This document shows positions 1 to 64,000 of a DNA stretch of 64,000 bases, in pieces; positions within the stretch are counted from its first letter, which is position 1; every line of letters begins with the position of its first letter. The DNA lies in assembly GCF_017876495.1 (NCBI RefSeq), contig NZ_JAGIOB010000001.1, positions 2,852,001 through 2,916,000 on the forward strand. Direction: 5' to 3'. The notes beneath the pieces were generated by a model that made no database searches, was not told where the DNA came from, and saw nothing but the letters and a program-made list of their open reading frames with translations. This DNA comes from Microlunatus capsulatus (GTDB lineage: Bacteria; Actinomycetota; Actinomycetes; Propionibacteriales; Propionibacteriaceae). Made by a program: the position numbers and the translations under genes.

Positions 1-1090
1 GGGCGTCGAGCGAGGCGATGGTGACCATCCGCGACGGGTCGGGCATCAGCTCGCCGCGGTCCAGCAGCGCGTCGAAGGCCGTGTTCCACTCGTGCCCGAA
101 GTGGATGTTGTGGTGCGCGGCGCTCTCCTCGGGGAGGCCGCGGACGCCGACGTGCCAGACGACGGCCGAGGGCGAGTAGTCGCCCTTGCCCGGGCGCGCG
201 GCCCGCGGCGGGGTCAGCTCGGGCAGCAGGTGCTCGTAGGCGACGGGGGTGTCCAGCGTGCAGACGACGGCGTCGGCGCTGACCGCCTCACCGCCCGCGA
301 GGCGGACGCCGGCCACCCGGCCGGTGGGGGAGCGCAGCACCGTCTCGACGCTCTCGCCGTAGCGGAACTGCGCGCCGGCCTTCTCGGCCGCCTGCGCCAG
401 CGCCAGGGGCACCGCGTGCATGCCGCCCTCGGGGAAGAAGACCCCCTCGATGCTGTCCATGTAGGTGATCACCGCGTAGAGGGCCAGCGCCTTCTCGGGC
501 GCCAGGCCGGCGTACATCGCCTGGAAGCTGAACAGCCGGTGCAGCCGCGGGTCCTGGAAGTGGGAGCGGACGGCCGGGCCCAGCCGGCGGAACGCGCCGA
601 GCTGCAGCAGCTTGGCGGCGGCCCGCGGGTTCTTCAGCAGCCCCAGCGGGGAGTCGAAGTTGGTGTCGATGAAGTTCGGCATCTCGGCGACGTAGAGCTT
701 GCGCAGCCACTCGACGAAGCCCTCGAAGGCCGCGGCGTCGACGCTGCCGCAGGTCTCGGCGATCTCCTGGCGCATCGCGTCGCGGTCGCCGCGGACCATG
801 ATCGTGCTGCCGTCGGCGTACACCGCGCGGTAGGCCGGGTCGAGGCGCTTGAGCGGGCCCAGCGCGGACAGGTCGCTGCCGGCGGCGCGGAGCACGTCGG
901 CGATGAGGTCCGGCATGGTCAGCACGCTGGGGCCGGTGTCGAAGGTGAAGCCGTCGCGCTGCAGCAGCCCGTTGCGGCCGCCGGCGATGTCCTCCCGCTC
1001 GACGACGGTGACGTCGTAGCCGCGACCGGCGAGGTGGCAGGCGGTGGAGAGGCCGGCGAGACCGGCCCCGATGACGACGACGGAGCTCAT
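1..1090 (-). CDS. crtI: Phytoene desaturase (CrtI family), 3' end beyond window
   Basis: FAD-dependent desaturase of carotenoid synthesis, which introduces double bonds into phytoene. About 363 N-terminal residues are visible of a family that is usually near 500. Residues 3-24 form the dinucleotide-binding fold with GAGLAGLS, followed by the acidic VVERE end of the second strand. The GGRNG and FDTGPSVLTMP motifs typical of CrtI/CrtN come next. It is last in an idi-crtE-crtI order on the minus strand, and crtE supplies the C20 precursor. The ATG at 1090 overlaps the stop of a ten-codon mini-ORF. The family call is firm. Whether it is a strict phytoene desaturase or a related carotenoid oxidoreductase cannot be decided without the C-terminus and the neighbouring crtB. 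Confidence 0.88.
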   Translation of the reverse strand, partial: MSSVVVIGAGLAGLSTACHLAGRGYDVTVVEREDIAGGRNGLLQRDGFTFDTGPSVLTMPDLIADVLRAAGSDLSALGPLKRLDPAYRAVYADGSTIMVRGDRDAMRQEIAETCGSVDAAAFEGFVEWLRKLYVAEMPNFIDTNFDSPLGLLKNPRAAAKLLQLGAFRRLGPAVRSHFQDPRLHRLFSFQAMYAGLAPEKALALYAVITYMDSIEGVFFPEGGMHAVPLALAQAAEKAGAQFRYGESVETVLRSPTGRVAGVRLAGGEAVSADAVVCTLDTPVAYEHLLPELTPPRAARPGKGDYSPSAVVWHVGVRGLPEESAAHHNIHFGHEWNTAFDALLDRGELMPDPSRMVTIASLDA

Positions 1091-1116
1091 GCGCGGGCCG
1101 GGGACGGGGTGGTCAT
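1087..1116 (-). CDS. Possible 9-aa leader mini-ORF coupled to crtI
   Basis: The frame ATG...TGA encodes MTTPSPARA, and its TGA overlaps the crtI ATG as ATGA. A GAGGAG sits upstream but about 12 nt from the ATG, so initiation would be weak. The crtI start has no good Shine-Dalgarno of its own, which makes translational coupling conceivable. It could equally be chance. Confidence 0.25.
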   Translation of the reverse strand: MTTPSPARA

Positions 1117-1166
1117 GCGGGTGGGGTGCTCCTCGAGCGGTGGGGTGGGACGGGGGCGAGGGCCGC

Positions 1167-2327
1167 TCACCGGTCGCGCCAGGCGATCCGGTGGGCCATC
1201 TGGGTGAGGCCGGCGACGCCGTCGGGGTCGAGCCCCTCGGCGCCGAGGGCGGCGACGGCGGCGTGCACGTGGGCGCTGATCCGGGACTCGACGGCGTCGA
1301 CGACGCCACCGGCCCGCAGCGCGTCCTGCAGGAAGACGACGTCGGCCGGGCTCAGCGCCGGGGTGCCGACCCGTTCCAGCACGTCGCGCGCCGGGCCCTG
1401 CAGCAGCTCGTGGGCCAGGGAGAGGATGACGGTGGGCTTGCCCGAGAGCAGGTCGTCACCGGCCGGCTTGCCGGTGCGGGCGGGGTCGCCCCAGACGCCC
1501 AGCAGGTCGTCGCGCAGCGCGAACGCCTCGCCGACCTCGGCGCCGTAGGTGGCCAGCACCTCGACGGTCGCGCGGTCGGCGCCGGCCGCGGTGGCGCCCA
1601 GCTGGAGGGGCCGCCAGACGGTGTAGCAGCCCGACTTGGCCTGGGCCACCTGGCGCGCGTGCTCCAGGTCGCGGCGGCCGGCGGCGCTGCCGGTGAGGTC
1701 CCGGCTCTGCCCGCGGACCAGCTCGACGACCAGCACCCGCCACACCGACCGCATGGCCGCCGGCAGCGAGCTGACGAGGTGGTCGGCCTCGGCGTGCGCG
1801 AGGTCGCCGACCAGGACCGCGATGCTGTCGCCGAAGCGGTTCGCGCTGCCGCGGCCCCCGCTGTGCAGGTGCAGCTGGGCGGCGAGGGTGTGCACCGAGG
1901 GCTGGCCGCGGCGGGAGGCGGACTCGTCCATGACGTCGTCGTGGATGAGGGCGAAGATGTGCAGCAGCTCCAGCGCCGTCGCGACCTGGAGGACGTCGGC
2001 CGCCCCGCGGTCGTCGCGCCGGCCGCCGGCCACCACCCAGCCCCACAGGCACATGCTCGGCCGGATGCGCTTGCCGCCGGTGCCCACGAGGCCGCGGAGC
2101 AGCTCGGGCAGGTCGCGGTCGGCCAGGATGTCGACGACGGCCCCGTGCGGGCTCAGCTCGTCGGTCCAGACGCGCTCGAGGTCGTCGACGACCTCGGCCA
2201 TCCGGGCGTCGACGCGGACGAGGAACTCCTCGTTCAGCTCACCGGCGCGGCGGGTCGGCAGGGCGACGACCGACGAGGACCCCCGACGCCGGCCCGGCAG
2301 GCCCGAGGGCGAGAGCTGCGAGCTCAT
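1167..2327 (-). CDS. crtE: Polyprenyl (geranylgeranyl-type) diphosphate synthase
   Basis: Trans-prenyltransferase that condenses IPP with allylic diphosphates, probably to GGPP for the carotenoid pathway. The first Asp-rich motif is DDVMDE, in LIHDDVMDESASRRGQP. The second is DDLLGVWGD. GGKRIRP, the IPP-binding segment, lies upstream of the first motif. Length is 386 aa, normal for actinobacterial IdsA/CrtE proteins. I chose the ATG at 2327 because GGAGG lies 5-6 nt upstream; an in-frame GTG at 2345 would put that site inside the gene. It follows idi with a short gap and precedes crtI. Chain length (C15, C20 or C25) cannot be read from the sequence by eye; the operon argues for C20. Confidence 0.9.
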   Translation of the reverse strand: MSSQLSPSGLPGRRRGSSSVVALPTRRAGELNEEFLVRVDARMAEVVDDLERVWTDELSPHGAVVDILADRDLPELLRGLVGTGGKRIRPSMCLWGWVVAGGRRDDRGAADVLQVATALELLHIFALIHDDVMDESASRRGQPSVHTLAAQLHLHSGGRGSANRFGDSIAVLVGDLAHAEADHLVSSLPAAMRSVWRVLVVELVRGQSRDLTGSAAGRRDLEHARQVAQAKSGCYTVWRPLQLGATAAGADRATVEVLATYGAEVGEAFALRDDLLGVWGDPARTGKPAGDDLLSGKPTVILSLAHELLQGPARDVLERVGTPALSPADVVFLQDALRAGGVVDAVESRISAHVHAAVAALGAEGLDPDGVAGLTQMAHRIAWRDR

Positions 2328-2355
2328 CGCGTCCTCCGACCGCACGGGTGCCCCC

Positions 2356-2892
2356 TCACCCGGTCACCGCCAGGCGCTCGACCTGCAGCACCGACCAGGG
2401 GCTGAACACGAACGGGGTCGCCCCCACCGCACGCACCACGTCGTCCCATGCCCCCCACTTCCAGTCCATGACCTCGGCAGGGTTCGCTGCGGGGTCCGCG
2501 ACCGGATGCAGGGCGCGGGCCCGGTACACCGGGCAGATCTCGTTCTCGACGACGCCGCTGGCGTCGGTGGCGGTGTAGGCGAAGTCGGGCAGCACGCACT
2601 CGAGCGGTCCGACGGCCAGGCCCAGCTCCTCGCCGACGCGGCGGCGGACGGCGTCCTCCATGTCCTCGCCGGGCGCGGGGTGGCCGCAGCAGGTGTTGGT
2701 CCACACGCCGGGCCAGGTGCGCTTGCCCAGCGCCCGCCGGGTCAGCAGCAGGCGGTCGTCCTCGTCGAACAGGTAGAGCGAGAAGGCCAGGTGCAGGGGC
2801 GTCTCCGCGTCGTGCACCTCGGACTTCAGCCGCTGCCCGATGGGCTCGCCGGCCGCGCTCATCAGCACCACCGACTCCTCGGTCACCGTCAT
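2356..2892 (-). CDS. idi: Isopentenyl-diphosphate delta-isomerase, type I
   Basis: Nudix-fold enzyme that interconverts IPP and DMAPP, giving the allylic primer used by the prenyl synthase downstream. The active-site Cys motif TNTCCGHP and the acidic ENEICPV motif of type I enzymes are present, as is the Nudix-like segment AVRRRVGEELG. Length is 178 aa, as expected. The ATG at 2892 has GGAGAGGG about 6 nt upstream. An in-frame upstream start at 2913 lacks this support. It is the first gene of the idi-crtE-crtI operon, with a TAGAGT -10 candidate at 2964-2969. Confidence 0.93.
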   Translation of the reverse strand: MTVTEESVVLMSAAGEPIGQRLKSEVHDAETPLHLAFSLYLFDEDDRLLLTRRALGKRTWPGVWTNTCCGHPAPGEDMEDAVRRRVGEELGLAVGPLECVLPDFAYTATDASGVVENEICPVYRARALHPVADPAANPAEVMDWKWGAWDDVVRAVGATPFVFSPWSVLQVERLAVTG

Positions 2893-3302
2893 CGGGGTCC
2901 CTCTCCGCAGCAACGGCTGCGGCGGTCCCCGTGACCTGCTCGACCCGCGTCGTCCACGCCGTCACTCTAGCGAGGCGTCCACAGGACCCCGGCCGCGCGC
3001 GGGCCGCGCCCGGACGGCGTCCCGCGCGGCGGACCGGGGTGATCCGCCCCACACCGGATCCGCCCCCCGGGGTCCCGCCGCGGGGGCCGTCACGCTCAGC
3101 GGGTAACGAGTGCGTTCCACTTCGGCCGGGAATGCGCTCCGGGGGCCGGTCGAGGATTTCCTCCCGGGGTCAGGGCGGGGGAAATGCCCTACGATGAGCC
3201 GCGGCGCTCCCCCGGTGCGGAGGGTGCGCATCTTTGTTCATCATTCGACTGCTCAGCATGCGTCGGCGGGGACGGCGAGCGGCCAAGGGGGACACCAACA
3301 GC
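2893..3302. promoter_or_regulatory. Divergent regulatory region between idi and the glycan operon
   Basis: This 410-bp stretch has no gene I can support. It holds the idi -10 (2964-2969) and the pair GTCACG (3089-3094) and GTAACGA (3103-3109). An imperfect inverted repeat with ends ATTTCC and GGAAAT (3156-3185) is followed by a TACGAT -10 candidate (3190-3195) for the rightward operon. The inverted repeat overlaps the expected -35 zone, so it could be an operator. Confidence 0.4.
2964..2969 (-). promoter_or_regulatory. -10 box TAGAGT for the idi-crtE-crtI operon
   Basis: On the minus strand TAGAGT fits the actinobacterial TANNNT consensus and lies about 70 nt before the idi start. No clear -35 is visible. 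Confidence 0.45.
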
Positions 3303-4460
3303 ATGAGTGACGAGCGCATCAGTGTGCTCATCGCCAACCCGTCGCCCGACGTCTACGGGTCCGACCTGCAGATGCTGGAGAGCATCTCGGCGATGACCGC
3401 GCAGGGCTGGCGGGTCGTGGTGGCTCTGCCGTCCGACGGCGAGCTGGTCCCCCGGATCCGGGCGCGCGGCGGTGAGGTCCACTTCTTCTCCTTCCCGGTG
3501 CTGCGCCGGGCCAACCAGTCGGCGGCCGCCTTCGCCGGCATGGTCGGCTCCGCGGCGCTGGCGGTGCCCCGGCTGGTCGGGCTGATCCGCCGGCTGAAGC
3601 CCTCGCTGGTCTACGTCAACACCGTCACCCTGCCGTGGTGGCTGCTGGCCGCCCGGCTGACCGGCACCCCGACCGTCTGCCACCTGCACGAGGCCGAGAA
3701 CACCGACTCCCCGGTCGTGCGCCGCGCGCTCGTCGCGCCGCTGCGGCTGGCGCACGCCGTCATCGTCATCAGCCGGTCGGCGATGGCCGCCATGGTGGAG
3801 GCCGACCCCGGCCTGGAGGCCCGCGGCCGGCTCATCTACAACGGCGTGCCCACCCCGCCCGAGGAGCCGTCCCCGCCCGCCCGCGACCTGCCGCTGCGCG
3901 CCGTCGTCGTCGGCCGGCTCTCCCCGCGGAAGGCGCCGCACCTGGCGCTGGAGGCCGTCGGCCGGCTCCGCCAGCAGGGCGTCGCCCTCGAGGTCGAGCT
4001 CGCCGGCTCCGCCTTCCCCGGTTACGAGTGGTACGTCGAGCAGCTGGAGCAGCGCGCGGCCCAGGAGGACCTGGCCGGCGCCGTCACCTTCTCGGGCTAC
4101 TGCTCGCCCATCTGGCCCGCCCTGGAGCGCGCCGACCTGGCCATCGCCCCCTCGCTGCGCGAGCCCTTCGGCAACGCCGTCGTCGAGGCGCAGATGTCGC
4201 TGCGGCCGGTCGTCGCCACCGCGGCCCTCGGCCACCTGGAGAGCATCACCGACGAGCAGACCGGCCTGCTGGTCCCGGCCGAGGACGTGGACGCGATGGC
4301 CGACGCCGTCCGGCGCCTCGTCGAGGACGCCGAGCTGGCCGGCTCGCTGGCCGCCGCCGCCCGCGCCAACGCGCTCGCGCGCTTCACCACCGGGCGCTAC
4401 AACGCCGAGGTCGTGGGGCTCGTCCGCGAGCTGACCGGCACCGTGGAGGTGGCCCCGTGA
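3303..4460 (+). CDS. Glycosyltransferase family 4
   Basis: GT-B retaining glycosyltransferase of 385 aa, predicted to act on a lipid-linked glycan at the cytoplasmic membrane. The N-terminal acceptor domain begins VLIANPSPDVYGSDLQ. The C-terminal sugar-nucleotide domain (from about residue 190) contains AVVVGRLSPRKAP and the E-X7-E motif EPFGNAVVE. I chose the ATG at 3303, where homology-like sequence begins; a TTG at 3234 and an ATG at 3258 are in frame but add a basic tail. It is the first gene of a tightly packed operon, and its TGA overlaps the next GTG. Donor and acceptor are unknown. Confidence 0.85.
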   Translation: MSDERISVLIANPSPDVYGSDLQMLESISAMTAQGWRVVVALPSDGELVPRIRARGGEVHFFSFPVLRRANQSAAAFAGMVGSAALAVPRLVGLIRRLKPSLVYVNTVTLPWWLLAARLTGTPTVCHLHEAENTDSPVVRRALVAPLRLAHAVIVISRSAMAAMVEADPGLEARGRLIYNGVPTPPEEPSPPARDLPLRAVVVGRLSPRKAPHLALEAVGRLRQQGVALEVELAGSAFPGYEWYVEQLEQRAAQEDLAGAVTFSGYCSPIWPALERADLAIAPSLREPFGNAVVEAQMSLRPVVATAALGHLESITDEQTGLLVPAEDVDAMADAVRRLVEDAELAGSLAAAARANALARFTTGRYNAEVVGLVRELTGTVEVAP

Positions 4461-5734
4461 GCGCCGTCGCCAGCCTGGCCGGGGTGCTGGACCGGCTGCC
4501 GGGCAGCCGTCGGTTCACCGCCACCCCGCGCTCGCGGACGGTCCGCATCCTCGGCACCCACGGCGTGCCCGCGAACTACGGCGGCTTCGAGACCGCGGCC
4601 GAGAACGTGGCCCTGTTCCTGCGCGACCAGGGCTGGCGCGTCGTCGTCTACTGCCAGGTCCCGGGCACCGGTCCGGTGACCGAGGACGTCTGGAACGGCC
4701 TGGAGCGGGTGCTCATCCCCGTCGACCGGGAGGGCTGGCTGGGCACGTCGCAGTTCGACTGGCTCTCCATCACCCACGCCGCGAAGCACCGCGACGTCTG
4801 CCTCACCTTCGGCTACAACACCGCCGTCTTCAACGTGGTGCAGCGGGTGCTCGGCATCCCCAACGTCATCAACATGGACGGCATCGAGTGGTCGCGGGCC
4901 CGCTGGGGCAAGCTGCGCCAGGCCATCCTCTACACCAACGAGCGGATCGCCTGCTTCGTCGGCAACCACCTCGTCGCCGACCACCCGGTCATCGAGACCT
5001 ACCTGCACACCCGGGCGCCGGCGCGGAAGGTCAGCACGGTCACCTACGGCGGCCCGACGGTGCTCGACGCCCCGACCGACGTCGTGGAGGCGCACGGGCT
5101 CACCCCCGGCCGCTACCTGACGCTGATCGCCCGGCCGATCCCCGAGAACACGATCCTCGAGATCGTGCAGGGCTTCTCGGCCCGCCCGCGCGGCGTCGAG
5201 CTGGTCGTCCTGGGCGGCTACAAGCCCGACGAGGACGCCTACCACCGGGCCGTCGTCGAGGCGGCCGGTCCCGAGGTGCGCTTCGTCGGCGGCATCTACG
5301 ACCCGGCGGCCACCGCCGCCCTCCGCTTCCACAGCCTCGGCTACGTGCACGGCCACACCGTCGGCGGCACGAACCCGTCGCTGGTCGAGGCGCTGGGCGC
5401 CGGGAACCCGGTGATCGCGCACGACAACGCCTACAACCGCTGGGTGGCCGGCGACGCCGCCCTCTACTTCCGCACCGCCGCGGACGTCGACGCCCGGGTC
5501 GGGGAGCTGGTGGCCTCCCCGGAGACCGCCGCCCGGCTCGGCGCGGCCGCCCGCGTCCGGCACGCCTCCGAGTTCACCTGGGAGCACGTCGCCGGCCAGT
5601 ACGAGCAGCTGCTGCTGCCCTACCTCGGGCCCGACGGGCGCCGAGGGGTCACCGCGGGGATGGCCGACACGCACGAGACCGGAGGGATGCCGGTGGTCCA
5701 GACCGCAGGGACAACAGGAAGCGAGCAGTCGTGA
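4457..5734 (+). CDS. DUF1972/GT4 glycosyltransferase (rhamnosyltransferase-like)
   Basis: 425-aa glycosyltransferase. It starts with the DUF1972 type of N-terminus seen in rhamnosyltransferases of capsule clusters: HGVPANYGGFETAAEN at about residues 35-50, and NMDGIEWSRARW at about 140. The C-terminal GT4 domain carries GGTNPSLVEALGAGNPV. The GTG start overlaps the preceding TGA (GTGA), and its own stop overlaps the next GTG, so the genes are translationally coupled. The rhamnosyl assignment rests on family association only. Confidence 0.85.
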   Translation: MSAVASLAGVLDRLPGSRRFTATPRSRTVRILGTHGVPANYGGFETAAENVALFLRDQGWRVVVYCQVPGTGPVTEDVWNGLERVLIPVDREGWLGTSQFDWLSITHAAKHRDVCLTFGYNTAVFNVVQRVLGIPNVINMDGIEWSRARWGKLRQAILYTNERIACFVGNHLVADHPVIETYLHTRAPARKVSTVTYGGPTVLDAPTDVVEAHGLTPGRYLTLIARPIPENTILEIVQGFSARPRGVELVVLGGYKPDEDAYHRAVVEAAGPEVRFVGGIYDPAATAALRFHSLGYVHGHTVGGTNPSLVEALGAGNPVIAHDNAYNRWVAGDAALYFRTAADVDARVGELVASPETAARLGAAARVRHASEFTWEHVAGQYEQLLLPYLGPDGRRGVTAGMADTHETGGMPVVQTAGTTGSEQS

Positions 5735-6885
5735 TCAGAGTCGGAGTCGTGGGGCTGGGCAAGATGGGCCTCTCCCACCTGTCCATGTTCAACGCCCACC
5801 CGGAGGTGGAGGTCGCGGGCATCTGCGACTCCGCCGGCTACATGCTGGGCGTGCTGAACAAGTACACCGGGCTGAAGACCTACGCCGACATGGGCGCGAT
5901 GCTCGACGACGCCGAGCTCGACGCCGTGGTCATCTCGACCCCGTCGAGCATGCACGCGCCGATGGTCCGCACCGCTCTGGAGCGCGGGGTGAGCGTCTTC
6001 TGCGAGAAGCCGTTCTGCCTCGACCCGGCCGACTCCGCCGCCCTCACCGCGCTGGCGGAGGAGAAGGGCCTGGTCACCCAGGTCGGCTACCACTACCGCT
6101 TCGTCGGCGCCTTCGCCGAGGTGAAGCGGCTGCTGGACCTCGGTGCCATCGGCCGGGTCACCCACGTGCTGGCCGAGGCCTACGGCCCCGTCGTGCTCAA
6201 GCCGCAGGGCAGCACCTGGCGGACCAAGAAGGCGCTCGGCGGCGGCAGCCTCTACGACTACGCCGCGCACCCGCTGAACCTCGTCAACTGGTACCTGGGC
6301 GAGGCGGAGCGGGCCGGCGGCTCGGTGCTCAACCCGGTGTTCTCCCGCGAGACCGACGACGAGGTGTTCAGCACCCTGTTCTTCGACCCGGCCACGCCGG
6401 GCGGGGCGCCGGTCACCGCTCAGCTGTCGGTGAACTGGAGCGACGAGTCGCAGCGCAAGATGACGACCAAGGTGACCATCTGGGGCACCGAGGGCCGCAT
6501 CTCCGCCGACCGCCAGGAGGTGCAGGTCTTCCTCCGCGACGGCGCCGCCGTGCCCGACGGCTACGTGCCCGGGTGGAACGTCAAGTACACGACGGAGCTG
6601 ACCGAGGAGGTCTGGTTCTACCTGCGCGGCGAGGAGTACAGCGCGCAGGTCGACACCTTCGTCACCCGGGTGATCAAGGGCGAGACCGAGGGCGTCAACA
6701 ACTTCGCCCACGCCGCCGCCACCGACCGGGCCATCCAGCTCATGGTCGACGACGCCGCCGGCGTGGTCCGCGCCCCCGCGACGGGTGCGCTCGCCGCCCC
6801 GGCCGGGCGGACCGGCCGTTCCCTGCCCGGGGCCGTGCGCTCCCGGGTCCGCTCGCTGCTGCAGAAGGTGGGGGTCGCCCGATGA
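5731..6885 (+). CDS. Gfo/Idh/MocA family NAD(P)-dependent oxidoreductase
   Basis: 384-aa sugar or polyol oxidoreductase. The Rossmann domain begins VGVVGLGKMGLSHL and ends around the diagnostic EKPFC motif (about residue 95). GYHYRF and the C-terminal alpha/beta domain follow. The family oxidises or epimerises nucleotide sugars and inositols, so here it probably prepares or modifies a sugar for the flanking transferases. The GTG start overlaps the upstream stop. The last 30 residues are basic and Ala-rich and look like an extra tail. Its substrate is not predictable. Confidence 0.85.
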   Translation: MIRVGVVGLGKMGLSHLSMFNAHPEVEVAGICDSAGYMLGVLNKYTGLKTYADMGAMLDDAELDAVVISTPSSMHAPMVRTALERGVSVFCEKPFCLDPADSAALTALAEEKGLVTQVGYHYRFVGAFAEVKRLLDLGAIGRVTHVLAEAYGPVVLKPQGSTWRTKKALGGGSLYDYAAHPLNLVNWYLGEAERAGGSVLNPVFSRETDDEVFSTLFFDPATPGGAPVTAQLSVNWSDESQRKMTTKVTIWGTEGRISADRQEVQVFLRDGAAVPDGYVPGWNVKYTTELTEEVWFYLRGEEYSAQVDTFVTRVIKGETEGVNNFAHAAATDRAIQLMVDDAAGVVRAPATGALAAPAGRTGRSLPGAVRSRVRSLLQKVGVAR

Positions 6886-7775
6886 CCACGACGACGACCG
6901 AGCAGGTCCGGATGGACCGGCTGCTGTTCGGGGACAACCAGTTCTTCGGCGTGAACCACATGTCCGAGGAGAAGGCCCGCGCGCAGGCCATGAAGTTCCA
7001 GGACATCAGCGTGGTGCAGTCGGTGCTCGACGACGCCTACGACGAGGGCGTCACGACCTTCATGTGCACCACGCACGACCGGATCGCCCTGGTGGCCGAT
7101 CACGTCCGCGCCAACCCCGAGCGCTACCCGGACATGACCTTCTACCCGTGCATGCCGTACGCGCACAAGTACGCCAACGCCATGACCGAGGACGGCCCGC
7201 TGGGCGCCATCAAGCGCTTCCTGCCGGACGAGGGCTTCCTCGACGCGGCGCTGCGCGGCAGCCGCTCGCTGGCCACCAAGGACATCGAGGGCATCGTCAC
7301 GCTGCTCATCGACTCCGAGATGAAGATGTTCGCCGGGCTCCGGACGCCGGTCATCTTCCTGCAGAACGTCGTCGTCGACCTGCTCCTCGGGCTGGGCTTC
7401 AACGAGGCCTTCAAGATCTTCCACGACCACGTCCGGGCCCGCTACGGCGCCGAGCCGGGGTTCATCACCATGAACACCCCGGCCCTGCTGGACGTGCTGG
7501 ACGGCCTCGGGATCGTCAACCCGATCGTCTGCTCCAACATCAACAAGGTCGGATTCCGGATGAGCGGCGGCATGGAGGCCTACCACCGGATGCTGGCCGA
7601 GCGGGAGTTCCGCGCGATCGCCATGTCGGTCTTCGCGTCCGGGGCCATCGAGCCGCGCGAGGCGATCGAGTGGGTCTGCGCCCAGCCGAACATCGAGTCG
7701 ATCGTGTTCGGGGCCTCCAGCCGCCGCAACATCGCCGGCACCAAGGCCCTCGTCGACCAGTACTGGGTCCGCTGA
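6882..7775 (+). CDS. Unrecognised protein, probably TIM-barrel, in glycan operon
   Basis: 297 aa. The ATG overlaps the upstream stop as ATGA. Landmarks are LLFGDNQFFGVNHMSEEKA near the N-terminus, TFMCTTHDR at about 58, YPCMPYAHKYANA at about 86, and a C-terminal IESIVFGASSRRNI. That last segment resembles the phosphate-grip strand of aldo/keto-reductase-like barrels, and the alternation of hydrophobic strands fits a TIM barrel. I do not see the AKR catalytic Tyr-Lys pattern. Conserved-looking His, Asp and Cys residues suggest an enzyme rather than a structural protein. Position between an oxidoreductase and CDP-alcohol genes implies a role in building an unusual glycan substituent. Confidence 0.7.
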   Translation: MTTTTTEQVRMDRLLFGDNQFFGVNHMSEEKARAQAMKFQDISVVQSVLDDAYDEGVTTFMCTTHDRIALVADHVRANPERYPDMTFYPCMPYAHKYANAMTEDGPLGAIKRFLPDEGFLDAALRGSRSLATKDIEGIVTLLIDSEMKMFAGLRTPVIFLQNVVVDLLLGLGFNEAFKIFHDHVRARYGAEPGFITMNTPALLDVLDGLGIVNPIVCSNINKVGFRMSGGMEAYHRMLAEREFRAIAMSVFASGAIEPREAIEWVCAQPNIESIVFGASSRRNIAGTKALVDQYWVR

Positions 7776-7820
7776 GCGCTCCGGGGCCCGGGGGTCACGA
7801 GGCTGTGACGTCGGGCTCAT

Positions 7821-7842
7821 CCGCCGCCTTTCCGGGCGGCGG
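7821..7842 (+). terminator. GC-rich hairpin between two sub-operons
   Basis: The arms CCGCCGCC (7821-7828) and GGCGGCGG (7835-7842) are perfect, with a 6-nt loop. It lies in the 157-nt gap after 7775. It may terminate or attenuate the first four genes ahead of the CDP-alcohol trio. Confidence 0.45.
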
Positions 7843-7932
7843 CGGGGCCCTTTCCGGCTACCCTTCCGGTACCGGACGCCGGGGTGCCGAGAATCCAGTC
7901 CGCAAACACCCGCGTGTGGGGAGTTGAGCACA

Positions 7933-8322
7933 TTGTCTGTCGGTTATCTCGCCCACAGCTTCGACCTTCTGAACGTCCGCGACCTCGACCTGGTGGCCCA
8001 GGCCGGGGAGCGCTGCGACGAGCTCGTGGCCGGCGTCCTCGCCGACGACCTCGTCGAACAGCGCTACGGCCGGCGGCCGGTGGTGCCGGTGGCCGAGCGG
8101 CTCGCCCTGGTCGCCCGCGTCCGCGGGGTCAGCCGCGCCGTCGAGCAGACGGGTGCCGAGGTGCCCGCCGAGGTGGGAGCCGTGACGGCGTTCGTCGTCG
8201 CCGACGAGCCCTCGGTGCTCGACGGGGTCGACGCCGTCGTGCTCAGCCCGCGCCGGGAGACCGCCTCCGACGTGCTCCGGCACGCGCTGCGGGCCGCGGT
8301 CTCCGACGAGGCCGTCGCCTGA
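7933..8322 (+). CDS. Degenerate cytidylyltransferase-like protein
   Basis: 129 aa, aligning end to end with the intact cytidylyltransferase at 9086-9505. It has VGYLAHSFDLLNVRDLDLVAQAG-like sequence where the partner has VGYVPGAWDMFHVGHLNILLRA. The catalytic HxGH is replaced by NVRD and the C-terminal S/T-rich CTP-binding motif is missing, so catalysis is unlikely. CDELVAGVLADD and PVVPVAERL match the partner region by region. I chose the TTG at 7933 because GGGGAG (7918-7923) lies 9 nt upstream; a TTG at 7924 is too close to it. Its stop overlaps the next ATG. A regulatory or complex-forming subunit is the likeliest role. Confidence 0.75.
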   Translation: MSVGYLAHSFDLLNVRDLDLVAQAGERCDELVAGVLADDLVEQRYGRRPVVPVAERLALVARVRGVSRAVEQTGAEVPAEVGAVTAFVVADEPSVLDGVDAVVLSPRRETASDVLRHALRAAVSDEAVA

Positions 8323-9089
8323 TGGCCGCCGGCACCCAAGTGCAGGCCCGCGGCTTCGGCGCGGCCCACGCCCAGCTCCGCAACGCGCAGAAGACGTCCA
8401 AGGGCGCCCCGGCGTACTCGCTCTACGTGAACCGCCCGCTGGGCAGGGTCTTCGCGGCCGCCGCCTTCCAGGTGGGGATGACCCCCAACCAGGTGACCTG
8501 CGTCAGCGCCCTGGCCACGTTCAGCGGCATCGTCTGGCTCGCCGCGGGCGCGCCCACCTGGCTGACCGGCATCGGCGTCTGCCTGCTGCTGGTGCTCGGC
8601 TACGCCCTCGACTCCGCCGACGGCCAGCTCGCCCGGCTGCGCGGCGGCGGCAGCCCGGCCGGGGAGTGGCTGGACCACATGTTCGACGCGGCCAAGAACT
8701 CGATGCTGCACCTGGCGGTGCTGATCATCGCCTTCCGGCACTTCGACCTGGCGCTGGGCTGGCTGCTGGTGCCGATCGCCTTCACCGTCGTCACCGCCGT
8801 GATGTTCTTCGGCATGCTGCTCAACGACTTCCTGGCCCGGGTGGACCGCGCCCAGCACGGCCGGCCGGCGCCGTCGACGGAGGGGTCGACGCCGCTGCGG
8901 ACCCTCATGAAGATCCCCGCCGACTACGGCGTGCTCTGCCTGGTGTTCCTCGTGCTCGGCGCCCCGCTGGTCTTCTTCACCCTCTACGGCCTGCTGGGGC
9001 TGGGCACGCTCGGCTACCTCGCGCTGGCCCTGCGCAAGTGGTACCGCGACGTCTCCGCGCTCGGCGCCCCGGAGCGGGTGGCGGCGTGA
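8322..9089 (+). CDS. CDP-alcohol phosphatidyltransferase family membrane protein
   Basis: 255-aa integral membrane enzyme that transfers a phosphoalcohol from a CDP-alcohol to an acceptor hydroxyl. The diagnostic metal-binding motif DG-x2-AR-x8-G-x3-D-x3-D is complete, from DGQLAR to EWLDHMFD (about residues 90-113). Hydrophobic segments before and after fit about six membrane spans. The N-terminus up to NRPLGR is longer than in core phospholipid synthases. It lies between two cytidylyltransferase-like genes with overlapping stop and start codons at both ends. So the CDP-activated alcohol is probably made by the next gene. The acceptor may be a glycan rather than a lipid. Confidence 0.88.
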   Translation: MAAGTQVQARGFGAAHAQLRNAQKTSKGAPAYSLYVNRPLGRVFAAAAFQVGMTPNQVTCVSALATFSGIVWLAAGAPTWLTGIGVCLLLVLGYALDSADGQLARLRGGGSPAGEWLDHMFDAAKNSMLHLAVLIIAFRHFDLALGWLLVPIAFTVVTAVMFFGMLLNDFLARVDRAQHGRPAPSTEGSTPLRTLMKIPADYGVLCLVFLVLGAPLVFFTLYGLLGLGTLGYLALALRKWYRDVSALGAPERVAA

Positions 9090-9505
9090 GCACCCCGGTC
9101 GTCGGCTACGTGCCGGGCGCCTGGGACATGTTCCACGTCGGGCACCTCAACATCCTGCTGCGGGCCCGCGAGCACTGCGACCGGCTCGTCGTCGGCGCCG
9201 TCACCGACGAGGCCCTCTTCGCGGCCAAGGCCAAGCACCCGGTGGTGCCGCTGGCCGAGCGGCTCGAGGTGGTGGCCGCGCTCGACCTCGTCGACGAGGT
9301 CACCACCGACTTCTCCTCGGACAAGCTCGAGGTGTGGGAGCGTGTCCGCTTCGACGTGCTCTTCAAGGGCGACGACTGGCGGGGGACCGCCAAGGGCGAC
9401 AAGCTCGAGGCCGACATGGCGTCGGTCGGGGTGAGGGTGCACTACTTCCCCTACACCGTGCACACCTCCAGCACGCTGCTGCGCTCGCTGCTCTCCGAGC
9501 GCTGA
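9086..9505 (+). CDS. Glycerol-3-phosphate cytidylyltransferase-like enzyme
   Basis: 139-aa nucleotidyltransferase of the TagD type, making a CDP-alcohol from CTP and an alcohol phosphate. The catalytic motif is intact, WDMFHVGH at about residues 13-20, and the C-terminal HTSSTLL corresponds to the CTP-binding RTxGISTT region. KGDDWRGT matches the conserved mid-protein loop. The GTG overlaps the upstream stop. The true alcohol (glycerol, ribitol or another) is unknown. Confidence 0.88.
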   Translation: MSTPVVGYVPGAWDMFHVGHLNILLRAREHCDRLVVGAVTDEALFAAKAKHPVVPLAERLEVVAALDLVDEVTTDFSSDKLEVWERVRFDVLFKGDDWRGTAKGDKLEADMASVGVRVHYFPYTVHTSSTLLRSLLSER

Positions 9506-9525
9506 GCCCGGCCCTCCCCGGGCTC
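9504..9525. terminator. Bidirectional hairpin between convergent genes
   Basis: Perfect 8-bp arms GAGCCCGG (9504-9511) and CCGGGCTC (9518-9525) with a 6-nt loop sit between the convergent ends at 9505 and 9537. There is no U-tract, as is usual in actinobacteria. Confidence 0.55.
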
Positions 9526-9536
9526 CCCTCCGCCGG

Positions 9537-10274
9537 TCAGCTGGGGGCGCGGCCGCGGAAGGCGACCACCGGGGTGTCGACCGAGTAGTCGACGGTGATC
9601 AGCACGTCGGAGCGTCGGTCCTCCGGCACCGCGAAGACGAAGGTGCCGCTCGCGCGCTCCCCGGGGGCCACCGACCTCGGCAGCGCGCGGGTGCCCGGAC
9701 CGCTCAGCGCGGACCCTGGGGCCTCGTCGGCCCCGTGGTAGAGGTTGACGACGGTGCTGGACAGGTCGACCCGCTCGCCGGACCGGTTGGTCAGGGTGAC
9801 GGTGGCGCGGACCGCCGGCCCGGACACCTCGCCGGGCCCGCTCGCCTCGCCGGCGACGGCCTCGAGCCGGCTCACCCGCGCGGTCAGGCCCTCCTCGACC
9901 TCCTCCGGCTCGTCCAGCGGCACCGGCGGCTTCGTGCTGACCTCGGCCGTCGGCGCCGGGGCCTCCTCCGGCTCCTCCTCCGCGGTGGCGCTCGCCGACG
10001 GCGAGGTCCGCGCGGTCGGGCTCGCGGCGGCGGTCGGGCCGGCCGAGGACGGGGCGGCCGTCGGGACCGGGCTGGCGGTGGGCGTCGCCGACGGGGACGT
10101 CTCCGGCGTGGTGGCCGGGGAGCCGCTGGGCACCGGGGTGCCGGCGGGCGGCTCGACGGCGGCCGGCTCGGACCGCACCTGCCGGACCACCAGCACGGCG
10201 GCCACGAGCACGGCCACGACGGCCAGGACCAGGGCCAGCCGGACCGGCCAGGTCCGGGGTGCGTCTGCCGCCAT
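9537..10274 (-). CDS. Membrane-anchored envelope protein, DUF4352-like domain (paralogue A)
   Basis: 245 aa. A short cytoplasmic N-terminus precedes a membrane anchor at about residues 10-32, and a Pro/Thr/Ser/Ala-rich linker runs to about 110. A beta-rich domain of about 125 residues follows. Landmarks are ASGPGEVSGPAV, TNRSGERVDLSS, a PG after RSVA, TFVFAVPEDRR and a final VVAFRG. The same pattern recurs in the proteins at 22119-22727 and 39304-40080. The domain resembles DUF4352-type immunoglobulin-like telokin folds, which is a fold-level guess. AGGAG lies upstream of the ATG. It is divergent from the anchored beta-helix protein at 10525. Confidence 0.72.
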   Translation of the reverse strand: MAADAPRTWPVRLALVLAVVAVLVAAVLVVRQVRSEPAAVEPPAGTPVPSGSPATTPETSPSATPTASPVPTAAPSSAGPTAAASPTARTSPSASATAEEEPEEAPAPTAEVSTKPPVPLDEPEEVEEGLTARVSRLEAVAGEASGPGEVSGPAVRATVTLTNRSGERVDLSSTVVNLYHGADEAPGSALSGPGTRALPRSVAPGERASGTFVFAVPEDRRSDVLITVDYSVDTPVVAFRGRAPS

Positions 10275-10524
10275 GGGGTCTCCTGCTCGCTCGCGCCGGG
10301 GTGCGGGCGCTCGCCCGCCCCACCATTGTCGCCGCCGGCCGCCGCTCCGCGGGCACCGTCCGCGCCGGTCCCGGAGCGGTCCGCGGGGGCCCGGTGGCGG
10401 CCAGATCTCGATTGGCTTGCGATGTCCGCGACGCCCCGGGGAGGCTCGGGACGCTCTGCTAACGTCGGCGGGACGGTGCCGCCGAGGGTGCGAGCCTGCC
10501 GCGGACCAGGGGAGAACACGTCGC
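10275..10524. promoter_or_regulatory. Divergent promoter region for paralogue A and the beta-helix gene
   Basis: 250 bp without a gene. TAACGT at 10460-10465 is a -10 candidate for the rightward gene, which has a GGGGAGAA ribosome-binding site near 10509-10516. No clear -35 or operator is seen. Confidence 0.35.
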
Positions 10525-13092
10525 GTGTCGTCGAGAGCACACCAGCGGTGGACCCGTGGGTCCGTCGTCGGTCTGGTGGTCGCGGCCCTCGTGCTGCTGC
10601 TCCTGCTCGGCGTCGTCCTGGTCGACCGCCGCTCCCGCGGCGGGGACGCCACCGCTGAGCCCACCTACCGCGACGGCCGCGTCGTCATCTCCGACACCTT
10701 CGAGCGTGACCTCGACACCGGCTGGGGCGAGGCCGACTCGGGCGGGCCCTACGCGCTCACCGGCGCGACGGACTTCCACGTCGACGGCGGCACCGGTCTC
10801 GTCCGGCTGCCGCGGGCCTCGGTCGGCCACCTCGCCGCGCTGACGCGCGAGCGCCCGCAGGACCTCACCGCGTCCGTCGACGTCATCGCTCCCGCACCGG
10901 TGCGCCGTGGGAGCGGGGTCTACGTCGCGATGCACCTGCGCACCAACGGCCCCTTCTACTACCGGCCCGTCCTCCGCTTCGCCCCCGACCGCAAGGTCTA
11001 CCTCTCGCTCTCCCGCTTCGACGGCAGCACCGAGGACCAGCTGGTGCTGGCCACCGAGAAGATCGTCGCCACGGGCGTCAGGGCCGGCACCCGGCTCACC
11101 TTCACGGCGTCGGTCACCGGGATGACGCCGGTCACCGTGCGCGCCGGGGTCTCGGCCGGCGCGGGCGAGGCCAGCGGGGTCGAGGCCGTCGACGCCAGCG
11201 CGTCCCGGCTGGCCGCCGGCGGGTCGCTGGCCCTGTGGGCCTACGTGGCCGGCAGCTCCGACGCCGACAAGGTGGTCGGCTTCGACAACCTGAACGTCCG
11301 CCAGCAGGTGGCCGAGACGCCGGGCACCGCGGACGGCACCGGCTCCATCGGCGGCGGCGTGGTGGTCCCGGCCGGCCAGGACGGCACGGCCGGCGACGAC
11401 GCCCCCGACGACGCCGCGGGCCGGCCCACCGGCTCCGCGCCGATCGGCTCCACCCGCTACCCCGTCCCCGACGGGGCCCTGCTGGTCAGCCGCGACGCGG
11501 CGGCCGGCGGCGACGGCTCGGCGCAGGCCCCGTTCACGCGGATCCAGGACGCCGTCGACCGGGCCCCGGCCGGCGGCACCGTGGTGGTCCGGGCCGGCAG
11601 CTACCACGAGAGCGTCGTGCTGCCCATCGAGCGCACGGTCAACCTGCAGGCCTACCCCGGCGAGCCGGTGTGGCTCGACGGCAGCAGCGTGCTGAAGGGC
11701 TGGCAGCGCCGCGGCGACGTGTGGGAGGTGCGCTGGACGAAGACGTTCGACTCCAGCCCCACCTACACCCGCGGGGCGCCTGAGCGGGACGAGCCGGGGT
11801 GGCGCTTCGTCAACCCGGCGCACCCGATGGCCGCGCACCCCGAGCAGGTCTGGGTCCGCGGACGGCCCCAGACCCAGGTCCGGACCCGTGCCCAGGTCGT
11901 CGAGGGCACCTTCTTCGTCGACGCCGGGCGTGAGCGCCTGGTGCTGGGCACCGACCCCGCCGGCGCGACCGTCCGGGCCAGCACGCTGTCGAAGGGGCTC
12001 ACCGTCGTGGGCCGCGGCGACACGGTCCGCGGGATCGGCGTCCGGCGCTACGCGACCTCGGTCTGGCAGCTCGGCGCCGCGACGGTGAACAACACCGGCG
12101 TCCGGCTGTCCGACATGGTCTTCGAGGACAACGCGACCACGGGGCTCTCGGTGTTCGCCGCCGATGTCACGCTGCGCGACCTCACCGCCTCGCGCAACGG
12201 GCTGATGGGCCTGCACGCCCACCAGGCCGACCACCTCGACGTCGCGAACGTCGTCGCCACCCAGAACAACCTGGAGCTGTTCAACCGGGCGCCCGCCGCC
12301 GGGGGGATGAAGCTGACCAGCTCCCGGCACGTCCGGGTCGAGGGCAGCGCGTTCGCCGACAACCTCGGCCACGGGCTGTGGTTCGACGCCGCCTCCTACG
12401 ACGTCGACATCGTCTCCTCCCGCGCCGAGCGCAACACCGGCGCCGGGATGGTCGTCGAGATCTCCAGCGCTGTCCGGCTCGTCGACAACGTGCTGGTGGA
12501 CAACGGGGTGCACGGGCTGTGGCTCATCGACACCGACCGGGCGGAGATCGCGAACAACACCTTCGCCCGCAACGACGAGGCCAACCTCGTCGTGGTGACC
12601 GACGGACGCACCCCGCAGAACCCCGGTCCCGGCGGCACCGACGAGCGCCGACCCGACGGCGACGGCATGCCGTGGGTGAGCCAGGACGTGGCGATCTACA
12701 ACAACGTCTTCTCCGACGGCGGCGAGGGCTGCGTCGTCTGCCTCGTGGACTACACCGGCAAGCGGTCGGGCGAGCAGCTCGACGTCGAGCTCGACCACAA
12801 CCTGTACCACCTGGCGACGGCGCGGGCGCACCCCGTCTTCGCCAGCTGGCCCTCCGCCGCGGGCAAGCCGGCGCTCTACGACGACTTCGCCGCCTACCGC
12901 ACGGCCACCGGCCAGGACCCGGCCAGCGTCCTCGTCGTCGGCGGCGACCGGCTGGTCGACCGCGACGGCCGGGTCGCCCGCTCCGCGGCCGAGGACGCCG
13001 CCGACGTGCCCCGCGCGCTCGACACCGCGGCGGACGACGCCGCCGCCGGGGCGGCCCCCCAGCGGCCCCGTCTCGGCGCCTGGCAGCGCTAG
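10525..13092 (+). CDS. Membrane-anchored right-handed beta-helix surface protein
   Basis: 855 aa. An N-terminal anchor spans about residues 12-34. A jelly-roll-like module follows at about 53-262, starting ISDTFERDLDTGWGEAD. A Gly/Asp-rich linker leads to a parallel beta-helix at about 305-780, with short repeats such as NNTFARND and RLVDNVLVDN. AGSYHESVVL and NPAHPMAAHPEQVW are near-identical in the secreted paralogue at 24309-26783. Parallel beta-helices of this kind bind or cleave polysaccharides (pectate lyase and epimerase folds). No catalytic triad can be assigned by eye. The GTG at 10525 follows GGGGAGAA. It ends LGAWQR, matching the paralogue's LGAWR. Confidence 0.82.
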   Translation: MSSRAHQRWTRGSVVGLVVAALVLLLLLGVVLVDRRSRGGDATAEPTYRDGRVVISDTFERDLDTGWGEADSGGPYALTGATDFHVDGGTGLVRLPRASVGHLAALTRERPQDLTASVDVIAPAPVRRGSGVYVAMHLRTNGPFYYRPVLRFAPDRKVYLSLSRFDGSTEDQLVLATEKIVATGVRAGTRLTFTASVTGMTPVTVRAGVSAGAGEASGVEAVDASASRLAAGGSLALWAYVAGSSDADKVVGFDNLNVRQQVAETPGTADGTGSIGGGVVVPAGQDGTAGDDAPDDAAGRPTGSAPIGSTRYPVPDGALLVSRDAAAGGDGSAQAPFTRIQDAVDRAPAGGTVVVRAGSYHESVVLPIERTVNLQAYPGEPVWLDGSSVLKGWQRRGDVWEVRWTKTFDSSPTYTRGAPERDEPGWRFVNPAHPMAAHPEQVWVRGRPQTQVRTRAQVVEGTFFVDAGRERLVLGTDPAGATVRASTLSKGLTVVGRGDTVRGIGVRRYATSVWQLGAATVNNTGVRLSDMVFEDNATTGLSVFAADVTLRDLTASRNGLMGLHAHQADHLDVANVVATQNNLELFNRAPAAGGMKLTSSRHVRVEGSAFADNLGHGLWFDAASYDVDIVSSRAERNTGAGMVVEISSAVRLVDNVLVDNGVHGLWLIDTDRAEIANNTFARNDEANLVVVTDGRTPQNPGPGGTDERRPDGDGMPWVSQDVAIYNNVFSDGGEGCVVCLVDYTGKRSGEQLDVELDHNLYHLATARAHPVFASWPSAAGKPALYDDFAAYRTATGQDPASVLVVGGDRLVDRDGRVARSAAEDAADVPRALDTAADDAAAGAAPQRPRLGAWQR

Positions 13093-13101
13093 AGACCCGG
13101 T

Positions 13102-13179
13102 CCCTGGTTCTGCAGACACAGTGACCCGTGAGGGGCCGGATCCGGCTCACCCGACCCCACTGCGTCTGCAGAACCAGGG
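13102..13179. terminator. Long hairpin, 22-nt arms with one mismatch
   Basis: Arm 13102-13123 (CCCTGGTTCTGCAGACACAG plus TG) pairs with arm 13158-13179, with a single T/C difference. The 34-nt interior contains the perfect palindrome GCCGGATCCGGC (13135-13146). It lies between the convergent genes ending at 13092 and 13331. Confidence 0.6.
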
Positions 13180-13211
13180 TGACCCCGCGGTCCGGTCCTG
13201 CGCCGACGGCC

Positions 13212-13270
13212 GCGAGTGCTGGGAAACCGTCTGTCCGGCGGCCCCGGCGTCGCGGGTTCTCAGCACTCGC
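13212..13270. terminator. Second hairpin in the same convergent gap
   Basis: GCGAGTGCTGGGAAAC (13212-13227) pairs with GTTCTCAGCACTCGC (13256-13270) with one mismatch and one extra base. The loop is about 28 nt. Confidence 0.5.
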
Positions 13271-13282
13271 ACCCCGGACGCA

Positions 13283-13322
13283 CGACGTCCCGCCGTCCCC
13301 GGGCGGGGAGGGCGGGACGTCG
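13283..13322. terminator. Third hairpin, 12-bp perfect arms
   Basis: CGACGTCCCGCC (13283-13294) pairs exactly with GGCGGGACGTCG (13311-13322). The loop holds a nested CCCCGGGCGGGG. It is 9 nt from the stop of the leftward kinase gene and probably terminates it. Confidence 0.6.
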
Positions 13323-13330
13323 GGGGTGGG

Positions 13331-14764
13331 TCAGGCGGAGGGGGCGTCCCAGCTGACGGCGGAGGAGCTGCGACGGCTGGCGCGGGCGGCGCCCTTGTCG
13401 CTCTGCCGGGTGCGGCGGGACTCGGTGCCGGTGTAGCCCGAGGTGGCGGGCAGCTCGCGGTCGGCGACCTCGTTGAGCACGACGCCGAGGACGGTGAGGC
13501 CGGCGACGTCGGCCGTGTCCAGCGCCTGCTGCAGCTGCGGGCGCCGCACGCTGGAGGCGTCGGCGACCAGGACGGCGCCGTCGACCTGGCCGCGCAGCGC
13601 GGTGACGTCGGCGACGGCCAGCACGGCCGGGGTGTCGACGACCACGAACTCGTAGCGGCTGCGCAGCTCGCCCATCAGCGCGGCGAGGGCGGGGGAGGCC
13701 AGCACCTCGGTCGGGTTGGCGCTGGTGCCGCCGGCGGTCAGCACGTCGAAGTGGCCGTTGCGGACGGCCTGGACGGTGCCGGCCACGCCGGTCGGGTCGC
13801 CCAGCACGGTCAGCAGGCCGGTGCCGCCGTCGGTGCGGGTGATCTCGGCGACGCGCGGCCGGCGCAGGTCGCCGTCGACGAGGACGACGCGGCGGCCGGC
13901 CTCACCCAGGGCGGCGGCCAGGTTGGCGGCGATGGTCGAGCGGCCCTCGTCGCGGACGGAGGAGGTGACGGCGAGCGCGAAGCTCGACCGGCCGCCGGCC
14001 AGCTGCTCGATGCTCGAGCGCAGGTGCCGGATGTCCTCGGCGCTGCGGCTGTCGGCGTCGTCGATGACCACGAGCGCGCGGTTCTGCAGGTTGGCCGCGT
14101 GCCGGATGGCGCCGAGCACGGGCTCGTCGGTGATCTCGGCCAGGGCGGCGGGGCTGTGCACCCGGTTGTCCATCCGGGCCCGGGCCAGCACGATGCCGGT
14201 CGCCAGCAGCAGCCCGACGAGCAGGCCGAGGGCGGTGTTGCGGCGGGTGTCGGGGGAGGACTGGACCGTCGGCGGCAGGGCGGTCTGGATCGACTGGACC
14301 GTCACCAGCGAGCGGCCGCTCGGCAGCTTCGGGCCGACGGTGTCGACGGCGTTCCCCAGCTGGGAGCCGACGGAGTTGGCGATGGCGGCGGCGGTCTCGG
14401 CGTTGGCGTTGGCCACGGCGATCTGCATGACCACGGTGTTGCGCGGGGTGGTGATCCGGATGCTCCGGGCCAGCTCCTTGACCGTCATCGTCAGGCCCAG
14501 GTCGTCGATCACCGGGTTCAGCACCGCCGGCGACGTGGCCAGCTGGCCGAACGACGCCATCTGGTCCTGCACGTAGTTGCTGCCCTGGGCCAGCTCGGCG
14601 GCGGAGTCGCCGACGCTCACGGTGAAGTACTGGCTCGCGGTCGCGGTGTAGAGCGGCGTCCTCGTCGTCGAGACGGCGTAGACGCCGGCCCCGACCAGCA
14701 GGGTGATGAGTCCGATCAGGATCCAGTGCCGCAGCAGCAGCCGGACGGAGGAGGCAAAGCTCAT
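13331..14764 (-). CDS. Wzz-type chain-length regulator fused to BY-kinase-like ATPase
   Basis: 477-aa inner-membrane protein of exopolysaccharide export. It has a first span near residues 15-35, an external Wzz domain, and a second span near 176-196. A cytoplasmic tyrosine-kinase-like P-loop domain follows. Walker A reads DEGRSTIAANLA at about 268, where the family has GEGKSTTAANLA: a Gly is lost and the catalytic Lys is Arg. Walker A' LVDGDLRRP (about 295) and Walker B VVVDTPAV (about 375) look intact. The C-terminus has one Tyr (GYTGT) instead of a Tyr cluster. So it may bind ATP poorly or not autophosphorylate, yet still set chain length. It is divergent from the GT2 gene at 15014. Confidence 0.85.
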   Translation of the reverse strand: MSFASSVRLLLRHWILIGLITLLVGAGVYAVSTTRTPLYTATASQYFTVSVGDSAAELAQGSNYVQDQMASFGQLATSPAVLNPVIDDLGLTMTVKELARSIRITTPRNTVVMQIAVANANAETAAAIANSVGSQLGNAVDTVGPKLPSGRSLVTVQSIQTALPPTVQSSPDTRRNTALGLLVGLLLATGIVLARARMDNRVHSPAALAEITDEPVLGAIRHAANLQNRALVVIDDADSRSAEDIRHLRSSIEQLAGGRSSFALAVTSSVRDEGRSTIAANLAAALGEAGRRVVLVDGDLRRPRVAEITRTDGGTGLLTVLGDPTGVAGTVQAVRNGHFDVLTAGGTSANPTEVLASPALAALMGELRSRYEFVVVDTPAVLAVADVTALRGQVDGAVLVADASSVRRPQLQQALDTADVAGLTVLGVVLNEVADRELPATSGYTGTESRRTRQSDKGAARASRRSSSAVSWDAPSA

Positions 14765-15013
14765 GACGGGAGAGACCTCTCGAGCGACGTGTCGTGCGCG
14801 CAGGGACGGCGCACGGGAACGGGCCGACGCCGAGAGCCACCGGGACCCGGCCCCGGTGTCGTCGGATACTGTAATCCACCCGGCCCCGCCCGCCGGGCGC
14901 TCCGCGCAGGTCCGTCACCGCCGCGTCGCGCCCCCGCGCCGGTCGGGGGCGCCGGGGACGCCGCCACTGAGATCGAGATCACCCGCCCGGCGCGGCCGCC
15001 CCGAGGAGCCCCG

Positions 15014-15952
15014 ATGACGCCCAACCACCCCGAGAGCTCGGCCGTGGTCGTCGCCGTCCTCACCTTCCGGCGCGCCGACCAGCTGGCCGTGCTGCTGCCC
15101 CAGCTGGTGGACCAGGCGGCCGGGCTCGACGCCGCCGGGCCCTGGACCACGACCGTCGTCGTCGTCGACAACGACGCCGCCCGCAGCGCCGAGCCGGTGG
15201 CCGCCGCGCACGCGCCGCGGGTCCGCTACGTGCACGAGGAGACCCCGGGCATCGCCGCCGGGCGGGCCCGCGCCGTCGCCGAGGCCGCCGACGCCGACGT
15301 CCTGGTGTTCATCGACGACGACGAGGAGCCGGCGCCGGGCTGGCTCACCGGGCTCCTCGGCACCTGGCACGCGGAGGGCCGGCCGGCGGGGGTCGTCGGC
15401 CGGGTCTCGCCCACCTACGCCGGCGTCACCGACCCCTGGATCGAGGCCGGCGGCTTCTTCAAGCGGCGCCGGTACCCGACGGGGACCGAGGTCGCCGCGG
15501 CGTCCTCGGCCAACCTGCTGCTGGACCTGCGGCTGCTCCGCGCCCTCGGCCTGACCTTCGACCGCGGCCTGGGGATGCGGGGCGGGGAGGACACCCTGCT
15601 CACCCGGACGCTGACCCGGGCCGGCCACCGGCTGGTCTGGTGCGACGAGGCGGAGGTGGTCGACCACATCCCGCCGGCCCGGATGGACCGGCGCTGGGTG
15701 CTGCGCCGGGCCTTCAGCCACGGCGCGGTGGCCAGCCGGATCGAGCTCGGCTTCGCCGGCGGCGGGGTCACCGCGCGGCTCCGGCTGGCGGCCGGCGCGC
15801 TCGCGCGGGTCGCGGCGGGGCTGCTCCGGGCCCTGCTCGGGCGCCTCGGCGGCGGTCTGGGGCAGCGCGCCCGCGGCTGGCGGCTGGCGGCCAAGGGGGC
15901 GGGGATGCTCGTCGGGGCCCTCGGCCGCGACGTGGCCGAGTACCGCCGCTGA
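15014..15952 (+). CDS. Glycosyltransferase family 2
   Basis: 312-aa GT-A inverting glycosyltransferase. The nucleotide-sugar site shows VVVVDNDA and the metal-binding FIDDDEEP at about residues 97-104. GMRGGEDTLL, near 190, supplies the catalytic acidic residues, and WCDEAEVVDH follows. The Arg/Ala/Leu-rich C-terminal 80 residues may be a membrane-associating helix pair. GAGGAG lies 5 nt before the ATG. It stands alone between the BY-kinase and the giant propeller gene, so it may add a sugar to the same glycan. Donor unknown. Confidence 0.85.
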   Translation: MTPNHPESSAVVVAVLTFRRADQLAVLLPQLVDQAAGLDAAGPWTTTVVVVDNDAARSAEPVAAAHAPRVRYVHEETPGIAAGRARAVAEAADADVLVFIDDDEEPAPGWLTGLLGTWHAEGRPAGVVGRVSPTYAGVTDPWIEAGGFFKRRRYPTGTEVAAASSANLLLDLRLLRALGLTFDRGLGMRGGEDTLLTRTLTRAGHRLVWCDEAEVVDHIPPARMDRRWVLRRAFSHGAVASRIELGFAGGGVTARLRLAAGALARVAAGLLRALLGRLGGGLGQRARGWRLAAKGAGMLVGALGRDVAEYRR

Positions 15953-16106
15953 GAGATCTCCGTCACAGCGGGCCGCCGCTCCCGCGGGAGCCGGACACGA
16001 ACAGGTAACGACGAGCAGCGGGACTTGGGACCGTTCCTTAGTCTTCCTCTGCGACGGAACCCACGGGGGGTGGGGCCGCGCACCGAACACTCGGGGAACC
16101 CAACTC
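15953..16106 (+). promoter_or_regulatory. Upstream region of the giant propeller/PKD gene
   Basis: It contains GTCACAGCG (15962-15970), identical to the core reported for the mycobacterial response regulator MtrA, and GGTAACGA (16004-16011). GGGGA near the start is a plausible ribosome-binding site. Assignment to an MtrA orthologue is inference from the short motif. Confidence 0.35.
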
Positions 16107-19100
16107 ATGGCGTTGACGCCTTCGCGTGCCAAGCGCGCTCTCACCGGCCTGCTCTCGACCACCATCCTCGCGGGTGCGCTGGTCGCGGCGGGCACCGGCC
16201 AGGCCTCCGCGGCCGAGGCCGCGTCCACCTACAACGTCGTCGACCGCGACGCCGCCAAGGGCGTGACGGCCGACGCGCTGCCGACCGTGCAGATCGACGG
16301 CGTCGTCTGGGACCAGGCCATCGTCGGGGACACCGTGTACGCGGGCGGCCAGTTCGCCAACGCGCGCCCGGCCGGCGCGGCCGCGGGGACCAACCTCACG
16401 CCGCGGGGCAACCTGCTCTCCTACAACATCCGCACCGGCGTGCTCAACCCCGGCTTCGCGCCCACGGTCAACGGGCGGATCCGGGCCATGGCCGTGTCGC
16501 CGGACAAGTCGCGGCTCTACGTCGTCGGCTCGTTCACCACGGTCAACGGCCAGAGCCGCAGCCGCGTCGCCGCCTTCAACACCAGCGACGGCTCGCTCGT
16601 CTCCACGTTCAAGCCGGTGGCCAGCTCCGACGTCTTCTCCATCGCGGTCTCGAACGACGCCGTCTACCTCGGCGGTTGGTTCGGCGCGGTCAACGGCGTC
16701 GCCCGGCAGCGGCTCGCCGCCGTCAGCCCCAGCACGGGCGCCACGCTCGCCTGGGCGCCGACCGCCGACAGCACGGTCAACACCATGACGCTGACGCCCG
16801 ACGGCTCGCGGCTCGTGGTCGGCGGCATCTTCGCCGCCCTCAACGGCTCGGCCGCCATCGGCCTCGGCTCGCTGGACGCCACGACGGGCACCCTCTACCC
16901 GTTCGCCGCGAACCAGACCATCAAGAACTACGGCAACTCCGCGGGCATCTACAGCCTGAAGAGCGACGGCACCAACATCTACGGCGCGGCCTACTGGTAC
17001 GGCGGGACCGGCAACTTCGAGGGCATGTTCGTCGCCGACCCGATGAGCGGCGCCCTCAAGTCGATGGCCGACTGCCACGGCGACACCTACGACGTGTCGC
17101 CCGTCGGCGGCGTGGTCTACACCGTGAGCCACCACCACGACTGCTCGAACATGAACGGCTTCCCCGACACCAACCCGCGCAGCCGCTGGATGCGGGCGAA
17201 CGCCTTCACCGTCGACGCGACCACCACCACCGGCCCCAACAACGCCGGCGGCTACTACAGCTTCCAGGGCCAGCCGTCGTCCTCGATCGTCAACTGGTTC
17301 CCCGACGTCTCCGTCGGCTCCTTCACCGGCCAGTCGCAGGGCGGCTGGACCACCGAGGCCACCAGCGAGTACGTCGTCCAGGGCGGGGAGTTCCCGCTGG
17401 TCAACAACGTCGGCCAGCAGGGCCTGGTGCGCTTCGCGATCCCCTCGATCGCGACGAACAAGCAGGGCCCCCGCGCCACCGCCGCCGACAGCGCGCCGAG
17501 CCTGCGCGGCATCTCCGGCTCCTCGGTCCGCGTCTCGTTCAAGGCGAACTTCGACCGCGACGACCAGCAGCTCACCTACAAGCTCTTCCGCACCGACCGG
17601 CCCGCCACCCCGGTGCTGACCCGGACGGTCACCTCCCAGTTCTGGAACCGGCCGATCCAGGTCTTCACCGACACCGGGCTCACGCCGGGCGCGAGCTACG
17701 GCTACTACGTCACCGCGACCGACCCCTCGGGCAACACGGCGAAGAGCGCGACCACCTCGATCACGACCGGCACCACCGTCGTCGACGACAGCCCCTACTC
17801 CCGCGCCGTGCAGACCGACGGCGCCACCCACTACTGGCGCCTCGACGAGGCGGCCGGTGAGACCACCTCGGTCGACTGGGCCGGCGGCAACGACCTGGTG
17901 CTGGGCAGCGGCGTCACCAACGGCGCGGCGGGGGCCGTCACCGGCTCGCCCGACACGGCGGCCACCTTCGACGGCACCGCCGCCGGCGTGGCCGGCCAGA
18001 CCAGCACCGAGCGCAGCACCAACACCTTCAGCGCCGAGGCCTGGTTCAAGACCACCACGGCCACCGGCGGCAAGATCCTCGGCTTCGGGGACAGCCAGAC
18101 CGGGAACAGCGGCAGCTACGACCGGCACGTCTACATGGACAACAGCGGCCGGCTGACCTTCGGCGTCTACCCGGGCGGGGTCCGGGCGCTCACCAGCCAG
18201 GCCAGCTACAACAACGGCCAGTGGCACCACGTCGTCGCCTCGCTGTCGCCCGCCGGGCAGCAGCTCTACGTCGACGGCATCCGCGTCGGCACCGACGGCG
18301 GCACCACCTCCGGCCAGGACTTCCAGGGCTACTGGCGGGTCGGCGGGGACAACATCGGCGGCTGGCCCAACCAGCCCTCGAGCAGCAGCTTCGCGGGCAC
18401 CGTCGACGACGTCGCCATCTACCCGACCGCGCTGAGCCAGACCCAGATCCGCGACCACTACACCAAGAGCGGGCGCACGGTCGACGTGCCGCCGGCCCCG
18501 ACCGACCGCTACGGCCAGCAGGTCTACGGCGACAGCCCGCTGTTCTTCTGGCGCCTCGACGAGACCAGCGGCAGCACCGTCGCCGACGCCACCGAGGCGC
18601 GGACGGCCGGCAACGTCGCCGCCGGCGTCACCCTTGGGGGACCCAGCCCTGTGACCGCCGGCAAGGCCGCCGCCTTCGACGGCAGCACCGGCACCATCGC
18701 GACGGCCCGCACCTTCACCAACCCGACGGCCTACTCCGAGGAGGTCTGGTTCTCCACCACGACCACCAACGGCGGCAAGCTGATGGGCTTCGGCGACCAG
18801 CAGAGCGGCTACTCGGGCAACTACGACCGGCACATCTACCTGGAGAACAGCGGCCAGCTGACCTTCGGGGTGTGGACCGGCCAGGCCAACACCACGACGA
18901 CGCCCGCCACCTACAACGACGGCCGCTGGCACCACATGGTGGCCACCCAGGACCCGACCGCCGGCATGCGGCTCTACGTCGACGGCGTCCTGGTGGGCAC
19001 CAACGGGCAGACCTCCAACCAGGGCTACACCGGCTACTGGCGGATCGGCGGTGACACCTCCTGGGGTGGCAACAGCTCCTTCCTCGCCGGCTCGCTGGAC

Positions 19101-22022
19101 GAGGCGGCCGTCTACCCCTACGCGCTGAGCGCCACCCAGGTGGCGGCGCACTACAACGCCTCCGACGCGGCGGTGAACGCGGCCCCGGTGGCCGCGCTGA
19201 CCTCCTCCTGCACCGACGCCACCTGCTTCCTCGACGGCTCGGGCAGCAGCGACGCCGACGGCTCGGTCGCGGCCTGGGCCTGGGACTTCGGCGACGACAC
19301 CACGGCCACCGGCTCGACGGCGACCCACACCTACGCGGCGTCGGGCACCTACACCGTGAGCCTGACCGTCACCGACGACAAGGGCGCCAAGGCCACCACG
19401 ACCCGCCAGGTGATGGTGACCAAGCCGGTGCCGAACCAGGCGCCCGTCGCGGCCTTCACCAGCACCTGCGCCGAGCGGGCCTGCAGCTTCGACGCCGGCA
19501 CCAGCGCCGACGCCGACGGCACCGTGGCGACCTACGCCTGGACGTTCGGCGACGGGGACACCTCCGCGCTGGCCGCCCCGACCCACACCTACGCGGTCGA
19601 CGGCACCTACCAGGTGACGCTGACCGTGACCGACGACCGCGGCGGCAGCGACACCGTCACCCACCCGGTCTCGGTGCAGAAGGCGAACACGGCCCCTGTG
19701 GCCGCGTTCACCTCGACCACGACGGACCTCGTCGCGGCCTTCGACGCCTCGGCCTCGGCCGACGCGGACGGGACCGTCGCCGGCTACGCCTGGACCTTCG
19801 GCGACGGCACCACGGGCACCGGCGCCACGCCGCGCCACACCTACCCGCGGGCCGGCAGCTTCGACGTCACCCTCACGGTGACCGACAACCGCGGCGGCAC
19901 CAACCAGGTGACGCAGGCGGTCACCGTCACCGCCGCCCCGCCGGCGGCCAACGTCAAGCCGGTCGCGGCGTTCGCCTCCTCGGCGGCGGACCTGAAGGTG
20001 AGCGTGGACGGGTCGGGGTCGACCGACAGCGACGGCACCGTGGCGTCCTACGCCTGGGAGTACGGGGACGGGTCGACCGGGACCGGTCGGACCGACAGCC
20101 ACACCTACGCGGCGGCGGGCACCTACAGCGTGAAGCTGACGGTGACCGACGACGGCGGGCTGAGCGACAGCGTCACCAAGAGCGTCACCGTCACCGCGGC
20201 CCCGCAGCCGCCGGCCAGCAGCGTCATCGCGGCCGACGCCTTCGGCCGCACCGGCAGCCGCTGGGGCACCGCCGACACCGGCGGGGCCTGGACCGACTCG
20301 GGCGCCACCTGGTTCTCCACCGCCGGCGGCAAGGGCGTGCTGGCCATGACCAAGGCCGGCTCCGGCCCGACGGCGACCCTGACCCGGGTCGCGGCCACCG
20401 ACTCCACGACGACCACCGAGTTCGCGGTCGACAAGGTCGCGAACGGCGGCGGGCTCCAGGTCATCCTGGCGGCGCGCAAGCAGGGCACCTCGGAGTACCG
20501 GCTCAAGGCCCGGGTGCTGGCCGACGGCTCGGTCCGGCTCGGCGTCACCCAGGTCGTCTCCGGTGCGGAGACCTCCCTCAAGGAGGTCCTCGTCAGCGGC
20601 CTGACCGTCACCCCGGGCGAGGTCTACAAGATCCGCCTCGACGTGACCGGGACCGGCACCACCACGCTGGCCGCGAAGCTCTGGAAGGCCTCGGCGACCG
20701 AGCCGGCGACCGCCCAGGTGAGCGCCACCAGCACGGCGGCCGGCCTGCAGGGCCCCGGTGCCGCCGCGGTCCAGGGCTACCTGGCCTCGACGGTGACCAA
20801 CCTGCCCGTGACGCTGCGCTTCGACGGCTACGCGGTGACCGCCCCCGGCACCACCACCCCGCCGGCGGCCAACGTGAAGCCCACCGCGGCGTTCGCCTCC
20901 TCGGCGGCGGACCTGAAGCTGAGCGTGGACGGGTCGGGGTCGACCGACAGCGACGGCACCGTGGCGTCCTACGCCTGGGAGTACGGGGACGGGTCGACCG
21001 GGACCGGTCGGACCGACGCCCACACCTATGCGGCGGCGGGCACCTACAGCGTGAAGCTGACGGTGACCGACGACGGCGGGCTGAGCGACAGCGTCACCAA
21101 GAGCGTCACCGTCACCGCCGCCCCGCCGGCGGCCAACGTGAAGCCCACCGCGGCGTTCGCCTCCTCGGCGGCGGACCTGAAGCTGAGCGTGGACGGGTCG
21201 GGGTCGACCGACAGCGACGGCACCGTGGCGTCCTACGCCTGGGAGTACGGGGACGGGTCGACCGGGACCGGTCGGACCGACGCCCACACCTATGCGGCGG
21301 CGGGCACCTACAGCGTGAAGCTGACGGTGACCGACGACGGCGGGCTGAGCGACAGCGTCACCAAGAGCGTCACCGTCACCGCCGCCCCGCCGGCGACCGC
21401 CGTCGTCGCCTCCGACGCCTTCGGCCGCACCGGCACCCGCTGGGGCGCCGCCGACGCCGGTGGCAGCTGGACCGACTCGTCGGCCTTCGCCACCAGCGGC
21501 GGCAAGGGCCTGGTGACCGTGGCCAAGGCGGGCTCCGGCCCGGTCGCCGCGCTCAACGGGGTCTCGGTCCTGGACTCCACCACCACCGTCTCGGTGGCGG
21601 CGGACAAGGTGGCCACCGGCGGCGGCAGCTACGTCACCGTCGCGGCCCGCAAGCAGGGCACGTCGGAGTACCGGCTGAAGGTCCGGCTGGTGGCCGACGG
21701 GACGGTGCGGCTCAGCACCACGTCGGTCTCCGCCGGCACCGAGACGCTGCTCAAGGACAGCCTGGTCAGCGGGCTCACCTACACCCCCGGTGACGTCCTC
21801 ACGGTCCGCTTCGACGTGACCGGCACGGGCACCACGACGCTGGCCGGCAAGGTCTGGAAGGCGACCGGCACCGAGCCGGCCGCGGCCCAGGTCACCAGCA
21901 CCAGCACGGTGGCCGGGCTGCAGAGCGCGGGTGCGGTGGCGCTGACCGCCTACCTGTCGGGCAGCAGCACCAACGCGCCGGTCGTGTTCGCCTTCGACGA
22001 CCTGGTCGTCACCCGCCGCTGA
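16107..22022 (+). CDS. Giant secreted beta-propeller / LamG / PKD surface protein
   Basis: 1971 aa. A Sec signal (about 1-36, ending ASA) precedes a seven-bladed-type propeller to about residue 455, with blades of the VYAGGQFANARP kind and a conserved HHHDC loop near 350. An Fn3-like segment follows, then two LamG-like concanavalin domains (about 565-790 and 800-1020). Four PKD domains (about 1026-1365) lead to a shared module (about 1372-1580). Two identical PKD units (20857-21384) and a second copy of the module (1765-1971) complete it. There is no sortase motif or C-terminal anchor. The domains bind carbohydrates or other proteins, so I infer an extracellular matrix or adhesion role. It is followed by paralogue B and shares its propeller with 36361-39237. 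Confidence 0.83.
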   Translation: MALTPSRAKRALTGLLSTTILAGALVAAGTGQASAAEAASTYNVVDRDAAKGVTADALPTVQIDGVVWDQAIVGDTVYAGGQFANARPAGAAAGTNLTPRGNLLSYNIRTGVLNPGFAPTVNGRIRAMAVSPDKSRLYVVGSFTTVNGQSRSRVAAFNTSDGSLVSTFKPVASSDVFSIAVSNDAVYLGGWFGAVNGVARQRLAAVSPSTGATLAWAPTADSTVNTMTLTPDGSRLVVGGIFAALNGSAAIGLGSLDATTGTLYPFAANQTIKNYGNSAGIYSLKSDGTNIYGAAYWYGGTGNFEGMFVADPMSGALKSMADCHGDTYDVSPVGGVVYTVSHHHDCSNMNGFPDTNPRSRWMRANAFTVDATTTTGPNNAGGYYSFQGQPSSSIVNWFPDVSVGSFTGQSQGGWTTEATSEYVVQGGEFPLVNNVGQQGLVRFAIPSIATNKQGPRATAADSAPSLRGISGSSVRVSFKANFDRDDQQLTYKLFRTDRPATPVLTRTVTSQFWNRPIQVFTDTGLTPGASYGYYVTATDPSGNTAKSATTSITTGTTVVDDSPYSRAVQTDGATHYWRLDEAAGETTSVDWAGGNDLVLGSGVTNGAAGAVTGSPDTAATFDGTAAGVAGQTSTERSTNTFSAEAWFKTTTATGGKILGFGDSQTGNSGSYDRHVYMDNSGRLTFGVYPGGVRALTSQASYNNGQWHHVVASLSPAGQQLYVDGIRVGTDGGTTSGQDFQGYWRVGGDNIGGWPNQPSSSSFAGTVDDVAIYPTALSQTQIRDHYTKSGRTVDVPPAPTDRYGQQVYGDSPLFFWRLDETSGSTVADATEARTAGNVAAGVTLGGPSPVTAGKAAAFDGSTGTIATARTFTNPTAYSEEVWFSTTTTNGGKLMGFGDQQSGYSGNYDRHIYLENSGQLTFGVWTGQANTTTTPATYNDGRWHHMVATQDPTAGMRLYVDGVLVGTNGQTSNQGYTGYWRIGGDTSWGGNSSFLAGSLDEAAVYPYALSATQVAAHYNASDAAVNAAPVAALTSSCTDATCFLDGSGSSDADGSVAAWAWDFGDDTTATGSTATHTYAASGTYTVSLTVTDDKGAKATTTRQVMVTKPVPNQAPVAAFTSTCAERACSFDAGTSADADGTVATYAWTFGDGDTSALAAPTHTYAVDGTYQVTLTVTDDRGGSDTVTHPVSVQKANTAPVAAFTSTTTDLVAAFDASASADADGTVAGYAWTFGDGTTGTGATPRHTYPRAGSFDVTLTVTDNRGGTNQVTQAVTVTAAPPAANVKPVAAFASSAADLKVSVDGSGSTDSDGTVASYAWEYGDGSTGTGRTDSHTYAAAGTYSVKLTVTDDGGLSDSVTKSVTVTAAPQPPASSVIAADAFGRTGSRWGTADTGGAWTDSGATWFSTAGGKGVLAMTKAGSGPTATLTRVAATDSTTTTEFAVDKVANGGGLQVILAARKQGTSEYRLKARVLADGSVRLGVTQVVSGAETSLKEVLVSGLTVTPGEVYKIRLDVTGTGTTTLAAKLWKASATEPATAQVSATSTAAGLQGPGAAAVQGYLASTVTNLPVTLRFDGYAVTAPGTTTPPAANVKPTAAFASSAADLKLSVDGSGSTDSDGTVASYAWEYGDGSTGTGRTDAHTYAAAGTYSVKLTVTDDGGLSDSVTKSVTVTAAPPAANVKPTAAFASSAADLKLSVDGSGSTDSDGTVASYAWEYGDGSTGTGRTDAHTYAAAGTYSVKLTVTDDGGLSDSVTKSVTVTAAPPATAVVASDAFGRTGTRWGAADAGGSWTDSSAFATSGGKGLVTVAKAGSGPVAALNGVSVLDSTTTVSVAADKVATGGGSYVTVAARKQGTSEYRLKVRLVADGTVRLSTTSVSAGTETLLKDSLVSGLTYTPGDVLTVRFDVTGTGTTTLAGKVWKATGTEPAAAQVTSTSTVAGLQSAGAVALTAYLSGSSTNAPVVFAFDDLVVTRR
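20857..21384 (+). repeat. Perfect 264-bp tandem duplication (two copies)
   Basis: Copies 20857-21120 and 21121-21384 appear identical base for base, and about 11 nt of a third unit follow. Each copy encodes one 88-residue PKD unit. The PKD unit at about 19930-20200 is the evident parent, with a few substitutions. Confidence 0.9.
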
Positions 22023-22030
22023 CGCCCCGC

Positions 22031-22081
22031 TCCTCCCACCCCGGCACGCCGCTCCCCGCGGAGCGCCGCCGGGTGGGAGGA
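22031..22081 (+). terminator. Hairpin after the giant gene
   Basis: Arm TCCTCCCACCCCGGC (22031-22045) pairs with GCCGGGTGGGAGGA (22068-22081) with one bulged C. A nested GCTCC/GGAGC stem lies inside. It sits 9 nt after the stop. Confidence 0.6.
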
Positions 22082-22118
22082 TCGGCGTCTGACCTCGGGG
22101 GAACGAGAGAGGCCAGCC

Positions 22119-22727
22119 ATGTCCCACGACCCCTCCCGGCCGGTGGCCCGCGCCGCCGCCGGAGCCGTCCTGCTCGCCGTCCTGCTCACCGGGTGCACCG
22201 GGGGCTCCGACGGCGGGACCACGCCCGTCCCCGAGCCGCCGCCCGTCCCCGCCTCCAGCGCGGCGACCACGCCGGTGCCGCCGCCCACCCCGGGCAGCGC
22301 GGAGTCCAGCGTCGAGGCGCAGCCGGTCCGCACGCGCAAGCCGGTCCGCCTCGACGCGCCCGGGGAGGCCGCCGACGACGTCGTCGTCCGGCTCGCCTCG
22401 GTCCGCGCCGTCGAGGCCACCGCCAGCGGGCCCGGCGAGGTGGCCGGCCCCGCGCTGGCCGTCACGGTCTCGATCGAGAACGGCACGACGGCCGAGCTCG
22501 ACCTCGGCTCGGCCGTGGTCAACCTGGCCGACGCGAAGGGTGCCCCGGGCTCGCTGATGTCGGCCGACCCGGCCCGTCCGCTGCCCACCCGCGCCGCCGC
22601 GGGGCAGACCGTGGACGGCGTCTACGTGTTCACGGTGGCGGAGGGCCGCCGCGACCCCGTGACCGTCGAGGTCGGCGTGACGCCCAGTGACCCACTGGTC
22701 GTCTTCCGTGGTCAGCCCACCGGCTGA
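22119..22727 (+). CDS. Lipoprotein with DUF4352-like domain (paralogue B)
   Basis: 202 aa. A signal peptide ends in the lipobox LLTGC (Cys about 27), so the protein should be lipidated and held on the outer face of the membrane. A Pro/Thr-rich linker runs to about 75. The domain then follows the same landmarks as paralogue A: ASGPGEVAGPAL, ENGTTAELDLGS, YVFTVAEGRR and LVVFRG. It is read in the same direction as the giant secreted protein that ends 97 nt upstream, with the hairpin between them. Function unknown; the conserved partnership with large exported proteins suggests anchoring or folding. Confidence 0.75.
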   Translation: MSHDPSRPVARAAAGAVLLAVLLTGCTGGSDGGTTPVPEPPPVPASSAATTPVPPPTPGSAESSVEAQPVRTRKPVRLDAPGEAADDVVVRLASVRAVEATASGPGEVAGPALAVTVSIENGTTAELDLGSAVVNLADAKGAPGSLMSADPARPLPTRAAAGQTVDGVYVFTVAEGRRDPVTVEVGVTPSDPLVVFRGQPTG

Positions 22728-22742
22728 GCCGTCGTCAGCCCG

Positions 22743-22748
22743 TAGCGT
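22743..22748 (+). promoter_or_regulatory. -10 box TAGCGT, leaderless spacing
   Basis: It ends 6 nt before the ATG at 22755, and no Shine-Dalgarno is present. The transcript should begin at the start codon. Confidence 0.5.
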
Positions 22749-22754
22749 GTCCGC

Positions 22755-24008
22755 ATGGACTCCGCCCTCCGGCTCGGGACGACCCTCGGGCAGCTGACGG
22801 ACCGGGTGCTCGGCGCCTTCGGCTCCGGCTTCCGCCGCTTCACCACCTGGCGCTGGTGGGTGCAGGTGCTCGTCGTCTGGGCGGTCGGCCGGCTGTTCTC
22901 GCTGGCCGTGGTGCTGACGGTGGCCCGGATGCAGGGCCCGAACCCCTGGACGACGGAGCGGCCCGGCTACCTGGAGTACGTCGACGGCTGGGACGCCGGC
23001 TGGTACCACAAGATCTTCGACGAGGGCTACCCCCGCGTGCTGCCCCGGGACGCCGCCGGCGCCCTCGACCCGAACCAGTGGGCCTTCTACCCGGTGCTGC
23101 CGGGGCTGGCCAAGCTGGTGGAGCTGGTCACCGGCGTCGGGTGGCTGGTGAGCGGGCCGCTGATCTCGCTGCTGGCCAGCCTGGCGCTCTGCCTGCTCCT
23201 CTACCGGCTCTTCGCCACCCGGGCGGCCGCCGGGACGGCCCTGACCGGCGTCGCGCTGTTCTCCTTCCAGCCGGCCGCGCCGATCCTGCAGTTCGGCTAC
23301 GCCGAGTCGCTGGGCCTCACCCTGCTGGTGGCCGTGCTGCTGTGCCTGGTCCACCAGCGCTGGTGGACCGCGGTCCCGCTCGTCCTCGTGCTCAGCCTCA
23401 CCCGCCCGACCAGCGCACCGCTGGCGCTGACCATGCTGCTGCTCGCTGTCGGCTGGTTCCTGTACCGCCGGCAGCGGCCGGTCGAGCGGCGGCAGTGGGT
23501 GGGGCTGGGCGTGCTCACCGCCGTCACCGGGCTCAGCACCTTCCTGTGGCCGGCGGTGATGGCGGTCGTCACCGGCGACCCCGACGCCTACTTCGAGACC
23601 GAGGCGGCATGGCACGGCAACGCCCACGTGCTGCCGGGGGAGCTGTGGGCCAACATCGGCATCCGGCTCTTCGGCAAGCCGCTGGGGGTGCTGGCCCCGG
23701 TCGTCTTCGTCCTCGGTCTCGTCCTGGTGATGGCCACCCGGACGGTCCGCTCGCTGGGCCCGGTGATGTACCTCTGGACCGCCAGCTACCTGCTCTACCT
23801 GCTGGGCGTCATCGCCCCCAACGGCGCGGTCTTCCGGCTGATGGTGCCGGCCTTCCCGCTGCTGCTGGCGGCGGCCATGGCGTCGCGCTCGAAGGCGTAC
23901 CGCGCGACGCTGCTCGTCGCCTGCCTGGTGGCCCAGGTCGTCTGGGTGGCCTGGCTGTGGCACTGGTCCGGCGTCGGCCTGCACGGCGCCTCGGAGTCGA
24001 ACCCGTAG
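22755..24008 (+). CDS. PIG-V-like polyprenyl-phosphate mannosyltransferase (GT-C)
   Basis: 417-aa multi-spanning GT-C transferase using a polyprenyl-phosphate sugar on the outer face of the membrane. The first periplasmic loop has the characteristic YVDGWDAGWYHKIFDEGYP, with Asp residues typical of GT-C catalysis, followed by QWAFYPVLPGLAK. About ten hydrophobic segments follow. The pattern is that of the PIG-V/GPI mannosyltransferase family found in actinobacteria. A leaderless -10 at 22743 suggests its own promoter. Substrate may be the cluster's glycan or a secreted protein. Mannose is assumed from the family only. Confidence 0.8.
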   Translation: MDSALRLGTTLGQLTDRVLGAFGSGFRRFTTWRWWVQVLVVWAVGRLFSLAVVLTVARMQGPNPWTTERPGYLEYVDGWDAGWYHKIFDEGYPRVLPRDAAGALDPNQWAFYPVLPGLAKLVELVTGVGWLVSGPLISLLASLALCLLLYRLFATRAAAGTALTGVALFSFQPAAPILQFGYAESLGLTLLVAVLLCLVHQRWWTAVPLVLVLSLTRPTSAPLALTMLLLAVGWFLYRRQRPVERRQWVGLGVLTAVTGLSTFLWPAVMAVVTGDPDAYFETEAAWHGNAHVLPGELWANIGIRLFGKPLGVLAPVVFVLGLVLVMATRTVRSLGPVMYLWTASYLLYLLGVIAPNGAVFRLMVPAFPLLLAAAMASRSKAYRATLLVACLVAQVVWVAWLWHWSGVGLHGASESNP

Positions 24009-24308
24009 CGGATGGTGGGGGCGGCGGGCCGTGCAGGACGCGGACATGTGACCGAGGTCATAGCGCTCCGGGTGTAACGGCGGCGTTCCGCCGAGGGGCC
24101 GGAGGGCGACCGGTGGTCATGGGGACCGGCGGCCGAACCCGCTCTGACCAGGGGTGACGTCGACCGGCGGTCGGGGCCGACGTGACCGTGGGGTGACCGG
24201 AACGAGACCGTTCCGTGATTTTAGGCCGGGGTCGGCGTGTGCAACACTTCGTCGCAACGATTGCACAACAATCCCCAGCCATTGCCCCCAGACTGCAGGA
24301 GTGCCCCC
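24009..24308 (+). promoter_or_regulatory. Regulatory region of the secreted beta-helix gene
   Basis: 300 bp without a gene. It holds the direct repeat GTGACCG at 24182-24188 and 24193-24199, 11 bp apart, which is one helical turn. The inverted repeat CGGAAC/GTTCCG (24198-24203 and 24210-24215) follows. A second inverted repeat, TGTGCAA/TTGCACA, lies at 24238-24244 and 24261-24267. GGAG at about 24298 is the ribosome-binding site. The density of short repeats points to regulated expression, possibly by an OmpR-family activator. Confidence 0.4.
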
Positions 24309-26783
24309 ATGCCATCGTTCTCCACTGGCGCGCGCCGAAGATGGGCCGCGCCCGTCGTCGGCCTCGCGTCGACCGTGCTCGCCACGGTCGCCCTCGCGGC
24401 GACGCCGCTGACCGCTGCGGCCGACACGACAGTAGCAACCGACGGTTTCGACCGTTCCGTCGGCTCCGGCTGGGGCAGCGCCCCCAGCGGCGGTGCCTGG
24501 TCGGTCACCGGCGGCTCCGCCCGCTCGGTGAGCGGCAGCACCGCTGTCGTCAGCGGGGTCGGCGCCAACCGCTCGTTCCGGGCCTCGCTGCCCGCGGTGA
24601 CCCTCGGCGACGCCACCGTGCGCGCCGCGTTCACCGTGCCGAGCGGCACGCAGGTCTACTACAGCGCCGAGGCCCGCCGGCAGGCGAGCGGCACCGCGTA
24701 CGGCAGCCGCGCCCGCATCGACGCCAACCGCAAGCTGCACAGCGAGGTCGTCCGCGTCGCGGGCGGCGTCTCCACCGTCCTGGCCTCGAAGGTGCTCGGC
24801 ACCGTGTCGCCCGGCCAGACCGTCACCGTCGAGCTGAACGTCACCGGCACGTCGTCGGTGGCCGTCCGCAGCAAGGCCTACGTCACCGGGACGAGCGCAC
24901 CCGACTGGCAGGTCCGCGCCACCGACACCTCCGGGTCGCGCATCGCGTCCGCGGGTGCCGTCGGCGTCAGCGGGTACGTCAGCGCCGGCCAGGCCGCGCA
25001 GACCTACCGCACCCAGGCCTTCTCGGCCCTCAGCACCAGCGGCAGCGGCACCGTCGCCCCGCCGGCCCCGCCGGTCGTCACCACCCCGGTGGCCACCCCG
25101 GCCCCGTCGGGCAAGCACGGCGCCGCCACCATCGGCACCACGGCCTACCCGGTGCCGTCCAACGCCGTCTTCGTCTCCACCTCGGGCAGCGACGCGGGCT
25201 CGGGCACCAAGACCTCCCCGGTCCGGACCGTCACCAAGGCGCTGACCAAGGCCTCCAGCGGTCAGACCATCGTGATCCGCGGCGGGACGTACCACGAGTA
25301 CTTCATCGTGCCGCCCGGCAAGGCCGTGACGATCCAGAGCTACCCGAACGAGGCCGTCTGGTTCGACGGCTCCAGCCGTGTCACCGGCTTCGCCGCCTCC
25401 GGCAGCGCCTGGAAGGTCGACGGCTGGAACACCGCCTTCGACACCAGCCCGACCTACACCAAGGGCGCCCCGGACGGCACCGCCGTCGGCTGGACGTTCC
25501 TCAACCCGGCCTACCCGATGGCGGCCCACCCCGACCAGGTGTGGATCGACGGCGCCGAGCAGAAGCAGGTCGGCAGCCTCAGCCAGGTCAGGACGGGCAC
25601 CTTCTTCGTCGACCGCGGTGCGAAGCGGCTCTACCTCGGCACCAACCCGTCGGGCCGCACCGTCCAGGCCAGCACGCTGAGCCAGGCCGTCTCGCTCCGG
25701 GCCCCCGGCACCACGATCCGCGGCATCGGCTTCCGCCGCTACGCCTCCTCGGTCCCGCAGCAGGGCGTCATCACGGCCTACTACGCGAGCCAGAAGCTCG
25801 AGAACGTCGAGGTGCGCGACAGCGCCACGGCCGGCGTCGGCATCTTCAAGCCCGGCTCCAGCCTCAAGAACGTCACCATCGCCGGCAGCGGCCAGATCGG
25901 CCTGCAGGCCAGCTACGCCGACGGCCTGGTGGTCGACAACCTCTCGCTGCAGAACAGCAACGACCAGAACTTCAACCCGACGCCCAGCGCCGGCGGCTTC
26001 AAGGTCACCACGACCCGCGGGATCACGCTGAAGAACAGCGAGCTCACCGGGACCAACGGCAACCAGTTCTGGACCGACCAGTCGACCTACGACATCAACG
26101 TGCTGAACAACACGATCACCAACGGGGCCCGCTGGGGCGTCGTGCTCGAGATCTCGTCCAAGGCGGTGGTGGCGGGCAACGTGATCGCCGGCAACGCCCA
26201 CGACGGCCTGATGATCTCGAACACGAACAACGTCAGCGTCTGGAACAACACCCTGGTGGGCAACGGCCGCTCCGGCCTGGCGATCGCGCAGGACAAGCGG
26301 CGGATCACCCAGCTCTCGGTCTCCGGCCACGACCCGCGCCGGGCCCAGCCCGACCTGTCGATGCCGTGGACGACCACCAACGTCACGGTGGGCAACAACA
26401 TCTTCACCGGTGGCCCGGCCAGCAAGTCGACCATCTACCTGGTCGAGGCCTGGGACCGCGCGCTGAACGCCGAGCAGATGGCGACCTACTCCAACGGCAA
26501 CGTCTTCAGCCAGCCTGCCGTGGGCACGCCGAAGCTCGCCACCGTCTGGGGCAACGCCGGGGCGTACTCGACGAACTTCGTCACGTTCTCCGACTACGTC
26601 GCCGCCACCGGGCGGGACCGGAACAGCTACCACCACCTGGGCTCGTCCCCGGTGGGCAGCAACTACCAGCCCGTCTCGGCGATCTCCAGCCGCAACACGA
26701 CGGTGGGGCAGCCGCTGCCCTCCGACGTCGCGGCCAAGCTCGGCCGCGCGGCCGGGACGCGGTACCTCGGCGCCTGGCGCTGA
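24309..26783 (+). CDS. Secreted right-handed beta-helix protein
   Basis: 824 aa. The signal peptide (about 1-38, ending TAAAD) is followed by the shared module at about 40-240 (DGFDRSVGSGWGSA), a Pro/Ala/Thr linker, and a beta-helix from about 276 to the end. It matches the anchored paralogue at 10525-13092 through AVTIQSYPNEAVW, DTSPTYTKGAP, NPAYPMAAHPDQVW and the terminal LGAWR. Unlike that paralogue it has a cleavable signal, so it should be released. Short N-rich turns (LNNTITNGAR, WNNTLVGNGR) mark the helix coils. A lyase, epimerase or glycan-binding role is possible; I cannot assign catalytic residues. ATG follows GGAG by 9 nt. Confidence 0.83.
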   Translation: MPSFSTGARRRWAAPVVGLASTVLATVALAATPLTAAADTTVATDGFDRSVGSGWGSAPSGGAWSVTGGSARSVSGSTAVVSGVGANRSFRASLPAVTLGDATVRAAFTVPSGTQVYYSAEARRQASGTAYGSRARIDANRKLHSEVVRVAGGVSTVLASKVLGTVSPGQTVTVELNVTGTSSVAVRSKAYVTGTSAPDWQVRATDTSGSRIASAGAVGVSGYVSAGQAAQTYRTQAFSALSTSGSGTVAPPAPPVVTTPVATPAPSGKHGAATIGTTAYPVPSNAVFVSTSGSDAGSGTKTSPVRTVTKALTKASSGQTIVIRGGTYHEYFIVPPGKAVTIQSYPNEAVWFDGSSRVTGFAASGSAWKVDGWNTAFDTSPTYTKGAPDGTAVGWTFLNPAYPMAAHPDQVWIDGAEQKQVGSLSQVRTGTFFVDRGAKRLYLGTNPSGRTVQASTLSQAVSLRAPGTTIRGIGFRRYASSVPQQGVITAYYASQKLENVEVRDSATAGVGIFKPGSSLKNVTIAGSGQIGLQASYADGLVVDNLSLQNSNDQNFNPTPSAGGFKVTTTRGITLKNSELTGTNGNQFWTDQSTYDINVLNNTITNGARWGVVLEISSKAVVAGNVIAGNAHDGLMISNTNNVSVWNNTLVGNGRSGLAIAQDKRRITQLSVSGHDPRRAQPDLSMPWTTTNVTVGNNIFTGGPASKSTIYLVEAWDRALNAEQMATYSNGNVFSQPAVGTPKLATVWGNAGAYSTNFVTFSDYVAATGRDRNSYHHLGSSPVGSNYQPVSAISSRNTTVGQPLPSDVAAKLGRAAGTRYLGAWR

Positions 26784-26820
26784 CGCACCACCCGGGCCTC
26801 CAGGCCCGCAGCACGAGCCC

Positions 26821-26855
26821 ACGAGCCGTGCCGGTCACCGACCGGCACGGCTCGT
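26821..26855 (+). terminator. 16-bp perfect hairpin terminator
   Basis: ACGAGCCGTGCCGGTC (26821-26836) pairs exactly with 26840-26855 around a 3-nt loop. It lies 38 nt after the stop of the beta-helix gene. A smaller CGGGCCT/AGGCCCG stem precedes it at 26793-26808. Confidence 0.8.
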
Positions 26856-26975
26856 CCGCGTCCGGGGCGCTGCGCCGGACCTGCAGGTGCGGGTGCCGAC
26901 GGTCCGGCCGGCGAGGAGGACGGCGTCAGCCCCGGGTGGGGAGCCCCCGGCGGGCCGGTCGACGGGCGCTCGACG

Positions 26976-28121
26976 TCAGCGCGGCGGGGCCGGGGCCGGG
27001 GCGGGCACGTCGGCGACGGCGGCCTGCTGCACGGTGCGGGCGCGACGGAAGTCCTTGAGCCGCAGCACGGGCTTCTCGAGGCCGAACCAGCTCGCCGCCG
27101 CCAGCGGCAGCGTGAGGACCAGCGAGGCCAGGGCGAAGAGGGGGACCCCGAGCGCTCCCGCGCCCACCAGGGCCAGCAGCTGCTGCAGCGGGAAGGCGTA
27201 GATGTAGGTGCCGTAGGAGAGGTCCTGGCGGAACTGCAGGCGCGGGCGGGTGCCGAGGGCGCCCAGGCCCAGCAGCAGGTAGGCCAGCGGCAGCGCGCTG
27301 ACCACCCGGTAGTCCGGCAGGGCCGTCGAGGCCAGCACGACCACGGCGGCCAGCAGCAGGTAGCGACCGCGGACGACGAGGGTCTCGCGGTAGCGGTAGA
27401 CGAGGGCACCGGCGACGAACGGCAGGCCGAAGCGCGACCCGAGGGTCAGCCAGTAGTTGTCCACCGGCCCGTACGCGGTGGCCAGCGTCGTCGCGGTCAG
27501 CGCGACGAAGGCGACGACCATGGTGTGCCGGCGGTGCAGCAGCCCGACGACGCCGAGGCCGAGGACGGCGAGGTAGCAGAAGAACTCCCAGACCAGCGTC
27601 CACATCGAGCCGTTCCAGACCTCGGGGAACGGCACCCCGGCCGGCGTCCCCGCGATGCCGTACTGGTTCACCCAGAGGGCGGCGTTGCTGCCGACGTAGG
27701 CGGCGGCGTCGGACCAGTAGCCGGCGGGCAGGCCGACGCCGGCGAGGACGAGGGCGAGCGGGGCGACCACCACGGCCGTCAGCAGCAGGCTGGCCCAGAA
27801 GCCGGGGAAGATGCGCAGCACGCGCGCCCGCAGGAAGGTCGACACCTTCGGGGCCCGCAGCCAGCTGGAGACGATGAGGTAGCCGGAGATGGTGAAGAAG
27901 CCGTCGACGCCGCCGTGGCTGAGCAGCTGGCGCAGCGGGGCGAACCCGATGTCCGCGCCGGTCAGCGGGAACGAGTGCCAGACGATGACCGACACCGCGA
28001 GCAGCAGCCGGATGGCGTTGAGCGCGTTGCGCCGGGGGTCGAAGACGGCGGCGAAGGTGCGGGAGCCCGGGGCGGCGGGGGCCGGCTGCCGGGCGCCGTC
28101 GGGCTGGTCACGGAGGGGCAC
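26976..28121 (-). CDS. Acyltransferase family 3 membrane protein
   Basis: 381-aa integral membrane acyltransferase (OafA/NodX type), which usually O-acetylates exported sugars. The N-terminal signature is complete: NAIRLLLAVSVIVWHSFPL with the catalytic His, then GVDGFFTISGYL and LRARVLRIFPGFW. About ten spans follow, and a basic tail ends the protein. I chose the GTG at 28121 because AGAAGG lies 8 nt upstream and the length then fits the family. Frames reaching 28301 would overlap the divergent gene. It probably decorates the cluster's polysaccharide. Confidence 0.85.
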   Translation of the reverse strand: MPLRDQPDGARQPAPAAPGSRTFAAVFDPRRNALNAIRLLLAVSVIVWHSFPLTGADIGFAPLRQLLSHGGVDGFFTISGYLIVSSWLRAPKVSTFLRARVLRIFPGFWASLLLTAVVVAPLALVLAGVGLPAGYWSDAAAYVGSNAALWVNQYGIAGTPAGVPFPEVWNGSMWTLVWEFFCYLAVLGLGVVGLLHRRHTMVVAFVALTATTLATAYGPVDNYWLTLGSRFGLPFVAGALVYRYRETLVVRGRYLLLAAVVVLASTALPDYRVVSALPLAYLLLGLGALGTRPRLQFRQDLSYGTYIYAFPLQQLLALVGAGALGVPLFALASLVLTLPLAAASWFGLEKPVLRLKDFRRARTVQQAAVADVPAPAPAPPR

Positions 28122-28284
28122 GAGGGTTGCCTTCTGGTCGCCGGACGGACAGCTCTCGTCGTCGAGGAGAGCACGCATCATAACCGCCGGGCACCCCTCG
28201 AGGGGGCTGGACGAGGGCCGCCCGTCGCTATGCTGACCCCCGAGTGGGGCCGCCCCCGGGGCCCCGGTGAGGGAGCTGGTGCCC

Positions 28285-28821
28285 GTGTCCCGTCTGCGCA
28301 TGGTGCGCCGCCACTTCTGGAGCTACCTGCGCGGGGTGCTGCGCGGCCACCCCGGCGTGCGGATCGAGTCGCGGGTGAAGCTGATGGGCCCCGGCACCTA
28401 CGCGCTCGCCCCGGGCTGCACGATCTCCAAGGGCGCCCACCTGTGGGTCGGCTCGGGCGCGACGCTGACCGTGGGCAAGGGCGCCAAGATCGGCGCCCGC
28501 TCGAAGGTCAACGTGGGCTCCGGCGTCACCATCGGGGAGGACGTGCGGATCTCCTGGGAGGTCCAGCTGCTCGACACCGACTTCCACTGGACCACCTCGC
28601 CCTCGGGGCGGCGGCGCGACCACAAGGCGCCCATCGTCATCGAGCCCAAGGTCCTCGTCGGGACCCGCTCGCTGGTGCTCAAGGGGGTGACGGTCGGGCG
28701 GGGCTCCGTCGTGGGCGCGGGCTCGGTGGTCCGCCGCGACGTGCCGTCGGGGACGATCGTGGCCGGCAACCCGGCGGTCGAGGTCGGCCAGGTCGCCGAC
28801 TGGGGCAGCGCGCCCGACTGA
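28285..28821 (+). CDS. Left-handed beta-helix (hexapeptide) acyltransferase
   Basis: 178-aa LbH acyltransferase of the maltose/galactoside O-acetyltransferase and WbbJ group. Hexapeptide repeats begin near ALAPGCTISKGAHLWVG and run through VTIGEDV and VLVGTRSLVLKGVTVGRGSVVGAGSVV. DTDFHW contains the catalytic-type His. The C-terminal IVAGNPA is the usual end of the helix. GGGAG lies 9 nt before the GTG at 28285; GTGs at 28267 and 28279 are in frame. With the membrane acyltransferase beside it, two acylation steps are likely. Confidence 0.85.
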   Translation: MSRLRMVRRHFWSYLRGVLRGHPGVRIESRVKLMGPGTYALAPGCTISKGAHLWVGSGATLTVGKGAKIGARSKVNVGSGVTIGEDVRISWEVQLLDTDFHWTTSPSGRRRDHKAPIVIEPKVLVGTRSLVLKGVTVGRGSVVGAGSVVRRDVPSGTIVAGNPAVEVGQVADWGSAPD

Positions 28822-28852
28822 GCGCGGACGGGTCGGGTGCCGCCGGACGGGC

Positions 28853-30160
28853 TCAGCCGGCGGTGACGGGCGCGGGGACGCGCCGGTGCCGTCGCACCGG
28901 TGGCCGCCGGGCCGCCGCCCGGCGCGCGCGGTGCTCGGCGTTGGCCAGCACCTGGGTGCTGACGGCCAGGCCGACGGCGAACCAGAGCACGGCGGCGTAC
29001 TGCGTGATGAGGGCCACCGTGACCAGCGCCGGGATCTGGGCGACGACGGCGATGGTGGCGGCCGTCGCCCGGCCGCGGAGCACGTAGAGGCCGGCGGCGG
29101 CGAGCAGCAGCAGGACGAGGACGCCCGGCACCCAGCCGAAGATCAGCCCGAACAGCAGCAGCGCGTTGTCCACGGAGCCGAAGGTGCCGATCGAGACCTC
29201 CGACGTCGTCGAGACCGCGAAGTTGTCGGCCAGCCCGAACGGCTGGATGTAGGTGAGCAGCTGCAGCAGCTCGGAGCGGTAGAGCGCGCTGCCCTCGGCC
29301 TCGTTGCCCGAGGCCACGAAGACGTCCTCGACGAGGGCGAAGACGACGCCCGCGGCGGCCAGCGTCAGCACCAGCAGGCTCACCCGGTAGGCGCGGGAGA
29401 GGGAGTCGCGCAGGAACAGGCAGGCCAGCACGACCGAGGCGGCGGCCGTGATCATGCCGGTCCGGCTGAAGCTGACGACGGCGCCGACCAGCATCAGCGC
29501 GACCATGGCGGTCTTGAGCACCGGCCGGAAGCGGCTGCCCATCGTCAGCGCCACGGCCACCCCCAGCGAGCTGCCCAGCGCGATGGAGTGGCCGAAGGCC
29601 CCTTCGGCGCGCAGGATCCCGCCGCGGGGCTGCAGGCCGCCCCACACCTCGTAGTTGGCGTTGTTCGCGGTCACGTAGGTGGTGAAGAGGTTGGTGCCGG
29701 TGGCGAACTCCAGCACGGCCAGCGCGGCGACGACGCTGAAGAACACCCCGACGGCGCCGTAGATCCAGCGCGCGTCGAGCACCGAGGTGACGATCCGGCC
29801 CAGCAGGAAGGCGCCGGCCCAGGCCGTGGCGAGGTCGAACGTCGCGCTCAGGGTGGTGAGCCGCAGCAGGTACTCGACGACCGCGATGGCGCCGATGGCG
29901 ACGAAGAAGAGGTCGACGTAGGACCAGCGGATGCCGACGACGGTCGGCAGCAGGCTGGCGGCCGTCAGCAGCGAGATGATCGTGAACGCCGGGAAGTAGG
30001 CGACGACGCTCTGGCCGATCCAGACCGGCACGAAGCAGATGACGACGAGCCAGGCGAAGACCGCGATCTTGGGCGAGCGGCGCAGGCCGGCGAAGACGAC
30101 CAGCAGGACGAGGACGCCGGCGACCAGCTCGAGCCCGCTGTCGAACTGCGTCCCGCTCAC
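28853..30160 (-). CDS. O-antigen ligase/polymerase-like membrane protein
   Basis: 435 aa with about eleven hydrophobic spans and a large external loop (TYVTANNANYEVWGG to GAFGHSIALG), the arrangement of Wzy/WaaL proteins. VSFSRTGM in the second half matches the conserved R-containing region near the second loop. It should polymerise or ligate lipid-linked repeat units outside the membrane. The GTG at 30160 overlaps the stop of a ten-residue leader ORF that has the better ribosome-binding site. The C-terminus is strongly basic (RRPPVRRHRR). Confidence 0.82.
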   Translation of the reverse strand: MSGTQFDSGLELVAGVLVLLVVFAGLRRSPKIAVFAWLVVICFVPVWIGQSVVAYFPAFTIISLLTAASLLPTVVGIRWSYVDLFFVAIGAIAVVEYLLRLTTLSATFDLATAWAGAFLLGRIVTSVLDARWIYGAVGVFFSVVAALAVLEFATGTNLFTTYVTANNANYEVWGGLQPRGGILRAEGAFGHSIALGSSLGVAVALTMGSRFRPVLKTAMVALMLVGAVVSFSRTGMITAAASVVLACLFLRDSLSRAYRVSLLVLTLAAAGVVFALVEDVFVASGNEAEGSALYRSELLQLLTYIQPFGLADNFAVSTTSEVSIGTFGSVDNALLLFGLIFGWVPGVLVLLLLAAAGLYVLRGRATAATIAVVAQIPALVTVALITQYAAVLWFAVGLAVSTQVLANAEHRARRAAARRPPVRRHRRVPAPVTAG

Positions 30161-30189
30161 GGGGCGCTCGGCGAGGTCTCGGCGGCCAT
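30157..30189 (-). CDS. Ten-residue leader peptide MAAETSPSAP, coupled to the polymerase
   Basis: A perfect AAGGAG stands 7 nt before ATG GCC GCC. The frame ends after ten codons in a TGA that overlaps the GTG of the polymerase (GTGA). The polymerase itself lacks an obvious ribosome-binding site. Either translation is coupled through this peptide, or a single-base indel separates the true N-terminus from its gene. Confidence 0.5.
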   Translation of the reverse strand: MAAETSPSAP

Positions 30190-30296
30190 GGACGTGCTCC
30201 TTGTCGACGGTCCGGCGTCCCGCGGCCGGCCGCGCGGGCCGGTGGACGCCCGCGGGTCCCCGGGCGTCGCGGACCGGGGACGGGTGGTCGGGCACC

Positions 30297-30302
30297 ACTC
30301 TA
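30297..30302 (-). promoter_or_regulatory. -10 box TAGAGT for the polymerase transcript
   Basis: It lies about 110 nt before the leader ORF in the 173-nt gap after the glycosyltransferase fusion, downstream of a terminator-like palindrome. No clear -35 is seen. Confidence 0.4.
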
Positions 30303-30342
30303 GGCGGTCCGACCAGGTGCCGGCGGTGCTCGCGGGCGCCCG

Positions 30343-30360
30343 GCGGCCCGGCCGGGCCGC
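30343..30360 (-). terminator. 18-nt perfect palindrome after the GT fusion
   Basis: GCGGCCCGGCCGGGCCGC lies immediately after the stop at 30363. It may end or attenuate the flippase/GT transcript before the polymerase. Confidence 0.45.
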
Positions 30361-30362
30361 GC

Positions 30363-32306
30363 TCACGTGCCGGTCCCGCGGACCAGGGCCAGGGCGCGCC
30401 GGTAGGCCCGCAGGTGCAGCTCGGCGGCGGTCGACCAGTCCCGGGCCGACAGGTCGGGACGGCCCGTGGTCCCCGCGGCCAGCCGCTCCAGCGTCGTCGT
30501 GAGGTCCTCCGGGGTGAGCGCGCCGGCGTAGGTGTGGATCCAGCCGGGGCCCACCTCGGCGGCCAGCTGGGTGTTCACCTCGTTGTCGGGCACCAGGACC
30601 GGACGGTCCAGCGAGAGGGCCGCGAGCACGCCGCCCGAGTTGTGCATCTCGCGGTAGGGCAGCACGACCAGCTGCGCCGCCGAGGCGGCCGCGACCAGCT
30701 CGGCGTCGGTGAGGAACTCCAGGTGGGTGCTCACCCGCGGGTCGGGCGCGGCCAGCGCGGTCAGCTCGGCCCGCAGCTCCGGCGTCGAGGGCCGTCCGCC
30801 GACGAAGAGGCTGAGCGCCGGGTCGGTCGTGGCCCGGAACGCCGTCAGCAGGGTGTCCACCGCCTTGTAGCGGCGGATCAGCCCGAAGTAGGCGAGCCGC
30901 CCCGGCACCTGCTCCTCGCGGGGGTAGGAGGCGAACCAGTCCCGGTAGTGCCCGTGCACGACCGTCTCGTGGGGCCGGTCCGACAGCTCGGTGGACGTGT
31001 TGATGCGGATCAGCAGCGTCGTCCGCCGCTGGAACCAGCGCAGCAGCGCCACCTCCCGCCGGCTGATGCCGGAGGGCAGCTCGAGGTTGTGCACGGTGCG
31101 GACGACGGCGGTGCCGCGCAGCCGGGAGCGGAGCAGGACGAGGACGAACAGCAGCTGGCGCAGCGCCTTGCGCGCCGGCGTGCGGCCGTCGACGAGGATC
31201 TCGGGCCAGTGCGCGTGGAAGACGTCGTGGTCCCCGGTCAGCGCCCGGCGCCAGCTGAAGGTCGTCAGCTCGACGTCGGGGTGGGCCTCCAGGCTGTCCT
31301 TGAGCATCCAGATGTAGGGGTTGGTGGTCGGCCGCGGGTCCGGGAAGGACTGCAGCACGCGGACGGGGCCGTCGGCCGGCGCCGCCGCCGTGCGCGCCGC
31401 CCGGTGCAGCAGCGCCAGCCCCTCGACCGTGCCGCGGACCATCGCGGTCCAGGGGGCGGTGGAGGTCAGCAGCTGGCGACGCCCGCCCCGCAGGACGACG
31501 GCCCAGGCCTCGGGCAGCGCGGTGGCCACCCAGCGGCGCCGGTCGGCGGCGTCGAGGTGCTGGCCGGCGAAGAGCAGCCGGTTGCGGATGTTGTAGCGGT
31601 AGTAGGTGGCCGACTTGGCCCGCTGCCCGCCCTCGCCCTGGGTGCCGCCCTCGTCGTGCACGGCCCCGGCCTCGCGGACCACCACCAGCCGGCCGCCCGC
31701 CTCCCGCACCCGGCGGGACAGGTCGACGTCCTCCCAGTAGAGGAAGTAGCGGTCGTCGAAGCCGCCGACGGCCTCCCAGAGCCCGCGGGCGAGCAGCAGG
31801 CAGGCGCCGCTCAGCCACATCTCGACGCGGGGCTCCGGGTCGGTCGGCCGCTTGCGGGTCGCCCGCATGCCGCCGCGGTCGAGGTAGAGGTCGGTCCCGT
31901 CGGACCAGACCCGGCCGTCGGCCGCCCGCACGACGGGGGCGGCCATCACCAGCGGGTCGTCCGCGACCACCCGCTGCAGCCGGCCGAGCGCGTCGGCGTC
32001 GAGCCGGGCGTCGGGGTTGAGCAGCAGGAGCTGCTCGGCGCCCGCGGCCAGCGCGGTCCGGGCCCCCAGGTTCACCCCCGCGCCGAAGCCGAGGTTGGTG
32101 GGGGAGGGGACCAGCGTCCAGCCCCGGGCGGCGCAGAGCTCGCGGACCGCGGCCAGCTCCCCGGCCGTCGTGAAGTTGTCCACCACGACGACGTCGAGCG
32201 CGGGCGCGGCGGCCGAGACCGCCGCCAGGTTGGTCGCCAGCAGCGCCGACGAGCCGTAGTTGACCACGACGGCCGCGCAGCGGGGCAGCGGCTGGGGGGT
32301 GCTCAC
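30363..32306 (-). CDS. Bifunctional GT2-GT4 glycosyltransferase fusion
   Basis: 647 aa with two complete catalytic halves. Residues 1 to about 300 form a rhamnosyltransferase-type GT2 domain: AAVVVNYGS, VVVVDNFTT, LLLNPDARLD with its DxD-like motif, and FDDRYFLYWEDVDL. Residues from about 316 (VRVLQSFPDP) to the end form a GT4 domain with FHAHWPEI, TVHNLELPSGI, FGLIRRYKAVDTLL and LPYREMHNSGGVL. The fusion should add two consecutive sugars. The GTG overlaps the stop of the flippase gene. I see no frame break at the junction. Confidence 0.87.
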   Translation of the reverse strand: MSTPQPLPRCAAVVVNYGSSALLATNLAAVSAAAPALDVVVVDNFTTAGELAAVRELCAARGWTLVPSPTNLGFGAGVNLGARTALAAGAEQLLLLNPDARLDADALGRLQRVVADDPLVMAAPVVRAADGRVWSDGTDLYLDRGGMRATRKRPTDPEPRVEMWLSGACLLLARGLWEAVGGFDDRYFLYWEDVDLSRRVREAGGRLVVVREAGAVHDEGGTQGEGGQRAKSATYYRYNIRNRLLFAGQHLDAADRRRWVATALPEAWAVVLRGGRRQLLTSTAPWTAMVRGTVEGLALLHRAARTAAAPADGPVRVLQSFPDPRPTTNPYIWMLKDSLEAHPDVELTTFSWRRALTGDHDVFHAHWPEILVDGRTPARKALRQLLFVLVLLRSRLRGTAVVRTVHNLELPSGISRREVALLRWFQRRTTLLIRINTSTELSDRPHETVVHGHYRDWFASYPREEQVPGRLAYFGLIRRYKAVDTLLTAFRATTDPALSLFVGGRPSTPELRAELTALAAPDPRVSTHLEFLTDAELVAAASAAQLVVLPYREMHNSGGVLAALSLDRPVLVPDNEVNTQLAAEVGPGWIHTYAGALTPEDLTTTLERLAAGTTGRPDLSARDWSTAAELHLRAYRRALALVRGTGT

Positions 32307-33859
32307 CGGTTCTTCCTCATTCCCTTGCCGACGATCTGGAGGACGCCGGTGATGTCGCGGCGGAACATGGGGACCAGCGCGAAGGCCAGCGCGTAGACGA
32401 CGGCGGCGGCCAGGGCCCCGGCCGGCAGCTGGACCCAGCGGCCCCACTCCGCCGTCAGCTCGCAGGCGCCGAAGGTCCCGCCGGCCACGAAGGCGGTGAG
32501 GACCATGATCCGGCCGGCGCCGACGAACAGGGGGCCGACGTCGACGGGCGCCTTGCGCGAGAGCCACCAGAACGACAGCGGCCAGGCCAGCGCGGGCGCG
32601 ATCGCGTAGCCCCAGGCCACGCCGGTGACGCCCCACAGGCTGCCGACGAGGATGCAGGCGACCTTGATGGTCACCGTGATCATCGTGTACTGGAGCAGCT
32701 CCTTGGTGAGCCCGTGCGACAGGTAGATCCACAGCCCGACGTAGGCGAGGCTCTGGAACACCCCGGCGACGGCGAGCAGCCGCAGGATCGGCTCGACGGA
32801 GAGCCACTGGCGGCCCAGGAAGATCGAGGTCACCGGCTCGGCGGCGCCGATGATGACACCCAGGCCGACGACCAGGGTCAGCCCCAGGGCGGCCTGGCCG
32901 CGCTGCAGGTAGGCGTTGGAGGCCTCCCGGTCCTCCCGCAGCCGGGAGAGGACGGGCAGCGCCACCTTGGTGCTGGGCGCGCGCAGCTGGCCCAGCGGCG
33001 TCATCAGCAGCTGGAAGGCGCGGTTGTAGAGGCCGAGCGCCTCCGAGCCGAACCGCGTGCCGATGGTCAGGGAGTCGATGTTGTTGCCGAGGTAGCCGAC
33101 GAACAGCGACCCGGCGAGCTGCCAGCCGAAGGTGAAGAGGTCGCGCATGGGGGCGCGGCGGGGCAGCCGCGGGATCCAGCGGGCCGAAGCCGCGTTGCCG
33201 ACGAGCAGGACGACGGCCATGGTGATCTGCTGGACGGCCAGCGCCCAGTAGCCCGCTCCCTCCAGGGCGGCCACGATCGCGACGACCAGCGAGATCGCCG
33301 GCGCGGCGATCTCCACCGTCGCGAGCTTGGTGAACTGCAGCCGCCGGTTGAGGTCGGCCCGGTACTGGGTGCCCATGCCGTTGAGGACGAAGACCAGCGC
33401 CAGCACGTGGGTGAGCCCGACGAGCTCCTCGTGGCCGTAGATCCGGGCGATCAGCGGGGCGGTGAAGAAGACCAGGACGGTGAAGAAGAGGCCGGCCCCG
33501 GTGTTGATCCAGAAGAGGTTGTCGCGCTGGGCCTTCGAGAGCGTCTTCGCCTGCACCGCGGCGGAGGAGAGGCCGAAGTCCCGGAAGATCTCCGCCACGC
33601 CGATGATGGCGGTGACCATGGCGACGAGGCCGTAGTCACCCGGCGTCAGCAGCCGGGCGAGGACGACGACGCCGACCACCTGCAGGACGATCTTGACGCC
33701 CTGGGCGCCGACGGTGATCAGGGCGCCGCGGGCGGCCGTGCGGCCCAGCAGCCCGCGCTGCTCCTTCATCGCGGCCTTCTCGGCGGCGGCCTCGGCCTCC
33801 GCGTCGCTGATCGGCGGGCCGGCCAGGGGCGGGTCGCTCAGCGGGGGCTCGGTGCTCAC
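32303..33859 (-). CDS. Wzx-type lipopolysaccharide/teichoic acid flippase
   Basis: 518-aa MOP-superfamily exporter, with about 12-14 spans after a 45-residue acidic cytoplasmic N-terminus. LLTPGDYGLVAMVTAIIGV is typical of the Wzx/Polysacc_synt family, as are DNLFWINTG and GYLGNNIDSLTIG. It should flip the undecaprenyl-linked repeat unit to the polymerase. The GTG overlaps the upstream stop, and its own TGA overlaps the next GTG. It lies between the Fe-S protein and the GT fusion in a tight operon. Confidence 0.88.
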   Translation of the reverse strand: MSTEPPLSDPPLAGPPISDAEAEAAAEKAAMKEQRGLLGRTAARGALITVGAQGVKIVLQVVGVVVLARLLTPGDYGLVAMVTAIIGVAEIFRDFGLSSAAVQAKTLSKAQRDNLFWINTGAGLFFTVLVFFTAPLIARIYGHEELVGLTHVLALVFVLNGMGTQYRADLNRRLQFTKLATVEIAAPAISLVVAIVAALEGAGYWALAVQQITMAVVLLVGNAASARWIPRLPRRAPMRDLFTFGWQLAGSLFVGYLGNNIDSLTIGTRFGSEALGLYNRAFQLLMTPLGQLRAPSTKVALPVLSRLREDREASNAYLQRGQAALGLTLVVGLGVIIGAAEPVTSIFLGRQWLSVEPILRLLAVAGVFQSLAYVGLWIYLSHGLTKELLQYTMITVTIKVACILVGSLWGVTGVAWGYAIAPALAWPLSFWWLSRKAPVDVGPLFVGAGRIMVLTAFVAGGTFGACELTAEWGRWVQLPAGALAAAVVYALAFALVPMFRRDITGVLQIVGKGMRKNR

Positions 33860-35103
33860 CGGGCACCCACCGCACCGCGCCGCGCGCGCTGGACCCGGCG
33901 GAAGCTGCCCTTGGCCGTCCGGGCGGTCTCCCGCCAGTCGCCGAGCGCGAGCCGGGCCAGGCCGAAGCCGGTGTAGCGGGGGACCGGGCGGCCCGCGAGC
34001 CGGGCGCCGACGAGGCGGCCCAGCAGCGTGCTGCGCCGCGACACCTGCAGCGGCTGCACGCCGGCCAGCGCGTCGAGGTCGAGCGCCCGGCCGGTCAGCA
34101 CGCCGGCGGCGAAGGCCCGCTGCAGGACCTCGTGGCCGCGCGGGGTGCGGGCCAGCAGCGCGCTGGTGCCGTCGCCCTCGGTGAAGACCGGGTAGCCCTT
34201 GGCGTCGGTGTGCCAGAAGTCGGCGGCCGTCACGTCGCTGCTCTCGCCCACGCCGTCGGGGCAGATCTTGCAGCGCCACTGGGTGGCCTTGCCCAGGTGC
34301 CGGCCCCAGGACTCGTCGTAGGTGGTGCGGACGGTGCGGCCGTCCGCCGCCTCGGCGGTGAAGTGGCCGGGCCAGCCGCGGCCGCGGTACCAGAGGTCGC
34401 GCAGGCCGGCGTCGTCGGGCACCCCGAGCTCGCGGACGAGGGCGTCCGTGGCGTGCTGGCTGGGCGTGCCGGCGCAGAAGAAGGACAGCAGCAGCGGGGT
34501 GGACCCGGTCGCCGGCGCGCCGTCCAGCAGCGCCCGGGCGGCGGAGACCTCGCACGGCTTGCCGACCAGGCCGGTGCCGGGCGCGAGCGCGCCCGGGGCG
34601 GCGACGGAGGCCACCGGCGCGTACCGGGAGCCGGCCGAGGCCAGGGCCTCGTCGCGGCTGGTGATGGTGACCGAGACGGTCCGCCGGGGCTCGGCGGCCG
34701 CGGCGCGGGCGCCGGTGAAGGAGGCCTGCTCGCCGTTCTCGGTGAGCCAGGCGACGAGTGCCGTCAGCGTGCCGCCGCTGCTGCCGCGGTGCCGGATCTC
34801 GGGGTCGGACGCCCAGGCCTCCCAGGCGCTGACCACGGGGCCGAGCGTCGGGTGGACCTCCGCGCCCGGCGGGCGGGGGGAGGCGACGCGACGGCCGGGG
34901 CAGATCCGGTCGAAGGTCGCGGCGGCCCCGGGGACGGGCGCGGGCGCGGCCGTCCCGCGCACCGGGCGGGCGTAGCCCTCCGCGTCCAGGGCCATCGCGA
35001 GCCCCGCGTCGAGCTGGGTGCACGCCCCGCAGCCGGAGCAGTTGGCCGTGTCCACGACCCGGGCGACCGCCCGGTCCAGCGCCTCGGCGTCGGCCCGGCC
35101 CAT
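33856..35103 (-). CDS. FrhB/FdhB-like iron-sulfur protein of pyruvylation cluster
   Basis: 415 aa. The N-terminus has one CxxCxxC cluster, NCSGCGACTQ at about residue 22, part of a 4Fe-4S-type site. The FrhB_FdhB N- and C-domains follow: RHRGSSGGTLTAL, VGKPCEVSAARALL, FFCAGTPSQHAT and RCKICPDG. Such proteins accompany polysaccharide pyruvyl transferases in exopolysaccharide loci, and the gene directly follows one here. The second Cys set (CKIC) may complete a cluster or bind flavin partners. Its reaction in glycan synthesis is not established; a redox modification of a sugar is an inference. Confidence 0.8.
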   Translation of the reverse strand: MGRADAEALDRAVARVVDTANCSGCGACTQLDAGLAMALDAEGYARPVRGTAAPAPVPGAAATFDRICPGRRVASPRPPGAEVHPTLGPVVSAWEAWASDPEIRHRGSSGGTLTALVAWLTENGEQASFTGARAAAAEPRRTVSVTITSRDEALASAGSRYAPVASVAAPGALAPGTGLVGKPCEVSAARALLDGAPATGSTPLLLSFFCAGTPSQHATDALVRELGVPDDAGLRDLWYRGRGWPGHFTAEAADGRTVRTTYDESWGRHLGKATQWRCKICPDGVGESSDVTAADFWHTDAKGYPVFTEGDGTSALLARTPRGHEVLQRAFAAGVLTGRALDLDALAGVQPLQVSRRSTLLGRLVGARLAGRPVPRYTGFGLARLALGDWRETARTAKGSFRRVQRARRGAVGAR

Positions 35104-36206
35104 CAGCCCCGCCCCGCCGCGACGGCGTCGACCTGGCCGGCGAGCGCGTCGGTCGCCAGGGCGAGCGTGCTGGCGGCCCGCTCCCGGACGGCGGTGACGC
35201 GGGCGGGCAGGTCGTCGCGGGCGGCGATGCCGGCGACCAGGGAGGGGGCCTCGTCACCGGCGGTGCGCAGGTCGACGACGTGCTCCCAGCCGAGGTCGGC
35301 CATCAGCGGCGCGAACTTGCGGGAGTAGGCCAGGGGGATGGCGGGGGTGCCGACCGACAGCGCGTTGAGGCAGGCGTGCATCCGCGAGCCGATGACCAGC
35401 TCGGCGCCGGCCAGGGTGGTCCGGATGTCGGTGAGCGACGTCGGCACGATCACCTCCGCGCCGGGGGCGTGGGTGTCGCGGAACTCCTCGACCGCCGGCA
35501 CGTCGTCGTCGGGGTTGTCCGAGGGCAGCACGTGGGCCAGCAGGCTCACGGTGCGGCCGGCGGCGACCAGCCGGTCGTGCACCTCGGCGACGGTGCGCCG
35601 GTAGGCCGCGGCGTCGACGTGCGGGCCGGGCTGCCAGAGCAGGCCGGAGACGTTGAGCACGACGTCGCGCCGCGTCGTCGGCTCGGGGACGTCGAGGGCG
35701 AACACGACGTCGGTGGTGAGCACGTCGACGGGCCGGCCCAGACCGGCGGAGGCCTCGGCGCTGGTGCTGTCGCGGGCCATCACGACCGCGGCGGTGCGCA
35801 GCGAGCGCTTGGCCAGGGCCTTCGCCCGCCGGGAGCCGAAGGGGCCAATCGTCTGCGGGCTCAGCACGACCGGCACGCCGACCCGGGAGGCGAACTCCGT
35901 GGTCGCGCACATGGCCGAGAGCCGCGGCAGCCCGTAGATGTCGGCGAAGGAGTCACCCGCGCGGGTGTCCATCACGAGGTCGAACCCGCGGAACCAGTCG
36001 GCCAGGCCGTGGCGCCGGAGCACCGCCTCCTTCGCGACCTCGGCCACCGAGCCGAGCCGCACCGGAGCCGTGCGGGCGCCGTAGTTGTAGAACACGAACT
36101 CGGCGTCCGGCCAGACCCGACGCGTCAGGGCCTCCGTGCCGGCACCGAGAACTCTCACCCCGAGGTTTGGGGACCGGTCGTCGGCCCAGAGAACCAAAAC
36201 TCTCAT
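35103..36206 (-). CDS. Polysaccharide pyruvyl transferase family protein
   Basis: 367 aa of the CsaB/WcaK family, which transfers pyruvate from PEP to make ketals on glycan sugars. Features are VLWADDRSPNLGVRVLG at the N-terminus, VVLSPQTIGPF near 130, MARDSTSAEA, and the C-terminal substrate loop VIGSRMHACLNALSVGTPAIPL with its catalytic-type Arg and His. I chose the ATG at 36206, at the start of the conserved strand, with AAGGA about 10 nt upstream; a GTG at 36209 is also possible. First gene of the four-gene operon with the Fe-S protein, flippase and GT fusion. Confidence 0.88.
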   Translation of the reverse strand: MRVLVLWADDRSPNLGVRVLGAGTEALTRRVWPDAEFVFYNYGARTAPVRLGSVAEVAKEAVLRRHGLADWFRGFDLVMDTRAGDSFADIYGLPRLSAMCATTEFASRVGVPVVLSPQTIGPFGSRRAKALAKRSLRTAAVVMARDSTSAEASAGLGRPVDVLTTDVVFALDVPEPTTRRDVVLNVSGLLWQPGPHVDAAAYRRTVAEVHDRLVAAGRTVSLLAHVLPSDNPDDDVPAVEEFRDTHAPGAEVIVPTSLTDIRTTLAGAELVIGSRMHACLNALSVGTPAIPLAYSRKFAPLMADLGWEHVVDLRTAGDEAPSLVAGIAARDDLPARVTAVRERAASTLALATDALAGQVDAVAAGRG

Positions 36207-36316
36207 CACAATCCGTCCTTGCTTGGTAGGCGCATCACTGTACGGCTCGGATGACACGGTCGTATTACGCGCGCGCCAGCGTCCGGTGGTGGTGCGCAGA
36301 GCGGCCCCCCGAGGCC

Positions 36317-36348
36317 GGACGGGCGGTGCGCCGGTGCGCCGCCCGTCC
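36317..36348 (-). terminator. Hairpin after the 958-aa propeller gene
   Basis: GGACGGGCGG (36317-36326) pairs exactly with CCGCCCGTCC (36339-36348). It is 13 nt past the stop of the leftward gene. Confidence 0.6.
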
Positions 36349-36360
36349 TCTCCCTGCGGT

Positions 36361-39237
36361 CTAGCGGGCCGTCAGCTCTCCCGTCCGCCGGGCCGTGATC
36401 TCGCTCACGGAGAGCCTGACCGGGGCCGCCGAGCTGCCGGACAGGTAGGCCCGGACGGCCACGCCGGCCGGGCTCTGCAGGGCGGCCGTGGTGTCGGTGG
36501 CGGTGGCGGCCCAGGCCGTCGGCTCGGTGGTGCCGGCCGGCCAGACCTTCGTCCGCAGCGTCGTGGTGCCCGAGCCGTAGCCCTGGATGCGGACGCGGTA
36601 GCCCTGCCCGGGGACGAAGGTCCCGGGCAGCACCTTGCTGGCCAGGTTGGTCTCGGTGCCGGCCACGTTCCGGTTGAGGTAGACGACCATCGTGCCGTTG
36701 GCCTGCACCCAGACCTTGGCGTGGTAGCCGTTCGCCTGGTCGCCGCGGACGACGGCGCGGGTGTACTGCCCGCCGCCCGTCGGCGCCTTGTCGAAGGCGA
36801 AGGTCAGCTGCAGGTCGGTGTCGGTCGAGGAGATCGGCAGCCGGGCCGTCGGGCCCGAGCCGGCGGCGGCCATGGTGATGACCCCTGCGCCGTCGGCGAC
36901 GGTGAACAGGCTCGTGCTGCCGCTGTAGGTCCAGGCGCCGCCGGTCGGCGCGCTGCCCCAGCCCGAGGTCGAGGTCCGCTCGAAGGTGTCGTCGGCCAGC
37001 ACGTCGGACGGCGGGGCCGTGACGGTGACGCTCTTGGTCACCGTGCCGGTCGCGCCGTCGTCGTCGGTGACGGTGAGGCGCACGTCGTAGGTGCCCGCGG
37101 CCGCGTAGGTGCGGTTCGCCGTGGCCCCGGTGGCGGTGGTGCCGTCACCGAAGGTCCAGGCGTAGGAGGCGACCGTGCCGTCGGCGTCGGCGGACCCGCT
37201 GCCGTCGACGTCGACCCGCAGGCCCGCGGTGGTGCTGGTGAACGAGGCCGTCGGCGCCGTGTTCGCCGGCGGCGTCGGGGCGACGGTCACCGACCGCGTG
37301 GTGGTGCCCACCGCGCCCTGGTCGTCGGTGACCGTGAGCTTGACGCTGTAGGTCCCGGCGGCGGCGTAGGTCCGGGAGGCCGTGCGCCCCGTGGCGGTGG
37401 TGCCGTCGCCGAAGGTCCAGGCGTAGGAGGCGATGGTGCCGTCGGCGTCGGTGGAGCCGCCGCCGTCGACGCTGGCGGTCAGACCGGTGGTGGTGGCGGT
37501 GAACGACGCAGTCGGGGCCGCGTTCCCGCTGGCGGTGACGCTGTTCGAGACGGGGCTGAGTAGCTCGTTGCCAAACGGGTCGGTGACCCGCACCTGGTAG
37601 GTGTGGCTGCCCGCCGGCGCGGTCTTGTCCTCCACCGTCTGCGTCGGCAGCGTCCAGAAGTTGCTGTCGACGGTCCGGGTGTCCACCAGGGCCTCGGCCG
37701 CGGTGCCGCGGTCGCGGTAGAGCTGGTAGGTCAGCCGCTGGTTGTCCTTGTCCCAGGCCGCGCCGTAGGTGACCCGGACGGTGCCCGGGGCCGGCACGGA
37801 GGCCGCGGTGGCGGGCGGGGCGCTGCGCACGGGCACGGTGCCCAGGTACTGCGGGCCCACCTTGTTGGCGGGCACGCCCGGCGCCGCGCCGGGTACGGCG
37901 TAGCGGGTCAGGCCGTACTGCTCCTTGCCGTTGACGGTCGGGAACTCCCCGCCCAGGGCGATGTAGCCGCTGCCGCTCACGACGCTCCAGGCGGCCTGGT
38001 ACTGCTTGCTGTAGATGCCGATCCCCAGCTCGGGGTACCAGTGCAGCATCGTCGGGGCGGGGCGGCCCTTGTAGTTCCAGCCGTAGGCGTTCGGGCCGTT
38101 GTTGAGCCCGGTGGGCGCGGTGGTGAAGGCGTTGGCCGGCTGCCACCGGGTGCGCGGGCTGGTGTCGCCGAACGCGCCGATCGAGCGGCAGTCGTGGGCG
38201 TGGCTGACGGTGTAGGTGACGTCCCCGACCGGCTCGACGTCGTAGGTGTCGCCCAGGCAGTCGACCATCCAGCGGATGGCCCCGTTGGCCGGGTTGAGGG
38301 AGAAGCTGCCCTCGAACAGCCCGCCGGCGCCGAAGGCGAAGCCGCTGCCGTAGACGTAGGTGCCGTCGGTGGTGAGGGAGTTGATCGCGCCCTTGCCGGA
38401 GTCCCGCAGCGTGCCGCTGGCGGCCCAGGGCAGGTTCGTGCCGGTCGTCGCGCCGACGGCGCCAAGGCCGTAGACGTTCGCGCCGTTGAGGGTGGCGAAC
38501 TGCCCGCCGATCACGACCTTGGTCTGGTCCGGGGTGAGGGTGAGCGCCCAGACGTAGGCGCCGTCGGTGGCCGAGGGGGCCCAGGGCAGCAGGGCGCCGT
38601 CGGCCGCGCCGAAGGCCGCCAGCCGCTTGCGGGCGCTGGAGGTCGGGGCGGCGGTGCCGGTCGCGCTGCCGAAGGCGCCACCGGCGTAGACGGTGGCGTT
38701 CGTCGCCGTCAGCGCCTTGACGTCCTGGTCGACCGAGGGGCTGAAGCCCTCGACCAGCGCGCCGGTGGCGGTGTCGAACGCGGCCAGGTGCCCGCGCGGC
38801 TTGTTGTCCACCGTCGTGAACGAGCCGCCGACGTAGACCCGCTTCCCGTCCGGGGACGCCGTGACGGCGAGCCCGGGCGCGTTCAGCGTGTGGTTGAAGG
38901 AGGCGACCCGCTCGCCGGTGGTGATGTCGTAGGCGAAGAGGTGGGACACGGCGATCTCGGTCGGCCCGCCCTTCCACATGCCCGCCGGGCGGGCCTTGGT
39001 GAAGTCGCCGGTGGCGTAGACGGTGGTGCCGACGACCACCTGGCTCCAGACGACGCCGGTCAGCTGCCAGGTGGGCAGCGGGTCCACCGACGCCGTCGTG
39101 GGCAGGGTGGTCGAGATCGGGCGGGTGTCGGCGGTCGCGGCCGGGGCGGCGCCCAGGCCCAGCGCGACCAGGGCGGTCGCGAGCCCCCCGGCCACCGCCG
39201 CGGACAGGCGGGACCGGCGGCCCTGCAGGATTCCCAT
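36361..39237 (-). CDS. Secreted beta-propeller / PKD surface protein
   Basis: 958 aa. The signal peptide is about 1-36. A propeller runs to about 475, with VYVGGSFTTVDNKPRG-type blades and a HAHDC loop at the position of HHHDC in the giant protein at 16107. An Fn3-like domain follows (about 485-565), then two PKD domains (about 567-654 and 660-742, each ending in TRSVTV or TKSVTV). The C-terminus is the shared module (743-958), starting DDTFERTSTSGWGSA. It lacks LamG domains and an anchor. It is 66 nt downstream of paralogue C and near the priming transferase. Probable extracellular glycan-associated protein; no enzyme motif recognised. Confidence 0.82.
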   Translation of the reverse strand: MGILQGRRSRLSAAVAGGLATALVALGLGAAPAATADTRPISTTLPTTASVDPLPTWQLTGVVWSQVVVGTTVYATGDFTKARPAGMWKGGPTEIAVSHLFAYDITTGERVASFNHTLNAPGLAVTASPDGKRVYVGGSFTTVDNKPRGHLAAFDTATGALVEGFSPSVDQDVKALTATNATVYAGGAFGSATGTAAPTSSARKRLAAFGAADGALLPWAPSATDGAYVWALTLTPDQTKVVIGGQFATLNGANVYGLGAVGATTGTNLPWAASGTLRDSGKGAINSLTTDGTYVYGSGFAFGAGGLFEGSFSLNPANGAIRWMVDCLGDTYDVEPVGDVTYTVSHAHDCRSIGAFGDTSPRTRWQPANAFTTAPTGLNNGPNAYGWNYKGRPAPTMLHWYPELGIGIYSKQYQAAWSVVSGSGYIALGGEFPTVNGKEQYGLTRYAVPGAAPGVPANKVGPQYLGTVPVRSAPPATAASVPAPGTVRVTYGAAWDKDNQRLTYQLYRDRGTAAEALVDTRTVDSNFWTLPTQTVEDKTAPAGSHTYQVRVTDPFGNELLSPVSNSVTASGNAAPTASFTATTTGLTASVDGGGSTDADGTIASYAWTFGDGTTATGRTASRTYAAAGTYSVKLTVTDDQGAVGTTTRSVTVAPTPPANTAPTASFTSTTAGLRVDVDGSGSADADGTVASYAWTFGDGTTATGATANRTYAAAGTYDVRLTVTDDDGATGTVTKSVTVTAPPSDVLADDTFERTSTSGWGSAPTGGAWTYSGSTSLFTVADGAGVITMAAAGSGPTARLPISSTDTDLQLTFAFDKAPTGGGQYTRAVVRGDQANGYHAKVWVQANGTMVVYLNRNVAGTETNLASKVLPGTFVPGQGYRVRIQGYGSGTTTLRTKVWPAGTTEPTAWAATATDTTAALQSPAGVAVRAYLSGSSAAPVRLSVSEITARRTGELTAR

Positions 39238-39303
39238 CAGATGTTTCCCCTCGAGTGATGGCGCCGACCGTCCTCGGTGACGGGCGGGTCGTGCGGGCGC
39301 CGG

Positions 39304-40080
39304 CTAGCGGGCGTCCCCTCGGAACGTGGCGAGGCCGTGACGGGCGTCGAGGTCGACGGTCAGCGCGACCGCGGACCGTCCCGACGCCGGGACGGCGAAG
39401 GAGTACCGCGCGGACGCGCGGTCCCCCGGGGCGAGGCGGCCGGTGAAGTCGGCGGCGTCCTCGTCGTAGACGGGCCGGGCCTGCAGCGGCGGCCGGCCGT
39501 AGGTGAGGCTGGTGATGACCCGGCTGAGGTCCAGCGGCTCGTCGGACTCGTTGGTCACCCGCAGCCGGAAGCTCGTGAACGGGCCGATCCGGCTGCCGGG
39601 TCCCGGCTGGTCCAGCTCGCCCTGCGTGACCTCGACCACCGCGACGCGGACGCCGTCGGACCAGCGCAGGCCGTCGGCGAGCGCGCCCTCCACCGCCGGC
39701 AGCCGGTCGCGGGCGTCCTCCCGGTCGGCGGGCACCGGCTGGGCCGGCGCCGTCGGGTCCGGGGCGTCCGCGGCGGAGCCGGAGGCCGACGGCGCCGCGG
39801 TCGGGCCGCCGGCCGGGCCGCTCGGCGTCGAGCCCGGCTCCGGGGCCGAGGTCGTGGCCGTCGGGCTGGCGCCGGGCCGGCCGGACGGCGAGGCCGTCGG
39901 GGTCGGGCTCGGCGCGGCAGAGGTCGTGGCGGTGCTGGTCGTCGAGCTCGGCGCTGTGCCCGCGCTCGGCGTCCCCGACGCCGTCGGCGCCGGCGTGCTG
40001 CACGCCGTCGTGGCCAGGGCGGACCCCAGCACGACGGCGGTCAGGGCGAGCCGCAGCGCGGCCCGCGGGGGGACGAGCAC
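39304..40080 (-). CDS. Lipoprotein with DUF4352-like domain (paralogue C)
   Basis: 258 aa. The signal ends in a lipobox-like ATTAC (Cys about 27). A long low-complexity Ser/Thr/Pro/Ala linker runs to about residue 115. The C-terminal domain keeps the landmarks of paralogues A and B: GPGSRIGP, TNESDEPLDLSR, APGDRASARYSFAVP and LATFRG. It is more diverged from A and B than they are from each other. It lies between the priming transferase (13-nt gap) and the propeller protein. The consistent pairing with large exported proteins is the best functional clue. Confidence 0.72.
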   Translation of the reverse strand: MLVPPRAALRLALTAVVLGSALATTACSTPAPTASGTPSAGTAPSSTTSTATTSAAPSPTPTASPSGRPGASPTATTSAPEPGSTPSGPAGGPTAAPSASGSAADAPDPTAPAQPVPADREDARDRLPAVEGALADGLRWSDGVRVAVVEVTQGELDQPGPGSRIGPFTSFRLRVTNESDEPLDLSRVITSLTYGRPPLQARPVYDEDAADFTGRLAPGDRASARYSFAVPASGRSAVALTVDLDARHGLATFRGDAR

Positions 40081-40093
40081 CGTGGTGGCCGGC

Positions 40094-41773
40094 TCAGTAG
40101 GCGCCGCGGCGCGCGACCACGGCGAAGAACGTCTTCCACAGGATGAGCAGGTCGAGGGTGAGGGTCCAGTTCTCGACGTAGCGGAGGTCGAGGCGGACCG
40201 TCTCCTCCCAGCTGAGCAGCGAGCGGCCGCTGACCTGCCAGAGACCGGTCAGGCCGGGGGTGACGAGGAGGCGGCGGCGGGCGTGGTCCTCGTACCCGTC
40301 GACCTCGGACTGCAGCGGCGGCCGGGGGCCGACCAGCGACATGGTGCCGGCGAGCACGTTGAACAGCTGCGGCAGCTCGTCGAGGGAGAACTTGCGGAGG
40401 AACTTGCCGACGCGGGTGATGCGCGGGTCGTCCTCCATCTTGAACATGTGGCCGATCTCGGGGTTCTGCGCCCGCAGCTCGGCCAGCTTGGCCTCGGCGT
40501 CGACGTGCATGGAGCGGAACTTGAGCATCGTGAACGTGGAGCCGTCCAGGCCCACCCGGGTCTGGCGGAAGATGACCGGTCCGCCGTCGTTGAGCTTGAC
40601 GGCCAGGGCCAGCGCCGCGAGGACCGGGGAGATGACCAGGACGCCGGCGCCGGTCAGGACCAGGTCGGTGGCGCGCTTGACGAAGCGGCGCCAGCCGGTG
40701 AAGTGCGGCTGCTCGACGTGCAGCAGGGGCAGGCCGACGTAGGGCCGGATGTGCATCCGCGGGCCGGCGACCTCGACGAGGCCGGGGTGCACCAGGAGCT
40801 CGACCCCGGCGCCCTCGAGGGCCCAGGAGAGCTCGCGGAGGTAGTTGTGGCGGGTCGCGTCGCTGCCGGTCACGGCGACCGCGTCGGCGGCGTAGGCGCG
40901 GATCAGCTCGGGGACCTGGTCCAGGTCGCCGATGACGGCCAGGCCGGCGTCGCGGGCCCGGGAGACGTCGGAGCGCGGCACGCAGACCCCGATGACGTTC
41001 ATCCCGGCGTGCGGCTCGCGGGTCAGCACCTCGGTGAGGTCGGCGGTGGCGTAGGCGCTGCCGACCACGATCACGCGGCGGACGTTGCGGCCGGCGCGCT
41101 GCTGGCGGTGCAGGTTCTTCCGGGCGGCGAAGCGGACGGCGATGCTGCCGAGCCCGGCGAGCGGGACCGCGATGACCGAGGTGGCGACGACGCCGAGGCT
41201 CTCGGTGATGGCCGCGGGGACCGCGCCCACCGCGACGGCGAAGACGACGGCCCGCATGACGGCGCGCATCTCGTCGTCGCCGACGCCGATGTTGCTGCGC
41301 TCGTAGCCGCGGCTGATCGCGATGGCCAGCGGCCAGGCGAGCGCCGCGCCGGCCACGATGACGAGGGTGTTGCCGGTGGTGAAGGGGTACTTCAGGACCG
41401 GCAGCGCGAGCAGCACGGCGACGACGCCGACCAGCACGTCGGCGGCGGCCACCGTCAGCGTGTAGCGCTGGGTCCAGGCGGCCAGGCCGGGCGTCCGGAC
41501 CGGCGACGGCTCCAGGACCGCCTCCGAGCGCGGGTCACGGCGGGCGGTCTCGGCGGCGGAGTCGGCCGGACGACGACGGGCGACGTCCATCGCCCCGGTG
41601 TCCGGGCTGACGTCGTGCGAGGGGTGGGCGGTGCTGGCGGCCAGCGCGTCCCGGCTCTCGGCGGTGTCGCGGGGTCGCAGCTCGGCCGCGAAGTCCTCGT
41701 TCCCGTCCGGGCCCGGGCGGGCGCGGCCGTCCTCGGCGCCGTTCGGCGCCGCGGAGTGCTCAGGTGTTGCCAT
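40094..41773 (-). CDS. Undecaprenyl-phosphate glycosylphosphotransferase (priming enzyme)
   Basis: 559 aa, WbaP/CpsE family. It transfers a sugar-1-phosphate to undecaprenyl phosphate and so starts repeat-unit assembly. A disordered N-terminus of about 95 residues precedes four spans and a CoA-binding-like domain (VIVVGSAYATADL). The catalytic Bac_transf domain (about 361-559) starts RFVKRATDLVL. It includes VIFRQTRVGLDGSTF, LKFRSM, KFSLDELPQLFNVL, MSLVGPRPP and PGLTGLWQVSGR. All family landmarks are intact. It is the only priming enzyme seen in the locus. It is preceded by a TTGACA/hairpin region. Confidence 0.92.
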   Translation of the reverse strand: MATPEHSAAPNGAEDGRARPGPDGNEDFAAELRPRDTAESRDALAASTAHPSHDVSPDTGAMDVARRRPADSAAETARRDPRSEAVLEPSPVRTPGLAAWTQRYTLTVAAADVLVGVVAVLLALPVLKYPFTTGNTLVIVAGAALAWPLAIAISRGYERSNIGVGDDEMRAVMRAVVFAVAVGAVPAAITESLGVVATSVIAVPLAGLGSIAVRFAARKNLHRQQRAGRNVRRVIVVGSAYATADLTEVLTREPHAGMNVIGVCVPRSDVSRARDAGLAVIGDLDQVPELIRAYAADAVAVTGSDATRHNYLRELSWALEGAGVELLVHPGLVEVAGPRMHIRPYVGLPLLHVEQPHFTGWRRFVKRATDLVLTGAGVLVISPVLAALALAVKLNDGGPVIFRQTRVGLDGSTFTMLKFRSMHVDAEAKLAELRAQNPEIGHMFKMEDDPRITRVGKFLRKFSLDELPQLFNVLAGTMSLVGPRPPLQSEVDGYEDHARRRLLVTPGLTGLWQVSGRSLLSWEETVRLDLRYVENWTLTLDLLILWKTFFAVVARRGAY

Positions 41774-42043
41774 GCAGATGTCCCCCGTATGTCTTGTCGC
41801 CCCCCGACAAGCTCAAACTCGCTGTCAACCACAGCCGCGAGGTATCCGAGCCGGCGATCTGCCTCCACCGTTGGGGGAGTTGATACGCCGCCTGCTGATA
41901 CGCGCTGTGAACAACCAGGTCCCGGCAGGCTATCAACAGGGAACTTTCCGGGGGTGCGGCCGAGACGAAATCGTGATGAGACCCTGGACACAGGGACCAG
42001 AACGGCCACTGGTGTCACCCCTGACCCAGCCGTCCCACCGGTG
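41774..42043 (-). promoter_or_regulatory. Promoter region of the priming transferase
   Basis: 270 bp without a gene. On the minus strand there is a TTGACA (41823-41828). It is followed toward the start by a perfect CTTGTCG/CGACAAG hairpin with a 5-nt loop (41793-41799 and 41805-41811). Two direct copies of TGATACGC (41881-41888, 41896-41903; period 15) lie upstream and could be activator or repressor sites. Confidence 0.45.
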
Positions 42044-42937
42044 TCACCCCCGGGGCAGCAGCCCGGCGATGTTCGACGTCATCAGCCCCCGGCAGCCCAG
42101 CCGCAGCGCCCGGGACCGGTCCTCCTCCGAGCTCAGCGCCCACATCATCGCCGGCTTGCCGTTCCGGTTCGCCGCGTCGGTGACCGCGCTGACGAAGGCG
42201 TCCGGCTGCTCGCGCGGGACGCCGAGCATGTCGATGTGGGGCGCCGCGGCGAACCGCTCCAGGTTGGCGCCGAGGTGGCTCGGCTGGTCCAGCACGTAGC
42301 CCCAGGTGCCGAAGCCGTTCCCCTTCGCCCGCTCGAACTCCCCGGAGTTCACGTACTGCTTCCACACCACCCGCTCGGGCTGGCCGAGCCCCACCAGCCG
42401 CGCCATCAGCGGCCCCGCGGCCGCCGGGACCTTGGGCTCCACGAACAGCACGAACCGGTCCGCGTAGGCGTCCACGACGTCGTCGAACCTGGTCAGCGGC
42501 CTGCTGGGCTGGGCGGGGTCGGTCGTCCCGGCCGCACTGACCTGCAGCGTCGACAGGGTCGACCAGGGCGTGGTGGCGATGTCGTGGTCGACGCCGGTCA
42601 CCCGCGCGGTGCTGGGGTCGTGGCTGCAGACGAGCACCCCGTCGGCGCTCAGGCAGACCGAGATCTCGAGCGCGTGCAGCCCCGGCAGCCGGGCGGCCTG
42701 CTCGTAGGCGTAGGCCGTCATCTCCGGCCAGTTCCCGCCGCCCCCGCGGTGGGCCACGTAGAAGGGCCGCTCCGCGACCAGCGACGCGACCGTGGCCGCG
42801 GGGCCGCCGCCGGGGGCCGGGGCGGTCGCGCCGTCGGCGCCGCAGCCCACCGCGGCCGCCGTCGCGCCGGCGAGCAGCCCGCCGAGCAGGGTGCGGCGGG
42901 ACAGGGACCCGGGCGAGCGGGTCGTGGCGCTGGTCAT
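42044..42937 (-). CDS. Glycerophosphodiester phosphodiesterase-like Tat lipoprotein
   Basis: 297 aa. The N-terminus has both a twin-arginine motif, SRRTLLGG, and a lipobox, AVGC. So it should be exported folded and lipidated. The GDPD fold is indicated by VAHRGGGGNWPE and LEISVCLSADGVLVCSHDP. The usual E-x-D metal pair is EIS here, so one metal-binding Asp is replaced by Ser. Later landmarks are LFVEPKVP and LGCRGLMTSN. It may cleave a polyol-phosphate substituent, which would fit the CDP-alcohol genes in the locus, or have lost activity. Confidence 0.75.
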   Translation of the reverse strand: MTSATTRSPGSLSRRTLLGGLLAGATAAAVGCGADGATAPAPGGGPAATVASLVAERPFYVAHRGGGGNWPEMTAYAYEQAARLPGLHALEISVCLSADGVLVCSHDPSTARVTGVDHDIATTPWSTLSTLQVSAAGTTDPAQPSRPLTRFDDVVDAYADRFVLFVEPKVPAAAGPLMARLVGLGQPERVVWKQYVNSGEFERAKGNGFGTWGYVLDQPSHLGANLERFAAAPHIDMLGVPREQPDAFVSAVTDAANRNGKPAMMWALSSEEDRSRALRLGCRGLMTSNIAGLLPRG

Positions 42938-43089
42938 GGTGGTCCTGTCGGGCGGGAGCGCGGACGGCCATCTTAGGGAAGCGGCGGCGGAAACCCTTCC
43001 CGACGAGGTCGCGATCGGGTCACGAAGGGCTTTTCCGGGGTCGCGGAAAGGAGCGGGAAATACGTCCTGAGCGCTGATTCCGGTGACAT

Positions 43090-43608
43090 TCAGCGCAGCA
43101 GGCGGCCCTCGGACCCGGCGGGCAGCCGGACCTCGACGAGCCGGGCCGTGCTGGGGTCGGACCAGTCGCCCGCCACCTCGAGCCGGGCCAGCGTCGCCGG
43201 TGGGAAGCGGTCGGCGACGGCGGCGGACGCGGCCGGGGAGGAGGTCCCGGGGTCGGCCACGTCGTAGACGACCCCCGGCACGGCGGGGGCGTGCCCCACC
43301 ACCAGGACGGTGCCGACGTCGGCGGCCGCGACCAGCTCGAGCACCTCGTCGGAGCCGGCCTGGTAGAGCAGCGGCACCAGCTCGACGGGCACGTCGAGGC
43401 CCAGCCGCTCGAGCGTCTGGCGGGTGCGGGTCGCCGGTGAGCACAGCACCCGGTCGGGCAGCACGCCCCGGTCGCGCAGGAAGGCGCCCACGCCGTCGGC
43501 CTCGACCTCCCCGCGCGGGCTCAGCCGCCGGTCGGCGTCGCGGTGGCCGGGACGGGCCGGCTCGGCGGTCGCGTGCCGGAGCAGCAGCAGGGTCCGCGTG
43601 GTGGTCAC
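43090..43608 (-). CDS. SixA-type histidine phosphatase
   Basis: 172-aa branch-1 histidine phosphatase. LLLLRHATAEP contains the phospho-accepting His (RHA in place of RHG). LCSPATRTRQT and VLVVGHAP supply the second Arg and His. Length and motifs match SixA-like proteins, which act on phosphohistidine or small phosphates. A TAGCCT -10 ends exactly 6 nt before the GTG, so the transcript is probably leaderless. Substrate unknown. Confidence 0.82.
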   Translation of the reverse strand: MTTTRTLLLLRHATAEPARPGHRDADRRLSPRGEVEADGVGAFLRDRGVLPDRVLCSPATRTRQTLERLGLDVPVELVPLLYQAGSDEVLELVAAADVGTVLVVGHAPAVPGVVYDVADPGTSSPAASAAVADRFPPATLARLEVAGDWSDPSTARLVEVRLPAGSEGRLLR

Positions 43609-43614
43609 CGCGGC

Positions 43615-43620
43615 AGGCTA
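43615..43620 (-). promoter_or_regulatory. -10 box TAGCCT, leaderless spacing (sixA-like gene)
   Basis: 6 nt separate it from the GTG at 43608 on the minus strand; there is no Shine-Dalgarno. Confidence 0.5.
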
Positions 43621-43654
43621 CGACCTCGCTGCCGGCCCGGGACGGGTCCGGTCC

Positions 43655-43660
43655 TAGACT
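43655..43660 (+). promoter_or_regulatory. -10 box TAGACT for the esterase gene
   Basis: 8 nt before the ATG at 43669, and divergent from the SixA-like promoter 34 nt away. Confidence 0.45.
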
Positions 43661-43668
43661 CCGCGACC

Positions 43669-44661
43669 ATGGCCATGTTCGACCTGCCCCTCGCCGAGCT
43701 CGAGACCTACGCGCCGGAGGTGAGCGAGCCCGAGGACTTCGACGCCTTCTGGTCCGCCACCCTGGACGAGGCGCGCGGCCACGCCCTCGCGCCGACCGTG
43801 GAGCCGGTGGACAACCGGCTCGCGCTCGTCGACTCCTACGACGTGACCTTCGCCGGCGCGGGAGGCGCCCCGGTCCGGGCCTGGCTGCACGTGCCGGCCG
43901 GCGCGACCGGGCCGCTGCCCACCGTCGTGCAGTACCACGGCTACTCCGGCGGCCGCGGGCTGCCGCACAGCAGCACGATCTGGGCGCAGGCCGGCTACGC
44001 GCACCTGTCGATGGACACCCGCGGCCAGGGCTGGAACGGCGGGGGCGGCAGCAGCACCGCCGACGCCTCGGCCGACGCCGGGATCAACCACGCGCCCGGG
44101 TTCATGACGTCGGGCATCCTCGATCCCGCCACCTACTACTACCGGCGCGTCTACACCGACGCGGTGCGGATGCTCGAGCTGACCCAGGACCACCCGCTGC
44201 TGGACGCGCGCCGGGTCGTGGTGACCGGCGGCAGCCAGGGCGGCGGGCTGGCCCTCGCCGCCGCCGGGCTGGCGCCGCTGGCCGGGATCGAGCTGGCCGG
44301 CTGCGCGCCCGACGTCCCCTTCCTCTGCCACTTCGCCCGCGCCGTCGCGCTCACCGACCGGCACCCCTACCGCGAGATCGCCCAGTACCTGGCGGGCTGG
44401 CGCGACCACGCCGACGCGGCGTTCCGCACGCTCTCCTACGTCGACGGGGTCAACCTGGCCAAGCGGGCGGTGGCCCCGGCGCTGTTCTCGGTCGCGCTGA
44501 TGGACCTCACCTGCCCGCCGTCGACGGTCTACGCGGCCTACAACCACTACCGGGGCGCGGACAAGCAGATCAACGTCTACCCCTACAACGACCACGAGGG
44601 CGGCGAGGCCTACCAGGTCGCCGCGCAGCTCGACTGGGTCGCGGAGCGCTTCGCCGGCTGA
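43669..44661 (+). CDS. Acetyl xylan esterase / cephalosporin-C deacetylase family
   Basis: 330-aa alpha/beta hydrolase of the AXE1 family. The family's N-terminal FDLPLAELETYAPEV is present. YHGYSGGRG forms the oxyanion-hole region, GGSQGGG the nucleophile elbow at about residue 188, and NDHEGG the catalytic His near 307. MDLTCPPSTVYAAYN supplies the Asp. No signal peptide, so it acts on imported acetylated sugars or small esters. It stands alone after a divergent promoter. Confidence 0.88.
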   Translation: MAMFDLPLAELETYAPEVSEPEDFDAFWSATLDEARGHALAPTVEPVDNRLALVDSYDVTFAGAGGAPVRAWLHVPAGATGPLPTVVQYHGYSGGRGLPHSSTIWAQAGYAHLSMDTRGQGWNGGGGSSTADASADAGINHAPGFMTSGILDPATYYYRRVYTDAVRMLELTQDHPLLDARRVVVTGGSQGGGLALAAAGLAPLAGIELAGCAPDVPFLCHFARAVALTDRHPYREIAQYLAGWRDHADAAFRTLSYVDGVNLAKRAVAPALFSVALMDLTCPPSTVYAAYNHYRGADKQINVYPYNDHEGGEAYQVAAQLDWVAERFAG

Positions 44662-44767
44662 GCGCGCGCCCGCCGCCGCGCTGCCCGCCGGGTCCTCGCC
44701 CGCTGTCAGCGGGGGTGTGTAACGTCCGTCACACGGCCGCGGGGCCGGGCGAGGCGGAGGGGGAGCG

Positions 44768-46642
44768 ATGACGACGAGGACGACGAGGACGGCCCGACGG
44801 GGCGGGGCCGGGCTGGTCGGGGTGGCGGTGACGGGGGCCGCGCTGCTGGCCGGCGGGCTCGCGCCCGCCAGTGCCGCACCGGTGCCGGCCGCCGCGCCGG
44901 CCGCCACCGCGGCGGTCCGGCAGACCGAGAAGAACCCGGTGGCCTTCGGCACCGGCGGGGCGGTGGCCAGCGTCGACCCCGAGGCGACCGAGGCCGGGCT
45001 GCGCGTGCTGCGCGCCGGCGGCAACGCCGTCGACGCCGCCGTGGCCACCGCCGCCGCGCTCGGGGTCACCGAGCCCTACTCCGCCGGCGTCGGCGGGGGC
45101 GGCTACCTCGTCCACCTCGACGGCCGCACCGGCCGGGTCAGCACGCTCGACGGCCGCGAGACCGCGCCGGCCGACGTCGGGCCCCGGACCTTCCTCGACC
45201 CGGCGACGGGGAAGCCCTACCCGTTCTCGCCGCAGCTGGTCACCAGCGGCGTCTCGGTCGGGGTGCCCGGCACACCCGCCACCTGGGAGCGCGCCCTCGG
45301 CCTCTGGGGCACCCTCAGCCTGCGGCAGGCGCTCCGGCCGGCCGTCCAGATCGCCCGCCGCGGCTTCGTCGTCGACGACACCTTCCGCAACCAGACCCTG
45401 GACAACAAGGCCCGGTTCTCGGCCATCAGCACCACCGCCGACCTCTACCTCCCGGGCGGGGACGCCCCGGCCGTCGGGTCGGTCTTCCGCAACCCCGACC
45501 TGGCCGCCACCTACGAGGCGCTCGGCCGCGAGGGCACCGACGTCGTCTACCGCGGCCGGATCGGCGCCGACATCGTCCGCACCGTGCAGGACCCGCCCGT
45601 GGTCGCCGGCGCGACGCTGCCGGTGCCCGCCGGGACGATGACGAAGGCCGACCTCGCCCGCTACCGGGTGCTGCGCCAGGCCCCGACGAAGGTGCGCTAC
45701 CGCGGCCTCGACGTCTGGGGCATGGCGCCCTCCTCCAGCGGCGGCACCACCGTCGGCGAGGCGCTGAACATCCTCTCCACGCAGCGGCTGGCGCGGATGG
45801 GCGACGCCGAGGCCCTCCACCACTACCTCGACGCCTCGGCGCTGGCCTTCGCCGACCGGACCGCCTACGTGGGCGACCCGGCCTTCGTCGACGTGCCGAC
45901 GAGGACCCTGCTGAGCAAGCGCTTCGCCCGCTCCCGCGCGTGCCTGGTCGACCCCGACCGGGCCCTGCCCACGCCGACGGCGCCGGGTGACCTCAGCGCG
46001 CGCGGCTGCCGGACGGCGCCGCCGACCGGTGCGGACGGGCGGGGGACCTCCACCACCCACCTGGTGACCGCCGACCGCTGGGGCGACGTCGTCTCCTACA
46101 CCCTGACCATCGAGCAGACGGGCGGGTCGGGGATCGTCGTGCCGGGCCGGGGCTTCCTGCTGAACAACGAGCTGACCGACTTCACCACGGTCTACGACGC
46201 GGACGACCCGAACCGGATCGAGCCGGGCAAGCGGCCGCGCAGCTCGATGGCGTCGACCATCGTCACCCGTCGCGGGGAGCCGGTGCTGGCCCTCGGCTCG
46301 CCCGGCGGCTCGACGATCATCACCACCGTGCTGCAGACCCTGGTGAACCGCGTCGACCGCGGTCTGACGCTGCCCGAGGCGGTCGCGGCCCCGCGGGCCA
46401 GCCACCGCAACAACGCGGCGGTGACGGCCGAGCCGGCGTTCATCGCGCGCTACGGCGCGGCGCTCGGCCCGCAGGGCTACGGCTACACGCTGACGCCCAG
46501 CGGCGACGCGTTCACCAGCGCCAGCGAGATCGGCGCCGTCGCCGCGCTCGAGTTCTTCCCCCGCGGCCGGGTGCAGGCGGTCGCCGAGCCGGTCCGCCGC
46601 GGCGGGGGCGACGCCGGGGTGGTGCGGCCGCGCCGCCGCTGA
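44768..46642 (+). CDS. ggt: Secreted gamma-glutamyltransferase
   Basis: 624-aa Ntn-hydrolase that cleaves gamma-glutamyl bonds such as those of glutathione outside the cell. A signal peptide (about 1-37) precedes the large subunit. The autocatalytic Thr starts the small subunit at STTHLV (about residue 418). LNNELTDF, KRPRSSMASTIV and LGSPGGSTIITTV are the expected substrate-binding segments. NAVDAAVATAAALGVTEP marks the large subunit. GGAGG lies just upstream of the ATG. A GTAACG-TCC-GTCACA pair at 44719-44733 lies in the leader. Monocistronic. Confidence 0.92.
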   Translation: MTTRTTRTARRGGAGLVGVAVTGAALLAGGLAPASAAPVPAAAPAATAAVRQTEKNPVAFGTGGAVASVDPEATEAGLRVLRAGGNAVDAAVATAAALGVTEPYSAGVGGGGYLVHLDGRTGRVSTLDGRETAPADVGPRTFLDPATGKPYPFSPQLVTSGVSVGVPGTPATWERALGLWGTLSLRQALRPAVQIARRGFVVDDTFRNQTLDNKARFSAISTTADLYLPGGDAPAVGSVFRNPDLAATYEALGREGTDVVYRGRIGADIVRTVQDPPVVAGATLPVPAGTMTKADLARYRVLRQAPTKVRYRGLDVWGMAPSSSGGTTVGEALNILSTQRLARMGDAEALHHYLDASALAFADRTAYVGDPAFVDVPTRTLLSKRFARSRACLVDPDRALPTPTAPGDLSARGCRTAPPTGADGRGTSTTHLVTADRWGDVVSYTLTIEQTGGSGIVVPGRGFLLNNELTDFTTVYDADDPNRIEPGKRPRSSMASTIVTRRGEPVLALGSPGGSTIITTVLQTLVNRVDRGLTLPEAVAAPRASHRNNAAVTAEPAFIARYGAALGPQGYGYTLTPSGDAFTSASEIGAVAALEFFPRGRVQAVAEPVRRGGGDAGVVRPRRR

Positions 46643-46662
46643 CGCCGGGTCGGTGTCCGGCG
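46643..46662. terminator. Short hairpin between convergent genes
   Basis: CGCCGG (46643-46648) pairs with CCGGCG (46657-46662) directly after the ggt stop, in a 30-nt convergent gap. Confidence 0.35.
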
Positions 46663-46672
46663 CCCGGGCCGC

Positions 46673-47266
46673 TCAGCCCGGGTGCCGGACGGCGTAGGTG
46701 CCGACGACGATCCCGGTCGGCGAGGTGACGGTGCGGAGCACCTCCAGCTCGACGGGCCGGTCCTGGAACAGCCGGGTCCCCTGGCCCAGCACCACGGGGA
46801 CGACGGTCAGCACGTAGGTGTCGACGAGGTCCGCCGCGGCGAGGGCGCGGACCAGCTGGCCGCTGCCCAGCAGCACCAGCTCTCCCTCGCCGTCGCCCTT
46901 GATCCGCCGCACCCCCTCGACGGGGTCGTCCCCCAGCAGGGCGGTGGCCGGGTGGGGGAGCGGCTCGGCCAGCGTGCGCGAGGCCACGTGCTTCGGCGTG
47001 CTCAGCAGCAGGTCGACGAAGGGGTTCGGCTCGGGGGTGCGGGTCCAGTGGTCCAGCAGGTCCAGGTAGGTGCGCCGGCCCAGGACGAGGCCGGCCGGGA
47101 GGCTGTCGCCGGCCATCGACGCCTGGGCGGCGACCGGGTCGGCGGCCAGCGCGGCCGCGGCCCAGCCGCCCCGCGTGAACCCGCCCCGGGTGTCCTCGTC
47201 GGGCCGACCGGGACCCTGCATCACCCCGTCCAGCGAGAGGTTCTCCACGGCCACCAGCGTCCTCAT
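46673..47266 (-). CDS. RibD C-terminal (dihydrofolate-reductase-like) protein
   Basis: 197 aa of the RibD_C superfamily, NADPH-dependent reductases of the DHFR fold. VAVENLSLDGVMQGPG starts the fold, LVLGRRTYLDLLDHW is the cofactor segment, and VPVVLGQGTRLF the C-terminal strand. Such free-standing proteins are common in actinobacteria and mostly uncharacterised. The ribosome-binding site is weak. No operon partner is obvious. Confidence 0.82.
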   Translation of the reverse strand: MRTLVAVENLSLDGVMQGPGRPDEDTRGGFTRGGWAAAALAADPVAAQASMAGDSLPAGLVLGRRTYLDLLDHWTRTPEPNPFVDLLLSTPKHVASRTLAEPLPHPATALLGDDPVEGVRRIKGDGEGELVLLGSGQLVRALAAADLVDTYVLTVVPVVLGQGTRLFQDRPVELEVLRTVTSPTGIVVGTYAVRHPG

Positions 47267-47325
47267 GCGCTCATCACGCCCCTCAGACCGGCGGGGCGGG
47301 CCGGACTCATCGGGCCGGTGGGGGC

Positions 47326-48333
47326 TCAGATGTCCTTGACGGCCACGAAGACGTCGCGGTGGATCGAGGCGTCGACGCGGTGGCCGAACTGCAGGTAGGG
47401 CCCGGAGTCCAGCGGGCGGAGCCCGGCCTCGACGGCCAGGGCGCTGAGCCGCTCGCGGGTCAGGCCGTAGGTGTTCCAGGACAGCCCGAGGGCGCCGCCG
47501 GCCTTCAGCTGACCGGCCCAGACGCCGAGCGCCTCGCCGAGCAGGGCGGCCGCCGAGCGGTCGCGCTTGCCGCTCAGCGGCTGGCTGCCGTGCACGATCC
47601 CGTAGGGGGCGTCGGTGACGACGGCGTCGAACCGCCGCTTGCCGTACAGGGCCGCCGACTGGCGGGTGTCGCCGGAGAACACCGACAGGTTCTGGGTGCG
47701 GCCGCCGGCCTCGGAGGTGACCGCGACGTCGAGCCGTCGGCCCAGGCTCTTGCCCTCGCGGCGCACCGGGGTGAGCTCGACGGTGTGCTTGAGGCGCTTG
47801 CGGCGCAGGTAGGTCTTGAGGAAGGCGGTGTAGGCCTCGACGGCCTTGAGGTCGGACTCCACCCCGGCCGCGTCGTGGCCCAGGATCAGCGCGGTGCTCA
47901 GCGTGGTTCCGCGGCCGGCCATCGGGTCGAGGACCGAGCGCGGCCCGGTGGCGGGGCGGGTGGCCGAGGCCAGCGTGACGTTGGTGAGCAGCCGGGTGAA
48001 CTGCTCGTTGGTCTTGCCGGGGTACTTGGGGATGGTCACCAGGTCGTCGTCGAAGCGGTCGGGGTGCACCAGCGGCACCGGGCGCAGCAGGTCGCCCTCG
48101 CGCCGGTAGACCGCGAAGCCCGCCGAGAGCCGGCCCAGCGCGTCGGCCGTCGGCTCGTCCAGGTCGTCGAGGCCCACCGCCAGGTAGCCGACGCCGGCCA
48201 CCTCGACGGGCTCGACGAGGGCCGGGTCCCCGTCGCCGAGGAGGATGCGGAGCTCGGCCGCGACCAGCGCGTCGGCCGCGCCGGCGTAGACGCGGTTGGC
48301 CGAGGGCTGCAGCAGCAGCAGGTGGCCGCTCAC
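47326..48333 (-). CDS. TRM11-like SAM-dependent RNA/DNA methyltransferase
   Basis: 335 aa. The SAM-binding motif is VLDPMAGRGTT (about residue 140), and motif IV is DAPYG (about 245), the D/N-PPY type of N-methyltransferases. The N-terminal 110 residues resemble a THUMP-like or accessory domain. Together these match the archaeal-type TrmG10/TRM11 family that modifies tRNA guanosine. A DNA target is not excluded. The GTG at 48333 follows GGAGGTG by a few nucleotides. A TAGAGT -10 lies at 48452-48457. Confidence 0.75.
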   Translation of the reverse strand: MSGHLLLLQPSANRVYAGAADALVAAELRILLGDGDPALVEPVEVAGVGYLAVGLDDLDEPTADALGRLSAGFAVYRREGDLLRPVPLVHPDRFDDDLVTIPKYPGKTNEQFTRLLTNVTLASATRPATGPRSVLDPMAGRGTTLSTALILGHDAAGVESDLKAVEAYTAFLKTYLRRKRLKHTVELTPVRREGKSLGRRLDVAVTSEAGGRTQNLSVFSGDTRQSAALYGKRRFDAVVTDAPYGIVHGSQPLSGKRDRSAAALLGEALGVWAGQLKAGGALGLSWNTYGLTRERLSALAVEAGLRPLDSGPYLQFGHRVDASIHRDVFVAVKDI

Positions 48334-48451
48334 GCGAGCACCTCCAGCGGCTGCGGGCGCCGCGCCCGGTCGGTGCTGCCCGGTCGCCGCCGGCCGTCCC
48401 CCGGGGCGCTCGGGCGCGCTCCACCTGTTCCCACGTGCTGCATGGGTGACC

Positions 48452-48457
48452 ACTCTA
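48452..48457 (-). promoter_or_regulatory. -10 box TAGAGT for the methyltransferase
   Basis: Minus-strand TAGAGT, about 119 nt before the GTG at 48333. Confidence 0.4.
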
Positions 48458-48473
48458 GTGAGCCGGCGAGGGC

Positions 48474-48479
48474 TAGCGT
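48474..48479 (+). promoter_or_regulatory. -10 box TAGCGT, leaderless spacing (crcB pair)
   Basis: 6 nt before the GTG at 48486. No fluoride riboswitch is visible, and a leaderless start leaves no room for one. Confidence 0.5.
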
Positions 48480-48485
48480 GACGCC

Positions 48486-48902
48486 GTGAGCGCAACCCGG
48501 TCCCTCCACCTGCGCGGGCGGAGCGTCGGGCTGGTGTTCGTCGGCGGGGCGCTCGGGACCGGCCTCCGGGCCCTCGTCAGCGCGGCGGTACCTCCGGTGA
48601 GCGGGCTGCCGGTGGCGGTGCTGGGCGTCGACGTCGTCGGCGCCTTCGTGCTGGGCCTGCTGCTCGCGACGCTGCACCGCGCCGGCCCGGACGAGGGACG
48701 CCGTCGCGACCTGCGGCTGCTGCTGGGCACCGGGGTGCTGGGCGGCTTCACCACCTACAGCGCGCTGGCCGCGGACACGGCCGGGCTCGCGGACCAGGCC
48801 CGGGTCGGGGCCGCCCTGCTCTACGCCGGCGCGACCCTGGTGCTGGGTCTGGCGGCCGCCTTCGCCGGGCTGCGCTGCGGCGGCCGCAGGGGCGGCCGGT
48901 GA
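48486..48902 (+). CDS. crcB: Fluoride ion transporter CrcB/Fluc, subunit 1
   Basis: 138-aa four-span fluoride channel. GGALGTGLRALVS begins the first span, DVVGAFVLGLL replaces the usual NxxGxFxLG, and GFTTYSALAADT is the conserved Phe-box region. Its stop overlaps the GTG of the second crcB. Actinobacteria often carry two adjacent crcB genes whose products form an antiparallel heterodimer. The expected Asn in the second span is Asp here (LGVDVVGAF). Confidence 0.88.
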   Translation: MSATRSLHLRGRSVGLVFVGGALGTGLRALVSAAVPPVSGLPVAVLGVDVVGAFVLGLLLATLHRAGPDEGRRRDLRLLLGTGVLGGFTTYSALAADTAGLADQARVGAALLYAGATLVLGLAAAFAGLRCGGRRGGR

Positions 48903-49282
48903 GCCCGGCGCTGCTGCTCGTCGTCGCCCTGGCCGGCGGCCTGGGCGCCGTCGCCCGGCTGGTGGTCGACGGCGAGGTCCGCCGCCGGCTCGGCGACGCG
49001 CTGCCGCGGGGGACGGTGCTGGTCAACCTCACCGGCTCCCTGCTGCTGGGCCTGGTCACGGGGCTGGCGACCGGCGGCCTGCTGCCGCCGCTCGCGCAGG
49101 TGGTCGTGGGCACCGGCTTCCTGGGCGGCTACACCACGTTCTCGACCGCCGCCGTCGAGGCGGTCCGGCTGGCGACCGCGGGCCGGTGGACGGCGGCCGT
49201 CGTCGACGCCGTGGGCCAGCTGGTCGCCGCCGTGCTGCTCGCCGGGCTGGGGCTGGTCGCGGGCCTGGCCCTCGCCGGCTGA
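48899..49282 (+). CDS. crcB: Fluoride ion transporter CrcB/Fluc, subunit 2
   Basis: 127 aa. LAGGLGAVARLVVDG, LVNLTGSLLLGL with the conserved pore Asn, and GFLGGYTTFSTAAVEAV with the Phe-box are all canonical. The GTG overlaps the upstream TGA. This copy keeps the motif residues that the first copy has changed, which fits an asymmetric heterodimer. Confidence 0.9.
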   Translation: MSPALLLVVALAGGLGAVARLVVDGEVRRRLGDALPRGTVLVNLTGSLLLGLVTGLATGGLLPPLAQVVVGTGFLGGYTTFSTAAVEAVRLATAGRWTAAVVDAVGQLVAAVLLAGLGLVAGLALAG

Positions 49283-49293
49283 GAACGGTCGCG

Positions 49294-49299
49294 CAGACT
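49294..49299 (+). promoter_or_regulatory. -10-like CAGACT, leaderless spacing
   Basis: 6 nt before the ATG at 49306; the first T of the consensus is C. Confidence 0.35.
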
Positions 49300-49305
49300 G
49301 GCGCC

Positions 49306-50151
49306 ATGACGGCGCGGCTGACCCGGTTCACCTCCGAGGGCATGACCTTCGACGTCCTCGACAGCGGCCCGCTGGACGGGCCGGTCGTCGTGGCCCTGCA
49401 CGGCTTCCCGCAGACCTCGGCCAGCTGGGCGGGCGTCGTCCCGCCGCTGGTGGCGGCGGGCTACCGGGTGCTGGCCCCCGACCAGCGGGGGTACTCCCCG
49501 GGCGCGCGGCCACCGGACATCGCCTCCTACGCGGTGGCCCGGCTGGTCGGCGACGTGCTGGCGCTGGCCGACGCCGCCGGCGCCGAGCGCTTCCACGTGC
49601 TGGGCCACGACTGGGGGGCGGCCGTGGCCTGGGTGCTCGCCGGCGTGCACGCCGACCGGGTGGCCACCCTGACGGCGGTGTCGGTGCCGCACCCGGCGGC
49701 CATGGCCCGCGCGCTCGCCGGCAGCCAGGCGCTGCGCTCCTGGTACATGGCGTTCTTCCAGGTGCCCGGGCTGGCCGAGCGGCTGTTCCGGGTGCGCGGC
49801 GGCGCCCTGGCCCGCCGCCTGCTGGCCGGCACCGGGATGCCGGACCCGGAGCCGGCCGTCTCGATGCTCGCCGACCCGGCGTCGGCGACCGGCCCGCTGT
49901 CCTGGTACCGCGCCCTGCGGCTGCCCGGTGGCCTGCGGACCGGCCGGACCGCGGTGCCGACGCTCTACGTCTGGAGCGACCGCGACACCGCCCTGGGCCG
50001 GCGCGCCGCCGAGGGGACGGCGGCCCACGTCGACGGGCCGTACCGGTTCGTGGTGCTCCCGGGCGTCTCGCACTGGGTGCCGGAGGAGCGCCCGGCGGAG
50101 CTGGCCGCGCTGGTGCTCGGGCACCTGGCCGCGCACCCGCTCGACCGCTGA
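49306..50151 (+). CDS. Alpha/beta hydrolase, epoxide hydrolase-like
   Basis: 281 aa. [12 protein letters not shown] is the oxyanion-hole segment. [11 protein letters not shown] is the nucleophile elbow with Asp as nucleophile, as in epoxide hydrolases and haloalkane dehalogenases. [12 protein letters not shown] and SHWVPEERP, with the catalytic His, complete the set. The cap domain contains [13 protein letters not shown]. Substrate unknown; an epoxide hydrolase is likelier than a dehalogenase because of the HGFP motif. Confidence 0.85.
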
Positions 50152-50185
50152 GCGGGCGGCGCGGCCCGGGCGGCCACCGCCCGCC

Positions 50186-50191
50186 TACGCT
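50186..50191 (+). promoter_or_regulatory. -10 box TACGCT, leaderless spacing
   Basis: 6 nt (all C) before the ATG at 50198; no Shine-Dalgarno. Confidence 0.5.
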
Positions 50192-50197
50192 CCCCCC

Positions 50198-51094
50198 ATG
50201 AGCCTCTCGGTCGACCTGGACCTGCCGCGCTTCGAGGACGCCGCGGTGGTCGTCGCGGCCCCGGCGACCGGCCCGGGCAACTGGTCCGGGGCGGCGGCCG
50301 TCGTCCTGGACGACGGGGTGTTCTGGCTGGCCTACCGGGTGCGCCGGCCGCTGGACGAGGGGCGCGGGGTGAGCGTCGTCGTCGCCCGGTCCGACGACGG
50401 GCTGAGCTTCACCCCTGTCGCCGAGGTCCACCGCGACGCGTTCGGCGCCGCGTCGTTCGAGCGGCCGGCGCTGGTCCGCCGACCGGAGGGCGGCTGGCGG
50501 CTCTACCTCAGCTGCGCGACCCCGGGCTCCAAGCACTGGTGGGTGGAGGCGCTGGACGCCGACCGGCCCGAGGACCTCGCCGACGGCACCCGGCACCGGG
50601 TGCTGCCCGGGGACGCGGCCTGGGGCGTCAAGGACCCGGTGGTCCTGGCCGACGCGCGGGGCTGGCGGATGTGGGTGTGCTGCCACCCGCTGGCCGAGGC
50701 CGGGCACGAGGACCGGATGGTCACCCGGCTGGCCACCAGCGACGACGGCCTGGACTGGACCGACCGCGGCCCGGTGCTGCGGGGGAGCCCTGCGACCTGG
50801 GACTCCCGCGGGGCCCGGGTGACCGCGGTGCTGGCCGAGGAGCCGCTGACGGTCCTCTACGACGGCCGCGACAGCGCCGCCGCGAACTGGTTCGAGCGGA
50901 CCGGCGTGGCCCGCGAGCAGGACGGGGTGCTGGTGCCGGTCGGCGACGGCCCGGTCGCGCAGTCGCCGGAGAGCGACGGGGCCCTGCGCTACGTCAGCGT
51001 CGTCGACCTGCCGGACGGCGGGCGCCGCTTCTACTTCGAGGCCGCCCGTGCCGACGGCTCGCACGACCTGATGACCTCGCTCAGCCCCCGCTGA
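50198..51094 (+). CDS. GH43/GH32-like five-bladed propeller protein
   Basis: 298 aa without a signal peptide. Repeats such as [50 protein letters not shown] and [13 protein letters not shown] are typical of the five-bladed propeller of clan GH-F/J and of GH130-like proteins. I cannot identify the catalytic acid pair with confidence, so hydrolase activity is uncertain. The start follows the -10 by 6 nt. Confidence 0.7.
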
Positions 51095-51109
51095 GCCGGC
51101 CCCGCCCGG

Positions 51110-52078
51110 TCAGGCCGGCCGGGTCCGCTCGGAGAAGGAGCCGCGTCCGGTGACCGAGCGCCAGTCGGCGAACGACTGGCCCAGCACCTCCTCCAGCAGG
51201 TCGACGTCGTCGACGACGTCGGCGAGCAGCGCGCCCCGCGCGTCGGGGTCCAGCCGCGGGCGCCGGGCGGGGCCGCCGCGCTGCAGCGCGCCGACCAGCG
51301 GTCGGCTGGCGCGGCGCCAGACCTGCGGGGGCACGAACTGGCCGGCGGCCGCCCCGGCCCGGACCAGCCGGGCGAGGGCACGGTTGCGGGGGCCGTCCTC
51401 GACGAAGCCGCGGGAGTTGTCCGGCGGCACGGTGCCGACCCGGCCCTGCGCCACCCCGAGGAACGCGCACACCCGGTCCAGCGTCGCGACGGGTGCGTCC
51501 ACCAGCTCGCGGTACCGCAGCACCAGCACCCGGTCGCGCTCGACGCGGCCCAGCAGGTCGGCCAGCTGCTCGCCGTAGCGGCCCATCCGGCGGTAGTGCC
51601 AGAACGGCGCCCAGCCGGCGTCGACCCGGCGGTCCTCGTCGCGCCAGGCGTCGACGAAGCCGGCCTCGGGCTCCAGGCCGTCGGCCCAGAGGTGGGTCCA
51701 GTTGGAGTAGGCGCGGTCGACGGGGTCGCGGACCACGACGACCACCCGCACGTCCGGCAGCTCCTCGGCGATCCGGCGGCGCGCGTCGGGGGAGTACAGG
51801 TAGAAGGGCGTGCTCTCCAGCCGCACGCTGGTGGCCGGGGCCGGGGCGAAGAGCGCCTCGTAGTCGCGCCGCCGCCACACCCACTCCTGCTGGCTGTGCG
51901 CGTCGCCGGGTCCGCGGTACGCCGGGGGCGGCGCCTCCCCGCAGAGGTAGAACTTCGGCTCCTTGACCGGCGACGCCCAGATCTCGGGGTGCGCGCGGAG
52001 GGCGGCGTGCAGTGCGCTCGTGCCCGCCTTGGGCGCCCCGATCAGCAGCGCGTCCGGACGTGGTTCCCGAGTGCTCAT
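51110..52078 (-). CDS. Sulfotransferase (PAPS-dependent)
   Basis: 322 aa. The 5'-phosphosulfate loop is IGAPKAGTSAL at about residues 13-23, and the 3'-phosphate site is VVVRDPVDRAYSNW at about 115-128. RYREL and FLGV follow as in carbohydrate and lipid sulfotransferases. It may sulfate a glycan or glycolipid, but it lies outside the glycan operons. A TAGTAT -10 ends 6 nt before its ATG. Its 3' end nearly meets the convergent gene at 51094. Confidence 0.87.
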   Translation of the reverse strand: MSTREPRPDALLIGAPKAGTSALHAALRAHPEIWASPVKEPKFYLCGEAPPPAYRGPGDAHSQQEWVWRRRDYEALFAPAPATSVRLESTPFYLYSPDARRRIAEELPDVRVVVVVRDPVDRAYSNWTHLWADGLEPEAGFVDAWRDEDRRVDAGWAPFWHYRRMGRYGEQLADLLGRVERDRVLVLRYRELVDAPVATLDRVCAFLGVAQGRVGTVPPDNSRGFVEDGPRNRALARLVRAGAAAGQFVPPQVWRRASRPLVGALQRGGPARRPRLDPDARGALLADVVDDVDLLEEVLGQSFADWRSVTGRGSFSERTRPA

Positions 52079-52084
52079 GCCGGA

Positions 52085-52090
52085 ATACTA
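52085..52090 (-). promoter_or_regulatory. -10 box TAGTAT, leaderless spacing (sulfotransferase)
   Basis: 6 nt before the ATG at 52078 on the minus strand. Confidence 0.5.
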
Positions 52091-52141
52091 GGAGCAGCAG
52101 CGGGGGTCGACGAGGTCTGGCCGCGGGCCGGCCCGCTGCCC

Positions 52142-52147
52142 TAGGGT
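52142..52147 (+). promoter_or_regulatory. -10 box TAGGGT, leaderless spacing (VOC protein)
   Basis: 6 nt before the GTG at 52154. Confidence 0.5.
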
Positions 52148-52153
52148 CGGGAC

Positions 52154-52531
52154 GTGCACCGGATCCTGCTGCGCGAGGTCATCGTCGACGTCCCGTCCGC
52201 CGTGCTGGACGAGGCCCGGACCTTCTGGTCGGCCGCCCTGGCGGCCACGCCCCGGGTGGTCGGCGACGCGGGGGAGTTCACCGCCCTCGACGACCCGTCG
52301 GCCCTGCCGCACGTGGCCCTGCAGGACGTCGGCACCACGCCCGCCCGCTTCCACCTCGACCTCGAGAGCGACGACGTGGAGGCCGAGGTCGCCCGGCTGG
52401 TCCGCCTCGGGGCCACCGAGGTCTCCCGCGGCGACGGCTTCGTCGTCCTCGCCGACCCCGCGGGCCTGCTCCTCTGCGTCCTGCCGCCCGAGAGCGACGA
52501 GTTCGCCACCCGCAGCCGTCAGGTCGAGTAG
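52154..52531 (+). CDS. VOC-fold (glyoxalase-like) protein
   Basis: 125 aa with two beta-alpha-beta-beta-beta units. ARTFWSAAL starts the first unit and FHLDLESDDVEAEVARLVRLGA the second, ending in VVLADPAGLLLCVLPP. This is the actinobacterial glyoxalase-like group, usually without a known substrate. The His and Glu metal ligands are not all obvious. Confidence 0.8.
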   Translation: MHRILLREVIVDVPSAVLDEARTFWSAALAATPRVVGDAGEFTALDDPSALPHVALQDVGTTPARFHLDLESDDVEAEVARLVRLGATEVSRGDGFVVLADPAGLLLCVLPPESDEFATRSRQVE

Positions 52532-52704
52532 GAAGGTGAGACCAGGACCGGACCACCGCGGGCCGAGGGCAGGCGCCTCAGGGTCACCGGACGGGGCGCC
52601 GCCGAGCTGAGGAGGAGCGGGTGGACACGCTCTTCGTCCACCCGCGACGACGAAGTCGGCGGATCAGAGCCCCGTCCGCGTCCGAGCGGAGCGAGACAGA
52701 CAGC
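52532..52704. other. Convergent intergenic gap with no recognised feature
   Basis: 173 nt between the VOC protein and ppa ends. It has no convincing ORF and no strong hairpin that I can see. Confidence 0.4.
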
Positions 52705-53238
52705 TCAATAATTCTGCTCTTTTGCTCTGGCGAAGCTCGCCTCGACCTCGGCCTCGGCCTCGGCGCGGCCGGTCCAGGTGGCGCCCTCGACGGACTTGCC
52801 GGGCTCGAGGTCCTTGTAGACGGTGAAGAAGTGCTCGATCTCGAGCAGCAGGTACTCGCGGACGTCGGTGATGTCGCGCAGGTGGTCGCGGCGGTGGTCC
52901 GACGCGGGGACGCAGAGGACCTTGTCGTCGCCGCCGGCCTCGTCGGTCATCCGGAACATCGCGATGGCGCGGCACTTGATGAGGCAGCCGGGGAACGTCG
53001 GCTCGGAGACCAGCACCAGCGCGTCGAGCGGGTCGCCGTCCTGGCCGAGGGTGCCCTCGATGAAGCCGTAGTCGGCGGGGTAGGCGGTCGAGGTGAACAG
53101 CGTGCGGTCCAGCCGGATGCGGCCGGTCGCGTGGTCGACCTCGTACTTGTTCTTCTGGCCCTTGGGGATCTCGACCAGGACGTCGAACTCCATGCCACTG
53201 AGCGGGTGCGCCTCGTGCTCGGCGTTGGGTGCGGTCAC
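52705..53238 (-). CDS. ppa: Inorganic pyrophosphatase, family I
   Basis: 177-aa soluble enzyme hydrolysing pyrophosphate to phosphate. The signature [10 protein letters not shown] with its three Asp ligands is present. [13 protein letters not shown] and [12 protein letters not shown] precede it, and DIxDV and [12 protein letters not shown] follow. The GTG start has a full AAGGAGG (53243-53249) at ideal spacing. Divergent from dacB. Confidence 0.95.
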
Positions 53239-53299
53239 AGAACCTCCTTAGGATGGGCTGTGCCGTGACTCCGGGGGCGCGGTCAGCCAACCGTGAGCC

Positions 53300-53305
53300 T
53301 AGCGT
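53300..53305 (+). promoter_or_regulatory. -10 box TAGCGT for dacB
   Basis: 20 nt before the ATG at 53326, with AGGGAG between. It makes an in-frame GTG at 53293, upstream of the box, an unlikely start. Confidence 0.4.
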
Positions 53306-53325
53306 CAAGGGAGCGTGCCGGTCCG

Positions 53326-54765
53326 ATGGGTCTCAGGCGCACCGTCGTGGCGGCGGTCGCCGTGCTGGCGCTCGCCGGCGTGGTGACGGGCCTGGTCAGC
53401 GGGGCCTTCGCGACCGCCGCCAGCCGCGGTCTGCACGCCAGCGGGCTGTGGGTCGACGGCGGCGCGCCGACGGTCGCCCCGGGCACGTTCGACCAGCCGC
53501 CGGCCACGCCGACGCCGTCCTCCAGCCCCTCCCGCGCCGGCCTGCCGCGCCCGGTGCTGCCGGCCGCCACCGCCTCCCGGGTGCCCTCGGCCGACGCCGT
53601 GGCCGCGCGCGTCGACGCCGTCGACGCCCAGGAGATGGGTGGCCGGTTCTCCGCCGAGGTCGCCGACCTGCGCACCGGCGAGGTCCTCTACCGCCACCGC
53701 GCCGGCTCCCCGGCCATCCCGGCCTCGACGACGAAGCTGCTGACGTCGGCGGCCGCGCTCTCGCTGCTCGGGCCCGAGCACGTCTTCACCACCGACGTCG
53801 TCCGCGCCGGGGCGGGCCGGATCGTCCTCGTCGGCGGCGGCGACCCCTACCTCGCGGGGCGGACGCCCGCCGACGGGGCCCCGGCGGCGGCGTCGCTGCC
53901 GGCGCTGGCGGCCGCCACGGCCACGGCCCTGCGGAAGGCCGGCACCACCGAGGTCACCCTCGGCTACGACGACTCGCTGTTCTCGGGCCCGGCCTGGAAC
54001 CCCCGCTGGCCGGCGGGCTACGCCGACCAGGTCACCCCCGTCTCGGCTCTCTGGGTGGACGAGGGCCGGACCGCCGGGGTCTCCCCGGGCCCGCGCGTCG
54101 AGGACCCCGCGGGCGAGGCGGCCCGGGCGTTCGCGAAGGCCCTGGAGAAGAGGGGCGTCGAGGTCACCCGCACCCGGGAGGCGGAGGCGCCCGCCTCGGC
54201 CCCGCGGCTGGCCCGGGTGACGTCGCCCCCGCTGGAGCAGGTCGTGCAGCGGCTGCTGCTGGCCAGCGACAACGACGCGGCCGAGGTCCTGCTGCGCCAG
54301 GTCGCCCTGGCGGCCGACGCCGAGGGCAGCACCGCCGCGGGGACGCGGGCCGTCCGCCGGACGCTGGACCGGCTGGGCGTGTGGCCCGACGACGCCCGGC
54401 TGGCCGACGGCAGCGGACTGGCCCGGGAGACCCGGGTGCCGGCCGACGCGCTGGTCGACCTGCTGCGGCTGGCCGCCGACCCCGACCACCCCGAGCTGCG
54501 GGCCGTGCTGACCGGGCTGCCGGTGGCCGGCGTCGAGGGCAGCCTGCGGCACCGCTACACCGACGAGGCGAGCCGGGCCGGCCGCGGCCTGGTGCGCGGC
54601 AAGACGGGCACGCTGACCGGCGTGCACGCCCTCGCCGGCTACCTGCGGACGCAGGACGGCACGCAGCTGGCCTACGCCTTCCTGGTCAACGACGCGACCG
54701 ACGACTACGCCGCCAAGCTCTGGCTGGACCGGGTGAGCGCCGCGCTGAGCCGCTGCGGCTGCTGA
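53326..54765 (+). CDS. dacB: D-alanyl-D-alanine carboxypeptidase/endopeptidase (PBP4 type)
   Basis: 479-aa class C penicillin-binding protein trimming peptidoglycan. An uncleaved or signal helix lies at about 5-32, followed by a Pro/Thr linker. The catalytic S-x-x-K is STTK (about residue 135), the SxN motif is SDN (about 314), and KTG is in GKTGTLTG (about 425). The insertion between the first two motifs is that of PBP4. First gene of the dacB-zincin-tilS-hpt cluster seen widely in actinobacteria. Confidence 0.93.
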   Translation: MGLRRTVVAAVAVLALAGVVTGLVSGAFATAASRGLHASGLWVDGGAPTVAPGTFDQPPATPTPSSSPSRAGLPRPVLPAATASRVPSADAVAARVDAVDAQEMGGRFSAEVADLRTGEVLYRHRAGSPAIPASTTKLLTSAAALSLLGPEHVFTTDVVRAGAGRIVLVGGGDPYLAGRTPADGAPAAASLPALAAATATALRKAGTTEVTLGYDDSLFSGPAWNPRWPAGYADQVTPVSALWVDEGRTAGVSPGPRVEDPAGEAARAFAKALEKRGVEVTRTREAEAPASAPRLARVTSPPLEQVVQRLLLASDNDAAEVLLRQVALAADAEGSTAAGTRAVRRTLDRLGVWPDDARLADGSGLARETRVPADALVDLLRLAADPDHPELRAVLTGLPVAGVEGSLRHRYTDEASRAGRGLVRGKTGTLTGVHALAGYLRTQDGTQLAYAFLVNDATDDYAAKLWLDRVSAALSRCGC

Positions 54766-54804
54766 GCCCGGCCGCTGGCCCTGCCGCCGCAGCCGCGCGC
54801 CGCA

Positions 54805-54810
54805 TACCCT
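54805..54810 (+). promoter_or_regulatory. -10 box TACCCT, near-leaderless (zincin gene)
   Basis: 7 nt before the ATG at 54818. Confidence 0.4.
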
Positions 54811-54817
54811 GCCAGGC

Positions 54818-55879
54818 ATGGACACCTCGATGGTCGACTGGACGGTCGCGCTCAGCACGGCCCGCCGGCTGGTCAAGCCGGGACCGGAGATCTCGCTCGG
54901 CGGCGCCGAGCAGGCCGTCGCCCAGCTCCGGAGCAGCGCCGTCCGCGCCGAGGCCTACGTGGTGGACGTGACCGGCCTGCCCGTGCCCAGCGCGACGGCC
55001 CCGGTGCTGGTGGTCGACCGGCCGGGCTGGATCCAGGCCAACGTCGACGGGTTCCGCCAGGTCCTCGCGCCGCTCGAGGAGCGCTCGGCGGAGAAGCTGG
55101 GCGCCAGCCCGGGGGTCGCGGCGGTGGGCAGCCGGGTGACGGGTGCCGAGCTGGGCGCCCTGCTCAGCTACCTCGCCCCCAAGGTGCTCGGCCAGTTCGA
55201 CCCCTTCTTCCCCGGTGCCCCCGGCGAGCCGGGCGGTCGGCTGCTGCTGGTGGCGCCGAACATCGTGGCCGTCGAGCGCGAGCTGGGCGTCGACCCCGCG
55301 GACTTCCGGCTCTGGGTCTGCCTGCACGAGGAGACCCACCGGGTGCAGTTCACCGCGGTGCCCTGGCTGCGGGACCACCTGAACGCCCAGATCGGGGAGA
55401 TCGTCGGCTCCACCGAGCTGGACGCCGGCGCGGTGCTGCAGATGCTCGCCGACGGCGCGAAGCGGGTGGCCTCGGCCCTGCGCACCGGGGAGGAGCTCTC
55501 GGTCGTCGACCTCGTGCAGACCCGGGCCCAGCGCGAGACCGTCGACCGGATCACCGCCGTCATGTCGCTGCTGGAGGGCCACGCCGACGTGGTGATGGAC
55601 AGCGTGGGTCCGTCGGTGGTGCCCAGCGTCGCCGCGATCCGGCGGCGGTTCTCCGTCCGCCGCGAGGGGCAGGGCTTCGACAAGGTGGTCCGCCGGCTGC
55701 TCGGCCTCGACGCCAAGATGCGCCAGTACCGCGACGGCGCCCGCTTCTGCCGCACCGTCATCGACGCCGTCGGGATGGCCGGTTTCAACCAGGTCTGGAC
55801 CTCCCCGGAGACGCTGCCCACCCGCGACGAGATCGCCGACCCGACGCGCTGGCTGGCGCGGGTGCCCAGCGCCGGCTGA
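54818..55879 (+). CDS. Zincin-like metallopeptidase, F420-associated DUF2342 family
   Basis: 353 aa. The zinc site is HEETH (about residue 171), with a downstream EGHAD (about 250) offering further ligands. VAPNIVAVERELGV and TELDAGAVLQMLADGAKR are conserved-looking flanks. The family is found next to tilS in actinobacteria, and one TIGRFAM subgroup links it to organisms that make coenzyme F420. Its substrate is unknown. No signal peptide. Confidence 0.85.
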   Translation: MDTSMVDWTVALSTARRLVKPGPEISLGGAEQAVAQLRSSAVRAEAYVVDVTGLPVPSATAPVLVVDRPGWIQANVDGFRQVLAPLEERSAEKLGASPGVAAVGSRVTGAELGALLSYLAPKVLGQFDPFFPGAPGEPGGRLLLVAPNIVAVERELGVDPADFRLWVCLHEETHRVQFTAVPWLRDHLNAQIGEIVGSTELDAGAVLQMLADGAKRVASALRTGEELSVVDLVQTRAQRETVDRITAVMSLLEGHADVVMDSVGPSVVPSVAAIRRRFSVRREGQGFDKVVRRLLGLDAKMRQYRDGARFCRTVIDAVGMAGFNQVWTSPETLPTRDEIADPTRWLARVPSAG

Positions 55880-55892
55880 GCCGGACGCCCCG

Positions 55893-56855
55893 ATGGCCCG
55901 ACGCGCCTTGGGCCCGGCCCTGCTCGCCGTGGTGCAGGCCGTCGACGCCGCCCTCACCCCGGCCGACGCCCGGCTGCTCGTGGCCTGCTCGGGCGGGGCC
56001 GACTCGCTGGCCCTGGCCGCCGCGGCGCGGCACGTCGCGGCCCGCCGCGGCCTGCCCTGTGCCGCCGCCGTCGTCGACCACGGCCTGCAGGCCGGATCCG
56101 ACGCCGTCGCCGCCCGCACCGCGGCCGTCCTCGCGGGGCTCGGCCTGGCCGACGTCGTCGTGCTCAGGGTGGCCGTGCCGGCGGCGGGCGGACCCGAGGC
56201 CGCCGCCCGGGACGCCCGCTACGCCGCCCTGCGCGCCGCCGCGGCCGGCGACCCGCCGGCGACGGTGCTGCTCGGCCACACCCGCGACGACCAGGCCGAG
56301 ACGGTGCTGCTGGGCCTGGCCCGCGGGTCGGGGACGCGCTCGCTGGCGGGGATGGCGGTGCGCGGCGCCGGCCTGCTGCGCCCGCTGCTGGAGGTGCCCC
56401 GGGCGACGACGGAGCAGGTCTGCGTCGAGCTCGGCCTGCAGCCCTGGTCCGACCCGCACAACGTCGACCCGCGGTTCGCCCGCGTCCGGGTCCGCCACCG
56501 GGTGCTGCCGGTGCTGGAGGACGCGCTCGGCCCCGGGGTGGCGCAGGCCCTGGCCCGGACGGCCCGGCTGGCCCGCGACGACGCCGACCTCCTCGACGCG
56601 CTGGCGGCCGAGGCCGATCCCGGACTCGGTGCCCCGACGTGCGACGCGCTGGCCGCCCTGCCCGCCGCGCTGCGCGGCCGCGTGCTCCGCCGCTGGCTGG
56701 CCCGGGAGGGCGCCGGCGACGTCGGCGCCGACCACGTGCGGGCCGTCGAGGCCCTGGTGCTGGCCTGGCGCGGGCAGCGCGGGGTGGACCTCCCGGGCGG
56801 GACGGTGGCGCGCAGCGGGGGGCGGCTGCTGTGGCAGGCTGTCGGCCGTGGATGA
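55893..56855 (+). CDS. tilS: tRNA(Ile)-lysidine synthetase
   Basis: 320-aa N-type ATP pyrophosphatase that makes lysidine at C34 of the AUA-reading tRNA-Ile. The PP-loop is SGGADS (about residue 34). VVDHGLQ, LGHTRDDQAETVLLGLARG and NVDPRFARVRVRHRVLPVL are the expected segments. The long C-terminal tail of the E. coli enzyme is absent, as in other actinobacteria. It overlaps hpt by 8 nt. Confidence 0.94.
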   Translation: MARRALGPALLAVVQAVDAALTPADARLLVACSGGADSLALAAAARHVAARRGLPCAAAVVDHGLQAGSDAVAARTAAVLAGLGLADVVVLRVAVPAAGGPEAAARDARYAALRAAAAGDPPATVLLGHTRDDQAETVLLGLARGSGTRSLAGMAVRGAGLLRPLLEVPRATTEQVCVELGLQPWSDPHNVDPRFARVRVRHRVLPVLEDALGPGVAQALARTARLARDDADLLDALAAEADPGLGAPTCDALAALPAALRGRVLRRWLAREGAGDVGADHVRAVEALVLAWRGQRGVDLPGGTVARSGGRLLWQAVGRG

Positions 56856-57399
56856 CACCCAGCTCTCGAGCGACCTCACCCGCGTGCTGTACAGCAAGGA
56901 GGAGGTCGCGGCGCGGATGCGCGAGCTGGCGGCCCAGATCGACGAGGACTACGCGGACAAGGACCTGCTGCTGGTGGGCGTCCTCAACGGCGCGGTGATG
57001 GTGATGGCCGACCTGTCCCGCGCGCTCGCCATCCACTGCCGGATGGACTGGATGGCGGTCTCCTCCTACGGCTCGGGCACCCAGTCCTCGGGCGTCGTCC
57101 GGATCCTCAAGGACCTCAGCACCGACATCACCGGCGTGCACGTGCTGGTCGTCGAGGACATCATCGACACCGGCCTGACGCTGTCCTACCTGATCAGCAA
57201 CCTGCGCTCCCGCAACCCCGCGAGCCTCAAGGTGATGACGGCCTTCCGCAAGCCCGAGGCCGCGCAGAACGCCGTCGAGGTCGCCTACGTCGGCTTCGAC
57301 ATCCCCAACGAGTTCGTCGTCGGCTACGGCCTCGACTACGACGGCCACTACCGCAACCTCACCTCCGTCGGCACCCTCGCCCCGCACGTGTACAGCTAG
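56848..57399 (+). CDS. hpt: Hypoxanthine phosphoribosyltransferase
   Basis: 183-aa purine-salvage enzyme. The PRPP-binding motif is VLVVEDIIDTGLT (about residue 96-108). LLVGVLNGAVMV and VSSYGSGTQSSG, with the flexible loop, precede it; VVGYGLDYDGHYRNL follows. The GTG at 56848 lies inside the end of tilS. A -10-like CAGGCT at 56835-56840, 7 nt upstream, could give a leaderless transcript of its own. Confidence 0.94.
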   Translation: MDDTQLSSDLTRVLYSKEEVAARMRELAAQIDEDYADKDLLLVGVLNGAVMVMADLSRALAIHCRMDWMAVSSYGSGTQSSGVVRILKDLSTDITGVHVLVVEDIIDTGLTLSYLISNLRSRNPASLKVMTAFRKPEAAQNAVEVAYVGFDIPNEFVVGYGLDYDGHYRNLTSVGTLAPHVYS

Positions 57400-57645
57400 T
57401 CCTGCTCGCGCCCGGTCGCGGCCTCCAGAGCTGTCTTCCTCCTCGCCCGGCACCGACGAAGAGCGTGTCGACGCCGGCCTTGTCGTCCAGACAGCGCCCG
57501 GCCGCGACCTGCCCGACGCTCGCAGGGGTGGCTCCCGCGGCCCGAGCCCGTCGACGGCCTCCGGTCGTCAGGTCCGATCCTTCCGGCGGACGCTAGCCTT
57601 GCCCGGTAGAGGGCACGAGCGTGCTCCCGAACTCCTAGGCAGGTC
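57400..57645 (+). promoter_or_regulatory. Upstream region of ftsH
   Basis: 246 nt without a gene. TAGCCT at 57594-57599 is a -10 candidate about 47 nt before the ATG. No clear repeat or operator. Confidence 0.35.
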
Positions 57646-59757
<2,112 letters not shown>

Positions 59758-59785
59758 CGGGCGGGACGAGCGCGGGGGGACGCGC

Positions 59786-60442
59786 GTGAGCGCCGACCGG
59801 CTCGACGACGTGGACGGCGTGGGGGCCGCGGGCGAGGTCGCCCCCGCCCTCGCCCCGGCCACGGTCCCGCAGCCGATCGCCCCGTTCGACCACGACCGGG
59901 TCTCGGCCGCGGTCCGCGAGATCCTCATCGGCATCGGCGAGGACCCCGACCGCGACGGCCTGCGCGACACCCCGGCCCGGGTGGCCCGGGCCTACGCGGA
60001 GATGTTCGCGGGCCTCCACCAGGATCCCGACGAGGTGCTGGCCAAGCGCTTCGACCTCGGCTTCGACGAGCTGGTGCTCGTCAAGGACATCGAGGTGTGG
60101 AGCTGCTGCGAGCACCACCTGGTGCCCTTCACCGGCGTCGCCCACATCGGCTACATCCCCAGCAAGGACGGCACCATCACGGGGCTGTCCAAGCTGGCGC
60201 GCCTCGTCGACCTCTACGCCAAGCGCCCGCAGGTGCAGGAGCGGCTGACCACTCAGGTGGCCGACGCCCTCGAGCGGATCCTGCAGCCGCGCGGCGTCAT
60301 CGTCGTCTTCGAGTGCGAGCACCTGTGCATGACCATGCGCGGCGTCCGCAAGCCCGGCTCCAGGACCGTCACCAGCTCGGTCCGCGGCATGCTGCGCAAC
60401 CCGGCCACCCGCGCCGAGGCGATGGGCCTGATCCGGAGCTGA
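59786..60442 (+). CDS. folE: GTP cyclohydrolase I
   Basis: 218 aa. It makes dihydroneopterin triphosphate, the first step of folate synthesis. The Zn ligands lie in [10 protein letters not shown] (about 111) and [12 protein letters not shown] (about 176). [16 protein letters not shown] is the active-site segment. The N-terminal 30 residues are variable. Start GTG, 28 nt after ftsH. First of four folate genes in pathway order except for folP before folB. Confidence 0.96.
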
Positions 60443-60471
60443 CCACCCGGCCCGGCCGGGGCGGTGCCGCC

Positions 60472-60477
60472 TAGGGT
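60472..60477 (+). promoter_or_regulatory. -10 box TAGGGT, leaderless spacing (folP)
   Basis: 6 nt before the GTG at 60484 but only 3 nt before the alternative GTG at 60481. It favours 60484 as start. Confidence 0.5.
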
Positions 60478-60483
60478 GAGGTG

Positions 60484-61341
60484 GTGACGACGCCCCCGGC
60501 CGTGCACGGTCTGCCCGCTCCCGGCCGGACCCTGGTGATGGGCGTCCTCAACGTCACCCCCGACTCGTTCTCGGACGGCGGCCGCTGGTTCGACACCGAC
60601 GCCGCCGTCGCCCACGGGCTGGCCCTGGCCGCCGAGGGCGCCGACCTCGTCGACGTCGGCGGCGAGTCCACCCGTCCCGGCGCCGAGCGGCCCGACCTGG
60701 CCGAGGAGCTGCGCCGGGTGGTGCCCGTCGTCGAGGCGCTCACCGCCGCCGGCGTCGTCGTCAGCACCGACACGATGCGCGCCGAGGTGGCCGCGGCCGC
60801 CGTCGGGGCGGGGGCCCGGCTGGTCAACGACGTCTCGGGCGGGCTGGCCGACCCGGAGATGCTGCCCTGCGTCGCCGGCCTGGACGTCGCCTACGTCTGC
60901 ATGCACTGGCGCGGCCACGCGGGCGTGATGCAGGAGCGCGCCGGCTACGCCGACGTGGTGGACGACGTGGTCGCCGAGCTCGCCGCCCGCCTCGACGCCG
61001 CCCGGGCCGCGGGGATCGGCGATGACCGGCTGGTCGTGGACGCCGGGTACGGGTTCGCCAAGACCGGGGAGCACAACTGGGCGCTGCTGCAGCGGCCCGA
61101 GGCCCTCGCCGGCCTCGGCGTGCCGCAGCTGGTCGGGGTCTCGCGCAAGGCGTTCCTCGGGGCGCTGCTGCCCGACGGCGCGGGCCGGCCCCGCCCGGCG
61201 GCCGGCCGCGACGACGCCACGACGGCCCTCACCACCGTGCTGGCGCTGCAGGGCGCGTGGGGGGTCCGGGTGCACGCGGTGCGCGCCAGCCGCGACGCCG
61301 TCGCCGTCGTCGAGCGGCTGGGCCGTCGTTCGTCCGGATGA
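60484..61341 (+). CDS. folP: Dihydropteroate synthase
   Basis: 285-aa TIM-barrel enzyme joining pterin pyrophosphate and p-aminobenzoate. MGVLNVTPDSFSDGG is the first signature, VGGESTRPGA the second, and LVNDVSGG, YVCMHWRG and GVSRKAF follow. VVDAGYGFAKTGEHN is the pterin-site strand. I chose GTG 60484 from the -10 spacing; GTG 60481 is one codon earlier. A folP promoter inside the fol cluster suggests partly independent expression. Confidence 0.96.
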   Translation: MTTPPAVHGLPAPGRTLVMGVLNVTPDSFSDGGRWFDTDAAVAHGLALAAEGADLVDVGGESTRPGAERPDLAEELRRVVPVVEALTAAGVVVSTDTMRAEVAAAAVGAGARLVNDVSGGLADPEMLPCVAGLDVAYVCMHWRGHAGVMQERAGYADVVDDVVAELAARLDAARAAGIGDDRLVVDAGYGFAKTGEHNWALLQRPEALAGLGVPQLVGVSRKAFLGALLPDGAGRPRPAAGRDDATTALTTVLALQGAWGVRVHAVRASRDAVAVVERLGRRSSG

Positions 61342-61403
61342 CGTCCGCCGGTCCCGGTCCCGTTGCCGCGGGCAGGTAAGGTGCCCCTTCCAAGGAGGTG
61401 GGG

Positions 61404-61802
61404 ATGGTCGACGACACGCGTGCGCGCACGGCTGGGCCCGCCCGTGACCGGGTCGCCCTCCGCGGGCTGGCCGGCTTCGGGCACCACGGCGTCTTCGACT
61501 TCGAGCGCGAGCAGGGGCAGCGGTTCGTCGCCGACGTCGTCTGCACGCTCGACCTGGCCCCCGCCGCCGAGACCGACGACCTGGAGCTGACCGTCGACTA
61601 CGGCGTCCTCGCCGCCGACGTGGTGGCCGACATCGAGGGCGAGCCGCTGGACCTCATCGAGGCCCTCGCCGACCGGATCGCCCGCACCTGCCTCCGCCGT
61701 CCCGCGGTGGAGAGCGTCGAGGTCACCGTGCACAAGCCGGACGCCCCGATGCCCGTGCCCGCCACCGACGTCGCCGTCACCCTGACAAGGAGCAAGGCAT
61801 GA
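61404..61802 (+). CDS. folB: Dihydroneopterin aldolase
   Basis: 132 aa. FGHHGVFDFEREQGQRF carries the catalytic Glu (about 31), LTVDYGVLA and LIEALADRIA are conserved, and VTVHKPDAPMP ends the fold with its Lys. AAGGAGG (61392-61398) lies 5 nt before the ATG at 61404; an in-frame GTG at 61398 would overlap this site. Its TGA overlaps the folK ATG. Confidence 0.94.
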   Translation: MVDDTRARTAGPARDRVALRGLAGFGHHGVFDFEREQGQRFVADVVCTLDLAPAAETDDLELTVDYGVLAADVVADIEGEPLDLIEALADRIARTCLRRPAVESVEVTVHKPDAPMPVPATDVAVTLTRSKA

Positions 61803-62365
61803 CCTCCCCCAACCCGTACGCGATCGACACCGACACCCTCAGCGGCATGAAGCCGCTGCGCAAGGTCGTCTACTCCATCGGCTCGAACCTGGGCGACCGG
61901 CTCAGCAACCTCCAAGGCGCCGTCGACGCGCTGCGCGACACCCCGGACGTCATCGTCGTCGACGTCTCCTCGGTCTACGAGACGGCGGCCGTCGGCGGTC
62001 CCGAGGACAGCCCGGCCTTCCTCAACATCGTGCTGGTCGCCGAGACGACGCTGGAGCCGCGCACCCTGCTGGAGCGCGCCCAGGCCGTCGAGGACGCCTA
62101 CGGCCGCGACCGCAGCACCGGCCGCTGGAGCCCGCGCACCCTGGACGTCGACCTGATCCTCGTCGGCACCACCGAGGTGGACCAGCCCGACCTGACCCTG
62201 CCGCACCCGCTGGCCGGCGACCGCGGCTTCGTCCTCGTGCCGTGGGCCGAGGTCGACCCCAAGGGCACGCTGCCCGGGCGCCAGGGGACCGTCGCCGAGC
62301 TGGCCGACGCCGTCGACACCGCGGGCGTCACCCGGCGCGACGACCTGAGCGTCGAGAGCGACTGA
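61799..62365 (+). CDS. folK: HPPK, 6-hydroxymethyl-7,8-dihydropterin pyrophosphokinase
   Basis: 188 aa. It pyrophosphorylates the pterin for folP. VYSIGSNLGDRLSNL starts the fold, AFLNIVLVAET and RTLDVDLIL (Mg-binding Asp pair) follow, and LPHPLAGDRGFVLVPWAEVDP ends it. The first 22 residues are extra compared with E. coli. ATGA overlap with folB. Confidence 0.95.
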   Translation: MTSPNPYAIDTDTLSGMKPLRKVVYSIGSNLGDRLSNLQGAVDALRDTPDVIVVDVSSVYETAAVGGPEDSPAFLNIVLVAETTLEPRTLLERAQAVEDAYGRDRSTGRWSPRTLDVDLILVGTTEVDQPDLTLPHPLAGDRGFVLVPWAEVDPKGTLPGRQGTVAELADAVDTAGVTRRDDLSVESD

Positions 62366-62371
62366 CGCCGC

Positions 62372-62869
62372 TTGGCCGAGCAGCCGGGCGGGTCCGTCGC
62401 CCTCACGCCCCGTCGCGCCCTCGTGGTCGCCGCCCTCTTCGGCGGGCTGACGGGGTGGATCGTCGTCGTCACCGCGGGGGCGTTCGACGCCCTCCCGCCC
62501 CAGGTCCCGTGGTCCGCGCCGATCGGGCTGCTCGTCTTCGCCGCCCTCGTCGGCGCGCTGGCCCGCAGCACCCACCAGCGGATCCAGGTGCGCCGCGAGC
62601 GGGTGGAACCGCAGCGGGCCGTCGCCTTCCTGGTGCTGGGCAAGGCGTCGGCGCTGGCCGGTGCCCTGGTGGCGGGCGGCTACCTGGGGTTCGCCCTCAA
62701 CTTCCTGGGCGACCTGGACGCCGTGACCCCGCGCGAGCGGGTCGTGCGCTCCGCCGTCGCCGTGGTGGCCGGGCTGGCCCTGATGGTCGGTGGGCTGGCG
62801 CTGGAGCGGGCCTGCAAGGTGCCGGGCTCCGACGACGACGAGGACGAGCCGGACCGCGACCGCCGCTGA
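62372..62869 (+). CDS. DUF3180 family membrane protein
   Basis: 165 aa with four hydrophobic spans, an internal RRERVEPQRAVAFLVLGKASAL segment and an acidic Asp/Glu C-terminus. DUF3180 proteins follow folK in actinobacteria, and their function is unknown. The TTG at 62372 is 6 nt after folK. Confidence 0.85.
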   Translation: MAEQPGGSVALTPRRALVVAALFGGLTGWIVVVTAGAFDALPPQVPWSAPIGLLVFAALVGALARSTHQRIQVRRERVEPQRAVAFLVLGKASALAGALVAGGYLGFALNFLGDLDAVTPRERVVRSAVAVVAGLALMVGGLALERACKVPGSDDDEDEPDRDRR

Positions 62870-62914
62870 CGGAGTGGCCGCGCGCCGTTGCCGGGCCGGG
62901 CGGTGCCGCGCCGT

Positions 62915-62920
62915 TATCGT
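62915..62920 (+). promoter_or_regulatory. -10 box TATCGT, leaderless spacing
   Basis: 6 nt before the GTG at 62927. Confidence 0.5.
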
Positions 62921-62926
62921 GACGCC

Positions 62927-63610
62927 GTGACCTCCGTGCGCGCCTCCGCCTCCCGCTCCGCCCCGACCGCCGGCCTCCGGCGCGCGTCCGAGGTCGTGCT
63001 CGTCGCGGGGACCGTCATCGCCGTCGCCGCCGCCTTCGGCCCGCTGTGGGCCACCCGGGTCGGCGTCGCGGTCGCGGTGGCGGCCGCCGTGGTGGCCTGC
63101 GTGTGCGCCTGGCGCGAGCTGTTCAACGCCGAGCGCCGGCACGCCCGCACCCTGCTGCAGACCACCCAGCAGCACGGCGCCCAGCTGAGCGAGGAGCGCC
63201 GGCACAACGCGGAGGTCGTCGACACCCTCACCGACCGGGCCCGCGAGACCGTCGCCGTCGTCGACGGGCAGCGGGTCACCATCGCCGGGCTGCGGCACGA
63301 GGTCTTCTCCCTCGAGGGCGACCGGACCTCGCTGCGCACCGCCGTCGCCGACCGTGACCGGACCATCACCTCGCTGCGCACCACGGTGCAGAAGCAGGAG
63401 GTCCGGATCGTCGGGCTGGAGACCCGCGTCTCCGAGCTCGAGGCCGAGCTGGACGAGGACGGCGCCCAGGTGCACCAGATCCCGCAGCGCCCCCAGGACG
63501 AGCTCGACGCCCTCACCGAGCGCGAGGACTCCCTCGTCCTCGACCTGCGCACCCTCGAGACCATCCGCGGCGTCCTCCCCAACTACGAGGCCGACCGCCG
63601 CTTCGCCTGA
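62927..63610 (+). CDS. Membrane-anchored coiled-coil protein
   Basis: 227 aa. Two adjacent spans (about 22-42 and 44-62) form a hairpin. They are followed by a heptad-rich cytoplasmic coiled coil from about 66 to 180, with repeated R-x-x-x-L and TSLRT/TVQKQE patterns, and then an acidic tail. No enzymatic motif. It may be a scaffold or cell-division-type protein, but I cannot assign a function. Confidence 0.75.
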   Translation: MTSVRASASRSAPTAGLRRASEVVLVAGTVIAVAAAFGPLWATRVGVAVAVAAAVVACVCAWRELFNAERRHARTLLQTTQQHGAQLSEERRHNAEVVDTLTDRARETVAVVDGQRVTIAGLRHEVFSLEGDRTSLRTAVADRDRTITSLRTTVQKQEVRIVGLETRVSELEAELDEDGAQVHQIPQRPQDELDALTEREDSLVLDLRTLETIRGVLPNYEADRRFA

Positions 63611-63615
63611 GGCAC

Positions 63616-63654
63616 CCGCTCCCTGAGCCTCCGCTCCCTGAGCCTGTCGAAGGG
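63616..63654 (+). repeat. 15-bp tandem duplication plus GAGCCTGTCGAAGGG element
   Basis: CCGCTCCCTGAGCCT occurs twice in tandem (63616-63630, 63631-63645), and the second copy runs into GTCGAAGGG. The GAGCCTGTCGAAGG core resembles short dispersed repeats I recall from many GC-rich genomes. Confidence 0.6.
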
Positions 63655-63703
63655 CCCTGACGAGCCCAGACCGCGGTGACCGAGGAGACCACGGGGACCG
63701 CGC

Positions 63704-64000
63704 TCAGCGGTCGATGTCGCCCACGACGTACCCGACGGAGGCGAGCGCGACCTCGAGGTCGGCCACCGGCACGCCGACCAGGACCTGCTCCAGGGCGGCG
63801 GCGTTGCTGAACGACGGCGTCCGCAGGGCGAAGCGCCAGGGCGTCTTCTCCCCGCGCGAGACGACGAAGAACCCCGCCACGCCCAGCGGCGCCTCGAGCG
63901 CGAGGTAGGCCTCGCCCTCGGGCAGCTTGACGATCTTGCCCAGCCGCACCTCGACGGGCCCGCCGACGTCGGCGAGCCGGGCGGCACAGGCCGCGACGAG
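63704..64000 (-). CDS. NuoD-like (NADH dehydrogenase 49-kDa subunit) C-terminus, 5' end beyond window
   Basis: The last 98 residues are visible. LPEGEAYLALEAPLG, GFFVVSRG, RFALRTPSFSNAAALEQVL and the terminal VVGDIDR follow the C-terminus of NuoD and NiFe-hydrogenase large subunits. Typical NuoD has ESPRGE in this stretch and ends GxVDR. Here it is EAPLGV and GDIDR, so this may be a divergent paralogue rather than the main complex I subunit. Confidence 0.75.
   Translation of the reverse strand, partial: LVAACAARLADVGGPVEVRLGKIVKLPEGEAYLALEAPLGVAGFFVVSRGEKTPWRFALRTPSFSNAAALEQVLVGVPVADLEVALASVGYVVGDIDR

Follow-up and report, generated by a model that had tools for sequence, protein, structure and literature searches.

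The window analyzed here is a 64,000-nucleotide stretch of the Microlunatus capsulatus genome (assembly GCF_017876495.1, contig NZ_JAGIOB010000001.1, positions 2,852,001-2,916,000, forward strand). Across positions 3303-43608 we called 27 genes from codon-position G+C; by their Pfam and NCBIfam domains, this ∼40-kb stretch combines genes for a secreted sugar polymer with genes for exported proteins (Table 1). The Wzx/Wzy-style set expected from the original prediction was largely recovered: the priming glycosyltransferase, the flippase, and the chain-length co-polymerase were identified by domain, as were two acyltransferases, a pyruvyl transferase, and five glycosyltransferase (GT) domains (GT4, DUF1972-GT4, GT2, and a GT2-GT4 fusion whose GT4 half falls just below the cut-off). 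The Wzy-like polymerase matches PF04932, the O-antigen ligase family, weakly (18.8 bits versus a cut-off of 31.7); its position and hydrophobic sequence fit. In its priming enzyme, GTs, Wzx, Wzy-like protein, Wzc-like kinase, and decoration enzymes, the locus resembles a Wzx/Wzy-dependent exopolysaccharide (EPS) pathway, and it differs from one in the four large exported proteins (BHEL1, PROP1, BHEL2, and PROP2, all foreseen) and three anchored paralogues (LIPO1 to LIPO3) interleaved with the glycan genes. We take the multi-TM protein between LIPO2 and BHEL2 to be a possible mannosyltransferase; SixA, at the right edge, is probably a housekeeping gene.

Table 1. Features of the M. capsulatus locus (positions in the window; E values unless stated otherwise)
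Feature	Position	Strand	Evidence or remark
GT4a, GT4 glycosyltransferase	3303..4460	+	PF00534 4.4e-29
GT4b, DUF1972/Cps2T-like glycosyltransferase	4457..5734	+	PF09314 2.6e-13; NF046071 1.9e-41, below cut-off
Gfo/Idh/MocA oxidoreductase	5731..6885	+	PF01408 8.7e-27
Conserved protein beside Gfo	6882..7775	+	no family match (Pfam, NCBIfam); homologues adjoin Gfo in other loci
CTa, cytidylyltransferase-like	7924..8322	+	PF01467 3.7e-4, 21.1 bits vs cut-off 21
CDPOH, CDP-alcohol phosphotransferase	8322..9089	+	PF01066 1.9e-9
CTb, cytidylyltransferase	9086..9505	+	PF01467 1.7e-13; TIGR00125 above cut-off
LIPO1, TM-anchored, Ser/Thr/Pro/Ala stalk and small C-terminal domain	9537..10274	-	weak DUF4352, E 0.0017
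BHEL1, N-terminal TM segment (by eye), module, GH120-like beta-helix	10525..13092	+	PF13229 9.9e-21; start amended to 10525
Module in BHEL1	10681..11310	+	
Predicted catalytic Asp, BHEL1	12385..12387	+	alignment column of BHEL2 D590, 28/28 Asp
Predicted catalytic Glu, BHEL1	12457..12459	+	alignment column of BHEL2 E614, 28/28 Glu
Wzc-like chain-length regulator/tyrosine autokinase	13331..14764	-	TIGR01007 3.5e-36, above cut-off; PF02706 5.2e-6
GT2a, GT2 glycosyltransferase	15014..15952	+	PF00535 5.1e-13
PROP1, exported beta-propeller, LamG x2, PKD x6, two modules	16107..22022	+	signal peptide by eye
Module 1 in PROP1	20220..20849	+	
Module 2 in PROP1	21399..22019	+	
LIPO2, lipoprotein paralogue	22119..22727	+	lipobox by eye
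Multi-TM protein	22755..24008	+	no family match (Pfam, NCBIfam)
BHEL2, signal peptide, module, GH120-like beta-helix	24309..26783	+	PF13229 1.4e-19
Module in BHEL2	24426..25037	+	
Predicted catalytic nucleophile D590, BHEL2	26076..26078	+	aligns with XylC Asp382
Predicted acid/base E614, BHEL2	26148..26150	+	aligns with XylC Glu405
Acyltransferase 3	26976..28301	-	PF01757 4.4e-20
Hexapeptide acetyltransferase	28267..28821	+	PF00132 1e-11
Wzy-like polymerase/ligase	28853..30298	-	PF04932 0.0015, below cut-off
GT2-GT4 fusion glycosyltransferase	30363..32306	-	PF13641 1.2e-10; GT4 half PF13692 2.4e-5, just below cut-off
Wzx flippase	32303..33859	-	PF13440 3.1e-75
FrhB-like oxidoreductase	33856..35103	-	PF04432 2.2e-23
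Polysaccharide pyruvyl transferase	35103..36257	-	PF04230 1.2e-23
PROP2, exported beta-propeller, then beta domain, PKD x2, module	36361..39237	-	signal peptide by eye
Module in PROP2	36382..37005	-	
LIPO3, lipoprotein-like paralogue	39304..40080	-	lipobox-like ATTAC by eye
Priming polyprenyl glycosylphosphotransferase	40094..41773	-	PF02397 1.7e-69; TIGR03025 above cut-off
Glycerophosphodiester phosphodiesterase, accessory	42044..42937	-	PF03009 2.5e-17; homologues in some related loci
SixA	43090-43608		right edge of locus

As predicted, one module (∼209 amino acids) is common to all four large exported proteins: PROP1 has two copies and BHEL1, BHEL2, and PROP2 one each, with pairwise identities of 24-63%. 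A profile of the module recovers these five copies and three further copies elsewhere in the host genome (E 1.9e-34 or better); of the seven proteins of this genome that carry a module, three are encoded elsewhere than in the locus, and one of these three is a metallophosphatase fusion. No Pfam or NCBIfam match with its best stretch inside the module was listed at E≤0.01. Its structural model (pLDDT 97.9) has an L-type-lectin-like fold, a ConA-like jelly roll that matches ERGIC-53 (Foldseek E 5.5e-8, TM 0.57). The modeled jelly roll is shared with L-type lectins (ERGIC-53/VIP36, legume lectins) and CBM66, from which the module differs in sequence, with 8-17% identity among the 50 matches listed; Foldseek also found similar folds in lyases and GH43 proteins. 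The module is lectin-like in its modeled fold, with carbohydrate binding as a possible function.

The three small proteins are paralogues, as proposed (LIPO1 versus LIPO2, BLASTP 2e-25; LIPO1 versus LIPO3, 8e-12; the direct LIPO2-LIPO3 match reaches only 0.002), but not all three are lipoproteins because LIPO1 lacks a lipobox and carries a TM segment instead. Their stalks contain 21-34% Ser/Thr and 59-79% S/T/P/A, with LIPO1 at 79% S/T/P/A. Among called LIPO homologues, an anchor was predicted in 45/45 (lipobox in 21, TM segment in 24) by a simple hydropathy and lipobox rule applied without a control set. One homologue, L097, was counted as TM anchored and also has a lipobox-like Cys.

BHEL1 and BHEL2 are probably GH120-like glycosidases, judging from an invariant Asp and Glu (28/28 in both columns) that align with the catalytic pair of the GH120 beta-xylosidase XylC (3vst), whose roles are described in passages of PMC8954004. 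The BHEL profile matches XylC at 3.4e-18; this significance comes from the N-terminal stretch (1.5e-14) and not from the catalytic stretch, which alone is weak (i-Evalue 1.1). The BHEL proteins share the beta-helix start and the Asp/Glu pair with XylC, are weakly similar to it across the catalytic half, and add an N-terminal lectin-fold module and a predicted export signal or membrane tether.

Anchoring through PEP-CTERM/exosortase or sortase was dropped because the locus has no such enzyme and no C-terminal signal. Exosortases were not matched among the 27 locus proteins by Pfam or among the 20 of them scanned with NCBIfam, and PROP1 and PROP2 end within 6 residues of a module, with no PEP-CTERM sorting tail. 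Pfam likewise matched no LCP-type wall-linking enzyme among the 27 locus proteins.

We found PROP (E<1e-150) at ≥55 places in 35 of the 293 genomes examined from the order, a lower bound, as at most four candidates per genome were scored. LIPO lies within 12 kb of PROP at 46/55 places and on the same strand in 44 of these 46; these distances are based on 67 of 77 LIPO rows, the 10 weakest being left out, and 26/67 rows (ranks 21, 34, 35, 38 and below) are not near PROP. The priming-enzyme domain PF02397 occurs within 30 kb of PROP at 32/55 places, versus 1.43 expected, and in 22/35 genomes, versus 1.41 expected and a maximum of 8 in 20,000 simulations; the other 23 places have no priming enzyme within this distance. 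At least two glycan labels were found within ∼10 kb in 58 of 76 named loci, compared with 0/20 control stretches. LIPO is present in 45/76 named loci by gene call and profile and in 65/76 by tblastn label, a count that may take in matches to the low-complexity stalk. A CDPOH homologue is found in 36/76, an unselected count; a separate count of PF01066 near PROP was discarded because its 28 rows had been chosen for lying in loci.

A locus of Actinomyces oris illustrates the pattern: its NCBI annotation includes a sugar transferase, a flippase, CDP-alcohol and cytidylyl transferases, GT4, DUF1972, and GT2 proteins, together with a chain-length protein, two PROP, and one LIPO. BHEL had no tblastn match in this stretch and is an accessory part present in some loci (label in 21/76 named loci and 16/26 regions with a full propeller). 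Gene content and order differ among loci, some of which hold several exported paralogues, and several adjoin glmU- and prs-like housekeeping genes. Across several actinobacterial genera and families, PROP is usually near LIPO, both amid glycan genes, and this recurring neighborhood supports the original proposal that glycan genes and surface proteins form one system.

The consistent synteny expected of one system holds for PROP but is mixed for the module, the marker named beforehand. Of 42 regions taken because they bear the module, 26 have a full propeller and 16 do not; ≥2 glycan labels were found in 25/26 of the former versus 1/16 of the latter, and LIPO was called in 23 of the 26. Scattering in unrelated loci, which would speak against one system, is seen for a minority: 18/76 named loci carry at most one glycan label, as do all nine orphan loci (0/9 with ≥2). 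Orphan members comprise 3/7 host-genome module proteins, one full-length PROP, and one short PROP. The one-contig genome G018, from the same genus, has no module match and no PROP match.

The sharing of one module had been taken to imply that the four large proteins recognize the same ligand. Module phylogeny does not bear this out, since BHEL modules are no closer to PROP modules of their own locus (29.5% identity, n=35) than to those of other loci (29.5%, n=1883), and we rejected the inference. Module similarity tracks the type of carrier protein, not the locus. Identity is higher within than between loci for PROP-PROP pairs (50.8%, n=48, versus 39.0%) and for BHEL-BHEL pairs (34.6%, four pairs, versus 29.3%), which gene duplication explains equally well. 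These values come from 167 copies, leaving out the four G088 regions, L106, G003, and the three orphan regions of the host genome; L163, copies of <160 amino acids, and copies holding X had been left out earlier.

On balance, we favor the view that the locus is one functional unit for EPS production and the protein part of the EPS matrix. Secreted PROP would bind the EPS through its propeller and its lectin-fold, LamG, and PKD domains and may cross-link the polymer or link it to surfaces. LIPO could serve as a membrane-anchored stalk whose small head captures PROP or the glycan, so that the matrix would stay at the cell surface. BHEL proteins, as secreted or membrane-tethered GH120-like retaining glycosidases, may trim or release the EPS. 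The exported proteins probably bind and retain the polymer.

If the locus instead served protein glycosylation, exported proteins with Ser/Thr/Pro stalks would be glycan substrates and the Wzy-like protein an O-oligosaccharyltransferase. The composition of the LIPO stalks, the linkage of LIPO to PROP, and the O-antigen ligase family matched by the Wzy-like protein are all compatible with this. However, the Wzc-like regulator and the pyruvyl and acyl decoration indicate a polymer, the folded domains of PROP would be superfluous in a pure substrate, and S/T/P-rich linkers are common among actinobacterial exported proteins; we therefore consider a glycosylation locus unlikely. It also seems improbable that PROP, LIPO, and BHEL edit or release the polymer at the membrane during synthesis and export rather than acting in the matrix. 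The anchors predicted in every called LIPO homologue and the N-terminal TM segment (by eye) and GH-like active site of BHEL1 would suit such a role, but the great size of PROP and its adhesin-like arrays of LamG and PKD domains speak against it, as do the several exported paralogues found in some loci and the absence of BHEL from many.

A surface-antigen island, in which adhesin and glycan genes occupy one hypervariable site without joint function, would account for the variable gene content and order, the housekeeping neighbors of several loci, and the orphan copies of the module and PROP. Since both the PROP-LIPO pair, on one strand in most cases, and glycan genes of the same kinds return in different genera and families, we regard this as quite improbable.

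The matrix unit that we favor has a precedent in Vibrio cholerae, where, in passages of PMC10102183, a beta-propeller domain of Bap1/RbmC binds the matrix polysaccharide and, in passages of PMC11637428, the polysaccharide is cut by the enzyme RbmB, for which a parallel beta-helix fold is predicted. Because in vps/rbm a polysaccharide thus comes with adhesins that contain a propeller and with a beta-helix enzyme, the earlier statement that no such system had been described is too strong as an idea; what stands is that no actinobacterial counterpart of this combination appears among the literature matches listed. The locus differs from vps/rbm in its actinobacterial host, its GH120-like rather than PL6-like beta-helix, its CDP-alcohol and cytidylyl transferases, and its added PKD, LamG, lectin-fold module, and anchored stalk protein. 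RbmC/Bap1 are absent from the best 50 of 1635 Foldseek matches of the propeller, and the sole match of the propeller profile to PDB sequences at E≤0.01 is a designed propeller. Our best reading is that the system would work by analogy with vps/rbm, with matrix proteins that are not homologous by the tests run. The Actinoplanes imp sporangium-matrix cluster is an actinobacterial Wzx/Wzy-type matrix glycan system with an adjacent glycosidase gene; PMC12691653 names the hydrolases GimA and GimB, gives a GH5 in the cluster legend, and does not contain the terms PKD, propeller, or helix.

It is possible, if somewhat short of probable, that the loci represent a widespread actinobacterial matrix system with a LIPO-PROP protein tether, no covalent wall link, and GH120-like remodeling, as an independent Gram-positive counterpart of vps/rbm. 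If so, propeller and beta-helix proteins would have been paired with a matrix polysaccharide more than once, in separate origins among distantly related bacteria. To our knowledge, EPS retention and remodeling in Gram-positive actinobacteria have been little studied. The recurrent gene set offers direct targets, namely the propeller protein, the anchored stalk, the lectin-fold module, and the GH120-like enzyme, and most of this set is also found in an oral Actinomyces.

The window spans bases 2852001 to 2916000 of a complete 4.41-Mb genome. Family searches of the locus proteins bore out the glycan gene set proposed from sequence: a PF02397 priming enzyme, five glycosyltransferase domains (GT4, DUF1972, GT2, and a GT2-GT4 fusion), Wzx, a Wzc-like kinase, a pyruvyl transferase, and two acyl/acetyl transferases, with Wzy the weakest identification. 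They also found an FrhB-like protein, a Gfo/Idh/MocA oxidoreductase, two cytidylyltransferase-like proteins, and a CDP-alcohol phosphotransferase. Lying among the glycan genes are those for the propeller/PKD paralogues PROP1 and PROP2 (44% over ~510 amino acids of propeller), the beta-helix paralogues BHEL1 and BHEL2 (37% over ~500 amino acids), and three small paralogues, LIPO1 to LIPO3, whose stalks are 59 to 79% Ser/Thr/Pro/Ala. A comparison of the window proteins left a lectin-fold module of ~209 amino acids as the sole part common to the PROP and BHEL types.

Positions of features in the window and in compared sequence regions (L numbers)
Feature	Region	Coordinates	Observation
Glycan locus	Window	3303-43608	27 genes (codon-position composition)
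CDP-alcohol phosphotransferase and cytidylyltransferase-like genes	Window	7924-9505	
PROP	Window	16107-22022	Propeller with near-invariant DCxGDxY ... HxHxC motif
PROP	Window	36361-39237	Same motif
FrhB/FdhB-like gene	Window	33856-35103	Inside polysaccharide locus; near Wzx and pyruvyl transferase genes in several relatives
Full-length PROP without module	L175	10080-12473	Away from glycan genes; similar-sized homologues in genomes G088 and G074
Short PROP	L174	4771-6423	Genome position 2836770, ~14-15 kb upstream of window; propeller match crosses a stop codon
Orphan module protein	L077	9907-11808	Calcineurin-like phosphoesterase (metallophosphatase), PKD domain, and module

The original prediction took the glycan genes and surface proteins as one system and the shared module as its sign. 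The co-occurrence held for the propeller and was mixed for the module. Among 42 regions chosen for holding a module, a full propeller was present in 26, 25 of which had at least two glycan labels, as against 1 of the 16 lacking a propeller; thus, the marker of the glycan locus is the propeller, and other exported proteins also use the module. The full-propeller regions had a called LIPO in 23 and a BHEL label in 16 of 26 cases. Across 293 genomes of the order, with up to four candidates scored in each, PROP matched at E < 1e-150 in at least 55 places in 35 genomes, the next-best matches being 2.7e-115 or weaker. LIPO lay within 12 kb at 46 of these 55 places, on the same strand in 44 of the 46. 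PF02397 lay within 30 kb at 32 of 55 places (22 of 35 genomes) against 1.43 (1.41) expected, given how much of each genome the 30-kb zones cover, and contig ends may have lowered the observed count. In a class-wide draw, PROP was found at E ≤ 1e-120 in 20 of 393 genomes and 14 of 122 genera. The short PROP of L174 has putative GT4- and heptose-like genes as neighbors.

A propeller-profile scan of named genomes gave at least 557 relatives, the best 80 of which were kept as 76 loci, with records from Microbacterium, Arthrobacter, Leifsonia, Cryobacterium, Geodermatophilus, Blastococcus, Actinomadura, Frankia, Nocardioides, Cellulomonas, and others. In 58 of the 76, two or more different homologues of glycan genes lay within ~10 kb (18 had fewer than two labels); these loci are non-independent (several per genus), in some cases truncated at contig ends, and the most similar among the relatives recovered. 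Within the same distance, 45 had a homologue of the priming enzyme, Wzx, Wzy, or Wzc; in 20 control stretches, drawn from 14 genomes of the same order as the window, there were no glycan-gene homologues. LIPO was called in 45 of the 76 loci and the module in 49; at least two glycan labels accompanied LIPO in 39 of 45 loci and occurred in none of nine orphan loci. In Actinomyces oris WVU627 (NZ_CP116225.1), a protein annotated as "LamG domain-containing protein" proves to be a module-bearing PROP (profile E 1.6e-176) and is surrounded within 37 kb by genes annotated as sugar transferase, flippase, CDP-alcohol phosphatidyltransferase, cytidyltransferase-family protein, GT4, DUF1972, GT2s, chain-length protein, and acyltransferase. 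Among the 16 of 26 annotated genes tested with profiles, a 525-amino-acid protein is a second PROP (6.3e-140) and a 227-amino-acid protein is a LIPO (4.4e-22); the BHEL helix part had no tblastn match at 1e-3 in the whole stretch.

The five module copies are 24 to 63% identical pairwise, with no Pfam or NCBIfam match at E ≤ 0.01 among those listed for the locus proteins and none among PDB sequences at E ≤ 0.1. The AlphaFold2 model (pLDDT 97.9, 86-row alignment) best matched L-type lectins (ERGIC-53, VIP36, and legume lectins) among the 50 Foldseek matches listed, which also included CBM66, alginate lyase Aly36B, and GH43 proteins; glycan binding is plausible. With a limited number of candidates scored per genome, at least 26 of the 147 family genomes, in 9 of 29 genera, and at least 39 of the 293 order genomes, in 13 of 37 genera, had a match to the module profile. 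The host genome encodes seven module proteins, three of them outside the locus, including one that combines a metallophosphatase with a PKD domain and the module. Regions L087, L089, and L093 encode 310- to 330-amino-acid proteins with similar starts, a short N-terminal region, and the module; the one scanned, from L089, had no Pfam match. Module lineages sort by protein type, and BHEL-PROP identity averages 29.5% both within loci (35 pairs) and between them (1,883 pairs), which removes the argument from shared module to common ligand. Equal identities would be compatible with a common ligand or with none, neither proving nor excluding it.

A 28-sequence BHEL profile matched the GH120 xylosidase XylC (3vst) at 3.4e-18 overall. 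When the catalytic halves were aligned, D590 and E614 of BHEL2 fell on XylC Asp382 and Glu405, the nucleophile and acid/base of that enzyme (PMC8954004), and K565, W588, D590, and E614 are invariant in 28/28 BHEL sequences. The GH120-like assignment rests on the N-terminal match and these coinciding residues, since the catalytic stretch by itself was nonsignificant (i-Evalue 1.1). Alginate C5-epimerases also matched, though more weakly (1.2e-7 and above), so BHEL may instead be an epimerase or lyase. The propeller model (AlphaFold2, pLDDT 90) had WD40-like and designed eight-bladed propellers among the Foldseek matches listed; RbmC and Bap1 were not among the top 50. C327, H346, H348, and C350 of PROP2, invariant in a 56-row alignment, form a possible functional (metal) or disulfide site. 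By a simple rule without a control set, 45/45 called LIPO homologues have a predicted membrane anchor (lipobox in 21, TM segment in 24); one head with two anchoring modes suggests that anchoring itself is what matters.

Judging from its sequence, the Wzx/Wzy set would make and decorate an exopolysaccharide. To judge by domain types, anchoring, and gene neighborhoods, the PROP proteins would probably be secreted and bind it, LIPO would keep PROP or polysaccharide at the membrane, and BHEL enzymes, where present, would trim it. The nearest functional analogy is Vibrio cholerae, in which VPS is bound by the Bap1/RbmC propeller (PMC10102183) and RbmB is a VPS lyase with a predicted parallel beta-helix (PMC11637428). 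The matrix proteins were nonhomologous by the tests run, so the locus may work like that system without belonging to it. Among the papers listed by searches of a library that covers a minority of subscription journals, none describes a glycan locus with propeller, beta-helix, and small anchored proteins.

Other genes recur beside these loci. In regions L097 to L172, the CDP-alcohol phosphotransferase gene lies by glycan genes in 36 of the 76 named loci, the cytidylyltransferase-like gene CTb in 26, and either in 44, which may point to a phospho-alcohol component or a lipid anchor in the glycan. GlmU-like and prs genes adjoin some loci (L142, L123, and L213), a pattern that might reflect a favored location for the glycan island; at L142 and L123, further neighbors resemble rplY and pth.
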